From positions 1-64,000 of the IMG/VR virus record IMGVR_UViG_3300048586_000179: a DNA stretch of 64,000 bases. One strand, written 5' to 3'. A program made the position numbers and the translations under genes. This document shows positions 1 through 64,000 of the stretch, one piece after another. The first letter of the stretch is position 1. The number at the start of each line of letters is the position of its first letter. The notes beneath the pieces were generated by a model. The model had not been told where the DNA came from. It did no database searches and saw only the letters and a program-made list of their open reading frames with translations. The stretch comes from a virus.

Positions 1-37
1 CGGCCTCCGCGCTCAGTTGCCCCACCGTCTTATCCAT
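1..37 (-). CDS. N-terminal fragment of an unknown protein
   Basis: Only the first 12 codons are in the window, starting MDKTVGQLSAEA at the ATG complementary to 35-37. The start overlaps the stop of the upstream J-domain-like gene by 8 bases, and GAGGGAG lies about 7 bases before the ATG, so translational coupling is likely. Nothing can be said about function. Confidence 0.6.
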   Translation of the reverse strand, partial: MDKTVGQLSAEA

Positions 38-638
38 TGTCCTGCTCCCTCGCCTTCAGCTCAGCCAGGCCCTCGTCCCGGGCCACATTCAGACGCAGCC
101 GCGCCTCGTCACTTCCGACAGTGGGCAAGTCCCGCATCAGGCGCTTCCAGACCGCGTCGATCACCAGCTCGCTGGTGTGCCGGGGGATACCCAAGACCTC
201 CCACCACGGCTCCTCTGGCGGCTCTGCTGTAGGCGCTGGCAAGGCCAGGAAGCCGGTGAAGGCCGCGTCGGTGATCGCGGTGCAGCCCCGCATCTCGGGC
301 CCGCGCATGTCCCTGATCGAAAGGCCGATGGCGCGGATGTTCTTCCAGACCCGGTCATAGGTGTCGCAGGGGATGCAGATCTGTTGCCCCTTGCGGGTGA
401 AGTAGACCGCCACCCCCGGATCGTTGGGCTCCCGGGCATTGGAGTAAGGCATGCCGTCGCGGCGGGTGGGCACATTCGACGACACGATCAGGTCCTTGCC
501 GCCGGACAGGAAGACCTCCTTGACGAGGTCTTCCGTCGCCCTGCCGGGCGTGACCTGGAAGCTCCCCAAGACGCGCTTTTGCGCGGGGGTGCGGGGGACG
601 TGGTGCGGCCACTGCAGGGGGAAGGCGTCGACGGTCAT
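30..638 (-). CDS. J-domain-like phage protein
   Basis: 202 residues from the ATG at 636-638, which has GGGGGAA just upstream; an in-frame GTG 12 bases earlier has no ribosome site. The C-terminal ~55 residues (about 145-195) start PWWEVLGIP and follow the helical pattern of a DnaJ J-domain, but the HPD tripeptide needed to stimulate Hsp70 ATPase is absent. J-like domains are known in phage proteins and may modulate host chaperones. The start overlaps the previous stop as ATGA. The N-terminal 140 residues are not recognised. Confidence 0.7.
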   Translation of the reverse strand: MTVDAFPLQWPHHVPRTPAQKRVLGSFQVTPGRATEDLVKEVFLSGGKDLIVSSNVPTRRDGMPYSNAREPNDPGVAVYFTRKGQQICIPCDTYDRVWKNIRAIGLSIRDMRGPEMRGCTAITDAAFTGFLALPAPTAEPPEEPWWEVLGIPRHTSELVIDAVWKRLMRDLPTVGSDEARLRLNVARDEGLAELKAREQDNG

Positions 639-760
639 TTCTTCCCCCACAGGATCAGCCAGAAGCCGACATGGATGAGGTTGCGGTAGGGTGCATCGGC
701 GTGGCTCGCGCGGTAGCGGCGCGGGATCCAGCGCCAGGTGAGGATCCGGGCGAAGGTCAT
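635..760 (-). CDS. small basic protein with a hydrophobic C-terminus
   Basis: 41 residues starting MTFARILTWRW, with an Arg/Trp-rich N-terminal half and a hydrophobic stretch near the end (HVGFWLILWG) that could be one short membrane segment. Both ends overlap their neighbours by ATGA, the signature of a coupled operon, which is the main reason for calling so small a frame a gene. Function unknown. Confidence 0.6.
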   Translation of the reverse strand: MTFARILTWRWIPRRYRASHADAPYRNLIHVGFWLILWGKK

Positions 761-1011
761 TCGTCGCTGCTCCCTGCGAAAAGCCGTGGCGGCCGCGCCC
801 TGCGCGGCAAGGTCTTCGGGCGACGCATCGGCCTGATGTGGAAGGGCGACGACTGGTGATCCGGGAACCGCAGCACGAGGCTCTGGATGGCGGGATGACC
901 CATCACCATCAGGTCCTCAGCCGTGGCACCGTAGACCACGATGTCGAAGGCTGGCAGAAGCGTGGCCTTGTCGAACATCATCACCCGCGCTGCTTTTTCG
1001 TGGTCGATCAC
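757..1011 (-). CDS. unknown protein, GTG start
   Basis: 84 residues starting at GTG (1009-1011) as MIDHEKAARVMMFDKATL. The GTG overlaps the stop of the upstream ribbon-helix-helix gene as GTGA, and its own stop overlaps the next ATG as ATGA. Residues about 22-38 (FDIVVYGATAEDLMVMG) are hydrophobic and the C-terminus is Arg/Pro-rich. Family not recognised. Confidence 0.6.
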   Translation of the reverse strand: MIDHEKAARVMMFDKATLLPAFDIVVYGATAEDLMVMGHPAIQSLVLRFPDHQSSPFHIRPMRRPKTLPRRARPPRLFAGSSDE

Positions 1012-1169
1012 GATGACGCCCCCCGGGCCAGCTGCAGGGCAGCCATCCGCACGAACGTGCCAGCCTGCAAACCCTCGCTTGCGGCCGCCACGACAATCTC
1101 GGCCTTCTCCCCCTCGGTGAGGCTGACCTCGATGCGTTCGGTCCTTCTCTGATCCGGTGTCTTGCTCAT
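1008..1169 (-). CDS. ribbon-helix-helix DNA-binding protein
   Basis: 53 residues. RIEVSLTEGEKAEI followed by two predicted helices up to RMAALQLARG matches the Arc/MetJ/CopG (MobC-like) fold: a beta strand that reads the major groove, then two dimerising helices. GAGAGGAC lies 5-6 bases before the ATG. It is the first gene of a four- or five-gene overlapping operon and could regulate it. A terminator at 1224-1253 separates it from the gene upstream, and TTGACT at 1215-1220 (complement) is a possible -35 element without a clear -10. Confidence 0.75.
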   Translation of the reverse strand: MSKTPDQRRTERIEVSLTEGEKAEIVVAAASEGLQAGTFVRMAALQLARGASS

Positions 1170-1223
1170 GGTGTCCTCTCTTTCGCTGACCTATGTTCCC
1201 GTAATTCGCCGGGAAGTCAACAT

Positions 1224-1253
1224 AAAAGACCCGGCATCTTTCGATGCCGGGTC
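1224..1253 (-). terminator. intrinsic terminator
   Basis: Perfect 11-bp stem GACCCGGCATC / GATGCCGGGTC with a GAAA loop (reading leftward), followed by TTTTATG. It ends the 1297-1944 transcript. Confidence 0.9.
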
Positions 1254-1296
1254 AGGTCGCGGGGTAGGATGTCGCCAACCCCCGCGAGGGAACAAC

Positions 1297-1944
1297 TTAC
1301 CGCAGCTTGAAGCGCGCCTTGCAGGCCGACAGCTCGGCGTTGCGGGCTTCCTGCGTGGTCGGGCGGAACTTGATCGTGTTGCCCACCTTCTCGCACTTGG
1401 CACCCCAGCCGGTATTGGTGCCTGCACTCTTCGACGAGGCGGCGACCGGCTTCGACCAGTCCTTCTTGGCGGCGGCGCGGCGCTCTTCCTTGGTCGTGCA
1501 GTCTACCAGGCCAGCAGCCTCCATGGCGCTGCAGGCGGCGGGATCCCGGGCGGCAAGCATGAGCTGCGCGGCCTTGTACGCCTTGGCGTCACCCGCTGCG
1601 CCCATGACCATCAGCATGCAGGCGCTGTCGACCTTCATGCCGCCAGCTCCAGCGCCGGAACCGATGACGCTGACCTGGAACGTGGCTGGGGAATAGGCGC
1701 AAGGGTGCCCGCCGCCGAGCGCCAGACCGCCTAGGGAGGGGGCGGTGGCGACTTCCTGGTAGACACGGTTGTCTTCGCCGGGCTTCTGTCCATAGTTGTT
1801 GATCTGCGATCCGGCAATCGCCCCGGTGGTGACGTCGACTTCCGAACTGGCCGCGCTACCTGCGACGCTGGACGAGGATTGCGCCAGGATCGGGCCCGCA
1901 TACAGCAGGGCCAGCGAGGCGCAGATGGTGAGAACGATCTTCAT
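1297..1944 (-). CDS. exported protein of unknown function
   Basis: 215 residues from the ATG at 1942-1944, with AGGAGACC about 8 bases upstream; an earlier in-frame start lacks support. Residues 1-22 are a Sec signal peptide (basic start, hydrophobic core, AGPILAQ cleavage region). The mature part is Ser/Ala/Gly-rich at first, then has a Cys-containing region (six Cys) and a Lys/Arg-rich tail. It would act in the host periplasm or envelope. Family not recognised. Confidence 0.8.
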   Translation of the reverse strand: MKIVLTICASLALLYAGPILAQSSSSVAGSAASSEVDVTTGAIAGSQINNYGQKPGEDNRVYQEVATAPSLGGLALGGGHPCAYSPATFQVSVIGSGAGAGGMKVDSACMLMVMGAAGDAKAYKAAQLMLAARDPAACSAMEAAGLVDCTTKEERRAAAKKDWSKPVAASSKSAGTNTGWGAKCEKVGNTIKFRPTTQEARNAELSACKARFKLR

Positions 1945-2049
1945 GGGGGTGGTCTCCTGCATGAGGGGGAAGGGTGAGGGTGAGGCGCGTGCGCCTCACC
2001 CGATCTCGTCACCAGAGCCAACCGCGCCAGCGGTCAGCATCGGCTCTGG

Positions 2050-2436
2050 TCAGGGCTGAAAAACCCCGAGGCCGCCGAAGGCGAAGGCCGCCGAGCCGGC
2101 AGCGCCAGCCGAGGACGAACCCGAGAAGCCGCCAGCGCCGCCCTGCGAAGCCGAGCCATTGATGGCGGTGTTGGTCCCGGTCGAGACCGTCGAAGTGGTG
2201 GCACCCGACAGCAGGCCGATGGTGCCGCCGATGCCGATGCCCGCCGAGTAGTTGCGGTTGGACACCAGCGAGCCGGTCACGGCGACGCCGTTGCCGAGCG
2301 AGCCAGCGCCACCCAGGGTCGAGAACTGGTGGCCAGCCTCGGACTGCGAGACAGCGCCGGTGCCGAGAACGACCTCAGCCGAGAGAACAGCCGCCGACAG
2401 GAAGAGCGCGGCGGTCGAGAGCAGAATTTTCTTCAT
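2050..2436 (-). CDS. small exported Gly/Ser-rich protein
   Basis: 128 residues from MKKILLSTAALFLSAAVLSAE, a clear signal peptide cleaved near residue 19. The remainder is low-complexity and rich in Gly, Ser, Ala and Thr with no Cys, resembling repetitive surface or adhesin-like proteins. GGAGACCACC precedes the ATG. It is the second exported protein in tandem with the 1297-1944 product, suggesting early modification of the envelope. A degenerate copy of the GGTCCC element lies about 25 bases upstream (about 2463-2478). Confidence 0.75.
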   Translation of the reverse strand: MKKILLSTAALFLSAAVLSAEVVLGTGAVSQSEAGHQFSTLGGAGSLGNGVAVTGSLVSNRNYSAGIGIGGTIGLLSGATTSTVSTGTNTAINGSASQGGAGGFSGSSSAGAAGSAAFAFGGLGVFQP

Positions 2437-2540
2437 GGTGGTCTCCTTGCAAGTGCTGCCCTGGATAGGGACCCCCGGGTCGGGCAGCTTCACCCCAGGG
2501 GAAAGACGATGATCCGAGACATGGGATCACGCAAGCGTGT

Positions 2541-2816
2541 TCAGGCGACGGCGACCCAATCCTCTGCCAGCATGTCGGTCTGGCTGGCGAGCCAGGGCAC
2601 ATACTTACCGTCCGCCGTCCGCATTCCGATCCACGGCAGGAGCGGAAGCTCCTCGAGGGTGGCGGGTTGGTTGGCCATCCCGAAGCCGTGGATTATGTAC
2701 GTCCCCGCGACAGGCGTGGTCAGGGAAAGCCACATGCCCTTGCCGTTCCAGCCTTCGCGGGCGACCTTGAAGCCCGACTTCAGTTCTTCCAGTGCCCAGC
2801 CAAATGTTCCGTCCAT
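2541..2816 (-). CDS. tad2: Tad2-like anti-Thoeris protein (DUF2829)
   Basis: 91 residues. The whole DUF2829 pattern is visible: FGWALEELKSGFKVAREGWNG near the start, GKGMWLSL, then MRTADGKYVPWLASQ and TDMLAEDW at the end. Tad2 proteins of this family bind and sequester the cyclic-ADPR-type signal made by Thoeris TIR proteins, blocking that defence. The ATG overlaps the stop of the upstream gene as TAATG, and AAGGGA lies about 10 bases upstream. Length is typical. Anti-defence activity is inferred from family membership. Confidence 0.85.
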   Translation of the reverse strand: MDGTFGWALEELKSGFKVAREGWNGKGMWLSLTTPVAGTYIIHGFGMANQPATLEELPLLPWIGMRTADGKYVPWLASQTDMLAEDWVAVA

Positions 2817-3688
2817 TACGCTGCGATCCCTTCGTTTCGATTGTTGCGTTTGCGGGCGAGGTAGCGGTGCAGGACGACCCCGAACTCGGGATCCCCGCGC
2901 CAGTGCCCCTCGATCCAGATCTTCCACTGGCCGTGCATCATCTGCCCATGCAGCGAGGTGGGTGAGACGCGCCAATGCCCCGAGACGAAGTGCAGCGCCT
3001 TGCCGTGCTCCCCCGGCTGGTGGGGCCGGTTCATGCCCGCCGTGACGGACCGGGTGACGGTCACGTTGGTCAGCTTCACCGTCTTGCCGCTGCGCTCCAG
3101 GCGACGCCGCGCTGCGCGCGGCAGCGCGCCTTGGGTGCGGGCCGCGATGGGCATGGCCAGGAACTCGCAGGCCGCAGAGACGTAGCGCCCAATCGCCACC
3201 GCCTCCGTCGGCGCGGCAGGGTCGATGACCGCGCCCACCCGAAACTCATGGAGGGGGCGCACTCGGTTCTGCGGCAGGCGCTCGTCCATCCATTCGTCCT
3301 TTTCGAGGATGGAGATTGCCCGGAGTTCCGCCGCGGACAGGTTCCCTTCCACCATCCGAACCTGAAGCTTGGCGGCAGTCTCACGCATGATCGAGACGAT
3401 CTTGTTGTGCAGGAGGTGGCCTGCGAAGGTGCAGCGCAGGCTCCCGTCGCCGCGGTCCTCGGCATAGATACCGAAGCTGCTCTCCCGGTCCTCGCCGCCG
3501 GAGACATAGAAGAGCGTGTGGCGGGCCGGAAGCCGACCGCCCTGCAGCATCGGGGCGTCAGCCTCCATGGCCGCCTCGACCATCTCGTCGACGAAGGGCA
3601 CGACAGCCGTCATGTCGTAGATCTGCGTGTCGACCGTCAGGATGCCCGCTTCCAGCCAGCGCTCGACATTGGTGGCCAGGTCAGACAT
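2816..3688 (-). CDS. conserved phage protein, unknown function
   Basis: 290 residues from MSDLATNVERWLEAG. The N-terminal half is mixed alpha/beta. The C-terminal region (about 245-285) carries HFVSGHWR, then WKIWIEGHWRGD and an Arg/Lys-rich end, a His/Trp/Arg-rich pattern suggestive of nucleic-acid binding. The start overlaps the previous stop by 8 bases and its stop overlaps the Tad2 start. No catalytic motif is recognised. Confidence 0.7.
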   Translation of the reverse strand: MSDLATNVERWLEAGILTVDTQIYDMTAVVPFVDEMVEAAMEADAPMLQGGRLPARHTLFYVSGGEDRESSFGIYAEDRGDGSLRCTFAGHLLHNKIVSIMRETAAKLQVRMVEGNLSAAELRAISILEKDEWMDERLPQNRVRPLHEFRVGAVIDPAAPTEAVAIGRYVSAACEFLAMPIAARTQGALPRAARRRLERSGKTVKLTNVTVTRSVTAGMNRPHQPGEHGKALHFVSGHWRVSPTSLHGQMMHGQWKIWIEGHWRGDPEFGVVLHRYLARKRNNRNEGIAA

Positions 3689-4142
3689 GCCGCCACCCCA
3701 TGAAGTCACAGGTGTTCCGCAGGATCTGCGCCAGCATCGGGTCGATCTGGTACTTCTCGATCGAGTGGGTGAGGTTAATGGCGCTCTCCCGGCCACGCTC
3801 AGATGCCGCCTTCCAGTCGCAGATCATCTCGACCACGTCGATGAGGCTCATGCCGGCGATGCCGTTCTGGTAGTGCTCGGGGTGGTGCGGGTTTCTGGCG
3901 TAGTGGTGCTTCAGCATCGGGGCCAGGAGCGCGGTGCGGCGGGAGTATTCCTCGCTGCCGTAGGGCGCCGGACCCTCGCGGTCGATCAAGTCCTGCATCT
4001 CCTGCAGCGGTCCTGCCTCGATGGGCTCGAACTTCGATCTGTCGTGGTGGATGGCACGCGACGCCAGGAGCATCCGGAACTCACCAAGGATCTCGCCGAC
4101 CCGGGCAATGTGTGCTGTCGTAACTTCGTTGGCGGTAGGCAT
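3681..4142 (-). CDS. DUF5662-like protein
   Basis: 153 residues. HHDRSKFEP near residue 32 and HHYARNPHHPEHY near residue 79, followed by SLIDVVEMICDWKAA, form the conserved His/Asp pattern of the DUF5662 family, which resembles HD-type metal-binding proteins; activity is not established. GAGGGAG precedes the ATG. A sigma70-like promoter (TTGCGA, 17-base spacer, TAGGGT; 4166-4194, complement) and an operator-like motif lie directly upstream. Confidence 0.75.
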   Translation of the reverse strand: MPTANEVTTAHIARVGEILGEFRMLLASRAIHHDRSKFEPIEAGPLQEMQDLIDREGPAPYGSEEYSRRTALLAPMLKHHYARNPHHPEHYQNGIAGMSLIDVVEMICDWKAASERGRESAINLTHSIEKYQIDPMLAQILRNTCDFMGWRHV

Positions 4143-4165
4143 GAACAGTCTCCCTCTTGATCTGA

Positions 4166-4194
4166 ACCCTATAGAAGTGCCCTCAGTTTCGCAA
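4166..4194 (-). promoter_or_regulatory. sigma70-like promoter for the 4142 to 2541 operon
   Basis: Leftward: TTGCGA (4189-4194), 17-base spacer, TAGGGT (4166-4171). The spacer and -35 are covered by the AGTGCCCTCA motif, so a repressor bound there would block it. Confidence 0.6.
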
Positions 4195-4196
4195 GA
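4176..4196 (+). promoter_or_regulatory. operator-like repeat, site A
   Basis: AGTGCCCTCAGTTTCGC followed by AAGA. 19 of 21 bases match site B at 8989-9009. It sits between the divergent repressor gene and its neighbour. Confidence 0.6.
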
Positions 4197-4208
4197 ACCT
4201 TGTGATGG

Positions 4209-4237
4209 TTGCCGGACCTATTTTCGCAGGCTATGTT
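4209..4237 (+). promoter_or_regulatory. sigma70 promoter of the repressor gene
   Basis: TTGCCG (4209-4214), 17-base spacer, TATGTT (4232-4237). The predicted start about 7 bases on coincides with the ATG at 4244, implying a leaderless mRNA. Confidence 0.65.
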
Positions 4238-4243
4238 TTAGGC

Positions 4244-4540
4244 ATGACGTTCATCATGTGGATCAGAAGTCAGCCAGATCCGAGGCTCACCACCTGGGCT
4301 TCGCGACTAGGTACGTCTGCTGGTTACCTCCACGACCTGCTGGCAGGTCGGAGACGACCGAGCGAGAAGATGCGGCAAGAGATTGAGCGTCTGACGGAGG
4401 GTGCCGTCCCGGCTTCCTCCTGGGAGGCCTCCCGAACTGATAATCCCACGCCCGGTACAGGTGGGAGCGATACGGCACCACCTGCCCCTTCAGTAGCCGG
4501 TCGCGATAAACCTTCGCTTCCTGCAGCTGGTCTGTGGTGA
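4244..4540 (+). CDS. Cro/CI-like HTH repressor
   Basis: 98 residues, the only rightward gene in the left arm. Residues about 15-50 (LTTWASRLGTSAGYLHDLL, then AGRRRPSEKMRQEIERL) form an XRE-type helix-turn-helix; the C-terminal half is a Pro/Gly-rich tail. It has its own well-spaced sigma70 promoter and likely a leaderless transcript, as lambda cI has from PRM. Its 3' half overlaps the opposing 4287-4661 gene by 254 bases. The intergenic AGTGCCCTCA motif is a candidate operator. ATG 4256 is an alternative start. Confidence 0.75.
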   Translation: MTFIMWIRSQPDPRLTTWASRLGTSAGYLHDLLAGRRRPSEKMRQEIERLTEGAVPASSWEASRTDNPTPGTGGSDTAPPAPSVAGRDKPSLPAAGLW

Positions 4541-4661
4541 GCGGGGTATAGACCCCGCTCGGATCAATCGTCGGGTCACCAGCCATCTGCCCTAGTGCGT
4601 GCAGAAACCCATCCAGCTCCTCGAGGCAGGGACGGCTGCGCAGGAACGCGGTCAGGTTCAT
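4287..4661 (-). CDS. unknown protein convergent with the repressor gene
   Basis: 124 residues from MNLTAFLRSRPCLEELDGFL; the start overlaps the previous stop as ATGA. The first ~75 residues look like a normal folded protein (LTTDQLQEAKVYRDRLL). The last ~50 residues are basic, low-complexity and antisense to the repressor HTH, so the C-terminus may be a by-product of the overlap. Function unknown. Confidence 0.6.
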   Translation of the reverse strand: MNLTAFLRSRPCLEELDGFLHALGQMAGDPTIDPSGVYTPLTTDQLQEAKVYRDRLLKGQVVPYRSHLYRAWDYQFGRPPRRKPGRHPPSDAQSLAASSRSVVSDLPAGRGGNQQTYLVAKPRW

Positions 4662-4972
4662 CCTTCGCGCCTCTGGTGTGCATCCAGAACCTTGCCGACC
4701 TCATCCATTGCTACATTGATGATAGCTTGCGTCAGGCGCTGGATGAGGTCGGCATCCAAATCCCGGGTCTTCATGTTGACGGCGTTCTGCTGCATCAGGA
4801 AGTTGGCCATCGAGGCTCCTGCCAGTTGCAGGGCCAGGCACTCCATGCATATCCCGGCTTTCTTGGCGCTTATGCCGACTGCCTCTATCGTGGTGCGGGC
4901 GATCTCGGGGATCAGGTCATGCCGACGGTCGCCACCGCCGCCACCCCCGTGGTTATGTTGATCAAGCGGCAT
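4658..4972 (-). CDS. unknown protein with a His/Gly-rich N-terminus
   Basis: 104 residues from MPLDQHNHGGGGGG (ATG 4970-4972), overlapping the upstream stop as TGATG. After a flexible N-terminus come two helical stretches (IARTTIEAVGISAKKAG; DADLIQRLTQAIINVAMDEVG). The single CMEC could bind metal. Part of the 5814 to 4287 overlapping operon. Function unknown. Confidence 0.65.
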   Translation of the reverse strand: MPLDQHNHGGGGGGDRRHDLIPEIARTTIEAVGISAKKAGICMECLALQLAGASMANFLMQQNAVNMKTRDLDADLIQRLTQAIINVAMDEVGKVLDAHQRREG

Positions 4973-5259
4973 CAGTGCATCCTTCCTGCCTTCTGTTGCA
5001 ACCGCCAAGCCTGTTCGGCCTTGCCGATCAGGTCAACCGCATCCCCAAGCTCTCTCTCAATGCCGGGGTCGTTCGGGTTGACCTTTGATACCCCCATCAC
5101 CGCCAGGATGAGGGCCATGGGGGCAAGGTCCTCCTTTCGCATCCCCTCGACCCGACGGGCGGCCTCGAGGGATTTCTCGAAAAGGTCACGATCGACCTTG
5201 AGCATGGCCGCGCCGATCTCGCGGGCCTCCTCGATGGTCATGCGCAGACGATCCACCAT
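4972..5259 (-). CDS. helical unknown protein
   Basis: 95 residues, strongly helical with many charged heptads (TIEEAREIGAAMLKVDRDL; SLEAARRVEGM). There is one base between this start and the stop of the 5261-5464 gene. No family recognised. Confidence 0.65.
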   Translation of the reverse strand: MVDRLRMTIEEAREIGAAMLKVDRDLFEKSLEAARRVEGMRKEDLAPMALILAVMGVSKVNPNDPGIERELGDAVDLIGKAEQAWRLQQKAGRMH

Positions 5260-5260
5260 G

Positions 5261-5464
5261 TCAGAAGTCCTCCCTCAGGAACTCGGCCTTGGAAAAGGCT
5301 TGCCGAAAGGAGTGAACCTCGGAGGCGCTGATGGTCAGGTCGCCACACTTGGCCCAGGTCTCCTGTCCCGTGCGGCGCGAGAAGACCCGAAGGTGGACAT
5401 GTCCACCAGCCTCCTTGTAGCGCACGCGGTACTCGTGATGCACTTGTCCAAACAGGGCGCTCAT
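5261..5464 (-). CDS. small beta-rich protein
   Basis: 67 residues. VRYKEAGGHVHLRVFS and ETWAKCGDLTISASE look like antiparallel strands followed by a helix, similar in size and pattern to single-domain phage accessory proteins. The start overlaps the previous stop as ATGA. Function unknown. Confidence 0.65.
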   Translation of the reverse strand: MSALFGQVHHEYRVRYKEAGGHVHLRVFSRRTGQETWAKCGDLTISASEVHSFRQAFSKAEFLREDF

Positions 5465-5814
5465 ACCATGATCTCCGGTGGGGTTGGGATCGCCACGTTC
5501 TGCGGCCGCCAGAGGTGGAGGCAGAAGGGGTGGCGACTGATGTGGTCATTGACCGGGGCGTGCAGCTCCATCGCCCACTCGTCTTCGCGGAAGAAGGTCT
5601 GCTTGATCGCCTTCATCTCGTCGTAGAGTGGGCAGCGGTACGACAGGCTGACGCTGACGTGATCCCACCCGAGACCGTTGGACGCAACCACCAGGATGTC
5701 GCCAAGCTGCGCGGCGATGACCCATGACCCCTCGACGTCGAGCGACGGCCCGGCCTCGTGGATGGTGGCGCCAGCCCTTTCCAGCTTGCCAAGGATTTCG
5801 ATCATCGACCTCAT
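5461..5814 (-). CDS. conserved phage protein with GWDHVSVS and LHLWRP motifs
   Basis: 117 residues from MRSMIEILGKLE; the ATG at 5812-5814 overlaps the helicase stop as ATGA. GWDHVSVSLSYRCPLYDEM, an FF(R)EDEW region and ISRHPFCLHLWRPQN form a pattern I recognise in small proteins encoded beside helicase or DNA-modification genes in many phages. Its biochemical role is not known. Confidence 0.75.
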   Translation of the reverse strand: MRSMIEILGKLERAGATIHEAGPSLDVEGSWVIAAQLGDILVVASNGLGWDHVSVSLSYRCPLYDEMKAIKQTFFREDEWAMELHAPVNDHISRHPFCLHLWRPQNVAIPTPPEIMV

Positions 5815-7313
5815 ACGATGAACTCCCGGATCCCGTCGATGTTGCGACGGCTGATGTCTTCTTTCCGTGCCAGCGCCTGCATCACCTTCCCCTCGGCGGT
5901 GCCGGGCGTCACGAGGTCCCAGATGCGGACCTGCCGCGTCTGGCCCATCCGGTCGGTGCGCTTGATCGACTGCCATCGCGCCTCAGCCGAGAAGGTGTTG
6001 GCCATGTAGATGTTGGCCGCGGCGTGCTGCAGGTTCAGCCCCACGCCCATGCCCGACCCCTGGTTGCCGATCAGGATGCCGTTCGGCGTGGCCTCCCAGG
6101 CGGCCACGCTGTCCGAGCCGTTGTAGAGGAAGAACGGCCGGTCCCCGCCAGGCAGACCGCGCTCCGCGCGGTCGTTCAGCTCGATGAGCATGATCTGCTG
6201 CTGCGCCCGGAAGGGCGCCCAGACCAGCACCGGCTCATCCAGCTGATCGAGAAGGTCCAGCGTGGCCTCGACCTTGTTCGAGCCCAGCGGCTGCCACGCC
6301 CCCTCCTCGTGGTTGGGATCCTCACGGTAGAGGAAGCCCGAGGCGATCTGCATGAGCTTGCCCAACTGGACCAGCGCGTTCTGCGCGGTGATGACCCCAC
6401 CATCGATCTGGGCGATGAGGGCGTTCTCCATGAGGTGGTACTGCGCCGCTTGCGAGGCGGTCATGGGCGTCGGCACCTCGATGATGTCCGGCTCCTCCAT
6501 CACGGCGAACTCGCTGGACTTGATCCGGGTGACGTAAGGGGCGACCCGTTCATGCAGGTGCGCCTCGTTCCGATAGCCCACGATGATCTTGGCGCGCGGG
6601 TTCGAGGGGAGTTCCCTGGTGATGCAGTAGTGGCTCTTGAAGCCCATGAAGCCGTAGGTGTGGACCTTGTTCTTGCTGCCCATCCGGATCGGCTCATGGG
6701 GCCAACCCAGGCCGGGGATGCAGGTCTCGTACTGGCTCCACAGATCCTCGAGGCCGCGCAGGAGAGGCGTGCCCGACAGGATACGACGGAAGCGGGCGCG
6801 CAGCGCCCAGCGCATCGTTTCCTTGGTCCGGTCCGCGGTCGGAGACTTGATCTTGTGGCTCTCGTCGACCACCAGCAGGTAGCGCGGGTAGATCGCCACG
6901 AAAGCCTCCAGCATGGCTTCGCCATCCTTGGTGCGGAGCGCTTCGTAGTTGATGGCAAAGACGCCGAGCGGTTCGGCGAAGAGGAGCTTGCGTGGCTTGA
7001 GGAAGTCCCCCAGCTTGCGCTTGCCGGCGCGGTTGTGGTGACCCTTCCACCAGACCCCACACCACTCGGGGAACTGCTGGTCGATCCACTGCTCATGCAC
7101 CCCGTTCGGCGCGATGACGATGACGCCGTCAATAAGACCTTCGGCGTACATCCGGCCCGCGTCCGCGATCGAGAGGAAGGTCTTGCCGCCGCCGGGATCC
7201 ACGAAGTAGCAGTGCCCCTCGTGCCCCCAGGCCTCAGCCAGGGCGCGTACCTGGTGCGAGCGCGCCTTGCCCTTGACGGGGTACTTGTCGTCGGTCGTGA
7301 ACTCTGGAACCAC
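5811..7313 (-). CDS. SNF2-type DEAD/DEAH helicase
   Basis: 500 residues from GTG 7311-7313, chosen because it lies 1 base after the upstream stop with GGAG 7 bases before it. Walker A is DPGGGKTF (K44, T45); Walker B is VVDESH at 150-153; motif III is SGTPLL; the C-terminal RecA lobe ends with motif VI, QSIKRTDRMGQ. The SF2/SNF2 architecture implies ATP-driven translocation on double-stranded DNA. Such phage helicases act in replication, recombination or removal of bound proteins; the exact role here is unknown. Confidence 0.9.
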   Translation of the reverse strand: MVPEFTTDDKYPVKGKARSHQVRALAEAWGHEGHCYFVDPGGGKTFLSIADAGRMYAEGLIDGVIVIAPNGVHEQWIDQQFPEWCGVWWKGHHNRAGKRKLGDFLKPRKLLFAEPLGVFAINYEALRTKDGEAMLEAFVAIYPRYLLVVDESHKIKSPTADRTKETMRWALRARFRRILSGTPLLRGLEDLWSQYETCIPGLGWPHEPIRMGSKNKVHTYGFMGFKSHYCITRELPSNPRAKIIVGYRNEAHLHERVAPYVTRIKSSEFAVMEEPDIIEVPTPMTASQAAQYHLMENALIAQIDGGVITAQNALVQLGKLMQIASGFLYREDPNHEEGAWQPLGSNKVEATLDLLDQLDEPVLVWAPFRAQQQIMLIELNDRAERGLPGGDRPFFLYNGSDSVAAWEATPNGILIGNQGSGMGVGLNLQHAAANIYMANTFSAEARWQSIKRTDRMGQTRQVRIWDLVTPGTAEGKVMQALARKEDISRRNIDGIREFIV

Positions 7314-7314
7314 G

Positions 7315-7572
7315 TCAGTCTCCGTTCTTGGTCGCGATGAAACCCATCCGGTCCAGCCCCTCCGGCGTGAACCGGTAAAGATAGCCCCGCTTGCTGTCTT
7401 CGATCGGGCGAAGGTCGACCAGCTTGTGGCCACTCATCCGCATGAGTGCCTTGTGGATCAGTCGCGGGGACCCGTAGGCCCCCGCCTTGACCAGGTCAGG
7501 AATGGTTGCCCATTCCTTTCCGGTGGCCTTCCACGCCTGCACCAGGTTGATGCGACGGTGCGTGGTGTTCAC
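7315..7572 (-). CDS. winged-helix-like small protein
   Basis: 85 residues. ATIPDLVKAGAYGSPRLIHK and LVDLRPIEDSKRGYLYRFT resemble a helix-turn-helix followed by a beta wing. The start overlaps the previous stop as ATGA and the helicase follows after 1 base. A DNA-binding partner or operon regulator is plausible but not shown. Confidence 0.65.
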   Translation of the reverse strand: MNTTHRRINLVQAWKATGKEWATIPDLVKAGAYGSPRLIHKALMRMSGHKLVDLRPIEDSKRGYLYRFTPEGLDRMGFIATKNGD

Positions 7573-8381
7573 TTCTCAAGCCCGCTGTCATCAACCTTGG
7601 CCTTGCCGGTCTCGAGCGCGATCTTGAGCTCCTTCGCGTCCTTGACCATGGCCAGGTAGATCGGATCCTCAAGGAGCGGGCTACCCTTCTCCGCGACACC
7701 GAGGTGGTGGATCACGAAGCCGAACCACTCGTTGTCGTTGCCGCTCTCAAGTCCGGTCTTGAGAAGGAACTGGTGATAGAACATCGCCGGGCGGAAGAAG
7801 GTGCCGGGACTGGTGGGGCTTTCGACCCGGGTCAGCTCGACCGTGGTGTTGATCTTTTTCGCCGACTTGACCTTCGTCGACGGCATCGAGATCGCCACCG
7901 GCATCGGCCCCCAGTTCTTGCCCTTGGCGATACCGACGTACTCGGGGGTCTGCGCCACTTCGACCCGGATCGGTTCCTCGTTGGGCGAGGGCTTCATCAT
8001 GCCGATCCACGAGCCGATCCCTTCCTGCTGGAAGTTCTGTTCGACCTCCTCCAGCGTCAGGTTCGGATCGACAAGGCCACCGCCCGACTTGCGCGGCCGC
8101 CACGCGATGTAGCGCACGGAGAACGCTGACGGCACGAACAGGATCTCGGTGTCCAGCTTCGAGTTCATCTCGTTGCAGATCAGGCCCGGGCGGGCACCCG
8201 GAATGTACTCGGCCTTCGTGTCCTTCACCTCGGGCGAGAGGTCCTGCAGGATCTTGATCCGGGGGATGGTCAGCATGTCCCGGTCGAAGACCTGGCGATG
8301 CTGTTCGGCATCCGCCTCCATGTCGCCCATCAGCGCGGGCAGCGGAGCCTCTTCAACCTTCGCTACGTCTTTCTTCGTCAT
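7569..8381 (-). CDS. conserved phage DNA-metabolism-like protein
   Basis: 270 residues from the ATG at 8379-8381 with GAGGACGAC upstream. An acidic N-terminus leads into IPRIKILQDLSPEV and then a beta-rich body (LDTEILFVPSAFSVRYIAW; FFRPAMFYHQFLLKTG). I associate this layout with conserved proteins encoded in phage recombination or ssDNA-handling modules, next to helicases. A ssDNA-binding role is a guess from context only. Confidence 0.65.
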   Translation of the reverse strand: MTKKDVAKVEEAPLPALMGDMEADAEQHRQVFDRDMLTIPRIKILQDLSPEVKDTKAEYIPGARPGLICNEMNSKLDTEILFVPSAFSVRYIAWRPRKSGGGLVDPNLTLEEVEQNFQQEGIGSWIGMMKPSPNEEPIRVEVAQTPEYVGIAKGKNWGPMPVAISMPSTKVKSAKKINTTVELTRVESPTSPGTFFRPAMFYHQFLLKTGLESGNDNEWFGFVIHHLGVAEKGSPLLEDPIYLAMVKDAKELKIALETGKAKVDDSGLEK

Positions 8382-8388
8382 GTCGTCC

Positions 8389-8973
8389 TCACTTTCTGGT
8401 GGTGAATTTGGCGCGCGGGAAGGCGATGGTGCCAACCTTGGCGACGTCGAAGTTGGGGTCCTCGGCCAGCTTCTGCCGGACGAAGGCCATCAGCGTGGGC
8501 GGGGCCAGCCTGCGGATCATCACCGGGTGGCGACCCTCACGCTCGATCCGTTCCAGCATCTCCTTGGCAAGCTCGCGCTCGTCCTCGGTGTAGTCGATCT
8601 CGATGACCGACTTGATCGTGCCCTTCATGCCTGCCGCCTCAAGATATTCGACGGCAGCTTCCATGTCGGGGGCGGCGTTGAGCGAGCCGAGGACCTTGAC
8701 TTCCATCTTGATCCGGGGCCGGCGACCGTCGGGAAGCTCGAAGCCGAATTCGTCCACGCCCACCTGGGCCAGACGGTCAGGGATGGCGTAGCGCATGATG
8801 CGCTCCAGCTTCTTCTTCTCCTCAGCCAGCGCCTTCTCCTGCGCTTCGATGCCCTCCTCGATCGTCAGGGCCAGCATGCCAAGGTCCTTCAGCCCCTGGT
8901 CGGCAAACTCTGCCTTGGCGCGTAAGGCTTCGGCCTCCATCTCATCGATGAGGGCATTCGGGTCAGTGCTCAT
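8389..8973 (-). CDS. coiled-coil protein in the helicase operon
   Basis: 194 residues. The first ~65 form a long charged coiled coil (IEEGIEAQEKALAEEKKKLE); a beta-rich middle (FGFELPDGRRPRIKMEVKV) and a helical C-terminus follow. It is 7 bases from the next gene. The outline resembles phage nuclease-inhibitor or recombination accessory proteins with an N-terminal coiled coil, but no catalytic motif is visible. The operator-like site B overlaps its leader. Confidence 0.65.
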   Translation of the reverse strand: MSTDPNALIDEMEAEALRAKAEFADQGLKDLGMLALTIEEGIEAQEKALAEEKKKLERIMRYAIPDRLAQVGVDEFGFELPDGRRPRIKMEVKVLGSLNAAPDMEAAVEYLEAAGMKGTIKSVIEIDYTEDERELAKEMLERIEREGRHPVMIRRLAPPTLMAFVRQKLAEDPNFDVAKVGTIAFPRAKFTTRK

Positions 8974-8982
8974 GGGGTGCTC

Positions 8983-9210
8983 CTATGTAGTGCCCTCAAT
9001 TTCGCTAGAGCGCGGGCGGTTGTCAAGATTATTCTCGCGGCGCTCTCTCATTGCGCGCGTTTCCAGTCCATGCTGGACCAGGTACTGGTGTACCGCTTGC
9101 TGGCTCTTGCCCAGCAGGCGTGCGATCTGGCCCGTGCTGAGGCCGCTCTTGACGTGATTTTCCATCGTGGCGTGCAGGCGCTTGCGCTCTGCGTTCGTCG
9201 GTCTCGGCAT
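8983..9210 (-). CDS. HTH DNA-binding protein
   Basis: 75 residues. GLSTGQIARLLGKSQQAVHQYL is a clear helix-turn-helix of the resolvase/Mor type; the flanks are basic. GGAGACCGAC precedes the ATG. Upstream (leftward) lies TTGACAAGTTGACC and TATAGC, host-like promoter elements with irregular spacing, instead of the GGTCCCC element of the neighbouring genes. Confidence 0.75.
   Translation of the reverse strand: MPRPTNAERKRLHATMENHVKSGLSTGQIARLLGKSQQAVHQYLVQHGLETRAMRERRENNLDNRPRSSEIEGTT
8989..9009 (+). promoter_or_regulatory. operator-like repeat, site B
   Basis: AGTGCCCTCAATTTCGC followed by TAGA, 16-36 bases upstream of the ATG of the 8973 to 7315 operon and inside the 3' end of the 8983-9210 gene. 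No convincing -10 is seen here. Confidence 0.55.
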
Positions 9211-9267
9211 GTCGGTCTCCTTTCCCTCGCTATAGTGGTCAACTTGTCAAGAAAACGCAACCGCCGC

Positions 9268-9292
9268 AAAAAGCCACCCCCGAAGGGGTGGT
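9268..9292 (-). terminator. intrinsic terminator
   Basis: CCACCCC / GGGGTGG stem followed by TTTTTGCGG (leftward); ends the 9298-9774 transcript. Confidence 0.85.
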
Positions 9293-9297
9293 GAGGG

Positions 9298-9774
9298 TCA
9301 GCCGTGTGGCTGCGGCCAGGGGTCCTGACCGGCGAAGGTACGGCGAAGTGCGGCGGCTGCATCGCTCGCGGTGGCCTTGTAGCCGAGCGCGAAGTTGAAG
9401 AGCGGGTGGCCGCAGTGGTCTTCGCTGACCTTCTCAAGGCCCAGGAACTCCAGCGCGCCGTTGAGGATGAGGTCCCAGTCATATTCGACCGTGTCATCCT
9501 CATCGAGTGACCAGTCCGCACTGATGGCGGCCTGGTGCACGGTGCGCTTGCGCTTCTCCGGCTCGATGCTCTGCAGCCACATGGTGAAGGCAGCTCCGGC
9601 AATGCAGCCGGCGGTGCCGCAGGTGGTGGGGATTTCGGCTGAGTGGTAGACGTCAACCTTGAGCCCCGACCCCATGTCGAAGCGGTAGTGCGGCGCTCCC
9701 TGGTCGAAGAAGTCGATCAGCTTCTGCCGGTTGGCGGCAATCACGAGATCGAGCTGTTCGGGTTCTGTGGTCAT
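9298..9774 (-). CDS. unknown protein with a Cys-containing CGTAGCIAG loop
   Basis: 158 residues. After a helical N-terminus, IPTTCGTAGCIAGAAFTMW recalls a common phage and plasmid family in which a CGTxxCxxG stretch follows a strand; function is not known. GHPLFNFALGYKATASDAAAAL near the C-terminus is also typical. Own cassette: element copy 1 upstream, terminator directly downstream. Confidence 0.7.
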   Translation of the reverse strand: MTTEPEQLDLVIAANRQKLIDFFDQGAPHYRFDMGSGLKVDVYHSAEIPTTCGTAGCIAGAAFTMWLQSIEPEKRKRTVHQAAISADWSLDEDDTVEYDWDLILNGALEFLGLEKVSEDHCGHPLFNFALGYKATASDAAAALRRTFAGQDPWPQPHG

Positions 9775-9790
9775 GGAATGTCTCCTTGTT

Positions 9791-9806
9791 GATCCCGATG
9801 GGGACC
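9791..9806 (-). promoter_or_regulatory. GGTCCCC element, copy 1
   Basis: Leftward GGTCCCC-ATC-GGG; TCCC/GGGA stem on the plus (template) strand; 16 bases from the ATG at 9774. Confidence 0.75.
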
Positions 9807-9809
9807 CCG

Positions 9810-9832
9810 AAAAACCGCCCCTTGCGGGGCGG
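9810..9832 (-). terminator. intrinsic terminator
   Basis: CCGCCCC / GGGGCGG stem then TTTTTC, directly abutting element copy 1. Confidence 0.85.
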
Positions 9833-9837
9833 CGCCA

Positions 9838-10245
9838 TCAGATGAGGCCGAGCCTGAACTGCGTCTCCGAGAGGAAGACCGTGAGCTGCTTGGGCGTCAC
9901 GTTCAGCTTCTTGGCGCGGGCCAGGAGGTGGTCGATGTCCGCGATCAAGATCGTATCAAATCCGTCATCGCCACCGTAATAGGCCTGCTTGGCGTCCCAC
10001 CAGCCGTCCGGATCCTTGTCCGGATTGCACTCCTCGGCGTAGACGACGATGGAGTGGTCTGGTTCCGCGCCGGGCTTCTGCAGGTGCGGCTTGCCGTTCG
10101 ACATCAGGTAGACGCCGCGATCTCCGACCAGCCAGAGGCCGGGCCCCTTGGCTGGGCCGGCGTAAGTCGCGCCCCATTCGGTGCAGGACTTGGCGTGGTC
10201 GATCAGGGGCATGACCTGTGCGAGGTCGAAGTGCAGTGTCGACAT
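9838..10245 (-). CDS. unknown protein
   Basis: 135 residues from the ATG at 10243-10245 (AGGAGACACCC upstream). PGLWLVGDRGVYLMSNGKP and SIVVYAEECNPDKDPDGWW suggest a beta-rich fold; FDTILIADIDHLLARAKKL is a helical C-terminal part. Monocistronic cassette. Not recognised. Confidence 0.7.
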   Translation of the reverse strand: MSTLHFDLAQVMPLIDHAKSCTEWGATYAGPAKGPGLWLVGDRGVYLMSNGKPHLQKPGAEPDHSIVVYAEECNPDKDPDGWWDAKQAYYGGDDGFDTILIADIDHLLARAKKLNVTPKQLTVFLSETQFRLGLI

Positions 10246-10261
10246 GGGTGTCTCCTTTGTT

Positions 10262-10278
10262 GGTTCCCGAAGGGGACC
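10262..10278 (-). promoter_or_regulatory. GGTCCCC element, copy 2
   Basis: GGTCCCC-TTC-GGG. On the template strand GGTTCCC-GAA-GGGGACC gives 7 pairs (one T.G) with a 3-base loop, the strongest hairpin of the set; 16 bases from the ATG. Confidence 0.8.
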
Positions 10279-10282
10279 CCGG

Positions 10283-10307
10283 AAAAGCCGCCCCCTTGCG
10301 GGGGCGG
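10283..10307 (-). terminator. intrinsic terminator
   Basis: CCGCCCCC / GGGGGCGG stem with TTTTCC; ends the 10314-10700 transcript. Confidence 0.85.
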
Positions 10308-10313
10308 GGGCGC

Positions 10314-10700
10314 TCAGTCGCAGCGGGCCACGACGAAGGTCTGGTCCTTCTGGATGATGCCGACGTATTCGCACTCGAAGAGCACGATCAGTTCGTCGCG
10401 CAGCTTGGCGCGGGCCAGCTCCTGCAGCGGCGGATCGGCGGGATCGCCGTCCTCGTCAGGTTGCCCCGTGCCATACTGGATGGCGTAGTGCCCCTTCTCG
10501 TTCTGCTGCAGGGTGAAGCCAGCCTGCGGGTTGTAGGTGCAGCCGGCAGTCCTGAGGTAGCCGGCGTTGGCCTGCTCCCGTGCGGGCCGCTCGTCATTGG
10601 CATAGAACCAGCCGGGCAACATGCCCAGGTGGTCCGGGCGGCTGTCAGGGTGCGTCAGCTCCCAGACCAGTCCGGCGCTGAAGACGGTAGCGTCGTTCAT
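10314..10700 (-). CDS. unknown protein
   Basis: 128 residues from MNDATVFSAGLVWELT (ATG 10698-10700, AGGAGATATCCC upstream). Features are WFYANDERPAREQANAGYL and a helical acidic C-terminal part (LQELARAKLRDELIVLFECE). Single-gene cassette. Not recognised. Confidence 0.7.
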   Translation of the reverse strand: MNDATVFSAGLVWELTHPDSRPDHLGMLPGWFYANDERPAREQANAGYLRTAGCTYNPQAGFTLQQNEKGHYAIQYGTGQPDEDGDPADPPLQELARAKLRDELIVLFECEYVGIIQKDQTFVVARCD

Positions 10701-10718
10701 GGGATATCTCCTCTGTTG

Positions 10719-10734
10719 GGTCCCAAGGGGGACC
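10719..10734 (-). promoter_or_regulatory. GGTCCCC element, copy 3
   Basis: GGTCCCCCTTGGGACC; perfect GGTCCC/GGGACC six-pair stem; 18 bases from the ATG at 10700. Confidence 0.8.
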
Positions 10735-10737
10735 CCG

Positions 10738-10764
10738 CAAAAGCCCCGCCCCCGGAGGGGCGGG
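10738..10764 (-). terminator. intrinsic terminator
   Basis: CCCGCCCC / GGGGCGGG stem then CTTTTGC; ends the 10771-11178 transcript. Confidence 0.85.
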
Positions 10765-10770
10765 ACGTGG

Positions 10771-11178
10771 TCAGGCGGCCTTGTCTGCGGAGCCGTGCCG
10801 CACGACATGGGCCACGCCTTCCCAGTTCTGGGCGATAGCGGCCTGGGCGATGGCATCGAGGTTGTTCTTGACGAACTTGGCCCATTGGATGCCGTGCGCG
10901 TCGTTGCGGCGCTTCTGCTCCTGCAAGAGCATGCGGCGCCCCCGGTCGTCGCCAACCGTGCGGGTGCAGGTGGTGACGCCGGAGCCGGACTTGTCCCGGG
11001 TGACGGGCCAGAAGCTGAGGTAGATGCCCCGCCTGGTCTCGCCGCCGGTCCAGTAGTTCGGGCCGCCGAGGGTGTAGTAGACCTCGATCTCCATCTCTTC
11101 GAGGCGGGCCTTGCCCGTGAGCTCGTCGGTTACCTCTTTCATGGGGACGTAGGTCTTCAGGTAGCGGTCGTTGGACAT
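10771..11178 (-). CDS. unknown protein
   Basis: 135 residues. ARLEEMEIEVYYTLGGPNYW and RGIYLSFWPVTRDKSG are beta strands; the C-terminal half is helical (QWAKFVKNNLDAIAQAAIAQ). Single-gene cassette with element copy 4. Function unknown. Confidence 0.7.
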   Translation of the reverse strand: MSNDRYLKTYVPMKEVTDELTGKARLEEMEIEVYYTLGGPNYWTGGETRRGIYLSFWPVTRDKSGSGVTTCTRTVGDDRGRRMLLQEQKRRNDAHGIQWAKFVKNNLDAIAQAAIAQNWEGVAHVVRHGSADKAA

Positions 11179-11195
11179 GGGTTTTCCTTTCGGTT

Positions 11196-11212
11196 GCTTC
11201 CCGAAGGGGACC
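11196..11212 (-). promoter_or_regulatory. GGTCCCC element, copy 4
   Basis: GGTCCCC-TTC-GGGAAGC; 17 bases from the ATG at 11178. Confidence 0.75.
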
Positions 11213-11216
11213 CCGG

Positions 11217-11243
11217 AAAAGCCCGCCCCCTCATGGGGCGGGG
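11217..11243 (-). terminator. intrinsic terminator
   Basis: CCCGCCCC / GGGGCGGG stem then GCTTTTCC; ends the 11248-11412 transcript. Confidence 0.85.
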
Positions 11244-11247
11244 TCGT

Positions 11248-11412
11248 TCATGTGAATATCCAGAGCGCGGTCAGCACGATGATGGTCGTGCCACCCATGA
11301 TGACGAACGGAACCCACCAGCCTTCAGGCAGGACGGGATCCGCGTCGCGGTGCTGGTCCATGTCCGGCCGGTAGCCGGACCACGGGTCGTGCGGGTCGTG
11401 TGGATCATGCAT
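11248..11412 (-). CDS. small single-pass membrane protein
   Basis: 54 residues. The N-terminus is hydrophilic with HDP repeats (MHDPHDPHDPWSG); residues about 33-53 (WVPFVIMGGTTIIVLTALWIF) form one transmembrane helix at the extreme C-terminus, the layout of a tail-anchored protein with its N-terminus in the cytoplasm. Single-gene cassette. May act on the host membrane; function unknown. Confidence 0.75.
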   Translation of the reverse strand: MHDPHDPHDPWSGYRPDMDQHRDADPVLPEGWWVPFVIMGGTTIIVLTALWIFT

Positions 11413-11427
11413 GGTGGTTCCTTTCAT

Positions 11428-11443
11428 GTGTCCTGTGGGGACC
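11428..11443 (-). promoter_or_regulatory. GGTCCCC element, copy 5
   Basis: GGTCCCC-ACA-GGA; GTCC/GGAC pairs on the template strand; 15 bases from the ATG at 11412. Confidence 0.75.
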
Positions 11444-11447
11444 CCGG

Positions 11448-11473
11448 AAAAGCCCACCCCTCATGGGGTGGGC
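11448..11473 (-). terminator. intrinsic terminator
   Basis: GCCCACCCC / GGGGTGGGC stem then TTTTCC; ends the 11897 to 11477 two-gene unit. Confidence 0.85.
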
Positions 11474-11476
11474 TGG

Positions 11477-11656
11477 TCAGCGGGTGCCGACCAGGTTCTC
11501 CAGCGCCTCACGGATGAGGTCGCTGAGCGACACGTCCTTGCGTTCCGCCAGCATGTAGAGGCGGGCGTAGGTGACCGGATCGACGCGGGTCTGCACCATC
11601 TTGGGCAGGTTGCCCCTGGGCGCGTTGGCCCGAAGGGTGCGGCGCTTATCGGTCAT
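11477..11656 (-). CDS. CopG-like ribbon-helix-helix protein
   Basis: 59 residues. MVQTRVDPVTYARLYMLAE followed by VSLSDLIREALENLV is the standard RHH pattern (strand, helix A, SLSDLIREA helix B). A basic N-terminal tail precedes it. The start overlaps the 11646-11897 gene by 11 bases, with GGAGGTGC as ribosome site, so the pair is co-translated. Likely a dimeric DNA-binding regulator. Confidence 0.8.
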   Translation of the reverse strand: MTDKRRTLRANAPRGNLPKMVQTRVDPVTYARLYMLAERKDVSLSDLIREALENLVGTR

Positions 11657-11897
11657 TGGTCTGCACCTCCTCGTACTTGGGGTTGACGGGATAGACGGTG
11701 GTCTGCCGCATGTACTGGACCGTGACGCGCATGCCGGTCTGCGTGCAGTAGGCGCGCGCCAGGTTTTCGTCATCGAGGTCCTGGTAGTTCTCGAGGATGT
11801 CCTCCTCGCGGATCTCGATGACGAGGCCGCCCGGCGTCCAGAGTTGCAGCTTGCGGGTATGGTCGCGGGTGGGCGGACTGATGGGTCGTTCGGCCAT
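11646..11897 (-). CDS. unknown protein co-translated with the RHH gene
   Basis: 83 residues. RKLQLWTPGGLVIEIREED and GMRVTVQYMRQTTVYPV are strands around a helical middle. First gene of a two-gene cassette. It could be a partner of the RHH protein; not recognised. Confidence 0.65.
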   Translation of the reverse strand: MAERPISPPTRDHTRKLQLWTPGGLVIEIREEDILENYQDLDDENLARAYCTQTGMRVTVQYMRQTTVYPVNPKYEEVQTNDR

Positions 11898-11914
11898 GAT
11901 GGGTCTCCTTTCAT

Positions 11915-11930
11915 GTGTCCCGTGGGGACC
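11915..11930 (-). promoter_or_regulatory. GGTCCCC element, copy 6
   Basis: GGTCCCC-ACG-GGACAC; GTCCC/GGGAC perfect five-pair stem with a GTG loop on the template strand; 17 bases from the ATG at 11897. Confidence 0.8.
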
Positions 11931-11937
11931 ACGGAGA

Positions 11938-11961
11938 AGCTTGCGTGATTAGTGTAAACTG
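11938..11961. repeat. 24-bp exact repeat, copy 1
   Basis: AGCTTGCGTGATTAGTG then TAAACTG; identical to 26748-26771. Here it lies just upstream of element copy 6, in the opposite orientation relative to that element. Confidence 0.9.
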
Positions 11962-11963
11962 CG

Positions 11964-11987
11964 AAAAGCCACCCCCGAAGGGGTGGC
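11964..11987 (-). terminator. intrinsic terminator
   Basis: CCACCCC / GGGGTGG stem then CTTTTCGC; ends the 11991-12221 transcript. Confidence 0.85.
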
Positions 11988-11990
11988 GGA

Positions 11991-12221
11991 TCAGTCGTGG
12001 AGGTCTGGGTCATCCCAATAGGCCGTCTTGAGGTGGTCGATCTCGACCTGCAGCTCGGCGAGCGTTGCGTCGGCTGGAAGTATCGTGCCACTGACCGGCC
12101 CTTGTTCGGGCGTGCGGCCAATGAGCGGCGTCTCCTTGCCTTCGTCGACGCGGATCAGCGTGACGCGCAGGGCGCGATCGACACCAGGCCAGACGTCAAT
12201 CCTGTAGTGGGGGTAGGCCAT
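11991..12221 (-). CDS. unknown protein
   Basis: 76 residues. HYRIDVWPGVDRALRVTLIR is beta-rich; the C-terminal LAELQVEIDHLKTAYWDD is helical. Single-gene cassette with element copy 7. Not recognised. Confidence 0.65.
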   Translation of the reverse strand: MAYPHYRIDVWPGVDRALRVTLIRVDEGKETPLIGRTPEQGPVSGTILPADATLAELQVEIDHLKTAYWDDPDLHD

Positions 12222-12234
12222 TGTGGTCTCCTTC

Positions 12235-12250
12235 GTTTCCTATGGGGACC
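12235..12250 (-). promoter_or_regulatory. GGTCCCC element, copy 7
   Basis: GGTCCCC-ATA-GGAAAC; TTTCC/GGGGA pairing with two T.G on the template strand; 13 bases from the ATG at 12221. Confidence 0.75.
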
Positions 12251-12263
12251 CCGGCAGATCAGC

Positions 12264-12287
12264 GAAAAACCACCCCCGAAGGGGTGG
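12264..12287 (-). terminator. intrinsic terminator
   Basis: CCACCCC / GGGGTGG stem then TTTTTC; ends the 12291-12491 transcript. Confidence 0.85.
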
Positions 12288-12290
12288 CCG

Positions 12291-12491
12291 TCACTTTCCG
12301 CGACGTTCCAGTTCGGCCTGGACGGCCTTGACGATGACGGCGGACGCGAAGGCATTGAGGCCGGTATGGCACTCAAGGGTCGCCTTCAGGTGCGCGGTGT
12401 CGCGCCGCTCGAGGCCGAGGCCGCGGGCGGCAGACGCGATGTCATCGTCGGTGATCGGCCGATAGTCGGCCGGTCTGCGTTGTTCGATCAT
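12291..12491 (-). CDS. small helical protein
   Basis: 66 residues from MIEQRRPADYRPITDDDI. Helices IASAARGLGLERRD and ASAVIVKAVQAELERRG flank a short Cys/His loop (ATLECHTGL). AGGAGATC precedes the ATG, which overlaps the HNH stop as ATGA. Element copy 8 lies inside the HNH reading frame. Function unknown. Confidence 0.65.
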   Translation of the reverse strand: MIEQRRPADYRPITDDDIASAARGLGLERRDTAHLKATLECHTGLNAFASAVIVKAVQAELERRGK

Positions 12492-13147
12492 GGCAGTGAT
12501 CTCCTTTCCGGTGGGGACCCCGCAAGTGCACGCTCGACAGACCACCCCCGGTCCAGCCGCGAGATGATTGTCTGGGCCCGGATGCCCGTGATCCTTGACC
12601 ACTCAGCCACGCACAGATGTCGGCCCTGCCATGTGACGATCCTCGCCCTGCTGGAGTTGTGAGCCTGGACCCTACGCGTGGCCCAGCGGCAGTTGGACGG
12701 CTCATAGTTACCGTCGTTGTTGATCCGATCGACTGTCAGCTTAGGGTCGGGGCACGGCCCCAAGTCCTGAAGGAACCGGTCAAAGCCACCAGGGCCTGTC
12801 CATCTCTTGCAAACCCGGATCCCGCGCCCGCCATAGCGATGATAGCCGGCGTAGTTCTTGTCCTTGCAGCGCCGATGCATGTCCTTCCAGGCAAACCATT
12901 CCTTGGTATGGCTCATGCCGTGGGTCAGGGGGCGCGAGACCAGGGCTGCCCGCTGACAGCCGCAGCTCTTCACCCTGCCCCGCCAAACATGCGGCAGGTC
13001 GTATTCCTTCACCGTGCCACAAACGCACTGACATACAATCCGACGGCGAACCGTGCCCTTCCGCCCATCCGTGCCCCCGTAAATCTTGCGATCCGCCTCA
13101 GAGAGGCAGGTCAGGAAGTGAAAGGTCTTGCCAACTGGATCGAACAT
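12488..13147 (-). CDS. HNH homing endonuclease
   Basis: 219 residues. Around residues 80-160 are YHRYGGRGIRVCKRW, LTVDRINNDGNYEPSNCRWAT and QAHNSSRAR, the HNH pattern of free-standing phage endonucleases (DRINNDG...N...N). An N-terminal zinc-ribbon-like part has CQCVCG and CGCQ. The C-terminal third (WQGRHLCVAEWSRITGIRAQ) resembles a NUMOD-type DNA-binding HTH. Unlike its neighbours it has its own sigma70 promoter and no visible ribosome site. Its last codons overlap element copy 8, consistent with insertion into an existing cassette. Confidence 0.85.
   Translation of the reverse strand: MFDPVGKTFHFLTCLSEADRKIYGGTDGRKGTVRRRIVCQCVCGTVKEYDLPHVWRGRVKSCGCQRAALVSRPLTHGMSHTKEWFAWKDMHRRCKDKNYAGYHRYGGRGIRVCKRWTGPGGFDRFLQDLGPCPDPKLTVDRINNDGNYEPSNCRWATRRVQAHNSSRARIVTWQGRHLCVAEWSRITGIRAQTIISRLDRGWSVERALAGSPPERRSLP
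12505..12519 (-). promoter_or_regulatory. GGTCCCC element, copy 8
   Basis: GGTCCCC-ACC-GGAAAG; 13 bases from the ATG at 12491 and embedded in the last codons of the HNH gene. Confidence 0.7.
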
Positions 13148-13154
13148 GCGTTAA

Positions 13155-13183
13155 TAGTTAGCACGGTAGGTCTGGTCTTTCAA
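13155..13183 (-). promoter_or_regulatory. sigma70-like promoter of the HNH gene
   Basis: TTGAAA (13178-13183), 17-base spacer, TAACTA (13155-13160), leftward. The predicted start falls at the ATG (13147), implying a leaderless transcript. Confidence 0.6.
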
Positions 13184-13185
13184 CG

Positions 13186-13215
13186 CAAAAAGACCGGCCC
13201 CCGAAGGGACCGGTC
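13186..13215 (-). terminator. intrinsic terminator
   Basis: GACCGG / CCGGTC outer stem with an inner CCC/GGG, then TTTTTGCG; ends the 13221-14120 transcript. Confidence 0.8.
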
Positions 13216-13220
13216 CGGTG

Positions 13221-14120
13221 TCAGGCAGCCAGGAGTTCGGCCATCTCGGTCGAACGCATGGTGCGCGCCACCCGGTCGTCGCGCCCGGTGCGGGACGTGA
13301 CGGCGCCCGAGCCTTGCCGGATGTCTCCGTGCGTGGCCCAATGGGTCATGGCATTATACAAACCCCAGACGTTCTGGTCCTCGTTCTTGAAGCGACCGAG
13401 GATGTCCAGGACCAAAGGCTCAGAGTAGTTCTCGTCGCCGTTGGCCTTCAGGGGCAACTTGGCCAGGGTGGCCTTCAGGAAGTCTTCCGCCTTGTCGATG
13501 GTGAGACGGGTCTTGACGTAGAGGCCGAAGCGCTCGCTGTCGTTCTCCATCATGTCGGCGGCGGTCAGGATCGACCGCTTCAGGGCGTCGATCGAGAAGT
13601 TCGAGGTGTGCTTGCCATAGGTCGAAGCGCTGAACTTCTCGTTCACCATGCCGTTCATGCAGACGAGCCGGAAGTATCCGGCCGACGACTTCACGGCATA
13701 GGTCCCGTCGTGGCTGTTGAGCGCGGTGAAGCGGCGCAACAGGACGTCCGAGCCGAGGCCTTTGGGGGTGGTGAAGTCCCCGACCACGATGTCGGAGCGC
13801 ATGATGGCTCCGTTGGCCTGCAGACCGGTGCTGATGAAGGCACCCCGCTGTCCCTTCAGGTCGTAGAAGTCGCGCTGAGAGGGGCTGCGGTTGGTCCGCT
13901 CCACGATCTCGTAGCCCTGCTCGTGCAGGGTCTGGAGCATCGGGTCGAGCACGTCCTGGTGCTGGACGGGCTTGAAGTTCTGGCCGCAGATGGCCAGCAG
14001 GCTGTCGTCGTCGGTCCGGTAGACACCGCGCCCGATGGTCGGGTCGATCTCCTTGCCGTTATGGTCGAAGATCGGCTTCACGACCGCCGACCATCCGGTA
14101 ACAGGGCTGTCAAATGGCAT
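13221..14120 (-). CDS. DUF932 phage/plasmid protein
   Basis: 299 residues. The long DUF932 pattern is present: RGVYRTDDDSLLAICGQNF, PVQHQDVLDPM, FKPVQ, GDFTTPKGLGSDVLLRRFTA, then VCMNGMV. DUF932 proteins are common in phages and plasmids; their role is not settled. Single-gene cassette, element copy 9 28 bases upstream. Length is typical. Confidence 0.85.
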   Translation of the reverse strand: MPFDSPVTGWSAVVKPIFDHNGKEIDPTIGRGVYRTDDDSLLAICGQNFKPVQHQDVLDPMLQTLHEQGYEIVERTNRSPSQRDFYDLKGQRGAFISTGLQANGAIMRSDIVVGDFTTPKGLGSDVLLRRFTALNSHDGTYAVKSSAGYFRLVCMNGMVNEKFSASTYGKHTSNFSIDALKRSILTAADMMENDSERFGLYVKTRLTIDKAEDFLKATLAKLPLKANGDENYSEPLVLDILGRFKNEDQNVWGLYNAMTHWATHGDIRQGSGAVTSRTGRDDRVARTMRSTEMAELLAA

Positions 14121-14148
14121 GTGTTGTCTCCTTCATGCGCTTGGGTTC

Positions 14149-14164
14149 AGTCCCGAAGGGGACC
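14149..14164 (-). promoter_or_regulatory. GGTCCCC element, copy 9
   Basis: GGTCCCC-TTC-GGGACT; GTCCC/GGGAC stem on the template strand; 28 bases from the ATG at 14120. Confidence 0.75.
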
Positions 14165-14194
14165 CCGCAAAAGGATGCTCCACAATCTGAATGG

Positions 14195-14227
14195 GGAAAA
14201 GCACCACCCCCGGAGGGGCGGCGCGGT
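14195..14227 (-). terminator. imperfect intrinsic terminator
   Basis: CACCCC / GGGGCGG region pairs with A-C mismatches, followed by TTTTCC; ends the 14770 to 14229 unit. Confidence 0.6.
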
Positions 14228-14228
14228 G

Positions 14229-14447
14229 TCAGGACTTGAGGACGGTGAAGCTGTCCGGTGGCGCGACAAGGCTGAGCGTGCGCCCGTTGTCCCAGCGCAT
14301 CCCGATGTGCCATTCGGTCCGGTGCTTGCCGGATGGGTACTCGTTGATGGTCACGACCGTTCCTTCTTCCCCGATCGGGATCGGGCAGGGGTCGTTCTCC
14401 ATCGACAGGAGGCGAATGCGGTCGCCCACCTTGCAGGGGGCGCTCAT
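14229..14447 (-). CDS. small beta-barrel-like protein
   Basis: 72 residues. VGDRIRLLSMENDPCPIPIG, EEGTVVTINEY, RTEWHIGMRWDNGRTLSLV follow the strand pattern of a small SH3-like or DUF4314-like barrel (GDRIRL...D.P.P...G..GTV). Start overlaps the upstream stop as ATGA. Second gene of the cassette. Nucleic-acid or protein binding is possible. Confidence 0.75.
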   Translation of the reverse strand: MSAPCKVGDRIRLLSMENDPCPIPIGEEGTVVTINEYPSGKHRTEWHIGMRWDNGRTLSLVAPPDSFTVLKS

Positions 14448-14770
14448 TGCACGTCCCTGGTGTAGCGCAGGCCGCCCATCGTCGAGGCGATGATCCTGAA
14501 GCTTTCCATGTCGGAGTTCTTCAGCACCTCCTCGTTCAGGAAATCGGCATGGTCTGCAGCGCTCTCAAAGCTGGTGTAGCGCGCCCAGCCCAAAGGGACT
14601 GGATGGTAGCCACGTTCGTTGGCTATAGCCACGCCCAGGGCTCCATTGTAGCCTGGAGGGGCTTCGTGCGGCATCACCGCCACAAAGGCGATGGGGCCAC
14701 GATCTTCGCCCGCTACAGCCTTGGCATAAGCCTCAGCGCGATGCTGGAGGAGCGGCACGGTTTCGGTCAT
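14444..14770 (-). CDS. unknown protein
   Basis: 108 residues, mixed alpha/beta, with GPIAFVAVMPHEAPPGYNG and a helical SFESAADHADFLNEEVLK. First gene of a two-gene unit under element copy 10. Not recognised. Confidence 0.65.
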   Translation of the reverse strand: MTETVPLLQHRAEAYAKAVAGEDRGPIAFVAVMPHEAPPGYNGALGVAIANERGYHPVPLGWARYTSFESAADHADFLNEEVLKNSDMESFRIIASTMGGLRYTRDVQ

Positions 14771-14787
14771 GTGGGTCTCCTTTCATT

Positions 14788-14803
14788 GGTCCCAGTAGGG
14801 ACC
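14788..14803 (-). promoter_or_regulatory. GGTCCCC element, copy 10 (variant)
   Basis: GGTCCCT-ACT-GGGACC, the only copy without GGTCCCC; the change is compensated by a perfect GGTCCC/GGGACC stem. 17 bases from the ATG at 14770. Confidence 0.75.
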
Positions 14804-14821
14804 CCGGCAAAACAGGCTTGG

Positions 14822-14850
14822 CAAAAGCGCCGCCCCCGAAGGGACGGCGC
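14822..14850 (-). terminator. intrinsic terminator
   Basis: GCGCCG-CCC / GGG-A-CGGCGC stem then TTTTGC; ends the 15857 to 14855 unit. Confidence 0.8.
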
Positions 14851-14854
14851 GGTG

Positions 14855-15232
14855 TCAGGCCGCTTGCTGCGGCTCGGGCTCCGGTTCGTCCGGATACATG
14901 CCCTTCCAGGTCTTGAAGGCGTTCGGGCCCTTGCTGTCGGATGGCACGCCGTTGTGCAGAACGTAGGCATACTCGTAGAGCAGCCGCTGGTTCTCGTCGT
15001 CGGCGCGGCCGGCGGCGTCAAAGAGATCGCCGCGGATGATGGCCTGCAGGAAGTCTCCCGGCACGATACCGAAGAGCACCCAGCGGACGAGGCCGCCGTG
15101 CATGCGGTACGGGATCATGCGGAAGTGTTCCGCCCAGCGCGGGTTTCCGCACAGGTCCGCGTAAGCGGTCATCATCCCATCATAGCCGTCCGAGAGTTGG
15201 GTGAAGCGGGCAACTGCTTCATGCCGTTTCAT
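14855..15232 (-). CDS. unknown protein
   Basis: 125 residues from MKRHEAVARFTQLSD; GGAGG lies 6 bases before the ATG. Helical, with aromatic clusters (RWAEHFRMIPYRMHGGLVRW) and an acidic, Pro-rich end. Overlaps the upstream gene by 14 bases. Not recognised. Confidence 0.7.
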   Translation of the reverse strand: MKRHEAVARFTQLSDGYDGMMTAYADLCGNPRWAEHFRMIPYRMHGGLVRWVLFGIVPGDFLQAIIRGDLFDAAGRADDENQRLLYEYAYVLHNGVPSDSKGPNAFKTWKGMYPDEPEPEPQQAA

Positions 15233-15857
15233 CGCCAACCTCCATTTCTTCGACCAGGCGCATGTCGAGCTTCATGAACTCGTCCATGGTGCCGGTCCAG
15301 AGGACCGCGCAGCCGTAGTAGATGGGGCGGTCGCCATTGGGGTAGCGTTCAGCCTTGCCCTTCTGCTCCTTGATCTCGGCAGGGGACAGGCGGGCGTGCT
15401 GCCACTGGGTATCCTCGCGGGTGTTGAAGCCGCGCAGGATGAGGACCTGCTTCGCATCGAAGTCGAAGATGTAGCCCCATTCGCAGAACAGGCTGTCCTT
15501 GACGAACCGGGTATCTTCGGTGGCGATGCCGGCGTTGAGCCGCAGCATCAGGCTCCCCTGCTGCCCACGCAGCTGGGAATACCAGTCGTCTCCGGTGGAG
15601 ACGCTGTCGTTCAGGAACTCGGCATAGGTCTTGGCCTGTTCCCGTGTGGGTTTTCCACCCGCGTCGACGTAGGTCATCTTCGCGACGAGAGGGGTGAGGT
15701 GGTCGAAGATGTCGTTGGGCTCAAGGCCCTCCGAGGTGATCTCCCCCATCTCCTTCTGCAGATCTTCGCCCGTCGAGGTGGGATAGGCGTCGAACTGCTG
15801 GTAACTGGCGTGCAGCACCCCGTCTTTCAGGGTGCCGATCACTCCTCTGGTTCCCAT
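15219..15857 (-). CDS. unknown protein starting MGTRGVIG
   Basis: 212 residues. The N-terminus MGTRGVIGTLKDG and VLHASYQQFDAYPTSTGEDL are typical of a phage family whose members begin MGTRG, but its activity is unknown. Later, FCEWGYIFDFDAKQVLILRG forms strands. First gene of a two-gene unit under element copy 11. Confidence 0.7.
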   Translation of the reverse strand: MGTRGVIGTLKDGVLHASYQQFDAYPTSTGEDLQKEMGEITSEGLEPNDIFDHLTPLVAKMTYVDAGGKPTREQAKTYAEFLNDSVSTGDDWYSQLRGQQGSLMLRLNAGIATEDTRFVKDSLFCEWGYIFDFDAKQVLILRGFNTREDTQWQHARLSPAEIKEQKGKAERYPNGDRPIYYGCAVLWTGTMDEFMKLDMRLVEEMEVGDETA

Positions 15858-15875
15858 GATGTTTCTCCTTCTTGG

Positions 15876-15891
15876 GTGTCCGGTGGGGACC
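15876..15891 (-). promoter_or_regulatory. GGTCCCC element, copy 11
   Basis: GGTCCCC-ACC-GGACAC; 18 bases from the ATG at 15857. Confidence 0.75.
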
Positions 15892-15895
15892 CCGG

Positions 15896-15921
15896 AAAAG
15901 AGACCCACCCCGAGGGGTGGG
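15896..15921 (-). terminator. intrinsic terminator
   Basis: CCCACCCC / GGGGTGGG stem then TCTCTTTTCC; ends the 15931-16128 transcript. Confidence 0.85.
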
Positions 15922-15930
15922 CTGGATCAG

Positions 15931-16128
15931 TTAAACCTTCTCTCGCCGTTTGAGCTTCAGAAGGTGGAACCCTAGCAGTCCTCCGTCTGTCCGGCTGTGC
16001 CAGATGCCACCGCACAAGCCACCTTTCAGGTCCTGTCGGGCCTCTTCGAGTGTCTTGGCGATCTTGCGCCTGGCAGCACGTTCATTGGGTGCATCGAATT
16101 CCATTTCTAGCCGGTATTTGGCTTTCAT
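15931..16128 (-). CDS. small basic protein
   Basis: 65 residues. KAKYRLEMEFDAPNERAARR, KIAKTLEEARQDL, GGIWHSRT and HLLKLKRREK suggest a strand-helix-strand fold of the DUF-type single-domain class. Basic overall. Single-gene cassette with the shortest element-to-start spacing (10 bases). Confidence 0.65.
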   Translation of the reverse strand: MKAKYRLEMEFDAPNERAARRKIAKTLEEARQDLKGGLCGGIWHSRTDGGLLGFHLLKLKRREKV

Positions 16129-16138
16129 CGCGTTCTCC

Positions 16139-16154
16139 TTTTCCTATGGGGACC
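16139..16154 (-). promoter_or_regulatory. GGTCCCC element, copy 12
   Basis: GGTCCCC-ATA-GGAAAAGGAGAACG: the GG is 4 bases from the ribosome site, so transcription must start at or before this GG for the ribosome site to be in the mRNA. Confidence 0.8.
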
Positions 16155-16157
16155 ACG

Positions 16158-16182
16158 CAAAAGACCGCCCCGAAGGGCGGTC
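16158..16182 (-). terminator. intrinsic terminator
   Basis: Perfect GACCGCCC / GGGCGGTC stem, TTCG-type loop, then TTTTGC; ends the 17120 to 16181 operon. Confidence 0.9.
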
Positions 16183-16519
16183 AGAGGTCCAGGTCCATTC
16201 GGCAGACCATCTGCACTGATGATGGCAGGCTGGACCACTTGGCCTGGAACTTCCGGTTTCGTTTCCGGAACTCCCGGACGTCACCGATCAGCATCTCCCT
16301 GGGCGCCCCCGGGCCGTTGTCACGGTCCCAGGGATCCTCGCCGCAGGACCGGTAGGCATAGAACTTGTTCTGCCAGGTCGTGCCGTAGAGGGGGTTGCGG
16401 TAGAAGATGGTGAAGCGGTTGGGGGTCTCGCCCCCGTTGTCATACATGGCCAGGATCCCACTCGGGCAGCCTCCATCCCGGTAGAGCGGGTGGCAGGGCT
16501 TCAGGGCGGGGCCGGTCAT
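16181..16519 (-). CDS. unknown protein, paralogue of its upstream neighbour
   Basis: 112 residues from MTGPALKPCHPLYRDG. GGCPSGILAMYDNGGETPNRF aligns with GDCPKGVLAIYDNRGQTADRY in the 16516-16863 product, and FTIFYRNPLYGTTW with YTVFYADPVAGTTY; the C-terminal helices also match. Start overlaps as ATGA. The pair is a tandem duplication of a family I cannot name. Confidence 0.75.
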   Translation of the reverse strand: MTGPALKPCHPLYRDGGCPSGILAMYDNGGETPNRFTIFYRNPLYGTTWQNKFYAYRSCGEDPWDRDNGPGAPREMLIGDVREFRKRNRKFQAKWSSLPSSVQMVCRMDLDL

Positions 16520-16863
16520 GTGCTGGCTCCCTTCAGGTCCTGCAGGACGCAAGCCCTGACCCTTTCGGGCAGGTCTGTCCACTTGCAGGCCCGATGGCGC
16601 TGGCTGTAACGGAAGCTTGCTGCCTGGTGGGCAAGAAGCTCCCCGTAGATCCCAACCCCTTGGGGATGGAACGGGTTTTCCGACATGTTCCGGTAGCCCA
16701 GATACATGTCGGTGTAGGTCGTCCCGGCGACCGGGTCAGCATAGAAGACCGTGTAACGGTCCGCTGTCTGGCCGCGGTTGTCGTAGATGGCCAGGACGCC
16801 TTTCGGGCAGTCCCCATCCAGCCATCGGCTGGACTGGCGGCGCGGCTTGTAGAGCCGGCTCAT
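16516..16863 (-). CDS. unknown protein, paralogue of its downstream neighbour
   Basis: 115 residues from MSRLYKPRRQSSRWLDGD. Shares the CPxGxLAxYDNxGxTxxR and FYxxPxxGTT pattern with the 16181-16519 product. ATGA overlaps at both ends. Middle gene of a three-gene operon. Confidence 0.75.
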   Translation of the reverse strand: MSRLYKPRRQSSRWLDGDCPKGVLAIYDNRGQTADRYTVFYADPVAGTTYTDMYLGYRNMSENPFHPQGVGIYGELLAHQAASFRYSQRHRACKWTDLPERVRACVLQDLKGAST

Positions 16864-17120
16864 GTCCTGTTCGCCTTTCGGCTCAGGTCTTCGACCAGAG
16901 CGTCCATGCGCGTCAGCGCCAGCGTGAGGGGGATCATGCTGTCGAGGTCGACCGCGCGGTTGCGCGGGTCGGTGTGCTGATAGTTCCGCCCGTGAAGGAC
17001 ATGGCTGTGCATGGTCTTCATGGCGTCGGCAAGACGGTCCCGCGCGATCTGCATGGCCATGGCGGCCGTGCCGAAATCGCGCTTCTCGTTGCCGTTCAGC
17101 TGGGGTTCTGCGTAGAGCAT
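16860..17120 (-). CDS. helical unknown protein
   Basis: 86 residues, almost entirely helical (GTAAMAMQIARDRLADAMKT; IPLTLALTRMDALVEDLSRK) with a short NYQHTDPRNRAVD loop. First gene of the three-gene operon under element copy 13. Not recognised. Confidence 0.65.
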   Translation of the reverse strand: MLYAEPQLNGNEKRDFGTAAMAMQIARDRLADAMKTMHSHVLHGRNYQHTDPRNRAVDLDSMIPLTLALTRMDALVEDLSRKANRT

Positions 17121-17137
17121 GGGTGTCTCCTTCGGTT

Positions 17138-17153
17138 GTTCCCCATGGGGACC
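17138..17153 (-). promoter_or_regulatory. GGTCCCC element, copy 13
   Basis: GGTCCCC-ATG-GGGAAC; TCCCC/GGGGA palindrome; 17 bases from the ATG at 17120. Confidence 0.8.
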
Positions 17154-17158
17154 CCGGC

Positions 17159-17183
17159 AAAAAGCCGCCCCCGTAGGGGCGGC
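17159..17183 (-). terminator. intrinsic terminator
   Basis: GCCGCCCC / GGGGCGGC stem then TTTTTGCC; ends the 17189-17644 transcript. Confidence 0.85.
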
Positions 17184-17188
17184 GGTCG

Positions 17189-17644
17189 TCACCAGCTGCT
17201 GTTGTACCAGACGGTCCAGCCGCGGGCGATCTCCTCCTTGGCGCGCTTGATGAAGGCGAGCGTGCGGGGCACGTCGCTCTCGTCGCTCTGCCCGAAGAAG
17301 AAGCCGGTGGTGTGCGGCAGCTCGTCGGCGAGCGTCTTGCGCTCCAACTCCTCGATGTCCTCGAGGTCGAGCACCACGTTGCCGTGGAAGCTGTCCATGG
17401 CGAACTGCGTCCCGCCCTTGCGGCGATAGATCTCCTCGATCGCGCCGTGCAGGTTCGGGTGCTTGCGGAAGTAGGCCACGGCCTTGTGGCCTGGCTTGCA
17501 GACGAAGAGGCTCCCGAAGATCTCGTCCTGCGTGAAACAGTCCGGGTAAGACGCGTCAGTGACGACGGCGGCCTCTCCGTAGCTGAAGTCGACCTTGGTT
17601 TCCGGGGCTTTCTCCGAAGCCCAGACGTATTGGTCCAATCCCAT
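17189..17644 (-). CDS. MGLDQY-family phage protein
   Basis: 151 residues. It starts MGLDQYVWA and has AYFRKHPNLHGAIEEIYRRK, a pattern (MGLD.Y...YWRKHPNLHGW) widespread in phages of Proteobacteria; LPHTTGFFFGQS and IKRAKEEIARGWTVWYN follow. Function is not established. Single-gene cassette under element copy 14. Confidence 0.8.
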   Translation of the reverse strand: MGLDQYVWASEKAPETKVDFSYGEAAVVTDASYPDCFTQDEIFGSLFVCKPGHKAVAYFRKHPNLHGAIEEIYRRKGGTQFAMDSFHGNVVLDLEDIEELERKTLADELPHTTGFFFGQSDESDVPRTLAFIKRAKEEIARGWTVWYNSSW

Positions 17645-17666
17645 CGGGTATCTCCTTTGTTGGGGT

Positions 17667-17681
17667 GTTCCCATGGGGACC
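17667..17681 (-). promoter_or_regulatory. GGTCCCC element, copy 14
   Basis: GGTCCCC-ATG-GGAAC; 22 bases from the ATG at 17644. Confidence 0.75.
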
Positions 17682-17699
17682 CCGCACGCCAGGACGGGC

Positions 17700-17723
17700 A
17701 AAAGACCGCCCCGAAGGGCGGTC
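17700..17723 (-). terminator. intrinsic terminator
   Basis: GACCGCCC / GGGCGGTC stem then TTTTGCC; ends the 17722-18189 transcript. Confidence 0.9.
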
Positions 17724-18189
17724 AGAAGGGGCGCTGTCCCGCGCCCGTGTTGCCCACCTTGTCGCTGACCGTGCGGCCGTGATCGAACCCCATCGGGATC
17801 CGCTCGCCGGCGGGCAGCACCCAGATGTGGTACTGGTTGGCGGTGTCCACCAGCCGGTCCTCGGCCGGGTAGATCTCGAAGCCCTCCCGGCTCGGCCCTG
17901 CCACATCGTTCTTGATGCGCTGCAGGTCCCGCCAGTCATGGATGGGCTTGCGCGAGCGGAGCTTGATCGAGAGGTGGAGCCAGCCCAGCGGGCCGTCTCC
18001 GAGGTAGGTGACCGAGCACTGATAGGTGCTGTTGGTCCAGACCTCATCGTCCTCCATCTGGCGCCGCACCTCCTCGCGGGTGGTGATGATGCCGTGCTCC
18101 TTCAGGGCGTGCTCGACATGCGCGTCCAGCTGGGCGTCGGTGATCGGGGTATAGGTGGTGCGGTACATGGTCTCCCATGTCTTGGGCAT
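17722..18189 (-). CDS. DUF7694-like phage protein
   Basis: 155 residues. LHLSIKLRSRKPIHDWRDLQ, RIKNDVAGPSREGFEIYPAE and DRLVDTANQYHIWVLP form the pattern of a widespread phage domain (probably DUF7694; the name is from memory). Function unknown. Single-gene cassette under element copy 15. Confidence 0.75.
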   Translation of the reverse strand: MPKTWETMYRTTYTPITDAQLDAHVEHALKEHGIITTREEVRRQMEDDEVWTNSTYQCSVTYLGDGPLGWLHLSIKLRSRKPIHDWRDLQRIKNDVAGPSREGFEIYPAEDRLVDTANQYHIWVLPAGERIPMGFDHGRTVSDKVGNTGAGQRPF

Positions 18190-18205
18190 GATGGTCTCCG
18201 TTCAT

Positions 18206-18221
18206 GTGTCCCATGGGGACC
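18206..18221 (-). promoter_or_regulatory. GGTCCCC element, copy 15
   Basis: GGTCCCC-ATG-GGACAC; GTCCC/GGGAC five-pair stem with a 3-base loop on the template strand; 16 bases from the ATG. Confidence 0.8.
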
Positions 18222-18230
18222 CCGCAGGCG

Positions 18231-18255
18231 AAAAGAGAGGGCGCTTGCGCGCCCT
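18231..18255 (-). terminator. intrinsic terminator
   Basis: AGGGCGC / GCGCCCT stem with a GCAA loop, then CTCTTTTCG; overlaps the stop of the 18254-18880 gene. Confidence 0.85.
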
Positions 18256-18880
18256 ACTCCCGCAGCCATTCCTGCGTGCAGGTCTCGCCAAGGGTGTAGA
18301 TGCCGATGCGGCTCTCACCGTCATCGACCAGGGCATAGGAAGCGCCCTGCTCCATCGCGGCCGCCACGAACTCGATGTCGTCGAGCTCGCTTTCATGGGC
18401 GACCTGGATCATCCGGCCTTTCTCAAGGTTGTGGTTGATCTCCTTCCAGTCGATCCAGATGCCCAGCTCGTAGGCTGCGTCATCGTTCGGATCGCTCGAG
18501 GCCCAATCGTAGGTCATGAAGATCGGGGTTTCCTTGTCGAGCTGGTTCAAGAGCTCCGAGACGTAGCGATAGATCGCCAGGTTCTCGGCGTCATACTCTC
18601 CGTCCAGGACGTTCATCTCCTCCTCATCGTTGACGGGGAAGCTCATGTCCAGGTGGCTCGACGTCTTCACATAGGCAAGCATTGCATCCGCGACGAGCAG
18701 CCATTCGGCGATGCTGTCGTAGTCGAAGCCGCTTTCGATGGCCTTGTCGTGGACGAATTGCATGTCCATGCGAATGGCGTCGAGGATCGCGCTGGGCCGC
18801 CGCTCGCCGTTGCCATTGAGGCGCAGGCCGGGCGGCAGTGCATCGAGATCGTCGTAGTCGTACTGGGGTCCATCATACAT
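18254..18880 (-). CDS. acidic unknown protein
   Basis: 208 residues, strongly acidic (EEEMNVLDGEYDAENL; SDPNDDAAYELGIWID). Helix-rich with a beta C-terminal third (ASYALVDDGESRIGIYTLGE). The charge could indicate DNA mimicry, as in several phage anti-restriction proteins, but that is speculation. Single-gene cassette under element copy 16. Confidence 0.7.
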   Translation of the reverse strand: MYDGPQYDYDDLDALPPGLRLNGNGERRPSAILDAIRMDMQFVHDKAIESGFDYDSIAEWLLVADAMLAYVKTSSHLDMSFPVNDEEEMNVLDGEYDAENLAIYRYVSELLNQLDKETPIFMTYDWASSDPNDDAAYELGIWIDWKEINHNLEKGRMIQVAHESELDDIEFVAAAMEQGASYALVDDGESRIGIYTLGETCTQEWLRE

Positions 18881-18902
18881 GTTGGTCTCCCTTGCTGATG
18901 GT

Positions 18903-18918
18903 GGTTCCTATGGGGACC
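18903..18918 (-). promoter_or_regulatory. GGTCCCC element, copy 16
   Basis: GGTCCCC-ATA-GGAACC; GGTTCC-TATG-GGGACC pairing on the template strand; 22 bases from the ATG at 18880. Confidence 0.75.
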
Positions 18919-18935
18919 CCGGCAAACAGGGTTGG

Positions 18936-18961
18936 CAAAAGGCCGCCCCGAAGGGCGGTCA
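18936..18961 (-). terminator. intrinsic terminator
   Basis: GACCGCCC / GGGCGGCC stem then TTTTGCC; ends the 18959-19216 transcript. Confidence 0.85.
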
Positions 18962-19216
18962 GATGGGCTTTCCTGTCTTGCCGTCGATGAGGATCAGCTC
19001 GATGTCGAGGGCCGCGAGGATCGCGAAGAGGGTCTCGCCGCGGGGCCATTTCGTGCGGTTCGACCGGATCGCGTAGATGCATGCGACGGACACGCCACAG
19101 ACCTCGGCGAGGTCGGTAGGGTGCCAGTGATACATCTTCAATCTCAGGTCGTTCATCACGGCTTCGGGCAGGCGGTAGCCTTGCTTCGTCTTCCTCAGGG
19201 CGATCACATTGGTCAT
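18959..19216 (-). CDS. XRE-like HTH protein
   Basis: 85 residues. PTDLAEVCGVSVACIYAIRS is a helix-turn-helix of the Cro/CI class, followed by WPRGETLFAILAALDIEL. A second possible repressor, but placed inside the cassette array with its own element (copy 17). Confidence 0.75.
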   Translation of the reverse strand: MTNVIALRKTKQGYRLPEAVMNDLRLKMYHWHPTDLAEVCGVSVACIYAIRSNRTKWPRGETLFAILAALDIELILIDGKTGKPI

Positions 19217-19234
19217 GTCAGTCGGTCCTTTCAG

Positions 19235-19251
19235 GTTGTCCTATGGGGACC
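19235..19251 (-). promoter_or_regulatory. GGTCCCC element, copy 17
   Basis: GGTCCCC-ATA-GGACAAC; GTCC/GGAC pairing; 18 bases from the ATG at 19216. Confidence 0.75.
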
Positions 19252-19264
19252 CCGGCAAACGGGC

Positions 19265-19290
19265 GAAAAGCCCACCCCCGAAGGGGTGGT
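19265..19290 (-). terminator. intrinsic terminator
   Basis: CCACCCC / GGGGTGG stem then GGGCTTTTCGCC; ends the 19307-19594 transcript. Confidence 0.8.
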
Positions 19291-19306
19291 CAGTTGGGGC
19301 AGTGGC

Positions 19307-19594
19307 TTACCGTCGGTTGTTGTTCTGCTGGTTCGAGTTCTGTTGCTGGCCCTGCTGCGGCAGCTGCCGGACGTTGTCCGTCTGGCCATTCTGCGCCTGT
19401 CCGCGGCGTTGATAATCCTCGCGGTTGATGATCAGCTGGAGGCAGGCCATCGCAAGGTAGAAGTCTTCCTTCTTGCGGGCATGCAGCAGCGTGGTCATCG
19501 CCTGCTGGATCAGCTTCTCCGTGGACATGTGCTGAATGTCGTCCATATGCGGCCGGCGGCGGCCGAACATGAGCCAGAAAATCAATCGAAACAT
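19307..19594 (-). CDS. small protein with a hydrophobic N-terminus and Gln/Asn-rich tail
   Basis: 95 residues. Begins MFRLIFWLMFGRRRP (possible membrane anchor), then MDDIQHMSTEKLIQQAM and a helical body, ending in a Gln/Asn-rich tail (QQGQQQNSNQQNNNRR). The MDDIQHMSTEKLIQQA segment matches MQDIQHLSTADLRQRA in the 21819-22007 product, so the two are paralogues. Confidence 0.7.
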   Translation of the reverse strand: MFRLIFWLMFGRRRPHMDDIQHMSTEKLIQQAMTTLLHARKKEDFYLAMACLQLIINREDYQRRGQAQNGQTDNVRQLPQQGQQQNSNQQNNNRR

Positions 19595-19617
19595 GGTCGT
19601 CTCCTCTGGGGCGTCTT

Positions 19618-19632
19618 GCTCCTATGGGGACC
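19618..19632 (-). promoter_or_regulatory. GGTCCCC element, copy 18
   Basis: TGGTCCCC-ATA-GGAGC; 23 bases from the ATG at 19594. Confidence 0.75.
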
Positions 19633-19637
19633 ACGGC

Positions 19638-19661
19638 AAAATGCCCCGCCCGAAGGCGAGG
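19638..19661 (-). terminator. intrinsic terminator
   Basis: GCCTCGCC / GGCGGGGC stem (one mismatch) then ATTTTGCC; ends the 19671-19988 transcript. Confidence 0.75.
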
Positions 19662-19670
19662 CGAGGTGGG

Positions 19671-19988
19671 TCAGACCGGATCTGCAGTCATCAGATGCTT
19701 GGCGACAGCCCGGCGCAGGGTGGCAATCAGGCTCACCAGGCCCCCGTTCCAATGCATGGCCTCCACAGGTTGCTCCGGCGCCTTGAACACGAGAACGGGC
19801 TCGGCTCCCTGGTCCATCAGCTCGCCCTGCGCGCGGTGCAGCGGGGTCGTCTGTTCGACAGGGAGCACGCGCTCCCATTCTCGGGCAGGCGGCAGTGCAT
19901 TGTGGCGGGCGACATAGTCGTCGAGGTCTTGGTGAGGCAGGATCAGCACCAGCCGGCGCTCTTCGTGCCAGAAGAATTTCGTTGTCAT
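19671..19988 (-). CDS. unknown protein
   Basis: 105 residues from MTTKFFWHEERRLVLILPH. LVLILPHQDLDDYVARHNAL and EPVLVFKAPEQPVEAMHW are strand-helix units; the C-terminus is a helix (LVSLIATLRRAVAKHL). Single-gene cassette under element copy 19. Not recognised. Confidence 0.65.
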   Translation of the reverse strand: MTTKFFWHEERRLVLILPHQDLDDYVARHNALPPAREWERVLPVEQTTPLHRAQGELMDQGAEPVLVFKAPEQPVEAMHWNGGLVSLIATLRRAVAKHLMTADPV

Positions 19989-20002
19989 GCGGGTCTCCTT
20001 CT

Positions 20003-20018
20003 GTTCCCTATGGGGACC
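20003..20018 (-). promoter_or_regulatory. GGTCCCC element, copy 19
   Basis: TGGTCCCC-ATA-GGGAAC; GTTCCC/GGGGAC six pairs (one T.G) with a TAT loop on the template strand; 14 bases from the ATG. Confidence 0.8.
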
Positions 20019-20023
20019 ACGGG

Positions 20024-20050
20024 AAACGCCCACCCCCGAAGGGATGGGCC
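20024..20050 (-). terminator. intrinsic terminator
   Basis: GCCCA-CCC / GGG-TGGGC stem then GTTTCCC; ends the 20059-20232 transcript. Confidence 0.7.
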
Positions 20051-20058
20051 CAGAAAGC

Positions 20059-20232
20059 TCAGGCCGAACGAACCCGGAAGGCTTTGGCGAGAGTGGTGTT
20101 CTCCTGCCGAAGGTCGTTGAGTTCACGGTCTTTGTTCCTCAGCCGCTCCTGAAGGGTGGCTTCGGCTGCGACGGCTTTCTTGACGTCGCGGTAAAGCGCG
20201 TTTTCACGCGCTGTCCAAGGTTTCTCGCTCAA
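20059..20232 (-). CDS. small coiled-coil protein, TTG start
   Basis: 57 residues from a TTG at 20230-20232, chosen because AGGAG lies 6 bases before it; the earlier in-frame ATG has no ribosome site. Nearly the whole chain is a coiled coil (TLQERLRNKDRELNDLRQEN). Element copy 20 is unusually far upstream (72 bases) and operator-like site C lies beyond it. Confidence 0.65.
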   Translation of the reverse strand: MSEKPWTARENALYRDVKKAVAAEATLQERLRNKDRELNDLRQENTTLAKAFRVRSA

Positions 20233-20304
20233 GGCGATCTCCTCGTGGGGCATCATGATGGCCCGGCGCAGCCCCTGGCTGCCGGGTCAGAAGGGCCGCA
20301 ATGG

Positions 20305-20320
20305 CTCTCCGATGGGGACC
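20305..20320 (-). promoter_or_regulatory. GGTCCCC element, copy 20
   Basis: TGGTCCCC-ATC-GGAGAG; 72 bases from the TTG start at 20232, the longest leader of the set. Confidence 0.7.
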
Positions 20321-20334
20321 ACGAATGTTTCACG

Positions 20335-20352
20335 GCGAACATTGAGGGCACT
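20335..20352 (-). promoter_or_regulatory. operator-like repeat, site C
   Basis: Leftward AGTGCCCTCAATGTTCGC, like sites A and B with one inserted base. Between element copy 20 and the terminator at 20356. Confidence 0.45.
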
Positions 20353-20355
20353 TGG

Positions 20356-20381
20356 GAAAAGCCCCCGCCCAGGGGCGGGGG
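20356..20381 (-). terminator. intrinsic terminator
   Basis: CCCCCGCCC / GGGCGGGGG stem then CTTTTCCC; ends the 20389-20745 transcript. Confidence 0.85.
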
Positions 20382-20388
20382 TCGGGTT

Positions 20389-20745
20389 TCAGAGGCAGAG
20401 CGCAATGATGCGCGCTTCCAGTTCCTCGCGCGCTGCCTTGGCGGGCAGGGCGGCGAGGCGGGGCTTGTTGGCCTCGAGCCAGAAGTTGATCTCGTAGGTG
20501 GCTCCGACATAGTCGTCGACCAGATCCCAGCCACCGAGCTGACGGATCGCGGTCTCGTTCCGGCGTGACCGGATCTCGGTCTGGCGCTGGGTGAGCTGCA
20601 TGTCCATCTTGGTGGCGGCCGGGTTGGCCGGGTGATGATGCACGGAGTGGTCCTCGAGGACCATCTCGCAGGCTGCGAAGTCGTATTGTCCCGCCTCGGC
20701 GGCCCCGGCAAGGGCAACGAGCGCGGCAATAAGCGTGGTCTTCAT
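20389..20745 (-). CDS. small exported protein
   Basis: 118 residues. MKTTLIAALVALAGAAEAG is a signal peptide with an AEA cleavage site near residue 18. The mature part is helical with two Cys (near residue 26 and second from the C-terminus), possibly a disulfide in the periplasm. Single-gene cassette under element copy 21. Possibly an envelope or superinfection-exclusion factor; not recognised. Confidence 0.75.
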   Translation of the reverse strand: MKTTLIAALVALAGAAEAGQYDFAACEMVLEDHSVHHHPANPAATKMDMQLTQRQTEIRSRRNETAIRQLGGWDLVDDYVGATYEINFWLEANKPRLAALPAKAAREELEARIIALCL

Positions 20746-20763
20746 GGGGGTCTCCTCTTGGTT

Positions 20764-20779
20764 GTTCCCTATGGGGACC
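20764..20779 (-). promoter_or_regulatory. GGTCCCC element, copy 21
   Basis: GGTCCCC-ATA-GGGAAC; six template-strand pairs with a TAT loop; 18 bases from the ATG at 20745. Confidence 0.8.
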
Positions 20780-20781
20780 CC

Positions 20782-20812
20782 GAAAAGGCCACCCCGTAGC
20801 GGCGGGGTGGCT
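20782..20812 (-). terminator. intrinsic terminator
   Basis: GCCACCCCG / CGGGGTGGC stem then CTTTTCG; ends the 20818-21228 transcript. Confidence 0.9.
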
Positions 20813-20817
20813 CAATC

Positions 20818-21228
20818 CTAGTGTCCGTGCTTGGTGTCGGTACGCTGCACGACAGCCCAAAGGTTGACGGGGTCGATGATCGTCACCTCCCAGATGAAGG
20901 GGCTTGGCTCACTCGACAGGACCTTGGATCTGGGTTTGGCCTCATCGGTCTTGCCCGCGACCACGATACTGTCCTGGTGCACCACGAAGACCTGGTCGCC
21001 GACACTGATGTGCTGGGCGATGGTGGACTTCTGCAGGTGCACGAGGGCGGACTTGCGGTCACGGGCAAGGCGATGATCCATGACGCTCAGGACCAAAACC
21101 TTGTGGTGAGACATGGCGTGCCATTGTCTCTGGGTAATGACGTCGACGCCCAGCTCCCTGAAGGATGCTGCGCGACCGCGGTTGCGGTAGACGTTCGGAT
21201 TGCTATCCGTATGGTGTTCATAGGGCAT
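20818..21228 (-). CDS. unknown protein, EVE/ASCH-like outline
   Basis: 136 residues from MPYEHHTDSNPNVYRN (AAGGA 7 bases upstream of the ATG at 21226-21228). HISVGDQVFVVHQDSIVVAG and FIWEVTIIDPVNLWAVV suggest a small beta barrel. The GDxVFVVH strand is reminiscent of PUA-like domains such as EVE or ASCH, but the match is weak. Confidence 0.6.
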   Translation of the reverse strand: MPYEHHTDSNPNVYRNRGRAASFRELGVDVITQRQWHAMSHHKVLVLSVMDHRLARDRKSALVHLQKSTIAQHISVGDQVFVVHQDSIVVAGKTDEAKPRSKVLSSEPSPFIWEVTIIDPVNLWAVVQRTDTKHGH

Positions 21229-21272
21229 TTGTGATCCTTTCTCGATACGATGCCTGGAAGCCACACCATGCG

Positions 21273-21288
21273 GCTTCCCATGGGGACC
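21273..21288 (-). promoter_or_regulatory. GGTCCCC element, copy 22
   Basis: TGGTCCCC-ATG-GGAAGC; 44 bases from the ATG at 21228. Confidence 0.75.
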
Positions 21289-21305
21289 ACGCTAATCCCG
21301 GTAAG

Positions 21306-21332
21306 CGAAAAGACCGCCCCCGGAGGGGCGGT
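21306..21332 (-). terminator. intrinsic terminator
   Basis: ACCGCCCC / GGGGCGGT stem then CTTTTCGC; ends the 21336-21737 transcript. Confidence 0.85.
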
Positions 21333-21335
21333 GGA

Positions 21336-21737
21336 TCAGCCCGGCTTGTAGAGGCCGGACTTCTCGAGCACGTCGCGCAGGACCGCGTTGGCCTCGTAGA
21401 AGTCGAGACGGTAGCAGCCGGCGGGTGCCCCGGGCTTGTCCGCCCAGAGGCGGCGCATCCCGTGCCTGTCGATCGACTTGGTGGCGAGGCGAAGGCGGAT
21501 TTCGCGCTTCATCTTCTCGACCACCGCATTGTCGTCGGTGTCCAGGCGGAAGTGCATCGGCTTCTTCCACCCATCCTGGGGCAGAAGGTCGGCGTGCTCC
21601 TTGCACAGCCGCTCGATGCGGGCAGGGCCTTCCTTGCGGCCGCGGCAGAACTCGATGTAGGCGATCGGCTTGCGATCCCAGTATCGGGTCCCTTCCGCGA
21701 CGCCGTCGTGAAAAGCCAGATATGCATAGTAGGTCAT
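21336..21737 (-). CDS. unknown protein
   Basis: 133 residues, mixed alpha/beta and basic (CRGRKEGPARIERLCKEHAD; EKMKREIRLRLATKSIDRHG), ending YEANAVLRDVLEKSGLYKPG. Single-gene cassette under element copy 23. Not recognised. Confidence 0.65.
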   Translation of the reverse strand: MTYYAYLAFHDGVAEGTRYWDRKPIAYIEFCRGRKEGPARIERLCKEHADLLPQDGWKKPMHFRLDTDDNAVVEKMKREIRLRLATKSIDRHGMRRLWADKPGAPAGCYRLDFYEANAVLRDVLEKSGLYKPG

Positions 21738-21759
21738 GATCTGGGGTCCTTTCGTGGTT

Positions 21760-21775
21760 GTTCCCTATGGGGACC
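21760..21775 (-). promoter_or_regulatory. GGTCCCC element, copy 23
   Basis: TGGTCCCC-ATA-GGGAAC; six template-strand pairs; 22 bases from the ATG at 21737. Confidence 0.8.
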
Positions 21776-21787
21776 ACGGCAAAGGCA

Positions 21788-21813
21788 AATGGACCGGACC
21801 CGAAGGCCCGGCC
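21788..21813 (-). terminator. weak intrinsic terminator
   Basis: GGCCGGGCC / GGTCCGGTCC stem with mismatches and only ATTTG after it; ends the 21819-22007 transcript. Confidence 0.55.
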
Positions 21814-21818
21814 AGGAG

Positions 21819-22007
21819 TTACCGATGCGGCGTGCGCGCTTTCTGCCGATGCCGGTCCTGGATCAACTCCAGGATCTCGGCTACCTCGTCGATGCCATCC
21901 AGGCCTCTTCCGGACCTGAGGATCGCAGCCGCCCGTTGTCGCAAGTCCGCAGTTGAGAGATGCTGAATATCCTGCATCTCAGGTTGGCGGATGTAGCTCG
22001 TGAGCAT
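21819..22007 (-). CDS. small helical protein, paralogue of 19307-19594
   Basis: 62 residues. MQDIQHLSTADLRQRAAAIL matches the middle of the 19307-19594 product; the rest is one more helix (GIDEVAEILELIQDRHRQK). Single-gene cassette under element copy 24. Function unknown. Confidence 0.65.
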   Translation of the reverse strand: MLTSYIRQPEMQDIQHLSTADLRQRAAAILRSGRGLDGIDEVAEILELIQDRHRQKARTPHR

Positions 22008-22034
22008 GTGCTCTCCTTCCTCGCGCTTGGGGTT

Positions 22035-22050
22035 ACTCCCGATGGGGACC
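22035..22050 (-). promoter_or_regulatory. GGTCCCC element, copy 24
   Basis: GGTCCCC-ATC-GGGAGT; 27 bases from the ATG at 22007. Confidence 0.75.
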
Positions 22051-22055
22051 CCGCG

Positions 22056-22105
22056 GAAAAAAGAACCTTCTCACGCTCTCTCCCATCCGTGCGAACGGGT
22101 GGGGC
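22056..22105 (-). terminator. probable intrinsic terminator
   Basis: CCCACCCG / CGGATGGG hairpin, then GAGAAGGTTCTTTTTTCC. Ends the transcript from element copy 25. Confidence 0.6.
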
Positions 22106-22237
22106 TTCACGCTGACATTCCATCAACTGCGCGGCTTCCACCGACCTTCTCCAGAGCCTGTCACGGCCCGATCTCTGTCGGCTTTCACTGCTTCCCTCGC
22201 ATGCTTGACAGCGGGTGCAGTTGAGAACGGATGTCTC
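22056..22237 (-). ncRNA. candidate small RNA 1 (orphan cassette)
   Basis: Element copy 25 points into about 180 bases that end at a T-run terminator but hold no convincing gene. The only frame with a ribosome-site-like GAGGG is a 21-codon GTG frame (22123-22188, KADRDRAVTGSG...). Either a short-peptide gene or a noncoding transcript. Not matched to a known RNA family. Confidence 0.4.
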
Positions 22238-22254
22238 GTTCTCCTATGGGGACC
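22238..22254 (-). promoter_or_regulatory. GGTCCCC element, copy 25
   Basis: TGGTCCCC-ATA-GGAGAAC; no start codon with a good ribosome site follows. Confidence 0.75.
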
Positions 22255-22266
22255 ACACAAGATTGC

Positions 22267-22297
22267 GAAAAGAGACCCACCCCTTTCAGGGCGGGTC
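22267..22297 (-). terminator. intrinsic terminator
   Basis: GACCC-GCCC / GGGTGGGTC stem then TCTTTTCGC; ends the 22314-22436 transcript. Confidence 0.8.
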
Positions 22298-22313
22298 GGG
22301 CGCTCTCGGCCGG

Positions 22314-22436
22314 TCACTCGGCGACGGCGGCGGTCCAGCTAGCCTGCAGGTAGGGCAGGGTGTCGCGCTGGAACCTCTCGCTTGTCACATGGAGGTATCC
22401 GGTGAAGAGAATGGCCGCGATGTATATCCATTTCAT
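22314..22436 (-). CDS. very small membrane or secreted peptide
   Basis: 40 residues, MKWIYIAAILFTGYLHVTS then a hydrophilic tail. The hydrophobic N-terminus is a single transmembrane helix or uncleaved signal anchor. AAAGGAGACC lies at a good distance from the ATG at 22434-22436 and element copy 26 is 11 bases upstream, which supports a real gene despite its size. Confidence 0.7.
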   Translation of the reverse strand: MKWIYIAAILFTGYLHVTSERFQRDTLPYLQASWTAAVAE

Positions 22437-22447
22437 GGCAGGTCTCC

Positions 22448-22463
22448 TTTTCCCATGGGGACC
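22448..22463 (-). promoter_or_regulatory. GGTCCCC element, copy 26
   Basis: TGGTCCCC-ATG-GGAAAAGGAGACC: like copy 12, the GG is only 4-5 bases from the ribosome site, which fixes transcription start at this GG or upstream. Confidence 0.8.
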
Positions 22464-22471
22464 ACACGAGG

Positions 22472-22496
22472 CGAAAAAACGATGCCTTGCGGCATG
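22472..22496 (-). terminator. intrinsic terminator
   Basis: ATGCC / GGCAT stem with a GCAA loop, then CGTTTTTTCGCC; ends the transcript from element copy 27. Confidence 0.85.
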
Positions 22497-22612
22497 TCCC
22501 CAGCCTGGATCCTCCATTCACCGTCGCCCTGGCGAACCAGGGATCAGGCGTCTTTCAGACCTGCCCCTTGCGGGGCTACCAAGCGATGCCTTTCAGCATG
22601 CTGGGCGAGGCC
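22472..22612 (-). ncRNA. candidate small RNA 2 (orphan cassette)
   Basis: About 140 bases between element copy 27 and a strong terminator, without a supported reading frame (the only ATG with context gives MLKGIAW). It is dense in local hairpins: AGCATGCT, GCCCCGCAAGGGGC, and CCCTGG-TTCG-CCAGGG with a UUCG tetraloop, then the terminator. This looks like a structured RNA. No known family recognised. Confidence 0.5.
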
Positions 22613-22630
22613 GTTATTCCTATGGGGACC
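22613..22630 (-). promoter_or_regulatory. GGTCCCC element, copy 27
   Basis: CGTGGTCCCC-ATA-GGAATAAC; heads an orphan cassette. Confidence 0.75.
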
Positions 22631-22644
22631 ACGGATTATCGGGG

Positions 22645-22671
22645 CGAAAAAATGCTGCCCTTGGGCGGCAT
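22645..22671 (-). terminator. intrinsic terminator
   Basis: ATGCCGCCC / GGGCAGCAT nine-pair stem (one G.T) then TTTTTTCG; ends the transcript from element copy 28. Confidence 0.85.
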
Positions 22672-22913
22672 CGACTGCTTTGTTGGTTTTACCGCACCGG
22701 TAGAGGCCGGCGCCGTCCAGCATCAGGACGATCGCAGTCTTGGCGTATCACCCCACGCCCGTGGGTCTCAATCCCCACCCTGACCATTCTTGAGTTCATG
22801 GTCGGGTGGGCCGTCTGGCAATCACTCTTCGGGAATGTCATTCGCGTCTTTTGCCAAACGGGAAACTTGCGTGAAGCAAGTCCCTCTGCGACTTTGTGCC
22901 GCCGCAGATTTCT
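22645..22913 (-). ncRNA. candidate small RNA 3 (orphan cassette)
   Basis: About 270 bases between element copy 28 and a strong terminator. The longest frame (MTFPKSDCQTAHPTMNS..., 50 codons) has no ribosome site and unlikely composition. Hairpins include GACTTGCTTCACGCAAGT and the CCCACGGGCGTGGG region. Either noncoding or a decayed gene. Confidence 0.4.
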
Positions 22914-22930
22914 GCATTCCTATGGGGACC
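22914..22930 (-). promoter_or_regulatory. GGTCCCC element, copy 28
   Basis: CGTGGTCCCC-ATA-GGAATGC. The TAG inside it is the stop codon of the 22920-23135 gene, and no terminator separates the two. Confidence 0.75.
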
Positions 22931-23135
22931 ACGGATTATTCCGGCGGCCCGACTTCTCCCGGGCCAGGTCAATGATCCACTCGGACACCCACCCCTCGTC
23001 CAGCTGCATCTGCTCGTAGACCATCAAACCCACGATGTAGTCCTGCTGGAACTGCGTCAGCCCAAGGCCAGGCAGCGCCTGCCTGACCGTCTCCAACGCC
23101 TCCTCGAGCGTGGGGATCAGCGCATCACTCGCCAC
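22920..23135 (-). CDS. unknown protein, GTG start, ending inside the GGTCCCC element
   Basis: 71 residues from the GTG at 23133-23135 (MASDALIPTLEEALETVRQA), overlapping the upstream gene by 11 bases. Helical: GLTQFQQDYIVGLMVYEQMQ, then LDEGWVSEWIIDLAREKSG. The stop TAG is supplied by element copy 28. Most upstream codons of the open frame are antisense-like, so a short start is preferred. Function unknown. Confidence 0.6.
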   Translation of the reverse strand: MASDALIPTLEEALETVRQALPGLGLTQFQQDYIVGLMVYEQMQLDEGWVSEWIIDLAREKSGRRNNPWSP

Positions 23136-23280
23136 GATCCGGTTCCCACAGGCGACCCGTGAAATCCCGGTCGCCCAGCTGCATGCGCGTCCCGTCCGCA
23201 CCCAGCCCCATCTCCTCGAGGAATTCCTCCTCATCATCCTGGAAATCGTCGTCCTCCAGGTCGTCATCCTTGGGTGGCAT
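23125..23280 (-). CDS. very acidic small protein
   Basis: 51 residues from MPPKDDDLEDDDFQDDEEEF; about 40% Asp and Glu in the first 25 residues. GGAGAACCACC precedes the ATG at 23278-23280. Such acidic peptides may mimic DNA, but there is no direct evidence. First gene left of the divergent control region at 23281-23453. Confidence 0.65.
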   Translation of the reverse strand: MPPKDDDLEDDDFQDDEEEFLEEMGLGADGTRMQLGDRDFTGRLWEPDRGE

Positions 23281-23346
23281 GGTGGTTCTCCTTGACAAGG
23301 TTTCCGCTCGACCCCCTCGACAAGCGAAACGCGGCGAAGCATAGTG

Positions 23347-23376
23347 CCCTTGCGCCCTGTCGAGGGGGCGCAAGGG
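23347..23376. promoter_or_regulatory. 11-bp inverted repeat between divergent units
   Basis: CCCTTGCGCCC at 23347-23357 and its exact complement GGGCGCAAGGG at 23366-23376, 8-base loop, in the region between the leftward array and the rightward replication genes. No T-run follows, so an operator is more likely than a terminator. TAGTGCCCT (partial operator motif) overlaps its left arm. Confidence 0.55.
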
Positions 23377-23453
23377 TAGTCTAGCAATCATGGAGAGTTG
23401 GATGCAAGGACCGGGAAGTCCCTTGACCAAGATGCTGTGCATGGCACCAGATC

Positions 23454-24386
23454 ATGCCTCAAGATAGCGGCGCAGCATCACAGACGCAAGACACTATTGT
23501 CAATGTTGCCTTGCGATTGGCTGATAACGGGGTGCCTGTCTTCCCCGTCAGCACGAAGAAGACACCCGTCTGGGAGAAAGGCGAAAGCCCGAACGGAAGG
23601 GACGGGCTGCATGCGGCGACGACCGATCCCGACGAGGTCGAAGCCCTCTTTGCCCACCCCCGCACCGCAGGGATCGGCATGCCCACCGGCAAGATCAGTC
23701 GGGTCACCGTCATCGATGTGGACTGCGGACGTGGCAAGCCCCACCGGGATGCCGCGATGGAATGGCTCGATGGCGCGCGCAAGAGCGCGCTCTGGGGCGC
23801 GACCGTGGTCCGGACAGGGTCGGGTGGCCTCCATTACTACATGCGCTACAGGGAGGGCCTGAAGACCGGGGCCAATGTCTGGGCGATGGGGGTCGATTGC
23901 CGCAATGATGGGGGCTACGTGGTCGTGCCGCCCTTCATGGGGTATCGGTACGAGCGCCAGACGGACCCCGATGACTGGCCCGCAGTGCCTGAGCCGCCGG
24001 CCTCCCGCGTCAAGCGCACGATCGTCGACCAGAAGGATGGCCGCTGCCCACCCGAGATCATGGCCATGCGCGACCTGATCGAGGGCAAGGTCACATGGCA
24101 CGACCCGGTGCGGGACATCATCGCGCACCTGGTGGGGTCAGGGTGGTCGGATGCCGAGATCCTGCGCTTCACCTTCCAGTGGACCTGGCCGGGCTACAAC
24201 CCGGCTGAGACCTTCGAGCAGATCTGCGTCATGCTGAATGGCGCGCGGGAGAAGTGGACCAAGAGCCAGAAGCCCGAAACCCTGACCGACCTGCGTCTCG
24301 ACAGGTTCGTGATGCTCTGGGATCGGTGCAGCACCGCCGAAAAATTGGAAATCATCAAGATGATCAAAGAGGTAGCACCCGAATGA
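23454..24386 (+). CDS. PrimPol (bifunctional primase-polymerase)
   Basis: 310 residues. The N-terminal ~190 match the archaeo-eukaryotic primase-like prim-pol domain: GIGMPTGKISRVTVIDVD with catalytic DVD at 88-90, TGSGGLHYYM with His127, and VDCRNDGGYVVVPP with the third acidic cluster. The C-terminal part is helical. It overlaps the SF3 helicase gene as ATGA, forming the replication initiation pair. No clear ribosome site precedes the ATG. Known activity: primer synthesis and short DNA polymerisation. Confidence 0.9.
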   Translation: MPQDSGAASQTQDTIVNVALRLADNGVPVFPVSTKKTPVWEKGESPNGRDGLHAATTDPDEVEALFAHPRTAGIGMPTGKISRVTVIDVDCGRGKPHRDAAMEWLDGARKSALWGATVVRTGSGGLHYYMRYREGLKTGANVWAMGVDCRNDGGYVVVPPFMGYRYERQTDPDDWPAVPEPPASRVKRTIVDQKDGRCPPEIMAMRDLIEGKVTWHDPVRDIIAHLVGSGWSDAEILRFTFQWTWPGYNPAETFEQICVMLNGAREKWTKSQKPETLTDLRLDRFVMLWDRCSTAEKLEIIKMIKEVAPE

Positions 24387-25960
24387 CGGACGAGATCACA
24401 CCGCCCGCAACCCCCGTCCGTCGTCTTTCCCGCGTGATGATCCCCCCGGAAGAACAAGCCCGGCTCCTTGCCGAGCAGGCGGAGGACGCCGGGACCGATC
24501 CACTTCAGACCCGCATGGGGTGGAGCTTCGCGCAGAACTACCACGAGCGCTTTTGCTTCGATCATGGGCTTGAGCAATGGATGGTCTGGAACGGTAGTAT
24601 CTGGACCGTCGACACCTCCGGCCTTCCCCTCTACGAGATGATGCAGTTCGGGGATCGGCTGATCCGTGTTCACCCCACAGCGCGACGGCAACTGAGCAGC
24701 GTGGGCTTCTGCCGTGGCGCTCTGGAAGCGGCAGCCCACGACAGACGCATGGCGCGGGCGCATGACGAGTTCGACAATGCCCCGAGCATCATCGCCACTC
24801 CCAAGGGTTACATCGACCTGGAGACTGGTGAGGTGAGGCAGCCAGATCGATCCCTGAATATCACCAGGTCGACAGCGATCAGTCCGGAGCCGGGGCCATG
24901 CCCGATGTGGATGAACTTCCTCGCAGCCGTCCATAAGGGGCAGGAAGAGATCATCGACTGGCTGCAGAAGCTCTGCGGCGAGGCCCTGCTCGGCCGGCAG
25001 ACCGACCACCACTTCGTGTTCTTCTACGGCGATGGCGGCAATGGCAAGTCGCAGTTCCTCGAAACCCTGTCAGGCATCATGGGAGACTACGCCGCGCAGG
25101 CTCAGGCCGGCACGTTTACCCAGCCAGAGGGGCGTAGCTTCGGAGGGCAGCATGAGCACGTCCTGGCCATGCTGGAAGGCGCCCGGCTGGTGCTGGTGTC
25201 CGAGCCGGGGGATGGCGAACAGTGGAACATGGGGCGGGTGAAGCAATGGACCGGCGGCGGCATGATCACCGCCGACCTCAAGTACAAGGCGGCCCAGACC
25301 TTCAGGCCCGCAGGACTGCTCGTGCTGGAGAGCAACAAGGCCCTCAAGGTCGAGGTGGTCAACAATGCGGTGGCAAGGCGGCTGCGCTACGTGGTCTGGC
25401 CGCACAAGTTTGCCGGCACCGGATACGAGCACCTGAAGATCGATGACCTCGCCCTGAAGATGCTGGCCGAGGAAGGGCCGCAGATCTTCTCCTGGATGAT
25501 CGAAGGTGCACAGAGGGTCTTGCGAGAGGGCCTGCGAACCACCCCCGAGATCGAAAGGACCAGCGCCAGCTACCTCAAGGAACAGGATGTCGATCAGCGC
25601 TTCATCGAGGATTGCCTCGAAGTCGATGAACACGTCCAGCCCGGCGTCGATCTGCAGGATGCTGTCACCGTCTACAACGAATGGGCACGGAACACGGAAG
25701 CCCCGGCGCGCAAGAACATCGGAACCCGGCTGGTCAGCAAGGGACTGGAAGTCTCCAAGAGCCACCCCCGACGCTACATCCGCAAGCACAGCCTGTCAGC
25801 GAATGGCATGGCCTACATGAGCGCCGCCCTCATGCGGAGGATCAGGAGCAAGGAACTGACGAAGGCCGACGCTGAGCGTTGGCGCAAGACCCTGCTCGAA
25901 TGGGACCTGAAGGGGGATGATGGAGCCTACGTGAATGATCTACTTGGGGTTGTTAGTTAA
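24383..25960 (+). CDS. D5-like SF3 replicative helicase
   Basis: 525 residues from the ATG at 24383 (ATGA overlap); the longer open frame upstream is not used. A D5_N-like region is followed by the SF3 core: Walker A GDGGNGKS (216-223), Walker B LVLVSEP (E274), KQWTGGGMITADLKYK and sensor LLVLESNK (N318). A winged-helix-like C-terminal part follows (KNIGTRLVSKGLEVSKSHPR). Likely a hexameric helicase working with the PrimPol. No replicative DNA polymerase is seen in the window. Confidence 0.9.
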   Translation: MTDEITPPATPVRRLSRVMIPPEEQARLLAEQAEDAGTDPLQTRMGWSFAQNYHERFCFDHGLEQWMVWNGSIWTVDTSGLPLYEMMQFGDRLIRVHPTARRQLSSVGFCRGALEAAAHDRRMARAHDEFDNAPSIIATPKGYIDLETGEVRQPDRSLNITRSTAISPEPGPCPMWMNFLAAVHKGQEEIIDWLQKLCGEALLGRQTDHHFVFFYGDGGNGKSQFLETLSGIMGDYAAQAQAGTFTQPEGRSFGGQHEHVLAMLEGARLVLVSEPGDGEQWNMGRVKQWTGGGMITADLKYKAAQTFRPAGLLVLESNKALKVEVVNNAVARRLRYVVWPHKFAGTGYEHLKIDDLALKMLAEEGPQIFSWMIEGAQRVLREGLRTTPEIERTSASYLKEQDVDQRFIEDCLEVDEHVQPGVDLQDAVTVYNEWARNTEAPARKNIGTRLVSKGLEVSKSHPRRYIRKHSLSANGMAYMSAALMRRIRSKELTKADAERWRKTLLEWDLKGDDGAYVNDLLGVVS

Positions 25961-26006
25961 GACGGTGAAGGGGTCAGTATCAACCGGTGGTTGCCTTTCA
26001 GAAGAA

Positions 26007-26030
26007 GAAGTCCCAAAATTTTGGGACTTC
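26007..26030. promoter_or_regulatory. perfect palindrome O1
   Basis: 24-bp perfect palindrome with core GTCCCAAAATTTTGGGAC (26010-26027). TATAAG at 26034-26039 is a possible -10, so O1 would cover the -35 region. Confidence 0.75.
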
Positions 26031-26094
26031 ACCTATAAGTTCGCTCCACGCGCGCTTGCGCGCCCGCGCGGGATAGGGCAAAGTTATGTGGCAA

Positions 26095-26112
26095 GTCCCA
26101 AAATTTTGGGAC
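26095..26112. promoter_or_regulatory. perfect palindrome O2
   Basis: GTCCCAAAATTTTGGGAC again, exactly 85 bp from O1 (about eight helical turns), just before the GAGGGAG ribosome site of the 26135 gene. A GC-rich hairpin, GCGCGC-TT-GCGCGC (26050-26063), lies between them. Confidence 0.75.
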
Positions 26113-26134
26113 CCGAAAACGAGGGAGCATGACC

Positions 26135-26398
26135 ATGATGAAGCTGTTCAAGGACGACGCCGACATTGCCGACATCGACAAAGCCATCGAAACCATGAAG
26201 GAGGTCGAGCGGCTGCTGACCTCGATCATCGTGCGAGGTGATGACTGGATGAAGGCCGTGCCCGTGCGAGCGTCTACCGCCGACAGGCTGAACGCGCACA
26301 AGAACCGCATCCTGAAGATGAGGATGGACATGCAGGAAGATGGCTTCCAGGTCCGGAGGGCGCGTCGCCTGCCACCTCCGCCGGACGGCTACAGCTGA
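26135..26398 (+). CDS. small charged protein downstream of the twin palindromes
   Basis: 87 residues. Three ATGs lie close together; 26135 is preferred because GAGGGAG is 7 bases before it (26129 is too close). Helical and charged (DIDKAIETMKEVERLLTSII; RLNAHKNRILKMRMDM) with a Pro-rich end. The palindromes probably control it. It could be a replication accessory or regulatory protein; not recognised. Confidence 0.65.
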   Translation: MMKLFKDDADIADIDKAIETMKEVERLLTSIIVRGDDWMKAVPVRASTADRLNAHKNRILKMRMDMQEDGFQVRRARRLPPPPDGYS

Positions 26399-26403
26399 CC
26401 GCG

Positions 26404-26435
26404 AAAAAAGGAGCGCCCGCATGATGCGGACGCCC
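26404..26435 (-). terminator. intrinsic terminator
   Basis: GCGTCCGCAT / ATGCGGGCGC hairpin (one mismatch) then TCCTTTTTTCGC, leftward; ends the 26443-26619 transcript and may also stop rightward reading. Confidence 0.8.
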
Positions 26436-26442
26436 TAGACCA

Positions 26443-26619
26443 TCAGTTCGTTTCGCGCTTATAGCGTTTGAACCAGTTCACCGAGGTCCGCTGCAGGGTC
26501 AGCTTCCTGCCCACATACATGGACAATCCAATGAGCCCCGCGAGTGCGGTGACGGTGATCACGGTCGGCGCGCTGATTGTCAGCGATGCGTTGGTGATGG
26601 CGGCAAGCGTGTGTTCCAT
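26443..26619 (-). CDS. small single-pass membrane protein
   Basis: 58 residues from the ATG at 26617-26619 (AGGAG about 10 bases upstream). Residues about 17-36 (APTVITVTALAGLIGLSMYV) form one transmembrane helix, followed by a basic cytoplasmic-type tail (RKLTLQRTSVNWFKRYKRE). Under element copy 29, separated from the main array by the replication genes. Confidence 0.75.
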   Translation of the reverse strand: MEHTLAAITNASLTISAPTVITVTALAGLIGLSMYVGRKLTLQRTSVNWFKRYKRETN

Positions 26620-26652
26620 AGGGAACGCTCCTCTTTTGTCGAAAGCAGGATT

Positions 26653-26668
26653 GCTTCCTATGGGGACC
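26653..26668 (-). promoter_or_regulatory. GGTCCCC element, copy 29
   Basis: CGTGGTCCCC-ATA-GGAAGC; 33 bases from the ATG at 26619. Confidence 0.75.
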
Positions 26669-26719
26669 ACGCAACCCATTGAAAAAGCTAATGATTGGTA
26701 AAACATATTCGTGGCCGCA

Positions 26720-26736
26720 GCGCGGCGCAGCCGCGC
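26720..26736. repeat. GC-rich hairpin between divergent elements
   Basis: GCGCGGC-GCA-GCCGCGC: perfect 7-pair stem, 3-base loop, no T-run. Placed between the leftward copy 29 and the rightward copy 30. N4 virion polymerase promoters have 5-7-pair stems with 3-base loops, so this could be a strong relative, or a structural or origin element. Confidence 0.6.
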
Positions 26737-26747
26737 GCCGCCTCATC

Positions 26748-26771
26748 AGCTTGCGTGATTAGTGTAAACTG
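26748..26771. repeat. 24-bp exact repeat, copy 2
   Basis: Same sequence as 11938-11961, here 11 bases upstream of the rightward element copy 30. Function unknown. Confidence 0.9.
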
Positions 26772-26782
26772 TCGCGGCATGT

Positions 26783-26798
26783 GGTCCCCATAGGAAAC
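26783..26798 (+). promoter_or_regulatory. GGTCCCC element, copy 30 (rightward)
   Basis: ATGTGGTCCCC-ATA-GGAAAC on the plus strand, 20 bases before the 42-codon gene at 26819. The only rightward copy; it shows that the element's orientation follows the direction of the gene. Confidence 0.8.
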
Positions 26799-26818
26799 AA
26801 CACCTTAGGAGACTGAAC

Positions 26819-26947
26819 ATGAAAGACCTTCTGATCGAATGCATTTCCGACACGATGACCCTCGCGATCATCGGTGGCATCTACATCGCGTCCGCAGCCG
26901 GACCGTGTGGAACCATCGATCGGTGGCTGGGCTTCTGCGGGATCTGA
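26819..26947 (+). CDS. very small hydrophobic protein
   Basis: 42 residues: MKDLLIECISDTMTLAIIGG, then IYIASAAGPCGTIDRWLGFC and GI. A moderately hydrophobic stretch (residues 13-27) may insert in the membrane; three Cys. TAGGAGACTGAAC precedes the ATG, element copy 30 lies upstream and a terminator at 26984 follows, so the cassette is complete. Confidence 0.7.
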   Translation: MKDLLIECISDTMTLAIIGGIYIASAAGPCGTIDRWLGFCGI

Positions 26948-26983
26948 ACATCAGCACCTTCATCGAACCCTACCGTTCGACCA

Positions 26984-27016
26984 AGGCCACCGCCCGCAAG
27001 GGTGGTGGCTTTTTTC
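26984..27016 (+). terminator. intrinsic terminator (rightward)
   Basis: GCCACCGCCC-GCAA-GGGTGGTGGC ten-pair stem (one G.T) then TTTTTTCG; ends the copy 30 cassette. Confidence 0.9.
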
Positions 27017-27035
27017 GCAGGCCATTGCTATCGTG

Positions 27036-27047
27036 GCTGTGCACAGC
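27036..27047. promoter_or_regulatory. 12-bp palindrome upstream of the late operon
   Basis: GCTGTGCACAGC, perfect, 37 bases before the first gene of the rightward late operon. Possibly an operator; no good -35/-10 pair seen nearby. Confidence 0.35.
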
Positions 27048-27084
27048 TGAGAACGCACTCCACTGCGAACCGAAAGGAACTCCC

Positions 27085-27249
27085 ATGGCCAAGAGCACGT
27101 CCCGCATGCCCGGCAAGCCTGTCCAGGCGCTGAGCCGTTCGCGCCTGCCGAAGTCGGCGCCTTCGCTGCCGATGAAGGGCACGCTGCCGGCGAACAAGCC
27201 CAACCGCAACCTGAGCCCGGCCAAGCCCAAGGCCAACACGCCGAGATGA
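27085..27249 (+). CDS. small basic Pro/Ser/Lys-rich protein
   Basis: 54 residues, MAKSTSRMPGKPVQALSRSR..., rich in Lys, Arg, Pro and Ser with no hydrophobic core; likely disordered and nucleic-acid-binding. AAAGGAAC precedes the ATG. First gene of the long late operon and coupled to the next by ATGA. Function unknown. Confidence 0.65.
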   Translation: MAKSTSRMPGKPVQALSRSRLPKSAPSLPMKGTLPANKPNRNLSPAKPKANTPR

Positions 27250-27422
27250 GCGCGATTTCGCGTCCAGCTGCTGCCTTCGGCCTCCGCATGGGCGTGACGC
27301 CCAAGGTCGGCAAGCAAATGAAGGCTGGCAAGTCCAGCCATGCGGGGGCTGGTCGCACCGTGGTGAAGGCGGGGCCTGCGGGGGCGGGCCGCGACTGCGT
27401 CAAGCCGAAGGGTGGCAAGTGA
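27246..27422 (+). CDS. small basic Gly/Lys-rich protein
   Basis: 58 residues, MSAISRPAAAFGLRMGVTPK... ending CVKPKGGK; basic and low-complexity like its neighbour. ATGA overlap at the start and GTGA at the end tie it into the operon. Function unknown. Confidence 0.6.
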   Translation: MSAISRPAAAFGLRMGVTPKVGKQMKAGKSSHAGAGRTVVKAGPAGAGRDCVKPKGGK

Positions 27423-27823
27423 ACGAAGCGTTCTTCTGGGGTCTGATCCGTCATCGCATGCCGCCTGGGTGGTTCACCCGGCGGATCGAGGACGCGAGCG
27501 GCAACCTCGGGACCTTCGACACGTTCCTCGCGCATCGCGACTGGGGTCAGGCATGGCTTGAGCTCAAGGTCGCGGGGCCCGATGCCAAGCCCGAGCTTCG
27601 GAAGGGGCAGCCCGCCTTTGGTCGCGGGCTTTACGATGCGGGTGTGCCGGCCGGATACCTGGTTGGCAGCCCGAACGGCAAGGTGAGGCTGCTCGGGCCG
27701 CTGACCCTCGGGGATGACTGGCGCGACCACCTGGTCGAGGACTGGCGCTACCTCGATGTGCCTGCAGTCTTGACCGCGCTCTTTCGCCCGAGGAATGTCG
27801 TTCCACTTCGCAAGCTGGGGTGA
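27419..27823 (+). CDS. PD-(D/E)XK-type nuclease
   Basis: 134 residues from GTG 27419. RIEDASGNLGTFDTFLAHRD followed by WLELKV gives the D...ExK catalytic triad of VRR-NUC/Holliday-resolvase-like nucleases; KGQPAFGRGLYDAGVPAGYL matches the Q...AG segment of the same family. Possible roles are resolving recombination or packaging intermediates, or degrading host DNA. Located at the head of the late operon. Confidence 0.75.
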   Translation: MNEAFFWGLIRHRMPPGWFTRRIEDASGNLGTFDTFLAHRDWGQAWLELKVAGPDAKPELRKGQPAFGRGLYDAGVPAGYLVGSPNGKVRLLGPLTLGDDWRDHLVEDWRYLDVPAVLTALFRPRNVVPLRKLG

Positions 27824-27828
27824 GACAG

Positions 27829-28395
27829 ATGGCCAATGCCAAGCCAGCGAAATCATGGAGTGGGCCGGACGGCCCCAACCCTCCACCCAAGAGCCCTGGT
27901 CGCCCGCGTGGTCGGACGGACGTACCGGGCAAGACGATGCGGGTGAACAAGAAGCTCGACGAGATGCTGGGCCAGGCGCACAAGAACGTGGCCAAGGCGC
28001 TGCAGAAGGGTGACGTGCCCACGAGCCGGTGGATCATCGAGCACCTGCGTGACGAGGATGGCAAGAGGATCCCGAAGGGCGTCCTGGCTCCGCTTGTCCA
28101 GGCTCTCGACACGCTCGAGGATGTGGCGCAGGTCTCCAAGCGCGTGCTGCTGTTGGCGATCGAGGGTGACATGACCTTCGACCAGCTGAAGTTCGTCCAG
28201 GAGGCGCTGGCCCGACACTCTGTGCTGGCTGGCGTGGTCGAGTTGCGCAAGCTGCGCGACGAGGTGGAGGCGATGGCGCGCGCTAACGACCTCAAGCCTT
28301 CGGTGCTTGGCCGCGATCACCTTCCGTCCTGGGGTCGGCTTGCCAAGGACGTGACGCCCACGCATGATGCGGCCCAGAAGCTCCCAGCGGAGTAG
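27829..28395 (+). CDS. unknown protein at the head of the virion operon
   Basis: 188 residues from MANAKPAKSWSG (ATG 27829). A Pro/Gly/Arg-rich N-terminus (SPGRPRGRTDVPGKTMRV) is followed by helices (KLDEMLGQAHKNVAKALQKG; TSRWIIEHLRDEDGKRIPKG). The basic GRPRG start and helical body recall small terminase-like DNA-binding proteins, but the large terminase genes are 16 kb away, so this is tentative. Confidence 0.6.
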   Translation: MANAKPAKSWSGPDGPNPPPKSPGRPRGRTDVPGKTMRVNKKLDEMLGQAHKNVAKALQKGDVPTSRWIIEHLRDEDGKRIPKGVLAPLVQALDTLEDVAQVSKRVLLLAIEGDMTFDQLKFVQEALARHSVLAGVVELRKLRDEVEAMARANDLKPSVLGRDHLPSWGRLAKDVTPTHDAAQKLPAE

Positions 28396-28400
28396 GTCGG

Positions 28401-29960
28401 ATGAAGATCGCTTGCCCGCCCGGGTATCGCACCGACATGCCACCGGTCGCGCCTGAGCCGTTCTGGTTCTACGGTGAGAATATCCGCTTCCGGATGGGTA
28501 TTCCCGAGACCATCGGCCTGTTCACCAAGGCCTACAGCCTGCTATCTGGCGAGATCATCGCCTTCCCCGGCATCGAGAGGACGGCAACGCTCTACGGCGA
28601 CGCGAACTTCCTGGTGCTCGGTGCGAGTGACAGGCTTGAGGTCCTGCGCTGGGAGACGGGCGAGCGCGCCACGATCATGACCCCGGAGGTCGGCGACACG
28701 GGGCGCTGGTGGTTCGCCGCGACTGAGCAGGAGATCATCTGCGGTCGATCGAACCTCACAGGCAAGACCTATGCGGTCAAGCGCTCGGACCTCAGCACTG
28801 CTGTCCTGCCGAATGCGCCCACTGGCGGCATGGGTGGCGGGATCGTGGCCGGGATCCTGGTCAAGGCTGGCACCGTGGGCGTGGCGGGTGATGGTCCGCG
28901 CATGGTGGTGCGCTGGTCGGCGCGGCAGACGGACCCATCGTCGTCAGGCACGCCCGCTGGTCCGTTCGGCTTCGAGGACTGGACGCCCAGCGATGTGAAC
29001 GCATCGGGTGAGTTCCTGCTCGACGAGGGCAGTGAGATCAGGGGTGGTGGGTCGACGCAGTTCGGCTTCATGGTGTGGACCGACACCCGGGCCATCCTCC
29101 TCGCGCCGCGCAACGACCTCTACGTCTTCACCAAGTCGACGATTTCCCTGCGCGGCCTCCTGACCTCGCACTCCTGGACCGAGAGCGATGGTCGGCTTTG
29201 GTGGTTCGATCAGACGCGGACGTTGAACTTCTTCGACGGCGGTGGTGCGCGTCAGGTTCTCAACCCGATGCGACATGTCTCGACCGAGATCATTCGCGAC
29301 CAGGACATCAGCCTGTGCTTCATGTCCTCTGACGCGGAGAATGGGGAGGTCACCCTGCACTATCCGGACCGCAACGGCTTCTTCCGTGAGCTGGTCTACA
29401 ACTACATGGAGGACGCCTGGTACGCCTTCGCGCTGAACCGCATCTCGATGACGGACGCGCATGGCGACCGTCCGACAGTCGGCATCGACGCCTCCGGGCA
29501 GGTCTACTTCTACGACATTCGTGAAGCACTGCTACCCCAGATCACCGTGCCGATTGCGACCTTCTCATTGCCACCGCCTTCGTTGCCCGATCCACAGGCG
29601 GGCGGCCTTGGAGATCCAGAGCCCTTCTCGTTCTTCTTGATGACGAACTGGATCGCCCCACCCAACGCCGCCCTTGAGAGCCACCGGTCCCGCAACGTGG
29701 TGGTCTCGCACACCCTGTCCAACGTTCCCGATGTCCCGGCGACGGCTGACGAGCTGCAACTCACGGTGCAGAGCTATGGAAAGCTGGACCTCTACGAGAC
29801 GCCCGAGGTCGACTTCGACAAGCGCCCGGTGGGCAAGATGCTGCGGGAGCTGAGGGCTGGCGGGAAGATGCTGCAGTTCATCCTGTCGGCCTCTAGCATT
29901 CGTACTCACCTGCGATTTGCACCCATGGATGTGGATGCTGACGGCTCCGGCAAGCGGTGA
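28401..29960 (+). CDS. nozzle / DNA-stabilisation-like tail protein
   Basis: 519 residues. Repeated beta-propeller-like units with aromatic motifs (GRWWFAATEQEIICG; RLWWFDQTRTLNFF; MVWTDTRAILLAPRN; YNYMEDAWYAFAL) are typical of short-tailed phage nozzle proteins such as P22 gp10. It would close the portal channel and anchor tail fibres. The last ~120 residues, including a Pro-rich linker, differ. No enzyme motif. Confidence 0.7.
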   Translation: MKIACPPGYRTDMPPVAPEPFWFYGENIRFRMGIPETIGLFTKAYSLLSGEIIAFPGIERTATLYGDANFLVLGASDRLEVLRWETGERATIMTPEVGDTGRWWFAATEQEIICGRSNLTGKTYAVKRSDLSTAVLPNAPTGGMGGGIVAGILVKAGTVGVAGDGPRMVVRWSARQTDPSSSGTPAGPFGFEDWTPSDVNASGEFLLDEGSEIRGGGSTQFGFMVWTDTRAILLAPRNDLYVFTKSTISLRGLLTSHSWTESDGRLWWFDQTRTLNFFDGGGARQVLNPMRHVSTEIIRDQDISLCFMSSDAENGEVTLHYPDRNGFFRELVYNYMEDAWYAFALNRISMTDAHGDRPTVGIDASGQVYFYDIREALLPQITVPIATFSLPPPSLPDPQAGGLGDPEPFSFFLMTNWIAPPNAALESHRSRNVVVSHTLSNVPDVPATADELQLTVQSYGKLDLYETPEVDFDKRPVGKMLRELRAGGKMLQFILSASSIRTHLRFAPMDVDADGSGKR

Positions 29961-30010
29961 TATGCTCGCCGCATCCCATGGCCAGACGGCCGAACCAAAA
30001 GGAGGGATAG

Positions 30011-30271
30011 ATGGCAACCAGAACGACGACCACGACCACGGCGCCCCCACCCGCCGAGACGCAAGAGGGGCTTCCGTCGACCGAGCCCACCACGACCGAA
30101 GGTGGTGATGCGCCAGTAGAGCCCGAGACCCCCGAGATCGAGCTTTCCGCCTACGACAAGGCGGTGGCATTCAAGCCTGATCCGTGGGATCAGCTGCCCG
30201 AGGATCCCGAGGTGAGAGCGATTTACCTGGGCATCAACGGCCACATCAACTTCTTCAAGCGGAGGGCCTGA
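30011..30271 (+). CDS. small protein with a Thr/Pro/Glu-rich N-terminus
   Basis: 86 residues. The first ~45 are disordered (MATRTTTTTTAPPPAETQEG...), the last ~40 structured (YDKAVAFKPDPWDQLPEDPE, IYLGINGHINFFKRRA). AAAGGAGGG precedes the ATG. Between the nozzle and a probable virion protein; function unknown. Confidence 0.65.
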   Translation: MATRTTTTTTAPPPAETQEGLPSTEPTTTEGGDAPVEPETPEIELSAYDKAVAFKPDPWDQLPEDPEVRAIYLGINGHINFFKRRA

Positions 30272-30273
30272 TC

Positions 30274-30714
30274 ATGGCGCGCAACACTTTCCAAGGCCTG
30301 ATGCGGACGACCTGCGGGCGTCCTGGCTCCGTCCCCGATGCGGCAGGCCTGCCGAAGAACATCGCTCGCATGACGCTGAAGGGCGTCATCCAGTGCCGGG
30401 CGGTCGACATCGGGGCCAATGACGTGGTGATCGGCATGCTGCCCGCACACTTCCTGGTCACCAACACCATCGGCATCATCGCCCCGTCGGGCGGCACGGT
30501 GGCGGTGGTGCTGCCCGCGTTCCGTGGCTTGCCCGAGGTCGTCCTTCAGGCTGCTGCTGCGGTTGTCCCGGGTGAGGTGACGGCCGTCACGCCTGCGGTC
30601 AGCTTCGGGCGTGACCGCCCGATCGCGCTGCGCGGTGTGGCCCTGACCATGGGGCAAGCCAGTGTCGGCATCGAGGGCTTCCCGCTCGATGACGCTTCGG
30701 TCGCGGGGGACTGA
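30274..30714 (+). CDS. beta-rich putative virion protein
   Basis: 146 residues from the ATG at 30274, 2 bases after the previous stop. Alternating strands (TVAVVLPAFRGLPEVVLQAA; VTAVTPAVSFGRDRPIALRG), no signal peptide, no motif. A head or tail accessory protein is likely from context. Not recognised. Confidence 0.65.
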   Translation: MARNTFQGLMRTTCGRPGSVPDAAGLPKNIARMTLKGVIQCRAVDIGANDVVIGMLPAHFLVTNTIGIIAPSGGTVAVVLPAFRGLPEVVLQAAAAVVPGEVTAVTPAVSFGRDRPIALRGVALTMGQASVGIEGFPLDDASVAGD

Positions 30715-31130
30715 TGATCACCGTGGGGCAGGCAGCGGGGCTCAACCGGGTGCAGGATATCCTGCAGTCACAGCCTGAGTACCTGCAGTGCCTGCCCGCG
30801 GACTATGAGCGCCGGGTGATCTATCCGGCGCTCATGACACGGAAGCTGCGCTTCCTGTGCGAGTTCAGGGCGTTCATGACCTGGTTCCGGCCGGCATATC
30901 CGCCTGATGGCATCCCTGATGGTCGCGAGTTCACCGAGGCTGGGCCGCTGGTCTGGATCCTCGATGTGGTCGCGATGCCCGGGGTTGATGCCATGCGGCT
31001 TGGCCGCGAGATCAGCGAGACGCTTTACCTGCATGCAGGGGTGGAGGATGGTGGCCGGGTGCTGTTCTGGCGCTGGCCGCGGGGCCGTGTCGGTCACATC
31101 TGCGCCCGCAAGCCACGGAGAATGTCATGA
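30714..31130 (+). CDS. unknown protein in the ejection gene cluster
   Basis: 138 residues; starts in a TGATG overlap. RFLCEFRAFMTWFRPAYPPD, MRLGREISETLYLHAGVEDG and VLFWRWPRGRVGHICARK suggest a compact alpha/beta fold with aromatic and basic clusters. I cannot name the family. Confidence 0.6.
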   Translation: MITVGQAAGLNRVQDILQSQPEYLQCLPADYERRVIYPALMTRKLRFLCEFRAFMTWFRPAYPPDGIPDGREFTEAGPLVWILDVVAMPGVDAMRLGREISETLYLHAGVEDGGRVLFWRWPRGRVGHICARKPRRMS

Positions 31131-32227
31131 GCAGCCTGTTCAAGCCGAAGCAGCAGACCACCACGCAGACGCAGAACCCCTATGCGGGCCTGCCTGACTG
31201 GGTGCTGAACTACTACAAGGACGACATGCAGACCGGGTCGGGGATCCTCGACAGCTCGGCTGCGATTGCCGAGTGGCTATCGAAGAACCCTTCGCAGGTC
31301 GTCGGCATGTCCGATGATGAGAAGGCGGCGCTCGACGGCATCCTGGGGCAAACGAACAAGAGCCTCGGCTACCTCGATGATGCGCGGGCTGCGATCGGTG
31401 GCGATAGGTACATGTCCGGCTACACCGATGACGTGGTCAACACCACGCTGGCCGGGATGGACCGCAACTTCGCCCGTGACGTCGCGGCGCGCGGCGCATC
31501 CGAGGCTGCGATTGGCGGGATCGGCGGGACGCGCGCTGCGGTGGCCGATGCCCTTGGGGGTCAGCTGCACGGCATGGACCGTGCCCAGATGGAGGCCAAG
31601 CTCAGGGATGATGCGTTTCGGTTCGGGTCGGAGATGGGGCTCAACGAGGCAGCAGCGTTGGAGAGCCTGGCGGGGTCTGGCATGCAGACGGCAGGCCAGG
31701 CCGCGCAGTTCCAGAGCACCTTCGGCGCGATGGACCGCGACCTTCGTCAGAAGCAGCTCGAAGCGAACCGCGAGGCTGGTCGCGATGCGATGAGCTGGTA
31801 CACGGACATCTTCAACTCGACCCGCCAGTTGCCGCAGACCGGCGGCGGCGTGACGACCGGCACGCAGCCGGGAAAATCCCTGTTCTCCAACATCCTCGGC
31901 GCCGCGTCAGCGGCGGCTGGCATCTGGTCTGCGGTCTCCGACGAGCGGGTGAAGGAGGACATCGAGGTCGAGGATCATGCGCTCGACAAGCTGCGTGATC
32001 TGGACGCCTACCGGTATCGGTACAAGGATGGCTACGGCAACACCCGCGAGGAGACGACTGGCCTGATGGCACAGGACCTCGAGCGCGCGGGGATCGTCGG
32101 CGCAGTGCGCGAGCGCGAGGATGGGGTGAAGGTGGTCGAGCCCTATGCCGTGCTCGCCACTGTCGTCGCCGCGGTGCGTGAGCTGGATGATCGGACAAGG
32201 GTGAACGCTGGCCTCGAGGCCGCGTGA
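31127..32227 (+). CDS. virion protein with C-terminal S74 chaperone-protease domain
   Basis: 366 residues. The N-terminal ~270 are helical and Ala/Gly-rich (ARDVAARGASEAAIGGIGG), as in DNA-ejection proteins. Residues about 275-360 hold the intramolecular chaperone (peptidase S74): SDERVKEDIEVEDHALDKL, DAYRYRYKDG, TGLMAQDLERAGI, VVEPYAVLATVVAAVREL. In this family the Ser at the domain start releases the chaperone by self-cleavage after trimer folding. Either a tail spike/fibre or an ejection protein; the cluster favours ejection. Confidence 0.8.
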   Translation: MSSLFKPKQQTTTQTQNPYAGLPDWVLNYYKDDMQTGSGILDSSAAIAEWLSKNPSQVVGMSDDEKAALDGILGQTNKSLGYLDDARAAIGGDRYMSGYTDDVVNTTLAGMDRNFARDVAARGASEAAIGGIGGTRAAVADALGGQLHGMDRAQMEAKLRDDAFRFGSEMGLNEAAALESLAGSGMQTAGQAAQFQSTFGAMDRDLRQKQLEANREAGRDAMSWYTDIFNSTRQLPQTGGGVTTGTQPGKSLFSNILGAASAAAGIWSAVSDERVKEDIEVEDHALDKLRDLDAYRYRYKDGYGNTREETTGLMAQDLERAGIVGAVREREDGVKVVEPYAVLATVVAAVRELDDRTRVNAGLEAA

Positions 32228-32793
32228 TGGGGTACGACATCTGGCAGCACGCGACGGATGGGGCGACCCGCGCCGACGCGCAGAACATCGACCCCAGGTT
32301 CCTGGCGGCGATGCAGTCGGTCTACGCCGCTGCTCCAGAGGATATCCGCCCTCACCTGGGGATGATCTCCGCGTATCGCTCGCCCGAGCGCCAGGCGCAG
32401 CTCTGGGAGGAGGCGCTGGCCAAGTACGGCAGCCCCGAGGCTGCGCGGAAGTGGGTCGCCCCTCCCGGTCGATCGAACCACAACCACGGCCTCGCGATCG
32501 ACATGCGCTATGGCAACGATGCGGCGCGGGAGTGGTTCCATGCCAATGCGCCGCAGTATGGTCTGGCCTTGCCGCTGAGCAACGAGCCGTGGCATGTCGA
32601 GCTTGCCGGGATCCGTGAGGGCTCTGCGCCCACGGCTTCAGGCTATGCGGGCCTGCACGAGGGGGTCGGGACGCCTGGTGGATATTCGATGGGCGCTCCT
32701 GCGCCGGATCAGGGGTTGAACGAACCGCAGCCGGATGACCGGTGGGATCGTGCATCTCGACTGTTCGAGATGGCTTCGATGCTGATGGATTGA
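32227..32793 (+). CDS. M15 D,D-peptidase, virion-associated
   Basis: 188 residues (ATG in a TGATG overlap). MISAYRSPERQAQLW, SNHNHGLAIDM (zinc ligands H85 and D92) and PWHVEL (H123) make a complete VanY/M15 zinc peptidase site. Lying among ejection proteins it probably opens peptidoglycan during entry. After residue ~135 a linker leads to a C-terminal DRASRLFE...LMD tail shared with the next gene product, possibly an encapsidation or assembly tag. Confidence 0.85.
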   Translation: MGYDIWQHATDGATRADAQNIDPRFLAAMQSVYAAAPEDIRPHLGMISAYRSPERQAQLWEEALAKYGSPEAARKWVAPPGRSNHNHGLAIDMRYGNDAAREWFHANAPQYGLALPLSNEPWHVELAGIREGSAPTASGYAGLHEGVGTPGGYSMGAPAPDQGLNEPQPDDRWDRASRLFEMASMLMD

Positions 32794-32803
32794 GGAGAGC
32801 GAG

Positions 32804-33124
32804 ATGCAGAACTTCACCGGATCCTGGGCGCGCGCAGCCAGTCAGCCGATGCCGCAGGCGGGCCTGACGCCGCCCACCGCTGGCGGGCCGCCGGTCATGG
32901 GTTCGAGCCTCAGGCCGCAACCCAACCCGCAGGCGGGGCTGAATGAGAAGCCCAAGACCTCACCGATGAATGGCATGCTGCAGTCGTTCATGTACCAGAT
33001 GCTGGGGATGAAGCCCCCCAAGCCCAAGGCACAGGCGGCGGCCCCCGCTGCGCCTGCGGCGCGACAGGGGCAGATGGACCGCGCATCGCGGCTGTTCGAG
33101 ATTGGCGCAGGACTGATGGACTAG
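32804..33124 (+). CDS. disordered virion protein with the shared C-terminal tag
   Basis: 106 residues, Pro/Gln/Ala-rich (MPQAGLTPPTAGGPP; KPPKPKAQAAAPAAPAA). The last 15 residues, DRASRLFEIGAGLMD, repeat the end of the M15 peptidase. GAGGAGAGCGAG precedes the ATG. Not recognised beyond the tag. Confidence 0.7.
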   Translation: MQNFTGSWARAASQPMPQAGLTPPTAGGPPVMGSSLRPQPNPQAGLNEKPKTSPMNGMLQSFMYQMLGMKPPKPKAQAAAPAAPAARQGQMDRASRLFEIGAGLMD

Positions 33125-33134
33125 GGAGGTCGGC

Positions 33135-36100
33135 ATGGCTGGCGGCAACACGGCATATGACTGGCGTGACTTCATGTTCGACACGCGCGGAACCGGTGCG
33201 CCTGGTGGGAGTGCTGGTCTTGGCGACGCGCCCGGCCCCTCTGTCAACCCGGACATGCCGAAGAGCAGGCTGAACCTCAGTTTTGCGCCGGAGGTTGTCG
33301 AGCTACCCCCCAGCTTCTCTGTGGCAAACCGGGACGTTCGCAAGACCTTCGGGGTGGGTTTCCGCGATCAGCTGTTCAATACGCCCGAATGGCGGGCGGC
33401 GAAGTCTGGTGCTGCCAAGGCTGCTGCTGAGAAGAAGGCTGCCGAGGATTGGCTTGCCGACAAGCCGGCGGCCGAGCGCGACCTGGTTCGCAACCTTGAT
33501 GACGAGATCAAGGCGGGCAAGGACCGGATCAAGAAAGCAACGGACGCCGAGGACTGGCCGACCGTGAAGGCCGAGAGCGAGAGGGTCGCGACCCTGGAGG
33601 CCGAGGCCAGCAGGCGCGCGCTGGAGAACACCCGCAAGGCGTCTGACCCCAATCGCCTCTACGCTGGGGCGAACGCCGAGCAGAAGAAGGCGGCCGACGA
33701 GATTGCCCGCTTCAAGAAGGAACGGGGCAAGGCCTGGGATGCCAAGAAGACCAACATGAAGAACATCGCCAAGGGCGGTGCCGCGACGGCGCTCCTTGGT
33801 GGTGCCGCCTACCTTGGTGGCCAGCTCATGTCGGATGCCGAGGAGAAACGCAGGTCTGACCCCACGAAGGTGGCGGTCGACGATGTCGTCATGCGGGTGC
33901 TGTCTGGTGAGGAGGTCTCGCCTGACGAAATCTACATGATGGAGCAGTTCTACGCTGACGATCCCGACAAGGTCGCGGCCATCCTGCGGACGGGCGAGGA
34001 GGTTCGTGGTGGTGCGGCGCCCGTCGAGCCGCCACCCGCCGCTGCGCCTGAGGCGCCGGCTTCGCCGCCGGTTGGCCCTCGCATCGAGAACCTTCCGCTG
34101 ACCGATGTGGCTTACCGTGAGGGCGCGGAGAAGCCCGCGGTTGTCAGGCCGACCCCGACCTATGACCCCGAGGTCATGCGGGCCATCCTCGAGGATCCCG
34201 AGGGTGGGCCTGAGGTTGCCCAGTGGTACAAGGACAATGCCGAGGCCGAGGACCTTCGGCGCCGGAACAATGCCTTCCTTGACGCCTCGATCGAGAACAC
34301 GGCCGCGGCGGCCGGGAGCCCTGACTGGTTCCTTGACTACCTGCGGGGGCAGGGCGAGCAGTCGCGCGCGGTGGACGCGGGTGGTGAGCTTCCCGTATCC
34401 GACAACTGGTGGAACAACTACGTGGTGCCGACTGTCAGGGCCTCGGATGAGGGCTGGCAGCGCCTCTATGGGCGGATCGACGAGGCGTTCCCCGATGATC
34501 CGGCGACCTTCTGGGAAAACCCCATCGGCTACACCCGCAACGCCATGGTGCCGGAGAGCTGGCAGGACGCGATCGACGGTGCGCTTGAGGGCGTCACGCC
34601 GCAGGACATGCTCGGGATCAACTTCCTCCTGGGTCAGACGACCGACGAGATGAAGAACCTGCCCTACAGCGCCGTGCGGGATGGCATTCTGTCCCCCACC
34701 TTCTATGCCGGCGTCCTTGAGGATCCCGCGCTGTCGGCTGCTTATGGCGAGGCCATGCGTAGCATGGGTGGCGAGCCGCTGCGTGGGCCTGACCCGATCA
34801 CCGCACCGATCACCCAAGGCGCTGCCCCGCCTGCCTTCTGGGATCCAGGCATTCCTCCCGAACTGAACGCGGGGGCTGATGCGGGTGTGGGCGTTGGTGC
34901 CTACGATACCGGGATGCCGTCGATGGAGGACCTGAAGCGCCTCGAGGAGATCGGTGCGCTGGGGGCGAACCCTGACGGCAGCAACATGACGGTGGCGCAG
35001 TACATCCAGCAGGGCAACCTGGCTGGTGCTGGCATGCAGGCTGGCCTCCCGATGTTCGCTGGTTCCCCGATGCCGGTGCAGCGCGGGACGGTGATCCCGG
35101 AGGACCCGCGTCTTGGCCTGATGCCGGTGCCGCAACTGCCGCAGTTGCCGATGGCGCCGAGTGATATGCCCATCGAGGCCCGGGTGCCCCAGGGTACGCC
35201 CGGGTCGTTCCTGGACGAGAACGCGGGGGACTTCCGTCGCGCGGACAACGAGTGGAACAAGCTGGCCACCATGCTGGGCCTGACGCCGACCGGTGAGCCG
35301 GTGCGTGGTGGCGCGGGCCTATCGGCCCCTGTCGCCCCTCTACCTGCCGCACCTGCCGCACCGGTCACTCCTGGCGGGGCTGGTGACCAGTGGGCATTGA
35401 GCAATCCCTTCGGCTCTCCTGCCGTCGCGGGTGAGGTCGAGGATGCACGGGCGGCTGAGGAAATCGCGCGCTACAACGAAGAGGTGGCCAAGAAGGACGA
35501 GGCAGTTTCAGCCCTTGTCGACCAGGACGAGGTGCTGAACCCGCGCGGCCAGTCGTGGACGTCCGGCCCTTCGGGCCAGACCTGGGGTGCAGGCCTGTCC
35601 AGTGACGCAGGCGCACTGTCGATGGGGTCGCCGGCAGCTTCGGCCCCCGTGGTCGCCACTCCCATGACCCCCGGCGGCAACCCGGCCCCGGGCGCGAAGG
35701 GCGATTTCAACGTGTCGCGCGAGCGTGGCGCTGCGGGTCTTGCCGAGGATGCGGAGGCGGCTGAGGAAGAGCTGAACTGGATCAACCGGATGATGCGGGA
35801 CAAGCTGGGCATGACGGATGCCTCGCAGCGCAACAAGGCGGCCGAGGCCCTGATCTCGTTCGGCTCGTCGGTCCTTGCGTCTCGGGGTGACGACTGGCAG
35901 GCGCTCGGTGAGGGGCTGCAGGCCGGCTACGGCACGGTCACCCAGATCAACGACGAGGAGGCGGCCGCGCTCGCCGCCCAGCAGGAAGCGATCCTTGAGG
36001 AGAACCGGTGGCGTGCCGAGATGGCCCTGAAGGAGCTGGCTGCGCGCAAGGGGGCGGGTGTCGATGGGATGCCCGACAAGCTTGCAGCTGTCGAGGAGAC

Positions 36101-36239
36101 GGCGGCATATCTGGCACTCATGTACCCGGCACTCTCGGAGCAGGAAATCCGGGCGATGGCTGAGCGCTATGTCGGCATCAAGAGCGAGGCGGCTTGGGCC
36201 AACGCTGATCCGTTCGCTTTCCTTGAGGGGGTGAGCTGA
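33135..36239 (+). CDS. large putative ejection / internal virion protein
   Basis: 1034 residues. An N-terminal unit (to ~70), a long charged coiled coil (about 95-205: EKKAAEDWLADKPAAERDLV), a short hydrophobic segment (GGAATALLGGAAYLGGQL), then long Pro/Ala/Gly-rich and acidic stretches and a helical C-terminus (AEALISFGSSVLASRGDDW...). Size, composition and position before the polymerase-containing giant fit a podovirus internal or ejection protein. No enzyme motif found. Confidence 0.75.
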   Translation: MAGGNTAYDWRDFMFDTRGTGAPGGSAGLGDAPGPSVNPDMPKSRLNLSFAPEVVELPPSFSVANRDVRKTFGVGFRDQLFNTPEWRAAKSGAAKAAAEKKAAEDWLADKPAAERDLVRNLDDEIKAGKDRIKKATDAEDWPTVKAESERVATLEAEASRRALENTRKASDPNRLYAGANAEQKKAADEIARFKKERGKAWDAKKTNMKNIAKGGAATALLGGAAYLGGQLMSDAEEKRRSDPTKVAVDDVVMRVLSGEEVSPDEIYMMEQFYADDPDKVAAILRTGEEVRGGAAPVEPPPAAAPEAPASPPVGPRIENLPLTDVAYREGAEKPAVVRPTPTYDPEVMRAILEDPEGGPEVAQWYKDNAEAEDLRRRNNAFLDASIENTAAAAGSPDWFLDYLRGQGEQSRAVDAGGELPVSDNWWNNYVVPTVRASDEGWQRLYGRIDEAFPDDPATFWENPIGYTRNAMVPESWQDAIDGALEGVTPQDMLGINFLLGQTTDEMKNLPYSAVRDGILSPTFYAGVLEDPALSAAYGEAMRSMGGEPLRGPDPITAPITQGAAPPAFWDPGIPPELNAGADAGVGVGAYDTGMPSMEDLKRLEEIGALGANPDGSNMTVAQYIQQGNLAGAGMQAGLPMFAGSPMPVQRGTVIPEDPRLGLMPVPQLPQLPMAPSDMPIEARVPQGTPGSFLDENAGDFRRADNEWNKLATMLGLTPTGEPVRGGAGLSAPVAPLPAAPAAPVTPGGAGDQWALSNPFGSPAVAGEVEDARAAEEIARYNEEVAKKDEAVSALVDQDEVLNPRGQSWTSGPSGQTWGAGLSSDAGALSMGSPAASAPVVATPMTPGGNPAPGAKGDFNVSRERGAAGLAEDAEAAEEELNWINRMMRDKLGMTDASQRNKAAEALISFGSSVLASRGDDWQALGEGLQAGYGTVTQINDEEAAALAAQQEAILEENRWRAEMALKELAARKGAGVDGMPDKLAAVEETAAYLALMYPALSEQEIRAMAERYVGIKSEAAWANADPFAFLEGVS

Positions 36240-39200
36240 TGGTCGATCAGGCTGGGCTTTCGTTTGGCCCATCGACGTCTGCGGGTGTGGGTCTCAACGA
36301 ACCAGCGCCACCTCTCACCATGCAGGATCGTGTTCGGGAGGTCATGCGCCTGCGTCAGCAGGGGTATTCGCTTGACGAGGCCCGGCGTGCGGTTGGCGGG
36401 GCTGATGCCGTGACAGCGCCACCACCACCGTCGCAACCGACCCCTGACCCTGGTGGCATGTCCCGCCTGGGCCTGATGGTTCCGGGCGCGCTCTCCTACG
36501 CCTCGGATGTCGTTTCCGGGGCGGGCACCATCATCGAAAACCTTACGGGGATCGACGGGATCGACGAGGGGAGCCGGGCGCTTGGTGATGCCATCGGGCC
36601 GAGCGAGATGCAGGAGGCCACGCGCGATGAGCGCTATGCCGAGCGCGCCCGCCGGGCAGAGGCTGGCGAGATCAGCGCCACGGAGCATTTCATCGGTGAC
36701 GCGCTCGATGCCACGGCGGAGAGCGCGCCGGCCTTCGTTGGTGGTCTTGCGGGGGCCAAGGGCGGTCAGCTGGTCGGGCGCGCGGGCTACGCCGCGCTGT
36801 CGCCCGCGGCTCGGGCCATTGGCCTCGACAAGGTGGGCGCTGTCGCTGGAAAGGCGCTGACCGCTGTCGTTCCGGGCGCAAAGAAGCTGAAGGGCATGAA
36901 GCCGCTTTTGGAGAAAGGCTTCGCCACCCTGGGTGCCTTTGCTGTTCCGACTGCTGCCTATCTCGAGAGCGGCCGGGATCGCGCGATCAAGGAGGGGCTC
37001 GATGTGGCTGATCCGGAAGTCCAGGACCGGATTGCAACGCAGGCCGTCGCGCGGGGCGCGCTGGAAAGCCTTCCCATCCTGTCGATCTTTGGCCGGCTGA
37101 CCAACCGGGCCGCCCAGGTGGAGGGGCGGGTTGCTGCGGCGTTCAAGGTGGGTGGGAAGTCTGCGCTCTTTGAGGGGACGCAGGAGGTCGCGGACCTGGC
37201 GCTGGAAGAGCTTTACCTCAACGACGAGTTGCGGAGCCGCCTGAACCAGGATGACTGGGCCGAGATCATGCCGTTCCTGGTTGACCGCTTCGGTCGGGAT
37301 GCCGCTCTTGCGATGGTTGCCGGTGGCGGTGTGGGTGCGGCGGTGGGTGTGCCATCGGGCTTTACCCAGCAGGCCGTCACGAACCAGCAGGCCGCGCAGG
37401 AAGTTCGTATGGCGGCCCAGGTCCTTGAGCCGATGGGGATGGGGACGCAGGAGCTTGAGGAGCTGAGCCGGACACCTGAGGGTGCCGCCAAGTTGCGGGA
37501 GGCGGTCCAGCGCATCTCACTTGTTGAGCGTGCCCGGTCCACGCAGATGCGGGAGATTGACCGTCGCGCCGAGGAGGGCGCGGAGGAAGAGGTGGCCATG
37601 CTCCGTGAGCAGGTCAACAACCAGCTTGACGCCCGCATCGACAAGATCGCGGCGTTCCTGGGCGCTCCGAAGTCGCTTGAGGATGTGCGCCGCGAGCGCA
37701 GCGCAATGGAGAAGGACCGGAAGCGCCGGGCGATGGACCGGATCGCCGAGCGTGGGTTCAAGCCACAAGCGGACCTGACGGCCGAGGTTGCCGAACAGGT
37801 TGCGAACCGCTTGGACACGGCTGAGGGCCAGGTCGACCGGCTCCGGAGCCGGGTCGAGGCGACGGCCAACCCGGAGCGCAAGGCGGAAGCCCAGCGTGAA
37901 CTCGACGAGGCGCTGGCTGAGCGCCAGCAGGCCCGGATCGATGCGCGCATGAAGGTTGAGGGGCTGACCCCGGCGCAGGCCCTGAAGGCCGTCGAGGGCG
38001 AGGACAGGCAGACCGATGCTCAGCGCCGCCGGCAGGCGCAGAGCGCGGCGCGCGAGCGCGCCGTCGAGCGCCAGATGGAGATCGAGATGCCGGAGACGAT
38101 GGCTCCGGCGCTGCGCGTCCAGCGCGCACAGGAGATCATTGCCGAGGCCGAGGCGGATGAACGCCCGGATGCAGGCCTCGACGGGAAGATCAAGCGCCTT
38201 GAGCGCCAGAGACGGGCCGCGACATCCCCTGAAGATGTTGATAGGCTCACAGACGAGATCGCCGATCTTGAGGCACGGCGCGGTCTGCCCACACCTGCGG
38301 TGGAAGCGGCGCGTCGTGTTCTGCAGGCTCAGGGTGTAGCGGTCCCGCCGAGCGGTGAGGCGTCAGGGCCCACAGCTCAATCCGCCGAAGCTGAGGGTTT
38401 GCAGCCTGAGGGGACGGCATCAGGGCCGGTGGGCGCGGCAGCGCCTGCCGGTCCGCGCAATGCGCTCGACACCCCCACGCTGGCCGCTCGTGAGGCAAAG
38501 GCCATTCGTGAAGCGTCGACACCAGAGGCGCAGCTCGCAGCATTCGATGCTGCACTGTCAGATCGTCGTGTGGTTGATCCGGTAAAGCTCGAGGAGGCAA
38601 GAACCACCTTCGAGGTGGAGAGTTTTGCTGGTGGTGATCCTGTGGCTGCAGCTGAGGCCGCTCTGGCCACCGTGGTCGCGACCGACCGCGAGGCGGGCCG
38701 CCGGGCAATGGCCGCGAAGACCTACAAGCGCGCGCCGCGCGCCGAGGGCTTCGACATCGAGGGCGGCAACCCGTTCCGGGATCTCTCTGGCGAGATCGAG
38801 ACCGGCAAGGGGCTGGCCGCCCTGGAGGCGTCGATGTCAGAGTGGTCGGCCAAGTCTGGCTTCGAGGCCGCAGCCCATGTCGACGAGGCGACGGGCGAGG
38901 TCCTTGGCGTCGTGACGAACGACATGGTCAACGCCATCATGCCGCCGAAGGCTGGCCTCAACGACCGCAGGATCACCTTCACCCACACCCACACCGCCAA
39001 CACGCCTTTTTCGTCCGCTGACGTGCGTGCGGCGCTGATGTCAGGACAGCCCTTCCGGGCTGTCCTGCCTGATGGGTCGGTCATCGCCATGCGGCCGACG
39101 CGTCGCTACAATCCGGACGGCTTCTACAAGGTCTTCCGCGCCGTCAGGGAATATCTCGCCGACAAGCTGCCTTCGGACATGCCATTCGTGGATCGCGCCG

Positions 39201-42200
39201 TGATCCGCCAGGAGGCATTCCTGCAGGCCATGGAGATGGCTGGTGCCATCGAGTACCGGTCGCCCTTTCGTGGGCTGACCGATCAGCAGAAGGACTACGT
39301 CAATGCAGCAGTCGACGCCACGGCCGCCGTCAGTGCCACAGCCTTTGTACGAGATGGAGCTCCTGGACGAGCGGGAACTGCGGAAGCTGGCGGCCCAGGG
39401 GGACAGGCTGGCGAGCGAAGAGCTGTCGATGAGGCGGTTGGAGAGGAAGAGCCTGACGCCGACGACTTTGACGCCGAAGGTGTAGACTTCGAGCAGGGGG
39501 TCATCGGTTACCTCGATCCTCGGAGTTCACAGCGGCAGAAGCGGCCGTCCTATAACGAGGGTCGGGTCGCCGAGATCGCCGACAAGATCATCGCTGACGT
39601 CACCGCCCAGCGGGCGAAACGGACGATCGCCGCGGACATGATCCGTGAGGGCAGGGTCACGCGCGAGCAGCTGATTGCGGGTATCGGCGAATACCTCAAG
39701 AGCGACGGCCGCAAGCAGATGTACACGGTGACCGATGTGCGCCGTGCGATGTTCACGACCCCGATCACCTTTGACATGCTCTACCAGCGGGCCGAGGGGC
39801 GGACCAATCGCGCTACCAAGGCGGGCACGAAGCTTTGGAGCGTGAAGCCTGAGTACCTTCCGGAGTTCCAGCTGGCGCTGGACCTCGAGCGCCTGATCAA
39901 TAATGCCGGCATGGGTGGTATCCGGCGGATCGAGAACAAGTTCGCGGCCGGTGGCGGCTTCGGTGAGGGCAAGACCTACTTCCTCGAAATCTCACCCGAG
40001 CTTCGCAGGTTCACCGAGCTGATCGGGCCGGAGGGCATGCGCTTCGACCCGCCCATGGCCGACCCCAACAACACGAGGCAGCTCAAGCGCAACCGGAACA
40101 GCAACCGGCTCTCGCGGGAGGGCCTGGATGTTGCCGCGCGCACGGCCCGCTACCTGCAGGCCAATCGCTACAAGATCGATCGGGACAAGCTCTACGCGAT
40201 CGAGCCTGATGACCTGATCTCCGGCAAGTCGCTGGCGCGGGATGGGATAAAGCGGTCTGATATCGCGAAGTGGGACGCCATGCGTCCTGCGATTGCTGGC
40301 GTATCCTTGAAGACCATGCCGAAGGACCAGGCCTACTTCGTCAAGAACATCGGCTGGAAGATCGACGAGAAGCGGCGCGATGCGGCCAGCCGCATCCGGC
40401 AACTCCGAACGGCCTACGAGACCTTCGTGGCCGAGCATGGTGCCGATGCGGATGTCGGCTTCATGTACCAGATCGACGACCGTGGCCGGATCTATGCCGA
40501 TGGCTCTTTCCACCCGCAAGCGGACGGCGACATCAAGGCGCTCTTCTCGGTGGATGGGAAGAACATCGTTGACGACATGGTGACGGTCGACAACTCGGCG
40601 TCCGGCTGGCAGATCAACGCGCTGATGGCCTATGACCACGTCGCGGCGCCGCACCTGAACATGGGGCGGGGTCAGGCGACGCAGGAGGGTTACCGGAAGT
40701 CGGACCTCTATACCAACACGCTCGAAGCCATGCGGCAGCGGCTCTTGAGGGATGCGGAGGCCGAGATCCCCGCCGGGCTTGGCGTGCGGGAGCGGGCCAA
40801 GGCCGAGAAGCGCAAGCGCTGGGCGCGCTACTTTGTCGACACCATCTTCCCCTCGGCAGACCCCAAGTCATGGAAGCTCGATCGGGATGGGATCAAGCCC
40901 GCCATCATCGCGATGAACTATGGCGGCCTGGACAAGAACTTCCGCAGGGTGCTGCAGAAGGTCCTGAAAAACGACATTCGCCTGCCTGACGGCGACAACG
41001 AGGGCGCCTGGTCGTACCTGACCGAGGCAGGGATGGAAGGTGTGGAGAAGACCGCTCCGCACGCCCTTGCCCTGCAGAAGTGGACCGTGGCGAATGTCGC
41101 CGCGCTGTCGCGCGCCCTCTACGCCAAGTACGGCGAGGCGACCCCGACGATCGATGTCACCATCGGCATCGATGGCAAGATCTCCGTGAAGCGGCAGAAG
41201 CGGGTCGAGACCGAGACCCGCATCAAGCAGCTGGCGAACGAGGTGACCGTCAAGTTCAAGGTGAACAAGCCCGAGCCGGACCACGACAAGGTCGCCAAGG
41301 CGGTCTGGGCGAACCTGGTCCAGTCCTACGATGCGGCTGTCCTTCACCGCACGGTCGAGCGGTACAAGCGCGCGACGGATGGTGCCTACATCACCACGAA
41401 CCATGACAGCTTCACCGTGCCGCGTGAGCAGGAGGGCGCGATTTCCTCTGCGGTTCGCGAGAGCATGCGGACGATCATGGAGCAGGTCGATGTTCCCCAG
41501 TCTCTTTACGAGGAGCTGACCGCAATCGCCCGCCGGGAGGGGGTCGAGGTCGATATCCAGCCGTTCGACAACCTGGGCCGCTATAGCTACGACGACCTCA
41601 TGACGTCGACGCCGGTATTCGGTGAGGACGTTCTCAAGGTGGACGAGCGGGGTAAGCCCTATGACTTCGTTCCTGAATACGCCGAATTGCCCGAGGCCGG
41701 TGCCGAGTTGCGCCGCGCCATAGACGACGAGGTTCCGGTGGGTGGTGGCAGCACACCAACTACCGGATCGCCCCCTGCCTCTGTCCCGGTTCAGGGGCAG
41801 GGGGCATCACGCATCGAGGATCTGGCGCCCGAGGTTCGGCGCGCGGTCGATGTGGCGGATTACATGGCCTCACTGCCGGAGAGCCGTTCGCTCCTGCAGA
41901 AGGTGCAGGAGATGGCCGCCTCACCCAAGGTGGCCAATCGCACCTTGATGCAGATCATGGAAGACACGTTCTTTAACGCCGCGGCCCCGATCCGCAGGCT
42001 TGAGATCGCGGTCAAGGGGGCATTGCCGCAGGGTGCCGAGAGCGCCTTCAAGGCAGTCGAGATGGCGGTCCAGGACAGTGGCCGTCAGGAGGCGCTGCTC
42101 TACTACGGCGCGGCCAGGTTTGGACAGTACGGCGAGTATTCTGTCGCCCCTGGCACGATGGGTCTTTACGACATCTTCAAGCTGGCCGGCGGCGAGGGGG

Positions 42201-44524
42201 CTGACCGTGGCCAGCGTCTGCAGGACTGGATGCAGTGGATGGTCGCCCGCCGGGCGCAGGACCTCGCGGCCCGCGGGATCAAGACGCCCCTTACGCCCCA
42301 GGACATCCAGCAGGCACTGGCCAAGGGCGCGAATATCCCGGAGTTCCAGCAGGCAGCGGATGCCTGGAAGAAGTTCAACGACGCCAACCTCGACTTCCTC
42401 GAGCAGTCGGGGCGGATCAACGCGGCCCAGAAGGCAGCGATGCAGGCTGATGACTTCTACGTCCCCTTCTACCGGGCAGACGAGCGCGTCGATGGCACCT
42501 CGCCGGAGCTGGAGCTGCCCGAGTATCGCGCGGGAACGGTGAAGACGGGCGTCCTGTCGCGAGACCCGGGGATCATGAAGATCAAGGGTGGCGACAAGCT
42601 CAGGATCGACAACCTGATGCAGAACATGATCCGCAACAGCCAGGCCATGGTGGCCGCAGGCATGCGGAACAGGGCCGCCAACCAGACCTTCGACCTGATG
42701 AAGGTCGCGGGGATGGCCCGGGTCGAGCCGCTGACGACCAAGAAGCCTGATCCGAACGCGGTGCGTGTCTGGCAGAATGGCGTCGAGAGTTGGCTGGTTC
42801 CCGAGGGGCGTGAGGCTTATCCGGTGATGATGGCCTTGGCTGGCATGCAGCCGGTCCAGCAGGGCCCGGCGATGCAGTTCATGACGGACCTTGCCAACAT
42901 CTTCCGTCAGGGCATCACGCTCACCCCGCCCTTCATGATCCGCAACGCCATTCGTGGTGCTGTCTCGTCGGGTATCATGACGACTGGGGCCAACCTCACC
43001 CTGACCAACAACACCATCACCGGCTTCCGGGATGCCTATAACAACGGGCAGGCCACCCAGGCCTTCAAGGCGCAGTCCGGGATGGGCGATTATCGGTTCG
43101 GTGGCACCGACACCGGCTTCGGCAAGAACGACATCCTGATCGAGTTCGGCCTCTCGCCGAAGACGATGGGGTCGCGCTTCCGGAAGTTCATGGAGAAGAT
43201 GGAGCATGTCGGCTCGGCCACCGAACTGGCCGACCGCATCGCGGCCCGTGAGACCATGATCGCCAACGGTATGCGGCCCGACGAGGCTTCTTACCAGGCC
43301 CTGACCATCATGAACTACAGCCGCAAGGGCAACAGCCAGGCGCTGCGCGCCTGGTTGCCGCTCGTGCCGTTCCTGAACGCGCGCCTGCAGGGCCTCTCGC
43401 GACTGGCCGAGGGCGCCGTGGGGCGGCGCGGGGCGCTCGGGCGCAGGCAGGCGCTGATGCAGATGGGGCTGAACGGCCTCATCTACTCGGCCTTCGGTGC
43501 TGCGGTCTGGCTCTGGAACGCCTCGGATGAGGAGCGGCGCGAGAAGTATGCACAGGAGCCGCTGTACCGGCGCCTGAACTTCCACATCGTCTACGTGGGC
43601 GACACCACCCTCTACATCCCGAAGGCCTTCGAGTTGGGGCACCTCTTTACCTCGATCCCCGAGCTCTTTGCTGACGCGATGGTTGGCGACATGAACGAGG
43701 GTGGCGCTGAAGGTCTCGCGATGGTCGGCTCCGGCATCTTCAAGATCGCCTACGACACCGTCGCCATGAACCTGATCCCCGCGGCGGTCCTGCCGAGTAT
43801 CGAGGCCATGACGAACTTCAGCTTCTTCCGTCAGGCCGAGATCGAAGGGCAGCGCGAGCAGGACATGCTGCCGGCGGACAGGACGGCCGGTGCCTCCATG
43901 CTGTCGCGCCTGGTCGGGCGGGACATGGGTATCTCAGATCTGACCGGTATCTCGCCCACGATGATCGAGCACTGGCTGTCGAGCCACGGCGGGATCTATT
44001 ACACCATGCTCAGCACGGCAGTGGAGATCGCAGCGGGTGATATGGGGCTTGCCCCGGTCCGGCCGGGCGGAGCCTTTGGCGACGTGCCGGTGATCTCGCC
44101 TGCGTTGACGGCGGCCTTCGGGTCGATGGTCAGGGATACCAACGTGGCGTCGACGCGGTTCATCGAGGAATACTACCGGACGAAGAACTACGTCACCCAG
44201 ATCTACCGTTCAGCCGCTAACGCCGCGCGCGGCGGGGATGTCGAGTACGCCCGCCGCCTGCTGTCGGAGTTTGGCGGTGCGCCGGCAGCCTACAAGCTGA
44301 TGAACCGGGCCGGTACGGAGCTGACGGACATCAACACGGCACTCAGGATGCTGCGGGACAACAGGGAAATGAGCCGCGAGCGCAAGCGCGCCGAGGAGGA
44401 GAAGCTGATCGCCCGGCGCAACGCGATCACCCGTGAGGTCGTGAACACGATCAGGGCTATCGAGGAGAAACAGGGCACCGACTTCCGCAGTGGTCAGGGG
44501 GTATTGGCCAGGATCCTGCCGTGA
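36239..44524 (+). CDS. giant virion RNA polymerase polyprotein (T7/N4-type core)
   Basis: 2761 residues. Regions: small/hydrophobic N-terminus (150-290); long coiled coils (400-690); an HTHTANTPFSSADV segment (~916); a single-subunit RNA polymerase core (~1090-1820); a helical C-terminal LPD38-like polyvalent-protein region (~1850-2640) with GITLTPPFMIRNAIRG and LVPFLNARLQGLSRL. Polymerase motifs: DRGRIYA (R1417); motif A VDNSASGWQ (D1451); motif B R1549-DGI-K1553 then Y1561-G1562, the T7 R627/K631/Y639 spacing; motif C NHDSF (H1722-D1723). A-to-C is 272 residues (T7: 275). It is encoded among ejection proteins, like N4 gp50, so it is probably packaged and injected to transcribe early genes. 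Confidence 0.9.
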   Translation: MVDQAGLSFGPSTSAGVGLNEPAPPLTMQDRVREVMRLRQQGYSLDEARRAVGGADAVTAPPPPSQPTPDPGGMSRLGLMVPGALSYASDVVSGAGTIIENLTGIDGIDEGSRALGDAIGPSEMQEATRDERYAERARRAEAGEISATEHFIGDALDATAESAPAFVGGLAGAKGGQLVGRAGYAALSPAARAIGLDKVGAVAGKALTAVVPGAKKLKGMKPLLEKGFATLGAFAVPTAAYLESGRDRAIKEGLDVADPEVQDRIATQAVARGALESLPILSIFGRLTNRAAQVEGRVAAAFKVGGKSALFEGTQEVADLALEELYLNDELRSRLNQDDWAEIMPFLVDRFGRDAALAMVAGGGVGAAVGVPSGFTQQAVTNQQAAQEVRMAAQVLEPMGMGTQELEELSRTPEGAAKLREAVQRISLVERARSTQMREIDRRAEEGAEEEVAMLREQVNNQLDARIDKIAAFLGAPKSLEDVRRERSAMEKDRKRRAMDRIAERGFKPQADLTAEVAEQVANRLDTAEGQVDRLRSRVEATANPERKAEAQRELDEALAERQQARIDARMKVEGLTPAQALKAVEGEDRQTDAQRRRQAQSAARERAVERQMEIEMPETMAPALRVQRAQEIIAEAEADERPDAGLDGKIKRLERQRRAATSPEDVDRLTDEIADLEARRGLPTPAVEAARRVLQAQGVAVPPSGEASGPTAQSAEAEGLQPEGTASGPVGAAAPAGPRNALDTPTLAAREAKAIREASTPEAQLAAFDAALSDRRVVDPVKLEEARTTFEVESFAGGDPVAAAEAALATVVATDREAGRRAMAAKTYKRAPRAEGFDIEGGNPFRDLSGEIETGKGLAALEASMSEWSAKSGFEAAAHVDEATGEVLGVVTNDMVNAIMPPKAGLNDRRITFTHTHTANTPFSSADVRAALMSGQPFRAVLPDGSVIAMRPTRRYNPDGFYKVFRAVREYLADKLPSDMPFVDRAVIRQEAFLQAMEMAGAIEYRSPFRGLTDQQKDYVNAAVDATAAVSATAFVRDGAPGRAGTAEAGGPGGQAGERRAVDEAVGEEEPDADDFDAEGVDFEQGVIGYLDPRSSQRQKRPSYNEGRVAEIADKIIADVTAQRAKRTIAADMIREGRVTREQLIAGIGEYLKSDGRKQMYTVTDVRRAMFTTPITFDMLYQRAEGRTNRATKAGTKLWSVKPEYLPEFQLALDLERLINNAGMGGIRRIENKFAAGGGFGEGKTYFLEISPELRRFTELIGPEGMRFDPPMADPNNTRQLKRNRNSNRLSREGLDVAARTARYLQANRYKIDRDKLYAIEPDDLISGKSLARDGIKRSDIAKWDAMRPAIAGVSLKTMPKDQAYFVKNIGWKIDEKRRDAASRIRQLRTAYETFVAEHGADADVGFMYQIDDRGRIYADGSFHPQADGDIKALFSVDGKNIVDDMVTVDNSASGWQINALMAYDHVAAPHLNMGRGQATQEGYRKSDLYTNTLEAMRQRLLRDAEAEIPAGLGVRERAKAEKRKRWARYFVDTIFPSADPKSWKLDRDGIKPAIIAMNYGGLDKNFRRVLQKVLKNDIRLPDGDNEGAWSYLTEAGMEGVEKTAPHALALQKWTVANVAALSRALYAKYGEATPTIDVTIGIDGKISVKRQKRVETETRIKQLANEVTVKFKVNKPEPDHDKVAKAVWANLVQSYDAAVLHRTVERYKRATDGAYITTNHDSFTVPREQEGAISSAVRESMRTIMEQVDVPQSLYEELTAIARREGVEVDIQPFDNLGRYSYDDLMTSTPVFGEDVLKVDERGKPYDFVPEYAELPEAGAELRRAIDDEVPVGGGSTPTTGSPPASVPVQGQGASRIEDLAPEVRRAVDVADYMASLPESRSLLQKVQEMAASPKVANRTLMQIMEDTFFNAAAPIRRLEIAVKGALPQGAESAFKAVEMAVQDSGRQEALLYYGAARFGQYGEYSVAPGTMGLYDIFKLAGGEGADRGQRLQDWMQWMVARRAQDLAARGIKTPLTPQDIQQALAKGANIPEFQQAADAWKKFNDANLDFLEQSGRINAAQKAAMQADDFYVPFYRADERVDGTSPELELPEYRAGTVKTGVLSRDPGIMKIKGGDKLRIDNLMQNMIRNSQAMVAAGMRNRAANQTFDLMKVAGMARVEPLTTKKPDPNAVRVWQNGVESWLVPEGREAYPVMMALAGMQPVQQGPAMQFMTDLANIFRQGITLTPPFMIRNAIRGAVSSGIMTTGANLTLTNNTITGFRDAYNNGQATQAFKAQSGMGDYRFGGTDTGFGKNDILIEFGLSPKTMGSRFRKFMEKMEHVGSATELADRIAARETMIANGMRPDEASYQALTIMNYSRKGNSQALRAWLPLVPFLNARLQGLSRLAEGAVGRRGALGRRQALMQMGLNGLIYSAFGAAVWLWNASDEERREKYAQEPLYRRLNFHIVYVGDTTLYIPKAFELGHLFTSIPELFADAMVGDMNEGGAEGLAMVGSGIFKIAYDTVAMNLIPAAVLPSIEAMTNFSFFRQAEIEGQREQDMLPADRTAGASMLSRLVGRDMGISDLTGISPTMIEHWLSSHGGIYYTMLSTAVEIAAGDMGLAPVRPGGAFGDVPVISPALTAAFGSMVRDTNVASTRFIEEYYRTKNYVTQIYRSAANAARGGDVEYARRLLSEFGGAPAAYKLMNRAGTELTDINTALRMLRDNREMSRERKRAEEEKLIARRNAITREVVNTIRAIEEKQGTDFRSGQGVLARILP

Positions 44525-45471
44525 GACCGATCCTCTCCGGTGAAATTGCCGAGATCAGGCGGCTTATTGACAAGCAGCGGCTGGCGAACTTCGACATCCT
44601 CAGCCGGATCGAGCGCATCCCGGCACCGCTCGAATTCGGTGAGGCGGTCCTCGGCAACAGGTTTGACGCCTGGCAGCGCCGGTACATGGAGGAGTGCCGG
44701 GCGCGCGGCCGGATCGCGCTGGCTGCCTGCCGTCAGTCTGGCAAATCGACCGTCACCGCCATGTTCGTGGCCTGGTGTCTTATCTTCATCCCGGGCTTCC
44801 AGTGCCTTGTAGCCTCTCGCTCCCTACGCCAGGCCTCTCACTACCTGAACAGCGTCCGCAACGCGGTTCTCTCGGTCATTCCCCGTGAGGCCATGCCGCA
44901 ACTGAACCGACTGAGCATGGAGCTTCCGAACGGGAGCCAGATCATCTCGATCCCCTGCGCCCAGCCGGACGCGGGCCGGGGCTTCTCGCCGCACCTGATC
45001 ATCCTGGACGAGGCCGCGTTCGCGCCGGAGGCGCTCTTTCGGGCCATTACGCCTTCGCTGGCGGCGACGGATGGTGCGCTGCACATGCTGTCCTCGCCGA
45101 ACGGGCGGCAGGGGTACTTCTTCGAGGCCTTCGAGGGTGAGGCCAAGAGCGTCTTCCTGTCGATGAAGGTGCCTTACACGATGTGCCCCCGGATCTCCGA
45201 AGAGACCATCAGGAACGAAAAGATCGCGCTGGGCGACCTTTACTTCCGGCAGGAATACGGGGCCGAGTTCATCACGCCCTACGGGGCCTTCTTCGGCTTC
45301 TCGGCGATCCAGAACCTTGAGGAGGGCGAGGATCCCGATCTGACCGACCTCGAACTGCTGGACATGGACAAGATCCTCGAGAAGATCATGCCGATCCCGG
45401 AGCCACGGAAAGAGGACCTTGCCGTCGCGCTGGACCGGGCTGAGCGTGTGAAGCAGGTGCTTTATGAATGA
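44521..45471 (+). CDS. terL: terminase large subunit, ATPase part
   Basis: 316 residues from GTG 44521 (GTGA overlap with the giant gene). Walker A ACRQSGKST at 69-77, Walker B LIILDEAAF with D163 and E164, coupling motif MLSSPNG. This is the packaging motor domain. It stops after a short linker, and the nuclease domain follows as a separate, overlapping frame, so the usual single TerL is split. Confidence 0.9.
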   Translation: MRPILSGEIAEIRRLIDKQRLANFDILSRIERIPAPLEFGEAVLGNRFDAWQRRYMEECRARGRIALAACRQSGKSTVTAMFVAWCLIFIPGFQCLVASRSLRQASHYLNSVRNAVLSVIPREAMPQLNRLSMELPNGSQIISIPCAQPDAGRGFSPHLIILDEAAFAPEALFRAITPSLAATDGALHMLSSPNGRQGYFFEAFEGEAKSVFLSMKVPYTMCPRISEETIRNEKIALGDLYFRQEYGAEFITPYGAFFGFSAIQNLEEGEDPDLTDLELLDMDKILEKIMPIPEPRKEDLAVALDRAERVKQVLYE

Positions 45472-46183
45472 GGTTCCGCAGTTCAACCGCATCCTCGACT
45501 GGAAGAAGCGCGGCTATCACCTGAGGACGCCGCCGCTGGTCCTTGTCGGTTACGACCCGGCCGGTGACGGCCGGGACCGCGACGCCCTGACGCTCACCGC
45601 GCGGGAGGAGCACCAGAAGGGTGAGCCGCACGATCCTGACTTCTCGGTGATGATGCTCTACCGCTGCCTCATGGCGCACCAGATGCCGCCCGATCTGGAG
45701 TTCCCTGACAAGCTGGCCATGCTCCTGCGCCTGCATCGGCAACTGAACCAGTGGCGGAAGGTCGGGCGCGCGGCCAACCACGTCTTCACAGTTGAGACGA
45801 ACGGGGTTGGTTATGCGATGGGGTCGGCGCTCCGGTCGAATATCGGGCAGAACGTGGTCTGCTACACGACCGTCGGCAACGCCAGTGCCGATCCCTATAC
45901 CGACAAGAAGCTGGCGATGCCGCGGCTGGCGGCCTTGGACAACCTGCGTGTTCTCGCGGAGACCCATTCCCTGAAACTGGCCAAGGACGCGCCGGGGCGC
46001 GACGAGCTGACCCGGCAGATGGCGTCTTTCGTCTGGCGCAGGCCGGGTCGGCCGGAGGCGATCGAGGGGCAGCACGACGACCTCGTTCTTTCGCTGGCCG
46101 GGGCCTGCTGGATCGGCTGCAAGGTCATTCCACCCCTCCTGAAGCAGGTTCCGGTGCGCGTGACCGGGATCCGGAGGCACTAA
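45464..46183 (+). CDS. terminase large subunit, nuclease part
   Basis: 239 residues. VGYDPAGDGRDRDAL (D31), VETNGVGYAM (E111) and HDDLVLSLA (D205/D206) are the RNase H-like acidic residues of the terminase nuclease. Its ATG overlaps the ATPase frame by 8 bases (ATGAATGA), and AAGCAGGTG is a weak ribosome site. Either a genuine two-polypeptide terminase, a frameshift-fused product, or an assembly error; all motifs on both sides are intact. Confidence 0.85.
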   Translation: MNEVPQFNRILDWKKRGYHLRTPPLVLVGYDPAGDGRDRDALTLTAREEHQKGEPHDPDFSVMMLYRCLMAHQMPPDLEFPDKLAMLLRLHRQLNQWRKVGRAANHVFTVETNGVGYAMGSALRSNIGQNVVCYTTVGNASADPYTDKKLAMPRLAALDNLRVLAETHSLKLAKDAPGRDELTRQMASFVWRRPGRPEAIEGQHDDLVLSLAGACWIGCKVIPPLLKQVPVRVTGIRRH

Positions 46184-46194
46184 AGTGCTGGGCC

Positions 46195-46223
46195 TAGCGA
46201 AAATCAGTGACTTCCGTATGATG
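46195..46223 (+). promoter_or_regulatory. candidate promoter before the portal gene
   Basis: TAGCGA (46195-46200), 17-base spacer, TATGAT (46218-46223) leading into TATGATGGGGCA, which recurs at 60936-60947. Confidence 0.45.
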
Positions 46224-46248
46224 GGGCAACCAGCGACAGGAGCGGCGC

Positions 46249-48672
46249 ATGGCTGATGGTGATCTGATCTTCACGCGGGACGAGGACGGAGTGACCTTCG
46301 GACCTCCGGCGCCGCCGCCCGCGCCCGAGGCCGTTCCGCACTCGGCCAACCTCGCAACCATGATCCAGCAGACCTCGCTCGATGCGATTGCCGAGACGTT
46401 GACCGAGACCGTGGCCTTCGACCAGGACGGCTTGTCGCCCTGGGAGGAGATCGCAACGGACGTCATGGATCACCTGGGTGTCGGCCCGGATGCCGAGCCG
46501 GATGATGGTTCTGACGAAACCTCCGACACGTCGAGCCACACGCTGATGCTGACCGCGCTCCTGCGCTTCCAGGCCAAGGCGCTGTCGGTCATGCTGCCCT
46601 CCGATGACATGGCGATCCGCACCAAGCCCGCCTTCGACCTGACCCAGATCGAGGACGAGGCCCAGCGGGACGAGATGACCGAGAAGATCTCGGCGGCCGA
46701 GCGGCGGGTGCAGCAGTTCTACACCGATTACCTCTTCCACAAGCTTCCATCCTACGAGGAAGATACCGACCAGATCCTGCACGACATGGGGCTGATGGGT
46801 GTCGGCCTTCGCAAGATCGTGGTGGACCGATCGCGCACGGCGACGCCGGTCATGCCGGAGTATGTCGCGCTCGGGGACCTGATCGTTTCCTATTCCAGCC
46901 GCAACTTCCGGATGGGGCGCTATGCCCACAAGATGGACATGCCCACGGGAGACCTGATCCGCCGGATCCAGACCGGGGTCTACCGACCGATCAAGCTGGT
47001 CGACCAGGACACGCCGGACAGCACGGCGCTCTCGGATGCGCGCGACAAGGTCTATGGCCTCGTGCCTGCCAACCTGATGAACAGCGAGACGCACCGGATC
47101 TACGAGGTCTATACCCACCTCTACCTCGCGGCCGACCAGCACCCTCTGCTGCTCCCCCGCCCCTACATCGTGACGATCCACTCCGCGAGCCGGGAAATCC
47201 TTGCGATCCAACGCAACTGGGACGCCGCCGATCCCGACGAGACACCACTGGAGCACTTCGTCGGCTACATCTACCACCCGGGCAAGAACGCGGTGACAGG
47301 TCTCGGCCTCGGCCAGATCCTCCTGCAGACCACCAAGGCGCTGCGGAAGGCCCAGCGCCGCACGCTCGAAGCGGGCTACCTGCAGAACCACCCCTCCGGG
47401 TTCAAGCTCTCGAACCTGTCGATCCGGAATGGCGACACGAAGGTGCGCCCGGGTGAATTCGTCGACGTGGACAGCCCGACCGGGGATATCCGCGCCGCGC
47501 TGATGATGCACCCGTTCCAGGGGCCATCGCAGGGACTGATGGCCCTGGCGCAGACGCTGGAAGCCAACGGGCGCGAGCTGGGCGGCATCGCCTCCATCGA
47601 CTTCGCCAGCTTGATGAAGGCCGGCGTTGCCGCCGGCCCCGCCATGGCCGCTTTCGAGGAGAGCACCGAGTTCCAGACCTCCGTTCACCGCCGCCTTTAC
47701 AAGGCGCACCGCAAGGAACTGGAGATCATCCATGACCGGATGCGGTTGGTGGTGGGGAACAAGCCTGTCCTCTTCGGCACGGACCAGACCCTTCAGCCGG
47801 GCGACCTCACGGCTGTCGACATCCTGCCTTACATGCAGCCCGGGCAGGCCTCGCGGCAGAAGGTCATCATGGAGGCGCAGGCGATCTGGGATCTGGCCAA
47901 GGACAACCCGGACCTCCTGAACAAGCGCCGCGCCGCGGAGAACTTCATCCGCGCATTGGGATCGCCCGATGCGGATCGGCTTGTCATTCCCGACCCCGAG
48001 GAAGAGGAAGTCCTGCCAGCCGATCCGATCACCGAGTACACCATGATCCTGGGCGGTCGCCCGGTGAAGGCTGGGCCGATGCAGAACCATCAGGCCCACA
48101 TCGACGCCCATGGCGCGCAGATGCGGATGGTCCAGACCTCCTCACTGCCGGTCGAGCAGGGTGAGGCGGTCATGGCGAGCCTGGCGGCCCACATCGCTGA
48201 GCACATGGGCTTGCAGCTCATGGTCGAGGCTGCGGGCATGATCGGCATCAGCCTGGACAAGATTGGCCCCGACATGGCGCCGGAGATCGAGGCGCAGCTC
48301 GCCCCCATGCTGGCGCAAGCCGTCATGCAGATCGAGGCCGCCCGGCGGCCGCCGGATCCGGAGGAGGCCCGCATCGAGACCGCCCGGGTGGTGGGGCAGA
48401 GCCGGATCGAGGCGACCCGCGTGGCGGCCGAAGGCCGCCTTGCGTTGGCCGACATGCAGGCTCGGCATCAGCAGGAACTGGAAGACCTCAAGGCCAAGCA
48501 CGCCAAGGACCTTCAGGACATCAAGGACAGCGCAGCACTCGATCGCGAGATCGAGGACAACACGACCGCGCTCACCATCGCCAAGCTCAAAGGCTCAGGC
48601 AAGACCGCCGAGGCCCCGGCTGGCGCCGGGGCTGGCGCGGGCGCCAGGGCCAAGTCCGGAGCGAATGCCTGA
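46249..48672 (+). CDS. portal protein
   Basis: 807 residues, the size of podovirus portals. DILHDMGLMGVGLRKIVVD, IYEVYTHLYLAADQHPLLLP and VGYIYHPGKNAVTGLGLGQI are the conserved crown and wing segments; the C-terminal ~120 form a long helix (ARIETARVVGQSRIEATRVA; HQQELEDLKAKHAKDLQDIK) like the P22 portal barrel. It would form the dodecameric DNA channel docking the terminase. ACAGGAGCGG precedes the ATG. Confidence 0.85.
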   Translation: MADGDLIFTRDEDGVTFGPPAPPPAPEAVPHSANLATMIQQTSLDAIAETLTETVAFDQDGLSPWEEIATDVMDHLGVGPDAEPDDGSDETSDTSSHTLMLTALLRFQAKALSVMLPSDDMAIRTKPAFDLTQIEDEAQRDEMTEKISAAERRVQQFYTDYLFHKLPSYEEDTDQILHDMGLMGVGLRKIVVDRSRTATPVMPEYVALGDLIVSYSSRNFRMGRYAHKMDMPTGDLIRRIQTGVYRPIKLVDQDTPDSTALSDARDKVYGLVPANLMNSETHRIYEVYTHLYLAADQHPLLLPRPYIVTIHSASREILAIQRNWDAADPDETPLEHFVGYIYHPGKNAVTGLGLGQILLQTTKALRKAQRRTLEAGYLQNHPSGFKLSNLSIRNGDTKVRPGEFVDVDSPTGDIRAALMMHPFQGPSQGLMALAQTLEANGRELGGIASIDFASLMKAGVAAGPAMAAFEESTEFQTSVHRRLYKAHRKELEIIHDRMRLVVGNKPVLFGTDQTLQPGDLTAVDILPYMQPGQASRQKVIMEAQAIWDLAKDNPDLLNKRRAAENFIRALGSPDADRLVIPDPEEEEVLPADPITEYTMILGGRPVKAGPMQNHQAHIDAHGAQMRMVQTSSLPVEQGEAVMASLAAHIAEHMGLQLMVEAAGMIGISLDKIGPDMAPEIEAQLAPMLAQAVMQIEAARRPPDPEEARIETARVVGQSRIEATRVAAEGRLALADMQARHQQELEDLKAKHAKDLQDIKDSAALDREIEDNTTALTIAKLKGSGKTAEAPAGAGAGAGARAKSGANA

Positions 48673-48881
48673 TGGCCGGCCTTCTCAATCCAGCTGTCGA
48701 GGCCAGCGTCTGCCGTGAGATGATCCAGAAGATCTCGCAGCAGCTCGAGCAGGTCGAGCGGCAGCTGACCCACACCCCTCTCGACATGAATGCCTACCAC
48801 ACCACCTTCGGTCGCGCGGCGGCGCTGCGCGCCGCGCTGGCCGATCTGACGACCATCTACAACCAGAACTTCAACGTCTAA
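48672..48881 (+). CDS. small helical protein between portal and GroES-like genes
   Basis: 69 residues in two helices (SVCREMIQKISQQLEQVERQ; GRAAALRAALADLTTIYNQ), starting in a TGATG overlap with the portal gene. Possibly a head assembly factor. Not recognised. Confidence 0.65.
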   Translation: MAGLLNPAVEASVCREMIQKISQQLEQVERQLTHTPLDMNAYHTTFGRAAALRAALADLTTIYNQNFNV

Positions 48882-48892
48882 CCGGAGCACCT

Positions 48893-49423
48893 ATGACCAA
48901 CCTGATCCTTCCCAAGGCAACGGCGCAGGCCCTCAGGGCCGAACGCCATGTCGCCGACAGCATCCAGCGGAGCTCGATCAACCAGCTTACCTCCGACGAT
49001 TTCGTCACCGAGAAAGAGGTCGAGCGGCAACTGGCCGAGCTGGCCGATTACATCGCCGACCGGCGCGCAGTCGAACCGAACTACTGCCTGCCGCACCCGG
49101 CTGGCTGGCGGGTTTCGGTCCTCATGCTCACGGTGCCGGAGGTGACGGATGGTGGCGTCCACATCGTGGACGAGATGCGCGAGGCGCGCGGCATGGCTTC
49201 ACCACAGGGGGTTGTGCTGGCCCTTGGCGCGTCGGCCTTCCAGGACAGGAGCCGCTTCACCATCAACGGCGAGCTTGTTCCCTGGCTGAAGGTCGGGGAT
49301 CGGGTGATCTGGAAGAAGTATGACGTGACGACCTTCCAGATCGCGAATGGCCAGCGCCTCGGGTTCATGAACGATACCCAGGCGGTGGCGACCATCGATA
49401 GCGGCTGGGCCATCCCAGCATAA
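48893..49423 (+). CDS. GroES-like co-chaperonin
   Basis: 176 residues. After a helical N-terminal extension, WRVSVLMLTVPEVTDGGVHI, ARGMASPQGVVLALGASAF and LKVGDRVIWKKYDVTTFQI reproduce the Cpn10 pattern (mobile loop with GG, then GxVxxxG, then VGDxVxxxxY). Phage co-chaperonins such as T4 gp31 retune GroEL to fold the capsid protein; the position just before scaffold and capsid fits. AACCGGAGCACC precedes the ATG. Confidence 0.75.
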   Translation: MTNLILPKATAQALRAERHVADSIQRSSINQLTSDDFVTEKEVERQLAELADYIADRRAVEPNYCLPHPAGWRVSVLMLTVPEVTDGGVHIVDEMREARGMASPQGVVLALGASAFQDRSRFTINGELVPWLKVGDRVIWKKYDVTTFQIANGQRLGFMNDTQAVATIDSGWAIPA

Positions 49424-49438
49424 CCAGGAGCGCTTCCA

Positions 49439-50293
49439 ATGGCAGACGAAGACGATTTCCACGACATCGGCGATGGTGGGGGGGGCGGCGACCCGCAGCA
49501 GCCCGTCCAGCAGCCGGCTGTCGACCTGTCCCCCATCGAGGACCGGCTGAACCGCATCACGCAGGCCATCACTGGCCTGACCCGGGACCAGGAGACGCGT
49601 GAGGTCCAGAGCCGGATCAACACGGTCGAGACGCAGCTCCGGCAACGCATGACGCAAGCCGAGACGGCGGTGACGCTGGCTGAGCGCAAGGTTGCCCAAG
49701 CCTATGACAGTGGCGACGGCACCCAGATTGCCCGGGCCAACCGTGAGCTGACGGAGACCATCGCGAACCGCGAAAGCATCAAGGCCGACATCCGTGAGTT
49801 CGACCGCTACAAGAAGGATGCTGACCGTCAGCGGCCTGCGCCGCAGACCCAGCAGCAGCCTCAGGCGGGCGAGGAAGGGGCCAAGGACACCCGCAATCTT
49901 AACGACTGGAAAACTCGCAATTCTTCGTGGTATGGTGTCGACGCGGACATGACCAAGGCCGCCCACGAAGTCGACAAGTCCATTCGTGAGGCAGGCGTCA
50001 TCCCCGTCGGCTCCCAGGAATATTTCAAGGCGATCGACAGACAGATGGCGCAGAAGTACCCCGACAGGTTCAGGTCCACGCCCAATACGGCAGGTGCCGG
50101 TGACGGGCGCCAGCCTGCCCCGCAGCGCCAGACGGGTCGCATTCCGCAGTCGGTTCTGGATAGCTGGAGCCGCATGGGGATCGACGTCAATGACAACAAG
50201 ACCCTCGAGCGGATGGTCCGCAACCAGCAGGCGCTGGTTGCCAAGGGCATCCTGCCGCAAGAGCGTCAGTACGGCCCGGTGATGACCCGATGA
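49439..50293 (+). CDS. scaffolding protein
   Basis: 284 residues, acidic N-terminus, long coiled coil (about 40-125: LTRDQETREVQSRINTVETQ), Gln/Pro-rich linker and a helical C-terminus, no enzyme motif. Size, charge pattern and the location between GroES-like and capsid genes are those of podovirus scaffolds. AACCAGGAGCGC precedes the ATG. Confidence 0.75.
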   Translation: MADEDDFHDIGDGGGGGDPQQPVQQPAVDLSPIEDRLNRITQAITGLTRDQETREVQSRINTVETQLRQRMTQAETAVTLAERKVAQAYDSGDGTQIARANRELTETIANRESIKADIREFDRYKKDADRQRPAPQTQQQPQAGEEGAKDTRNLNDWKTRNSSWYGVDADMTKAAHEVDKSIREAGVIPVGSQEYFKAIDRQMAQKYPDRFRSTPNTAGAGDGRQPAPQRQTGRIPQSVLDSWSRMGIDVNDNKTLERMVRNQQALVAKGILPQERQYGPVMTR

Positions 50294-50883
50294 ACAAGCG
50301 CAGCACCCCAGATACCGAGGCTGGAATAGACGAGGGCGCGTCGACCTTCGACGCGCGCTGGGCTGAATTGGAGGAGCGCGAGGCGCGCGTCGCCGCGCGG
50401 GAGCGTGAGGTCGAACTCAGCACCCGCAGCCGGGCGCTCGATGACACCAGGCGCTACGAGCGCCCCTCGATGGACTACTACGCCCCGCCGAACCAGCTTC
50501 GGACGCCGGAGGATCCGGAATACCATTTCCGCTGGATCGCCGAGTATGTGAATGGCCAGCACATGCCGCGCAACGTGCAGACCCGCCTGCAGGAGGGTTA
50601 CGTTCGCGTCCGCATGGACGAGCTGCCGGAGGACTTCCTCGTTGACGAAGACCTGAAAGGGGACGGCTACGCGCGCACTGGCGGGCTGATCCTGATGCGT
50701 CTCCCCGTCTCCCGGAAGATGCAGCGTGATGCCTACTACCGCAAACGGTCTCAGGAACGGGCGAATTCCGTCGATGAGCTCCAAGGGGTGGCTGGCCGCA
50801 ACGCTGTCAGAGAAGACCGTGGAACGCGTTCCCTGACCGGGGCGGAGGCGGGCCGCGCCATTGCCACCATGAGCCAATCGTAA
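50290..50883 (+). CDS. unknown head-cluster protein
   Basis: 197 residues; ATGA overlap with the scaffold gene. A coiled coil (AELEEREARVAAREREVELS), then a structured part with DPEYHFRWIAEYVNGQHMPR, NVQTRLQEGYVRVRMDEL and TGGLILMRLPVSRKMQRDAYY. Recognised as a common neighbour of podovirus capsid genes; role unknown. Confidence 0.65.
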   Translation: MNKRSTPDTEAGIDEGASTFDARWAELEEREARVAAREREVELSTRSRALDDTRRYERPSMDYYAPPNQLRTPEDPEYHFRWIAEYVNGQHMPRNVQTRLQEGYVRVRMDELPEDFLVDEDLKGDGYARTGGLILMRLPVSRKMQRDAYYRKRSQERANSVDELQGVAGRNAVREDRGTRSLTGAEAGRAIATMSQS

Positions 50884-50893
50884 GGAGACAGAG

Positions 50894-51454
50894 ATGTCAG
50901 GTATGGGCTTCAGACTGGCCCGGTCGCAGGGGATGGAGGGGTCGACTGGCAACCTCAACGAATTCCCGATTGCTCCGGGCAACACCAACAAGATCTTCAG
51001 GGGCGACCTCGTCACGCTGAACGCCGGCAAGGTCGAGAGCACCGATGGTGGTGCTGGGGATAAGGTCCTCGGCATCTTCTGGGGGTGCAAATACGTCGCG
51101 CCGGACGGCTCGTTCGAGTTCCGTCCGATGTGGGACGGCGTCGCCGGCCGCAAGGACGTCCTGGCGATGGTCGCCGTGATGCCGGCAGGCGCGACCATGC
51201 TGGTTCGGGGTAAGCCCGGGGCCACCTATACCGATGCTGACGTGGGCACCCGCAAGGCTGCCGATGTCAGCGTGGCGGGTGACCCCCTGTCGGGCATGTC
51301 GCGGGCCACGCTCGGCGCTCCGGGGGCCACTGTGCCCACCGCCGCGCTGGTCGTCCTGCGCAAGGTCGACATCCCGGCGTCGCCGGCGGTGGAGGGTGAC
51401 TGGTTCGAGGTCGCCGTCGCCGCTGACAGCGCCGTCATGAACATTGGCGCATAA
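50894..51454 (+). CDS. putative head decoration protein
   Basis: 186 residues directly upstream of the capsid gene. Beta-rich: APGNTNKIFRGDLVTLNAG, KVLGIFWGCKYVAPDGSFEF, DVLAMVAVMPAGATMLVRG, EGDWFEVAVAADSAVMNIG. The layout matches small structural proteins (decoration or head-stabilising) next to HK97-type capsids. AAGGAGACAGAG precedes the ATG. Confidence 0.65.
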   Translation: MSGMGFRLARSQGMEGSTGNLNEFPIAPGNTNKIFRGDLVTLNAGKVESTDGGAGDKVLGIFWGCKYVAPDGSFEFRPMWDGVAGRKDVLAMVAVMPAGATMLVRGKPGATYTDADVGTRKAADVSVAGDPLSGMSRATLGAPGATVPTAALVVLRKVDIPASPAVEGDWFEVAVAADSAVMNIGA

Positions 51455-51466
51455 GGGGGGCCAAAC

Positions 51467-52375
51467 ATGTCAGCTATCAACAGAGCAGCCCTCCGGGAAC
51501 AGCTGTGGCCCGGAATTTTCGAGATCTTCGGTTCGACCTACTCGGACTACGAGGATCAGTACGGCTATGTCTTCACCACCCGGAAGTCGACCAAGGCCTA
51601 CGAAGAGTACGTGATGGAGAGCATGTTCGGCCTGGCCCCGCCCAAGGCTGAAGGCGCTCCGATCATCTTCGACGAGGCGGCTGAGGTCTGGAAGGGCCGG
51701 GTCGAGATGAACGCCTACGCGTTGGGCTTCATCGTCACCCGCGAAGCGGTGAACGACAACCAGTACTTCGACCTGGTGCCGCGCTACACCCGCGCCCTGA
51801 AACGGTCCATGAAGATCACCAAGGAAGTCCGCGCCGCGGCCTTCGTGGATGCGGTCTTCACCACCTCGACCACCGGTGACGGCAAGCCGATCTGCGCGGT
51901 GGATCACCCGCTCCGCAACGGTGAAGTCCTCGCCAACCGCCCGGCCGCCGCTGCCGACCTGAACGAGACCTCGCTCGAGGCCGCGATCATCCAGATCGGC
52001 GAATTCGTGGACGAGCGTGGCCTGCGGATTGCGGTGAACGCCCGCCGGATGGTGGTGCCGAACTCCCTGCAGTTCACCGCCGAGCGTCTGATGAAGACGA
52101 CCGGCGCGCGGGTGGGCACGGCCGACAACGACGTCGCGGCGATCCACACGCTGGGGATGGTCCCGGAGGGCTATCGGATCAACAACTACCTGTCCGACCC
52201 GGCGGCGTGGTTCCTGATGACGGACGTGGACGAGGGCATGACCCACTGGGATCGTGAACCCCTCGACCTCGAAGAAGGGGACGGGTCGGAGACCCAAACG
52301 ATGCGGGTCATGGCCTACGAGCGCTATGCCTTCTCGTGCATGGACCCCCGCTCGATCTTCGGCGTGCCTGGCTGA
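51467..52375 (+). CDS. major capsid protein (Mu gpT-like, HK97 fold)
   Basis: 302 residues. WPGIFEIFGSTYSDYEDQY, AYALGFIVTREAVNDNQYFD, ITKEVRAAAFVDAVFTT, then PICAVDHPL and INNYLSDPAAWFLMTDV follow the Mu-like major head protein family, which has the HK97 fold. Length is typical. A strong terminator-like hairpin follows at 52404, as expected for the most expressed gene of the operon. Confidence 0.85.
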   Translation: MSAINRAALREQLWPGIFEIFGSTYSDYEDQYGYVFTTRKSTKAYEEYVMESMFGLAPPKAEGAPIIFDEAAEVWKGRVEMNAYALGFIVTREAVNDNQYFDLVPRYTRALKRSMKITKEVRAAAFVDAVFTTSTTGDGKPICAVDHPLRNGEVLANRPAAAADLNETSLEAAIIQIGEFVDERGLRIAVNARRMVVPNSLQFTAERLMKTTGARVGTADNDVAAIHTLGMVPEGYRINNYLSDPAAWFLMTDVDEGMTHWDREPLDLEEGDGSETQTMRVMAYERYAFSCMDPRSIFGVPG

Positions 52376-52403
52376 TCGCGCTCCCTGGCGCGTGAGGAAG
52401 TTC

Positions 52404-52436
52404 CGGGGGTCGTCCGTCAGGGCGGCCCCCGTTGTC
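52404..52436 (+). terminator. hairpin after the capsid gene
   Basis: CGGGGGTCGTCC-GTCA-GGGCGGCCCCCG, 12 pairs including two T.G, followed only by TTGTC. Probably a partial terminator or 3'-end stabiliser. Confidence 0.6.
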
Positions 52437-52451
52437 AACTTGGAGGGCAGG

Positions 52452-53090
52452 ATGGAGACGGGCTTCACCTTTGCGGATGTCTATGACGATGTGGTCGCGC
52501 GGGCCGGTGGCGAGCAGTCAACAGCTGAGGACGTGATCCGGGTCCGGCGCGGTCTGAGGCTGCTCCTGGAGAGGTGGGAGGCCAAGGGCTTCAACACCTG
52601 GCGCATCCGGATGCTGCGTGTCGTCGCGGTCGGTGGCCAACCCTTCATTCGTCTCCCTGCCTGCGTCGACGACATCATCCATGTCGTCCATGTGCGCGGT
52701 GGTGAGCTGACCCGCATCCCGCCTGACAAGTACATGACCATCGGCCCCAAGGACCGGACCGGGTCGCCGGGCGAATACTGGCTGGCGCGGGAGGAGTGCC
52801 CCAAGCTCTACCTCAACCCGACCGGCAACGGTGACCAGCTTGAAGTCTGGTACGTCGAGCGGCCGGCGGATTTCACCGCGGCGGCGGCCAACATGTCCGA
52901 CGTGCCGGGCCGGTGGCTCGAAGCCATGATCCTCGGGTTGGCACTGGACCTGGCGCGTAAGCGCCCGGGGGATGGCGGGCAGTACAATGAGGGGCTGATC
53001 CAGCGGCTTGCGGGCGAGGCCGCAGAGGCGGAGGATATCGCCATGCGTGCGGACCGCGACCGTTCGCGCTTTCGGTACAGGATCGCTTGA
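52452..53090 (+). CDS. P22 gp4-like head-tail adaptor
   Basis: 212 residues from METGFTFADVYDDVV (GGAGGGCAGG before the ATG at 52452). LLLERWEAKGFNTWRIRMLR, FIRLPACVDDIIHVVHVRGG, YLNPTGNGDQLEVWYVERP and a C-terminal helix match the tail accessory factor family, which forms the ring below the portal in short-tailed phages. Confidence 0.75.
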   Translation: METGFTFADVYDDVVARAGGEQSTAEDVIRVRRGLRLLLERWEAKGFNTWRIRMLRVVAVGGQPFIRLPACVDDIIHVVHVRGGELTRIPPDKYMTIGPKDRTGSPGEYWLAREECPKLYLNPTGNGDQLEVWYVERPADFTAAAANMSDVPGRWLEAMILGLALDLARKRPGDGGQYNEGLIQRLAGEAAEAEDIAMRADRDRSRFRYRIA

Positions 53091-53416
53091 TGGCCACGTT
53101 CAGGTCCTTCCCATCCCACCTGAAGCCGATGCGAGGGCGCGGCCTGATCACCTGTGCCAGATCTGGCTTCCTGCGCTTCCCCGATGACATCGTGGAGGTG
53201 GACGGTATGCCCATGGCCAAGGACAAGGCCGACTTCTACGGTGCCTTCGGCACCGACCACCCGCAGGATCACGCTCAGCCGGAGATCGGGGGTGATCCGA
53301 AGCCGGTGCGCTTTGGTGGGCTTGATGAAGCGCGCTCGAAAAGTGACCTGTCCATCAGTGACCAGGAAATCCTCGCCTCGATCCGCGAGAACCGTCCTCC
53401 AAGACCGGGGTTCTGA
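53090..53416 (+). CDS. small unknown tail-region protein
   Basis: 108 residues, TGATG overlap at the start. FPSHLKPMRGRGLITCARSG and GMPMAKDKADFYGAFGTDHP look structured; the C-terminus is acidic with SISDQEILASIRENRPPRPG. Not recognised. Confidence 0.6.
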   Translation: MATFRSFPSHLKPMRGRGLITCARSGFLRFPDDIVEVDGMPMAKDKADFYGAFGTDHPQDHAQPEIGGDPKPVRFGGLDEARSKSDLSISDQEILASIRENRPPRPGF

Positions 53417-53419
53417 TCC

Positions 53420-54070
53420 ATGACCTATGACCAGCTCATCGCCTATGCCCCGCTCGCCCTGATCGCCAAGAACAGGGACACTGTGGCCGAGATGCCCAAC
53501 ATCGTGCGGCGGGCGCAGGGCTACCTGGTCGCCCGTCTCGACCACGACCTTTTCCGGATGATGCAGCCTTCAGCCCCGATCGGGGCGAATGGTGTGATCG
53601 ACACGTCGAGCTTCACCGGCGACATCCTCGAGATCAGGTCGGTGGCGGTCGAGGTCAGCCCCGGGTCCTGGCTGCCGCTTCTGCGGCGCAGCGAAGAGAT
53701 GCTGATCGCGCTCCACTCTGATGCCCCGGTGGGCCAGCCGCGCTTCTATGCGGTCATGGCCTCCGGTGCGGTGCAGGTCTTCCCTGCGCCGGGCGTGACC
53801 GGCCTGGTGGCCCGGGTCACCGCGAACGTGTCGCCGCCAGTTCTTAGTGCGATTGTGCAGACCAACATCATCAGCGAGCAGTTCCCTGAGCTCTTCGAGT
53901 TCGCCGCGACGATGGAGGCTGCGATCTTCAACATCGACCCAGCAACGACCGAACTCTACCGGGGGCGGGTGGCCGAGACGCTGCAGGTGGCCAACAGCCA
54001 GATCTCGCGCCGCACGCGCGACGAGAGCGCGCAGCGCACGGTCGAGACGCGCAACATCACGGGGGCATGA
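53420..54070 (+). CDS. putative adaptor / head-completion protein
   Basis: 216 residues: N-terminal helices (MPNIVRRAQGYLVARLDHDL), a beta core (ILEIRSVAVEVSPGSWLPLL; RFYAVMASGAVQVFPAPGV) and a C-terminal helix (ELYRGRVAETLQVANSQISR). This alpha-beta-alpha outline is that of connector proteins in short-tailed phages. Not matched to a single family. Confidence 0.65.
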   Translation: MTYDQLIAYAPLALIAKNRDTVAEMPNIVRRAQGYLVARLDHDLFRMMQPSAPIGANGVIDTSSFTGDILEIRSVAVEVSPGSWLPLLRRSEEMLIALHSDAPVGQPRFYAVMASGAVQVFPAPGVTGLVARVTANVSPPVLSAIVQTNIISEQFPELFEFAATMEAAIFNIDPATTELYRGRVAETLQVANSQISRRTRDESAQRTVETRNITGA

Positions 54071-54438
54071 GCATGAACTGTTCTCTGCGTCACGATATCA
54101 GCCTGGTCCGCGGCGACACCTTCACCCTCTTCGTCGGCTTGTCGGCGGGCTGGGAAGACATCTCGGCCAATCCTGCCCTCTGGGAGGGACGGCTGGTGTT
54201 CCGGCTTCGTCAGGACGATGCCCTACCCGAGATCGTGGCGGTGACGGCCGTTCCTGAGCCGGTCGCGGACCCCGACCCACGCTTTGCTGGCATCGACTTC
54301 CTTCTCAACTTCTCCATGACGCCAGTGCAGACGGAGAGCCTTCCGGCCTGGCCGGTGGTATGCTTTGCGGAAATCAGGACGCTCGATGGCAGCCAGGTGC
54401 GGCGACTGTTCGAGGGGAATGTCAGGAAGAGGGATTGA
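54067..54438 (+). CDS. beta-sandwich-like tail protein
   Basis: 123 residues from ATG 54067 (or 54073); ATGA overlap. RHDISLVRGDTFTLFVGLS and VCFAEIRTLDGSQVRRLFEG resemble small phage baseplate or BppU-like N-terminal domains that attach receptor-binding proteins. Upstream of the fibre genes. Confidence 0.65.
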   Translation: MSMNCSLRHDISLVRGDTFTLFVGLSAGWEDISANPALWEGRLVFRLRQDDALPEIVAVTAVPEPVADPDPRFAGIDFLLNFSMTPVQTESLPAWPVVCFAEIRTLDGSQVRRLFEGNVRKRD

Positions 54439-54440
54439 GC

Positions 54441-55313
54441 ATGAACGCCTCGGCCACCGTCATCGAGCAGAAGCCACAGCTCATCGTGGTTTTCGACGGC
54501 CCCCGGGGGCTACCTGGTGGCCCCGGCTCCCCTGGTGCCCCTGGCACCCCGGGTCGCTCCATCATCGTGCGTGGTCCGTGGAACAACCAGATCGAGTATG
54601 GCCCCGGGGATGCCGTCACCTCCCGCTCGCTTGCCAGCCCGGGCCTCACATCCCTCTGGATCGTCAGGGATGGAGGGAACCCGACCATTGGCCGCGCGCC
54701 GCACGAGGAGCCGAGCGAGTGGTCCGAGGTCTCGGCCGGTGGCGACAGCGCCGGCGGCGCGGTCTATCGTGTGGACCAGGTGGGCCATCCCTTCACGATG
54801 ATCGGCGAGCCGGTGGCGAAGTCCGAGGCGACGGGGCGCTATGAGCTGGCCGACGCCCGTAGCAAGGACCTTCTCGCGATCGGTGTCGTCTGCGACATCC
54901 CGGGCCCGAACGAGTTCGCCATCCAGACCAGCGGCCGGGTGAAGCACACGGGTGGCCTCCTGATCTTCGATCCGGTCCCGCCCGCCGGGCGAGCCTCGGC
55001 TGACTGGATCCCGGGGCGCGTCTATTACCTCTCGACCCGTCCGGGCATGTACGAAGCTGACCAGCCCAGCGCGCCGGGGGCTTACTTCCAGCCGGTCGTC
55101 GTTCCTGTCTCGCCCACCGAATTCGTGATCCTGAGCTGGGGTCCGGAGAACCTGGACACGCCAGTTGACATTCCTGCCGTCGAGACCGCGCTGGGCGTGG
55201 TGCCTGGGCGGGAGGGTCAGCTCTGGTATCGCAGGATCGATAACCCTGGCCTTTACGTCGCGCTCTGGGACGAGACCCGGACGCGCCTGATGTGGGTGCA
55301 GGCGAATGGCTGA
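54441..55313 (+). CDS. tail fibre protein with collagen-like segment
   Basis: 290 residues. Residues ~20-39 are Gly-X-Y repeats (GPRGLPGGPGSPGAPGTPG), a short collagen-like trimerising stalk. Then a carbohydrate-binding-like module (VRGPWNNQIEYGPGDAVTS) and beta-rich domains. Ends with VALWDETRTRLMWVQANG. Structural, host recognition. Confidence 0.75.
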   Translation: MNASATVIEQKPQLIVVFDGPRGLPGGPGSPGAPGTPGRSIIVRGPWNNQIEYGPGDAVTSRSLASPGLTSLWIVRDGGNPTIGRAPHEEPSEWSEVSAGGDSAGGAVYRVDQVGHPFTMIGEPVAKSEATGRYELADARSKDLLAIGVVCDIPGPNEFAIQTSGRVKHTGGLLIFDPVPPAGRASADWIPGRVYYLSTRPGMYEADQPSAPGAYFQPVVVPVSPTEFVILSWGPENLDTPVDIPAVETALGVVPGREGQLWYRRIDNPGLYVALWDETRTRLMWVQANG

Positions 55314-56088
55314 CAAGCGCGGGCTGGTCGCAGCCTACCCCTTCGCTGCCCAGACGCCAGAGACTTACGAGCCGCGCAATGAGGAGCGCTTCCGGGCGCA
55401 GATGGCGCAGGCCAACGCCGAGATCAACGACCGGCTTGCCACCATCGAGACCGAGGTGGATGCGGTCCAGGAGGGGCTTGCGGCGATCCCGCCGCCCCCG
55501 GTCGTGCCAGACTTCGCCACCGAGCCAGAGGCGATTGCCGGGACCGACCCCGACACCATCATTTCGCCCGCCACTCTTTCGGCGGTCCTGGCCACGCTTA
55601 CCGAGCTACTTCTCCCGCCCGGGGCCATCATGTACTTCGCCGGGGATGCGCCGGCCGGGTGGCTTAACTGCGATGGCACGGCGGTGACATCGACCTATCC
55701 GGCGCTGCGGGCCTACCTGATCGCCGCAGGCAGTCCCTACGGATCCTCGGGATCGGACCCGCGCCTGCCGGACCTGCGCGGCGAGTTCATCCGGGGTGCC
55801 GACCTCGGGCGTGGAGTGGATGCCGGTCGGGTCTTCGGCTCGGCGCAGCTCGACCAGATCCAGCGTATCACCGGCCAGCTGAACCAGATCCAGTTCATCG
55901 GCGGCGGGCAGGAAACCATTGGCGCCCTTCGTCGCGGCGCAGGGACGGCTTCCGCGATCTGGCAGGGGGCCACCAGCGTGAACCGCAGCACGCAGATCAA
56001 CTTCGACACTGACTTTGACGCCACGATCCGCGATGGTGAGGAAACCCGGCCGCGCAACGTATCCTTGCGGGCGTGCATCAAGACTTGA
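55306..56088 (+). CDS. tail collar-domain fibre protein
   Basis: 260 residues. An N-terminal helix (EERFRAQMAQANAEINDRLA) leads to the phage collar motif at about 100-170: GAIMYFAGDAPAGWLNCDG, TYPALRAYL, DPRLPDLRGEFIRGAD and GRG, shared with T4 gp12 and many fibres. The C-terminus ends PRNVSLRACIK, typical of collar proteins. Overlaps the previous gene by 8 bases. Confidence 0.85.
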   Translation: MADKRGLVAAYPFAAQTPETYEPRNEERFRAQMAQANAEINDRLATIETEVDAVQEGLAAIPPPPVVPDFATEPEAIAGTDPDTIISPATLSAVLATLTELLLPPGAIMYFAGDAPAGWLNCDGTAVTSTYPALRAYLIAAGSPYGSSGSDPRLPDLRGEFIRGADLGRGVDAGRVFGSAQLDQIQRITGQLNQIQFIGGGQETIGALRRGAGTASAIWQGATSVNRSTQINFDTDFDATIRDGEETRPRNVSLRACIKT

Positions 56089-56098
56089 GGAGGGGCCG

Positions 56099-56359
56099 AT
56101 GAACAAGAAGGTGACGCCGGTCAAGCCGGGAGCCAAGAAGCCACCTTCCGGGCGGGTCTATTCGACCTACGACCAGGAGTACCAGAAGGACCCCGCATAC
56201 ATCAAAAAGCAGGTCATCCGGAACCGTGACCGCCGTAAGGCGCAGGAGGAAGGTCGGGTCAAGAAGGGCAGCGGCAAGGATGTGCACCACGTCAACGGGG
56301 CCGCCAACGGCGGCCCGACGCGGGTCATCTCGGCCTCGAAGAACAGGAGCATGAAATGA
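56099..56359 (+). CDS. small HNH-like protein
   Basis: 86 residues, strongly basic. GKDVHHVNGAANGG followed by ISASKNRS resembles the DVHH...N of small phage HNH-fold proteins, but without a full zinc-binding or catalytic set. GAGGAGGGGCCG precedes the ATG. Inserted between fibre genes; may be structural, or a relic endonuclease. Confidence 0.6.
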   Translation: MNKKVTPVKPGAKKPPSGRVYSTYDQEYQKDPAYIKKQVIRNRDRRKAQEEGRVKKGSGKDVHHVNGAANGGPTRVISASKNRSMK

Positions 56360-59274
56360 GCCTGCAGTTCCCGATCCCGCAGTTCATCGGACAGGCTGTC
56401 CGCTACCAGGGGCAGACCTGGCTCTGGGATGGTGTGGGCTGGCACATCGACGACACGGCCAACCGCATCGATCTGGCGACGGTCCCGGCCTATCTTGGGC
56501 AGTTCGTCTACAAGCTGCCGAACAGCCTGCCCCTGCCGACCTTCATCAGCCTGTCCGACCCGGACATCTATGGCGCGACCTTCGTCCTGTCGGCCGTCGC
56601 CCCCTTCGAGGGCGTCAAGGTCTACAAGAACGGCGAGCTGATGGTCATGGACGATGGCAGTGGCACGCTCGGCCAGTATGTCGTCAACCGGGCAGCCAAC
56701 CGGATCGAGTTCCTGCCCCCGGGGCTGGTCGTCCAGGACGTCATCACCGTCGGGATCCTCACGCCCTCGGACAGTCTTGCGCCCGGCCGGGTGAACATCG
56801 AGGAGATCAAGGATCTCGATACCGACTGGGTGACGAACCCGGGAAGCCCGACGACCGGAATGGTGAACGGCGTGCGCCGCACCTTCGATCTTCTGGTTGA
56901 TGTGGCGGGGGTCGGCCAGCAGTTCGCCGTCATCGCAAAAGCCTCAGACCTCGCGGTCTTCGTCGGAGGCGTGCGGCAGCGTCCCGGCATCGATTACAGC
57001 GTGACCGGTTCGGAGCTGACGATGACCGTCGCGCCGGTGGCTGGCGTGCCCTTCTGGGCGCTCTGGTATCAGCCGGCGGGATCGGGTGGCGGCGCGGGCG
57101 TAAGCCCGCCGCAGCCCCCGCAGGACACGCGCCTGAGCCTCTACGGCTGGCGTCCGGGGTCTGGCCTGCAGTGGGAGGATGCCAGGGGCATTGCGCTCAC
57201 GGTGGCCAACGCGGCCGCCCGCACGGCGCTGCGCGCCGATGTCGACATCCTGCCGGGCTCACTTGTCCTGCAGGCGGACACGCAGGATCTCTGGCGCTGG
57301 AGTGGGGCGGCCTGGGTGCGCTACCTCGATGCCGGCACGATCGCCGCGCCGCTGGGTGGTCGGATGCAGCAGCTTCGCTCGTCCACCGCGCTGCAGCGCC
57401 CCGCGGCTGACAGCGGCCTGCCCGGCCAGATCTGGATCAACCTGGCTGACCGGACGCTGGGCTACTTCGATGATGGGAGTGATCCGGTCGATCTGATCGG
57501 CCTCGATGCGAACGGCCATGTTCTGGGGGCTTTCTTGAACCCCGCCCTTCGCACCTTCGGATTGCCGGGCACCGGGTCCCTGGTGATCTCCGACTGGAAT
57601 GACGCGCACCTCGGCGGCACCGCGCCGGTCCGGGCCCCAGCCGGGTCAGCCAACCGCCCACCGGGGACCGACCTGGCTTATGCCGGCACCTACATCGCCA
57701 TGGGCGACGCGAACACCGGCGTCCTGACGGCCATGTCCCCAGATGGAAACACGGTCTACGTCCGTCCGCGCTCGGGTGGGGTGTGGGGATCGTGGATCCA
57801 GGTCAACTCCCCCGGCCTCGACATCTCCTCGGCCATGCTCAGGGCCAACAACCTGAGCGACGTGAACTCGAAGCCCGCAGGGCGGAACAACCTCGAGGTG
57901 CTGTTCAACCCGCGCACGGTCTATGCGGGCGATCTGGATGCGCTCGACGAGACCGGCCTCTACCCCCTCGGGATCGGCGTCACGAATGGCTGGGTGAATG
58001 ACGGCACCGGCGCCGGCGGCGAGGCCACGGTTGGGGATGCGGTCCTCCACATCGAGACTGGCGGGGCTCTGGCCTATCAGCTCGGCTTCAACGTGATCCC
58101 GACCGGCCCAGCGGCGAAGCCGCTGCGGCTGCGCTTCATGGTGGGGCCGACAACCTGGACGCCTTGGGCCAGCATCCTGACGGCGGACGAGGTGACCGCG
58201 GCCATCCAGGCGTTCGGCTACGCCCGGCAGATGGGTGACAAGGATGCCGACGCGGCCGGTCTGGTGACTGAGTTCTTCCGAGCGACCGCCGGGGCGCCCG
58301 GGGGTGAGAGCTGGCACACGCTGATGATGTCCCGCGCACTCGATGCGGCGGGCGCGCAGATCGCCGTGCGTGACGGGGGAACCAACCGTGCCAGGCTGGC
58401 CTGGCGGCACCGCGGCGGTGCGGTATGGGCCACCTGGGCCGAGGGACAGCCGATCCTGTCCGGCACCACGGCCCAGCGCCCCACAACCGGCCTGGTGCCA
58501 GGCCTCTGCTACTTCGACACCACCCTGCAGCGCCCGGTCTATGTGAACGCGGCCGGGGATGGCTGGATCGACCCGACGCCGGACATCCCGCCCGGCACGG
58601 TGATCAGCGACACCGCACCGCTCGCCCCCGAGCCCGGGCAGCTTTGGTTCAAGCCCTCCGCACCGGTCGGCCTCTATGTCTGGTACGATGACGGTGACAG
58701 CAGCCAGTGGGTGCAGGCTGGTGGCGGCGCGCTGCCGCCCTTTGCGTCAACCGCCGAGGCGCGAGCGGGCGCCATCACTGACAAGGTCATGTCTCCGGCG
58801 CTGGTGCAGGCGCGAGTGGGCCAGCAAGCCATAGATGCCGCAGGAAAACTAAACCTGACATTCGATGAGGTTCCAAACGAGGCGAACGAAATCAACCTTC
58901 TGCTCAATGGCGTGGCCGTCAGTGCTGGTAGCGTCATGTCCTTCGACTTTTCTGGTGCGCCGACTGCCCGGGCTTTTTCGGGGCGCAACCTCATGGCGGG
59001 CGCCTATTCCCCGCCTGTAGGCGATGACGATAACGCCCTCTTCGTCCTCGATAGCAACACGACGAACGCGCAAGGCTATGCCGGGTGCGTGCGGCTTGTC
59101 CGCGACGCGCGCGGCGGGTCTTGGTATGTCAGCGGCAGCTTGCGCCGCGCCACGTCTTCGATGCTGGTCTACTCTGGCGTTTTCAACATGCGTGGAGAGC
59201 AAAATGCCCTGCTGCGCCTGAACAGCACCATCGCCTTCACGGGCGGCAGTGCAAGAGTGCGGTGGCGCATCTGA
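56356..59274 (+). CDS. large tail fibre protein
   Basis: 972 residues. The N-terminus (LQFPIPQFIGQ...WLWDGVGW) is the same attachment module seen in the three short genes downstream. Then repeated beta modules with YVVNRAANRIEFLPPGL, GWVNDGTGAG and TLLTADEV-type fibre repeats, and several PGQ(I/L)W(I/F) segments. The C-terminal ~150 residues form a beta domain. No enzymatic site. Host-recognition fibre. Confidence 0.75.
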   Translation: MSLQFPIPQFIGQAVRYQGQTWLWDGVGWHIDDTANRIDLATVPAYLGQFVYKLPNSLPLPTFISLSDPDIYGATFVLSAVAPFEGVKVYKNGELMVMDDGSGTLGQYVVNRAANRIEFLPPGLVVQDVITVGILTPSDSLAPGRVNIEEIKDLDTDWVTNPGSPTTGMVNGVRRTFDLLVDVAGVGQQFAVIAKASDLAVFVGGVRQRPGIDYSVTGSELTMTVAPVAGVPFWALWYQPAGSGGGAGVSPPQPPQDTRLSLYGWRPGSGLQWEDARGIALTVANAAARTALRADVDILPGSLVLQADTQDLWRWSGAAWVRYLDAGTIAAPLGGRMQQLRSSTALQRPAADSGLPGQIWINLADRTLGYFDDGSDPVDLIGLDANGHVLGAFLNPALRTFGLPGTGSLVISDWNDAHLGGTAPVRAPAGSANRPPGTDLAYAGTYIAMGDANTGVLTAMSPDGNTVYVRPRSGGVWGSWIQVNSPGLDISSAMLRANNLSDVNSKPAGRNNLEVLFNPRTVYAGDLDALDETGLYPLGIGVTNGWVNDGTGAGGEATVGDAVLHIETGGALAYQLGFNVIPTGPAAKPLRLRFMVGPTTWTPWASILTADEVTAAIQAFGYARQMGDKDADAAGLVTEFFRATAGAPGGESWHTLMMSRALDAAGAQIAVRDGGTNRARLAWRHRGGAVWATWAEGQPILSGTTAQRPTTGLVPGLCYFDTTLQRPVYVNAAGDGWIDPTPDIPPGTVISDTAPLAPEPGQLWFKPSAPVGLYVWYDDGDSSQWVQAGGGALPPFASTAEARAGAITDKVMSPALVQARVGQQAIDAAGKLNLTFDEVPNEANEINLLLNGVAVSAGSVMSFDFSGAPTARAFSGRNLMAGAYSPPVGDDDNALFVLDSNTTNAQGYAGCVRLVRDARGGSWYVSGSLRRATSSMLVYSGVFNMRGEQNALLRLNSTIAFTGGSARVRWRI

Positions 59275-59275
59275 C

Positions 59276-59824
59276 ATGGCCATAAACTTCCCCAGCGCGC
59301 CGGTCGTCGGCCAGGTCTACCAGGCGGAGGATGTCGACTTCGTTTGGAACGGCACGCTCTGGGTGGTTCTGGCCCCGTCCAATGCGACCTTTGCCAGCAA
59401 GGCCGAGGCTGAGGCTGGGGCTAGGGATGACGTCTTTCTCTCCCCCCTTCGGGCGGATGAGGCGATTGCGGCGCTCCGGCAGACCCCGGACTATGATCTG
59501 CCGGCAGCGATCTGTCGGGCTTGGGTGCGCTTCAATGGTGAGACCAGCACGATCATCGCCAGCTTCAACGTGGCGAGCCTGGTGAATGACGGTGGCGTGG
59601 GTCGGACCCGCGTCACCTTTCAGAACCCGATGCCGGATGCCAATTACATCATCCTGCCCATGTCGCGCGGGATCACCAACCACAACCCCACCCAGATGGG
59701 CTTGTCCACGGCCGTGCAGAACGACCCAGCCTTCTGTCGCCTCATCACGGGCACGACCGGGGGCGGGAACCGTGCGGGTTTCAATGCGAACTCTGCCCTC
59801 TGCCATGTGAGTTTCTGGCGATGA
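59276..59824 (+). CDS. short fibre protein, paralogue 1
   Basis: 182 residues from MAINFPSAPVVGQVY (ATG 59276, 1 base after the previous stop). FVWNGTLWVVL, a helical DDVFLSPLRADEAIAAL and a beta C-terminal domain (RVTFQNPMPDANYIILPMSR) recur in the next two genes, so this is a tandem family. Probable fibre-tip alternatives or accessory fibres. Confidence 0.7.
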   Translation: MAINFPSAPVVGQVYQAEDVDFVWNGTLWVVLAPSNATFASKAEAEAGARDDVFLSPLRADEAIAALRQTPDYDLPAAICRAWVRFNGETSTIIASFNVASLVNDGGVGRTRVTFQNPMPDANYIILPMSRGITNHNPTQMGLSTAVQNDPAFCRLITGTTGGGNRAGFNANSALCHVSFWR

Positions 59825-60369
59825 GCCTCAACTTCCCCTCCAGCCCGAGCCCGGGCGACAGCTTCACCGCCGAGGGTGCGACCTTCGTCTGGACCGGATC
59901 CGTCTGGGTCATGCCGCCGTCAGGGCTGATCATTGCCACGCAGGACGAGGCGGAGGAAGGCCAGCGCCAGGATCGCGCCATGACCCCATTGCGTGGCAAG
60001 CAGGCCATCGATGCGCTGGCGACGCCTGCGGCGCCACAGCCGCCGCATGAGGCCCTTTGCCGTGCGTATTGCATCTTCCTGTCTGACGGGACCATCGTGC
60101 ACGCGGTCAACGTCGCCTCAGTGGTCGTCCTGGGTGCGGGGACCTACGAGGTCACCTTCGCCACGCCGCGACCCTCAGCCAACTATGTGGTCCTGGGAAG
60201 CTGTGAGGGGATCACCAACCACCCGGTGATGGCGGTGGCATCACCTCCCGACTTCCAGACGGCCGCCAAGTTCAGGGTGATCTTCGGGCTCACCGGGGGG
60301 AACGGCTCGACGGGTGGTTTCCTGGCCTCGCCGCCCCGCGCACATGTGGGGGTCTTCGCATGGGACTGA
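59821..60369 (+). CDS. short fibre protein, paralogue 2
   Basis: 182 residues, MSLNFPSSPSPGDSFTAEGA and FVWTGSVWVM, then TYEVTFATPRPSANYVVLGS and GITNHPVM. Aligns along its length with paralogue 1 (GITNH and TGGxNxxGF shared). ATGA overlap with paralogue 1. Confidence 0.7.
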   Translation: MSLNFPSSPSPGDSFTAEGATFVWTGSVWVMPPSGLIIATQDEAEEGQRQDRAMTPLRGKQAIDALATPAAPQPPHEALCRAYCIFLSDGTIVHAVNVASVVVLGAGTYEVTFATPRPSANYVVLGSCEGITNHPVMAVASPPDFQTAAKFRVIFGLTGGNGSTGGFLASPPRAHVGVFAWD

Positions 60370-60905
60370 ACTTTCCCAATACGCCCGCGACCGGCGAACG
60401 CTTTACGGCCGAGGGGCGCACCTTCGTCTGGAATGGCTCTGTCTGGCTCATGGAGGCAGAGAATATTCCGTGGGCCTCACTGGAAGAGGCCCTGGCCGCA
60501 GTTGCGACGGACAGGTTCATGTCCCCCGCGGCCATGGCGGCCCTGATCGATCGGCGGGATAATGACGGTGTCGACTTCGGCGCGCTTCAGGTGATTGCCT
60601 GGGGCCTGTTCAACGGGTCCACCGGCGCCCTCATCGCAGGCCGCAACTTCGAGCCAGCCGTGCTGGTCGGGACCGGGTCATATCGCTTCATCTTCACGAC
60701 ACCACCCCCTGACGACAACTACCTGGTCCATTGCTCATCGCCCTTCAACACGTCAGGGGCTGCACCTTTGGCTTGCGGCTTCAACTCAGCGCAACCCCTG
60801 CCGGTGGCTGGGCAGTTCGATATCACCACGGGTGGCACGGGTGGGTCCAACAGCACGTCAGCTGTGTTCCGGGGGCCGCAGATCCAGGTGGCCGTCTTCC
60901 GCTGA
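60360..60905 (+). CDS. short fibre protein, paralogue 3
   Basis: 181 residues, MGLNFPNTPATGERFTAEGR and FVWNGSVWLM, then SYRFIFTTPPPDDNYLVHCS. Overlaps paralogue 2 by 10 bases. More diverged after residue 120, with a different tip. Confidence 0.7.
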   Translation: MGLNFPNTPATGERFTAEGRTFVWNGSVWLMEAENIPWASLEEALAAVATDRFMSPAAMAALIDRRDNDGVDFGALQVIAWGLFNGSTGALIAGRNFEPAVLVGTGSYRFIFTTPPPDDNYLVHCSSPFNTSGAAPLACGFNSAQPLPVAGQFDITTGGTGGSNSTSAVFRGPQIQVAVFR

Positions 60906-60935
60906 TCGGTTGTGGAAAAATGCGCCCCTGCGCGC

Positions 60936-60947
60936 TATGGTGGGGCA
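60936..60947 (+). promoter_or_regulatory. TATGGTGGGGCA motif (possible late promoter)
   Basis: 11 of 12 bases match TATGATGGGGCA before the portal gene. TGGAAA lies 17 bases upstream of TATGGT. In the only sizeable gap between fibre genes. Confidence 0.35.
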
Positions 60948-60977
60948 TCACGGGATCGCTTCATCAAGGACGTCGCC

Positions 60978-61304
60978 ATGGACCTCATCGTCAACACCGG
61001 CAAGCTTGACTATCGCCGCACCGTCACCTGGCCGCAGGCCTCTGCGGCCGACAACGCCACCCTCCCCCGCTACGCCCCGATCTGGTCGATGGTCTGCGCG
61101 ACCATCCAGGTCGTCGGTTCGGGCAGCGCGGTCATCAAGGGCAGCAACGACGGGGTGAACTACGTCACCCTCAAGGACTTGGCCGGGAACGACCTCACGG
61201 TCGCCGCGGGCGAGCTGAAGGAGTTCTCCAGTGGCGTGGCTTTCGTCAAGCCGGAGATGACCGGAGGACCGGCTGACGTCATCATCACCCACTGGCAGGG
61301 CTGA
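60978..61304 (+). CDS. small beta-rich virion protein
   Basis: 108 residues from MDLIVNTGKLDYRRT (ATG 60978, AAGGACGTC upstream); an earlier ATG at 60912 has no ribosome site. TIQVVGSGSAVIKGSNDGVN and YVTLKDLAGNDLTVAAGEL resemble carbohydrate-binding or fibre accessory domains. Function unknown. Confidence 0.65.
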   Translation: MDLIVNTGKLDYRRTVTWPQASAADNATLPRYAPIWSMVCATIQVVGSGSAVIKGSNDGVNYVTLKDLAGNDLTVAAGELKEFSSGVAFVKPEMTGGPADVIITHWQG

Positions 61305-61308
61305 CCCC

Positions 61309-63012
61309 ATGCAGAACCGCTACCTTCCCCTCGCGGCGCGCAAGCGCCGCCATGCTGGCGGCGGTGGCGGCGGCACCCCGCCGTCAGCCTTCTCCTTCAG
61401 AAAAGCGTTTATCCAGAACAACATCTTCAACAGCGGAGGTGGCTTCGTCGAGTTCAGGGGTGGGGTTGGACCCTATACCTGCGACACCACGATCGGGTCC
61501 GGCGTCACTGCTGGCGTTCCCCAGGCGGACCCGATTTTTTCCTGGGTAGGGCATGGTTCAGCTGCCACCCCGGTCATCACAGCGACATTCTCCGACAGCC
61601 TTGGGGCAAGCTTCGTCATTGTCATCGATTACACCCCGATCCTTGGCGCGAGTGACAGCCGGCCAGTATACCCCAATACACCGCCGGGGCCGCCGGTCGT
61701 CAGTGGCCCTGCCGTCCTGACGGTGAATGGTGACGCGATCGATTATGACTGGGCCTTCTGGTCTGGCACGCATCCGTTGACCGTAACCCAGCGTCTCTTC
61801 GTGGATGGTGTGGATACGGACGGCTTCCGGCTGTCCTACCCCATGCAGGAAAGCTGGCGCGGCAAGCCCATCCAGATCCGCGAGACGGCGACCAATGCCG
61901 ACGGCGGACCGGTGGAGGCCCTGTCGAACATCGTCACCGGCCCGGCCGCGCCGCTTGCGCCGCCCGTAAGCACGGCAAACCCCGACCTCGATCTTTCCCC
62001 GGACGAAAACACCCTGCTCTACACGCCGGGCACCTGGACCGGGAACCCCACCCCCACGATCACCGCGCGCCTCTTTGTGCAGGGTGTCGATACCGCCGCC
62101 GCAGCGCCCTCTATGCCGGTTGATCCGGCGTGGCGCGGCAAGGAGTGTGGCATCCGCGAAGAGGCCAACAACGCCGCTGGCGGGCCTGTCTACGCCCTCT
62201 CCGCAGAGGTGCTGGTCCCTGACCTGCCTCCCGCCGACCCGGAAGCTGATCTGATCGCTTTCCTGAATGGGCGTGTTGCCTACGGGCTGGATGCGACTGA
62301 CCGTTCGACCATGTTTCAGGACGACCTCGGCACGGTCCCGGTTACTGCCGACGGTCAGGCTGTCGGGCGAATTGTCACGAAATTCAAGCCTGCCACGCCG
62401 GTTGTTCAGGATTTCGCCAATGGGACGCAGGCCAGTAAGCCCCTCGCTGGCCCCGGATATGTTGCTGGTGACGGTATCGATGATTTCCTGAACTACAACC
62501 AAGGTGGAACTGGGGTTTTCCCGATATTCCAGGGCCTCGATGGTTTTGTGGCGAGTATCTGCATCACGCCGATCGTGCCTCTAGGGACAGAGGCGTATTT
62601 CACGGCCGGTTTCGGCGGCACCCTTGCAAACTTCCGCCTACGTATTCAAGGACTGGCCGATGGGCGCGCCCAGTTCTCATGCCAGGAGCAGCAAAACGGA
62701 GCTCCAGTAAGCGCCACCACGGCGGCTGCCGTCTTTGTTGCTGGAACCCCTGTCGTTCTTACCATGGCGGTCGACCATGACGCCAAGGTGATGAAGGGGT
62801 ATGCGAATGGGGTCGAGGTGGTCTCCCTGAATTTGCCGCTGACCATTTCGCCGTTCAACTATGACATCAACCGACTGCGGTTGATGCAGCTCCACGGGAA
62901 CACCGTCTCTGCGCCCTCAAATGCACAGATCCATCGAATGCTGTTCCTGCACGACAAGGCCGACCTGGCCGGTATTGCCAAGATCGAGGCTTGGGTTGGG
63001 GAGTTCGCATGA
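61309..63012 (+). CDS. receptor-binding-type protein with Ig-like and lectin-like domains
   Basis: 567 residues. A basic Gly-rich N-terminus, two repeats (TVTQRLFVDGVDTDGF and TITARLFVQGVDTAAA, each followed by WRGK and IREEANNA/IRETATNA) that look like tandem Ig-like modules, and a C-terminal concanavalin-like domain (VVLTMAVDHDAKVMKGYANG; VEVVSLNLPLTI). Probably binds a cell-surface glycan. Confidence 0.75.
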   Translation: MQNRYLPLAARKRRHAGGGGGGTPPSAFSFRKAFIQNNIFNSGGGFVEFRGGVGPYTCDTTIGSGVTAGVPQADPIFSWVGHGSAATPVITATFSDSLGASFVIVIDYTPILGASDSRPVYPNTPPGPPVVSGPAVLTVNGDAIDYDWAFWSGTHPLTVTQRLFVDGVDTDGFRLSYPMQESWRGKPIQIRETATNADGGPVEALSNIVTGPAAPLAPPVSTANPDLDLSPDENTLLYTPGTWTGNPTPTITARLFVQGVDTAAAAPSMPVDPAWRGKECGIREEANNAAGGPVYALSAEVLVPDLPPADPEADLIAFLNGRVAYGLDATDRSTMFQDDLGTVPVTADGQAVGRIVTKFKPATPVVQDFANGTQASKPLAGPGYVAGDGIDDFLNYNQGGTGVFPIFQGLDGFVASICITPIVPLGTEAYFTAGFGGTLANFRLRIQGLADGRAQFSCQEQQNGAPVSATTAAAVFVAGTPVVLTMAVDHDAKVMKGYANGVEVVSLNLPLTISPFNYDINRLRLMQLHGNTVSAPSNAQIHRMLFLHDKADLAGIAKIEAWVGEFA

Positions 63013-63317
63013 TGGGGTTCTCGGCAATCATTCCGGCCGCCGAGGCTGAAGCGGCCAACGTCGCGCTGGAGGCTCAAGGCTTCGGTCCCTGGAACTTCTC
63101 CGTTCCTCTCTGGCGTGGAACGGCCCCCGATCCCGATAGCTACGGACTGAACGTGGGTGGGGACCACGACGATTTTCGCGCGGCCATCGCTGCCCTCCCC
63201 AGCGTCTCGATCCAGGACGCGGCCCGGGGCATGGTTGGCTTCGACGAGCATGTGGCGGCCGAGGGCCTATCCCGCGAGCCCTACGCCCAGCCGGAGCAGC
63301 ATGATGGATCCACGTAG
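63009..63317 (+). CDS. small protein after the receptor-binding gene
   Basis: 102 residues from ATG 63009 (ATGA overlap) or ATG 63012. AAEAEAANVALEAQGFGPWN and SVPLWRGTAPDPDSYGLNVG; Ala-rich and probably helical at first. Could be a fibre chaperone or tip protein. Not recognised. Confidence 0.6.
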   Translation: MMGFSAIIPAAEAEAANVALEAQGFGPWNFSVPLWRGTAPDPDSYGLNVGGDHDDFRAAIAALPSVSIQDAARGMVGFDEHVAAEGLSREPYAQPEQHDGST

Positions 63318-63624
63318 CGCCGCATGGTTCGTGATGGCGCTCCTGCTCCTGCTGAGCGTCCTGATGATGTTCCACCTGATGACGATCTGGGTTGGGGTCA
63401 TCGTGTGCCGGGACTACGCCGAAGCCGTCATCGATCCGGCAGTCACCGTGGCCGGAGCGGAAGGGATCGCCTCCACTTGCGGAAAGCTGGAAACGGACCT
63501 CTCTGAGGCTGTCGACAAGTACCTTTCGGTCATCCTCTCCCTGATCGGTGGCGCTGCCGTCTCCGGTAGCTATGCAAGTGCCGTTGCCCCCATCCCACCC
63601 AACCGAAAGGATGAAGAACCATGA
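63301..63624 (+). CDS. putative holin / membrane lysis protein
   Basis: 107 residues. A strong N-terminal transmembrane helix (WFVMALLLLLSVLMMFHLMT), a soluble middle and a second hydrophobic stretch (YLSVILSLIGGAAVSGSYAS) near the C-terminus. It directly precedes and overlaps the endolysin gene (ATGA), the usual holin position. Assignment is by topology and context. Confidence 0.65.
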   Translation: MMDPRSAAWFVMALLLLLSVLMMFHLMTIWVGVIVCRDYAEAVIDPAVTVAGAEGIASTCGKLETDLSEAVDKYLSVILSLIGGAAVSGSYASAVAPIPPNRKDEEP

Positions 63625-64000
63625 CGACCACGGGACATGACCTCCTCCTGAACCTCGCCGCCTGGGCCGAGACGCAGGGCTTCGATCCGGACAAGGACTA
63701 TATCGCCCCCGAGGGCGAGGGTGACGAGCCGGAACCGGAGCCGACCCCGCTGCCGCCGGAGCTGCCGCCCGGCTTCCTCTCGAAGAACTTCCGCGAGAGC
63801 GAATTCACCTGCCGCCACTGCGGCGGGATGCACCCAAATGGCATGGACCCCAAGCTGATCGACGCACTGCAGCGCATCCGCGACCACTACGGGGTGCCGG
63901 TCACCATCAACTCGGGCTATCGCTGCCCGACGCACAACGCGAATGTTGGTGGCGCGCGGAACTCCCAGCACCTGAACGGGACCGCCGCCGACTTCGTCGT
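63621..64000 (+). CDS. M15A peptidase endolysin, 3' end missing
   Basis: First 126 residues of a gene cut by the window end. After an acidic Pro-rich stretch (30-50) comes the M15A domain: FLSKNFRESEFTCRHCG, VPVTINSGYRCPTHNANVGG, SQHLNGTAADF with zinc ligands H117 and D124; the third ligand lies beyond the window. Cleaves peptide cross-links in peptidoglycan for host lysis. It has no signal peptide, so it depends on the preceding holin-like protein. Confidence 0.85.
   Translation, partial: MTTTGHDLLLNLAAWAETQGFDPDKDYIAPEGEGDEPEPEPTPLPPELPPGFLSKNFRESEFTCRHCGGMHPNGMDPKLIDALQRIRDHYGVPVTINSGYRCPTHNANVGGARNSQHLNGTAADFV

Follow-up and report, generated by a model that had tools for sequence, protein, structure and literature searches.

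A repeated T7 promoter-like element and an RNA polymerase domain in a giant virion-type protein point to a candidate ejected transcription system in a phage

To our knowledge, ejected single-subunit polymerases are known only from N4-like phages. The N4 virion RNA polymerase (vRNAP; Schitoviridae) is a giant, cysteine-free protein of the structural block with a single-subunit RNA polymerase domain, and N4 carries repeated small early promoters, three in number. T7-family systems (Autographiviridae) make short terminated transcripts with an enzyme that is itself an early product of host RNA polymerase. In mycobacteriophages, oriented repeated sites precede many small genes, as start-associated sequences in cluster K and stoperators in cluster A; we know of no tie between these sites and a virion polymerase, and their sequences differ from that of the element described here. 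Yet another group, the LPD38 large polyvalent proteins (e.g. of PTXU04, phiARM81mr and Pag-Yong1), share a C-terminal region of about 800 aa, lack cysteine and are encoded beside structural genes. Transcription from N4 early promoters starts 11 nt after the centre of a hairpin loop (PMC4496689). The Syn5 RNAP promoter, ATTGGGCACCCGTAA followed by GGG, is a characterised double-stranded single-subunit RNAP promoter with a GG..CCC core ahead of the start (PMC3950665).

Here we describe a 64,000-nt stretch (the window) of a 69-kb viral record that resembles both N4 and the T7 family. As in N4, a giant cysteine-free protein of the structural block contains a single-subunit RNA polymerase domain, and small putative early promoters are repeated, here about 30 times and with a possible 3-base-loop inverted repeat. 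The domain is of T7 type (PF00940) and does not match the N4 vRNAP families, and the layout points to a double-stranded promoter starting at GG rather than 11 nt past a hairpin loop. With T7-family phages, especially cyanophage Syn5, the system shares catalytic motifs, an AT block, a GC core, ATN and a +1 GG, and its predicted transcripts are likewise short and terminated. Unlike theirs, its polymerase sits within a virion-type polyprotein of 2761 aa, and there is nearly one putative promoter per gene.

The repeated element and its surroundings

Across the window the pattern GGTCCCYNNNGGR has 32 matches, whereas 100 dinucleotide shuffles averaged 1.74 and never exceeded 5. We discounted a match at 13199, a terminator stem ahead of an HNH gene, and another at 57657 within late coding sequence, leaving 30 true copies at 9794-26795 (29 on the minus strand, one on the plus strand), the same count as in an earlier sequence-only reading of this DNA. 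A relaxed scan allowing one mismatch found no extra site with the element's flanks. The presence of GGTCCC and GG in all copies, also reported in that reading, is true by construction of the search pattern. Its 13-mer is real and also too short: alignment of the 30 copies reveals a site of about 23 bp, conserved on both sides and made up of an AT-rich block, CGK, GGTCCCC, ATN and GGRAA. In 13-mer numbering, an AT/T-rich block at -7 to -4 leads into S, C (27/30), G (30/30) and G/T, and GGTCCCC is followed by A (26/30), T (25/30), any base, GG, R, A (22/30) and A (18/30).

Twenty-eight leftward copies span 9794-22930 (minus strand), each between the end or terminator of the preceding gene and the next gene or RNA, with 13-mers starting at 9794, 10266, 10722, 11200, 11431, 11918, 12238, 12507, 14152, 14791, 15879, 16142, 17141, 17669, 18209, 18906, 19239, 19620, 20006, 20308, 20767, 21276, 21763, 22038, 22242, 22451, 22618 and 22918. 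The 29th (26656-26668, minus strand) lies ahead of a gene at 26443-26619 and is kept in the ortholog of a relative, G002. Divergent from it is the sole rightward copy (26783-26795, plus strand), ahead of a short gene at 26819-26947 that has its own terminator. An exact 24-nt repeat, AGCTTGCGTGATTAGTGTAAACTG, occurs at 11938-11961 and 26748-26771, adjoining an element in opposite relation at each site.

Consistent with the claim that the element precedes nearly every early gene, 26 of the 33 leftward genes in the region have a copy upstream and another 5 lie inside short operons. The two others are a gene at 23125-23280 and the HNH endonuclease gene at 12488-13147; upstream of the latter is TTGAAA-N17-TAACTA, as if it had been inserted with a host-type promoter. 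Copies lie close upstream of start codons, as first reported, over a range of about 14-52 nt rather than 10-45, and a position just after a terminator T-run holds for many of them and not for all. All 26 copies that have a ribosome site place it no closer to the GG than +4. Sigma70-like sites are scarce in this cluster (one in 9-27 kb, compared to 3.3 in shuffles). The element is missing from the late operon and from the genes for replication (prim-pol and helicase, 23532-25960), both of which may rely on host-type promoters; inspection by eye picked out only a few sigma70-like sites. A perfect 18-nt palindrome, GTCCCAAAATTTTGGGAC, occurs twice (26010-26027 and 26095-26112) in the gap that separates the helicase gene from 26129 and is likely a regulator or origin site.

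At three copies (22242, 22618 and 22918) what follows is a structured untranslated RNA and not a gene, so the element does not act in translation. The RNAs, about 150-280 nt long and all on the minus strand, each run from their element to a terminator and fold better than shuffles: 22644-22920 (element 22918, z -5.2), 22474-22620 (element 22618, z -2.6) and 22056-22244 (element 22242, z -2.1), the last with a 5' hairpin that starts right after the GG. The latter two are conserved in G002 with pair-preserving changes. Such RNAs stand in tandem, every one preceded by an element and closed by a terminator, at 22056-22920 here and at 11781-12630 of L015, three in this virus and about five in G002. 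Rfam gave no match in 19900-27000, and they may form a new phage RNA family.

With the GG set as +1, the element resolves into an AT-rich block at -18 to -15, a CGK-GGTCCCC core at -13 to -4, ATN at -3 to -1 and +1 GGRAA. By its information profile and AT test it has the build of a T7-type promoter: about 23 bp long and asymmetric, it joins an AT block to a core and a +1 GG. The AT block was tested in 18 copies, picked by eye, that have a separate terminator T-run (47/72 AT, binomial P 3e-7). Compared to the T7 promoter as printed in PMC3950665, the element agrees at -8 T, -7 C, -5 C, -3 A, -2 T and +1/+2 GG; compared to the Syn5 promoter, it agrees at -12 G, -10 G, -7 to -5 CCC and +1/+2 GG (PMC3950665). 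A role as promoter, with transcripts predicted to start at or near the GG, is thus well supported by layout.

Protein, alignment and pattern scans of viral sequences together with a genome scan identified only three relatives (G001-G003); the other single pattern matches look like chance. No match came up when the early region was compared by megablast with 50,697 phages (INPHARED copy). The element is present in G001, a near-identical contig, and in G002 (RNAP 84%), which has 9 copies in 23 kb, orthologous positions included, one differing in the ATN triplet only. G003 (RNAP about 72%) shows a single pattern match without the element's flanks, and its contig seems confined to late genes. The same element was found wherever the early region is present. 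Loss of the element from relatives that keep the genes had been named as the outcome that would speak against the sequence-only reading; the orthologous positions in G002 retain it.

A polymerase domain within a virion-type giant protein

The giant protein, which combines an RNA polymerase with a C-terminal LPD38 polyvalent/virion module, is encoded in the late structural block at 36239-44524 (plus strand), where its gene follows that of a 1034-aa protein and precedes the portal. Residues 1448-1767 match PF00940 (7.4e-15, 55 bits; cut-off 22) and phrog_414 (1.6e-30), and no other PF00940 match exists in the 69-kb record. The catalytic region (40475-41545, plus strand) contains DDRGR at 40475, motif A VDNSASG from 40586, motif B RDGIKPAIIAMNYG at 40883, a specificity-loop equivalent at 41207-41266 and motif C NHDSF at 41399. 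Alignment with T7-like RNAPs by hhalign (96.4%, E 1.4e-9) brought DxxGR, motifs A, B and C and the specificity-loop stretch into register, with equivalents of T7 RNAP D537, R627, K631, Y639 and D812 present. Pfam did not detect RPOL_N, the N-terminal promoter-binding domain of T7 RNAP, which may have diverged beyond detection, so we claim full T7-family membership for the catalytic domain only. An AlphaFold model of the polymerase (3 sequences) was too poor (pLDDT 44) and was left unused. A JAMM-like motif, HTHTANTPFSSADV, at residues 916-929 (38984-39025) is possibly part of a protease that processes the giant protein after entry.

The LPD38 domain (PF18857, 1.9e-19) lies in a C-terminal region, residues ~1938-2734 (42050-44440, plus strand), that is homologous to other podovirus giants (phrog_18222/9854, LPD38). 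Upstream of this module, five sister LPD38 giants have a methyltransferase, ParB, pyrophosphatase, a weak ART match or no recognised domain, and a family search found no RNA polymerase domain in any of them; the Pag-Yong1 giant protein likewise has no RNAP domain. Among the portal relatives Caulobacter RW, CRP-902, HTVC023P and Pag-Yong1, no RNA polymerase was annotated in the record parts inspected.

The giant protein contains no cysteine in 2761 aa, where about 15 are expected at the late-block rate (P 3e-7). None occurs either in the incomplete copies that G002 and G003 carry, in any of three N4-type vRNAPs or in the five LPD38 sisters, in contrast to T7 RNAP with 12. This fits an ejected protein, and a podophage paper proposes a vRNAP from lack of cysteine, size and helical content (PMC10747016). 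As the portal and the 1034-aa protein of the late block also lack cysteine, its absence marks virion proteins in general and not ejection alone. All LPD38 giants checked (36239-44524; L044, L055-L058; 2197-3292 aa) have zero cysteines, like N4-type vRNAPs, and this could serve as a simple marker for ejected giant proteins.

A model for early transcription and its alternatives

We propose that the 30 elements are T7-family promoters of about 23 bp and that the T7-family RNA polymerase using them is the phage-encoded one embedded in the 2761-aa protein; this protein would be packaged in the particle and ejected along with the DNA. Each small early gene, and the few structured RNAs, would then yield its own short, individually terminated transcript; host RNA polymerase would not be needed, because the polymerase would enter with the DNA. 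Early transcription started by an ejected T7-type polymerase at about 30 T7-type promoters is the simplest account of these observations and, in our judgement, probably the right one; the pairing of enzyme and sites and the early timing are predictions of this model.

The same promoters could instead be read by a polymerase that is active only once made in the cell, serving middle or late genes without ejection. The giant-protein gene does sit in the late operon, and packaging and injection are something we infer, from the module, the gene position and the missing cysteines. Fusion to an LPD38 virion-type module and the protein's complete lack of cysteine argue against this alternative, as do the resemblance of the small monocistronic genes to host-takeover genes and the absence of the element from replication and late genes, and we regard it as unlikely.

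A template-strand hairpin with a 3-base loop, extruded by the element and recognised by the virion polymerase as in N4, is a reading we consider quite unlikely, for all that a virion-type RNA polymerase is encoded here. On the template strand, C6C7/G11G12 pairs in 29-30 of 30 copies and C5-R13 can pair in 30/30, and some copies form stems of 5-7 bp. Stems beyond 3 pairs are only marginally above the A-rich leader background (1.53 pairs compared to 0.5-1.4 at other offsets, P ~0.03), and arm covariation cannot be seen because the 5' arm is invariant. The hairpin had been read as best preserved on the template strand, and yet the loop-closing pair of that strand is lost through the only stem substitution in the set (C7 to T, in the copy at 14791). 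Under N4 spacing, transcripts of 5 genes would begin within the ribosome site or past its start, cutting or removing it, and the upstream AT block would be left unexplained. The giant protein lacks the N4-specific vRNAP_dom, plug and helical Pfam domains and phrog_2206, hhalign against N4-type vRNAPs returned nothing (prob 0.1; the N4-type alignment was poor), and no N4 hallmark gene was matched among the proteins scanned. The promoter-like function put forward in the sequence-only reading is thus upheld by layout, and the hairpin part of that reading is weak. It is also quite improbable that a T7-family polymerase independently became virion-ejected and evolved N4-like template-hairpin recognition, with packaging and the hairpin promoter each arising twice.

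An RNA-level leader that controls processing or translation, on transcripts begun at more distant upstream promoters, would suit the spacing of the elements to start codons; we judge it very improbable, as many copies sit so close behind the terminator of the gene before them that another promoter would not fit, the coding strand pairs less well than the template strand, and non-coding RNAs also carry the element. Least probable of all are operators or stoperators for a phage repressor, for which a small HTH_3 protein (18959-19216) is at hand and mycobacteriophages offer precedents of oriented repeated sites near gene boundaries, given that no integrase was found among the proteins scanned (part of the ORFs), that the element is asymmetric and also stands ahead of untranslated RNAs, and that no alternative promoter is visible between terminator and gene.

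If the model of an ejected T7-type polymerase is correct, host-independent early transcription would have arisen a second time among small phages, through a T7-type enzyme within an unrelated LPD38 polyvalent protein and with an early region of nearly one promoter per gene. The polymerase and its GC-rich promoter would make a new pair that is easily tested in vitro, and would bear on how promoter recognition came to differ between the T7 and N4 polymerases.
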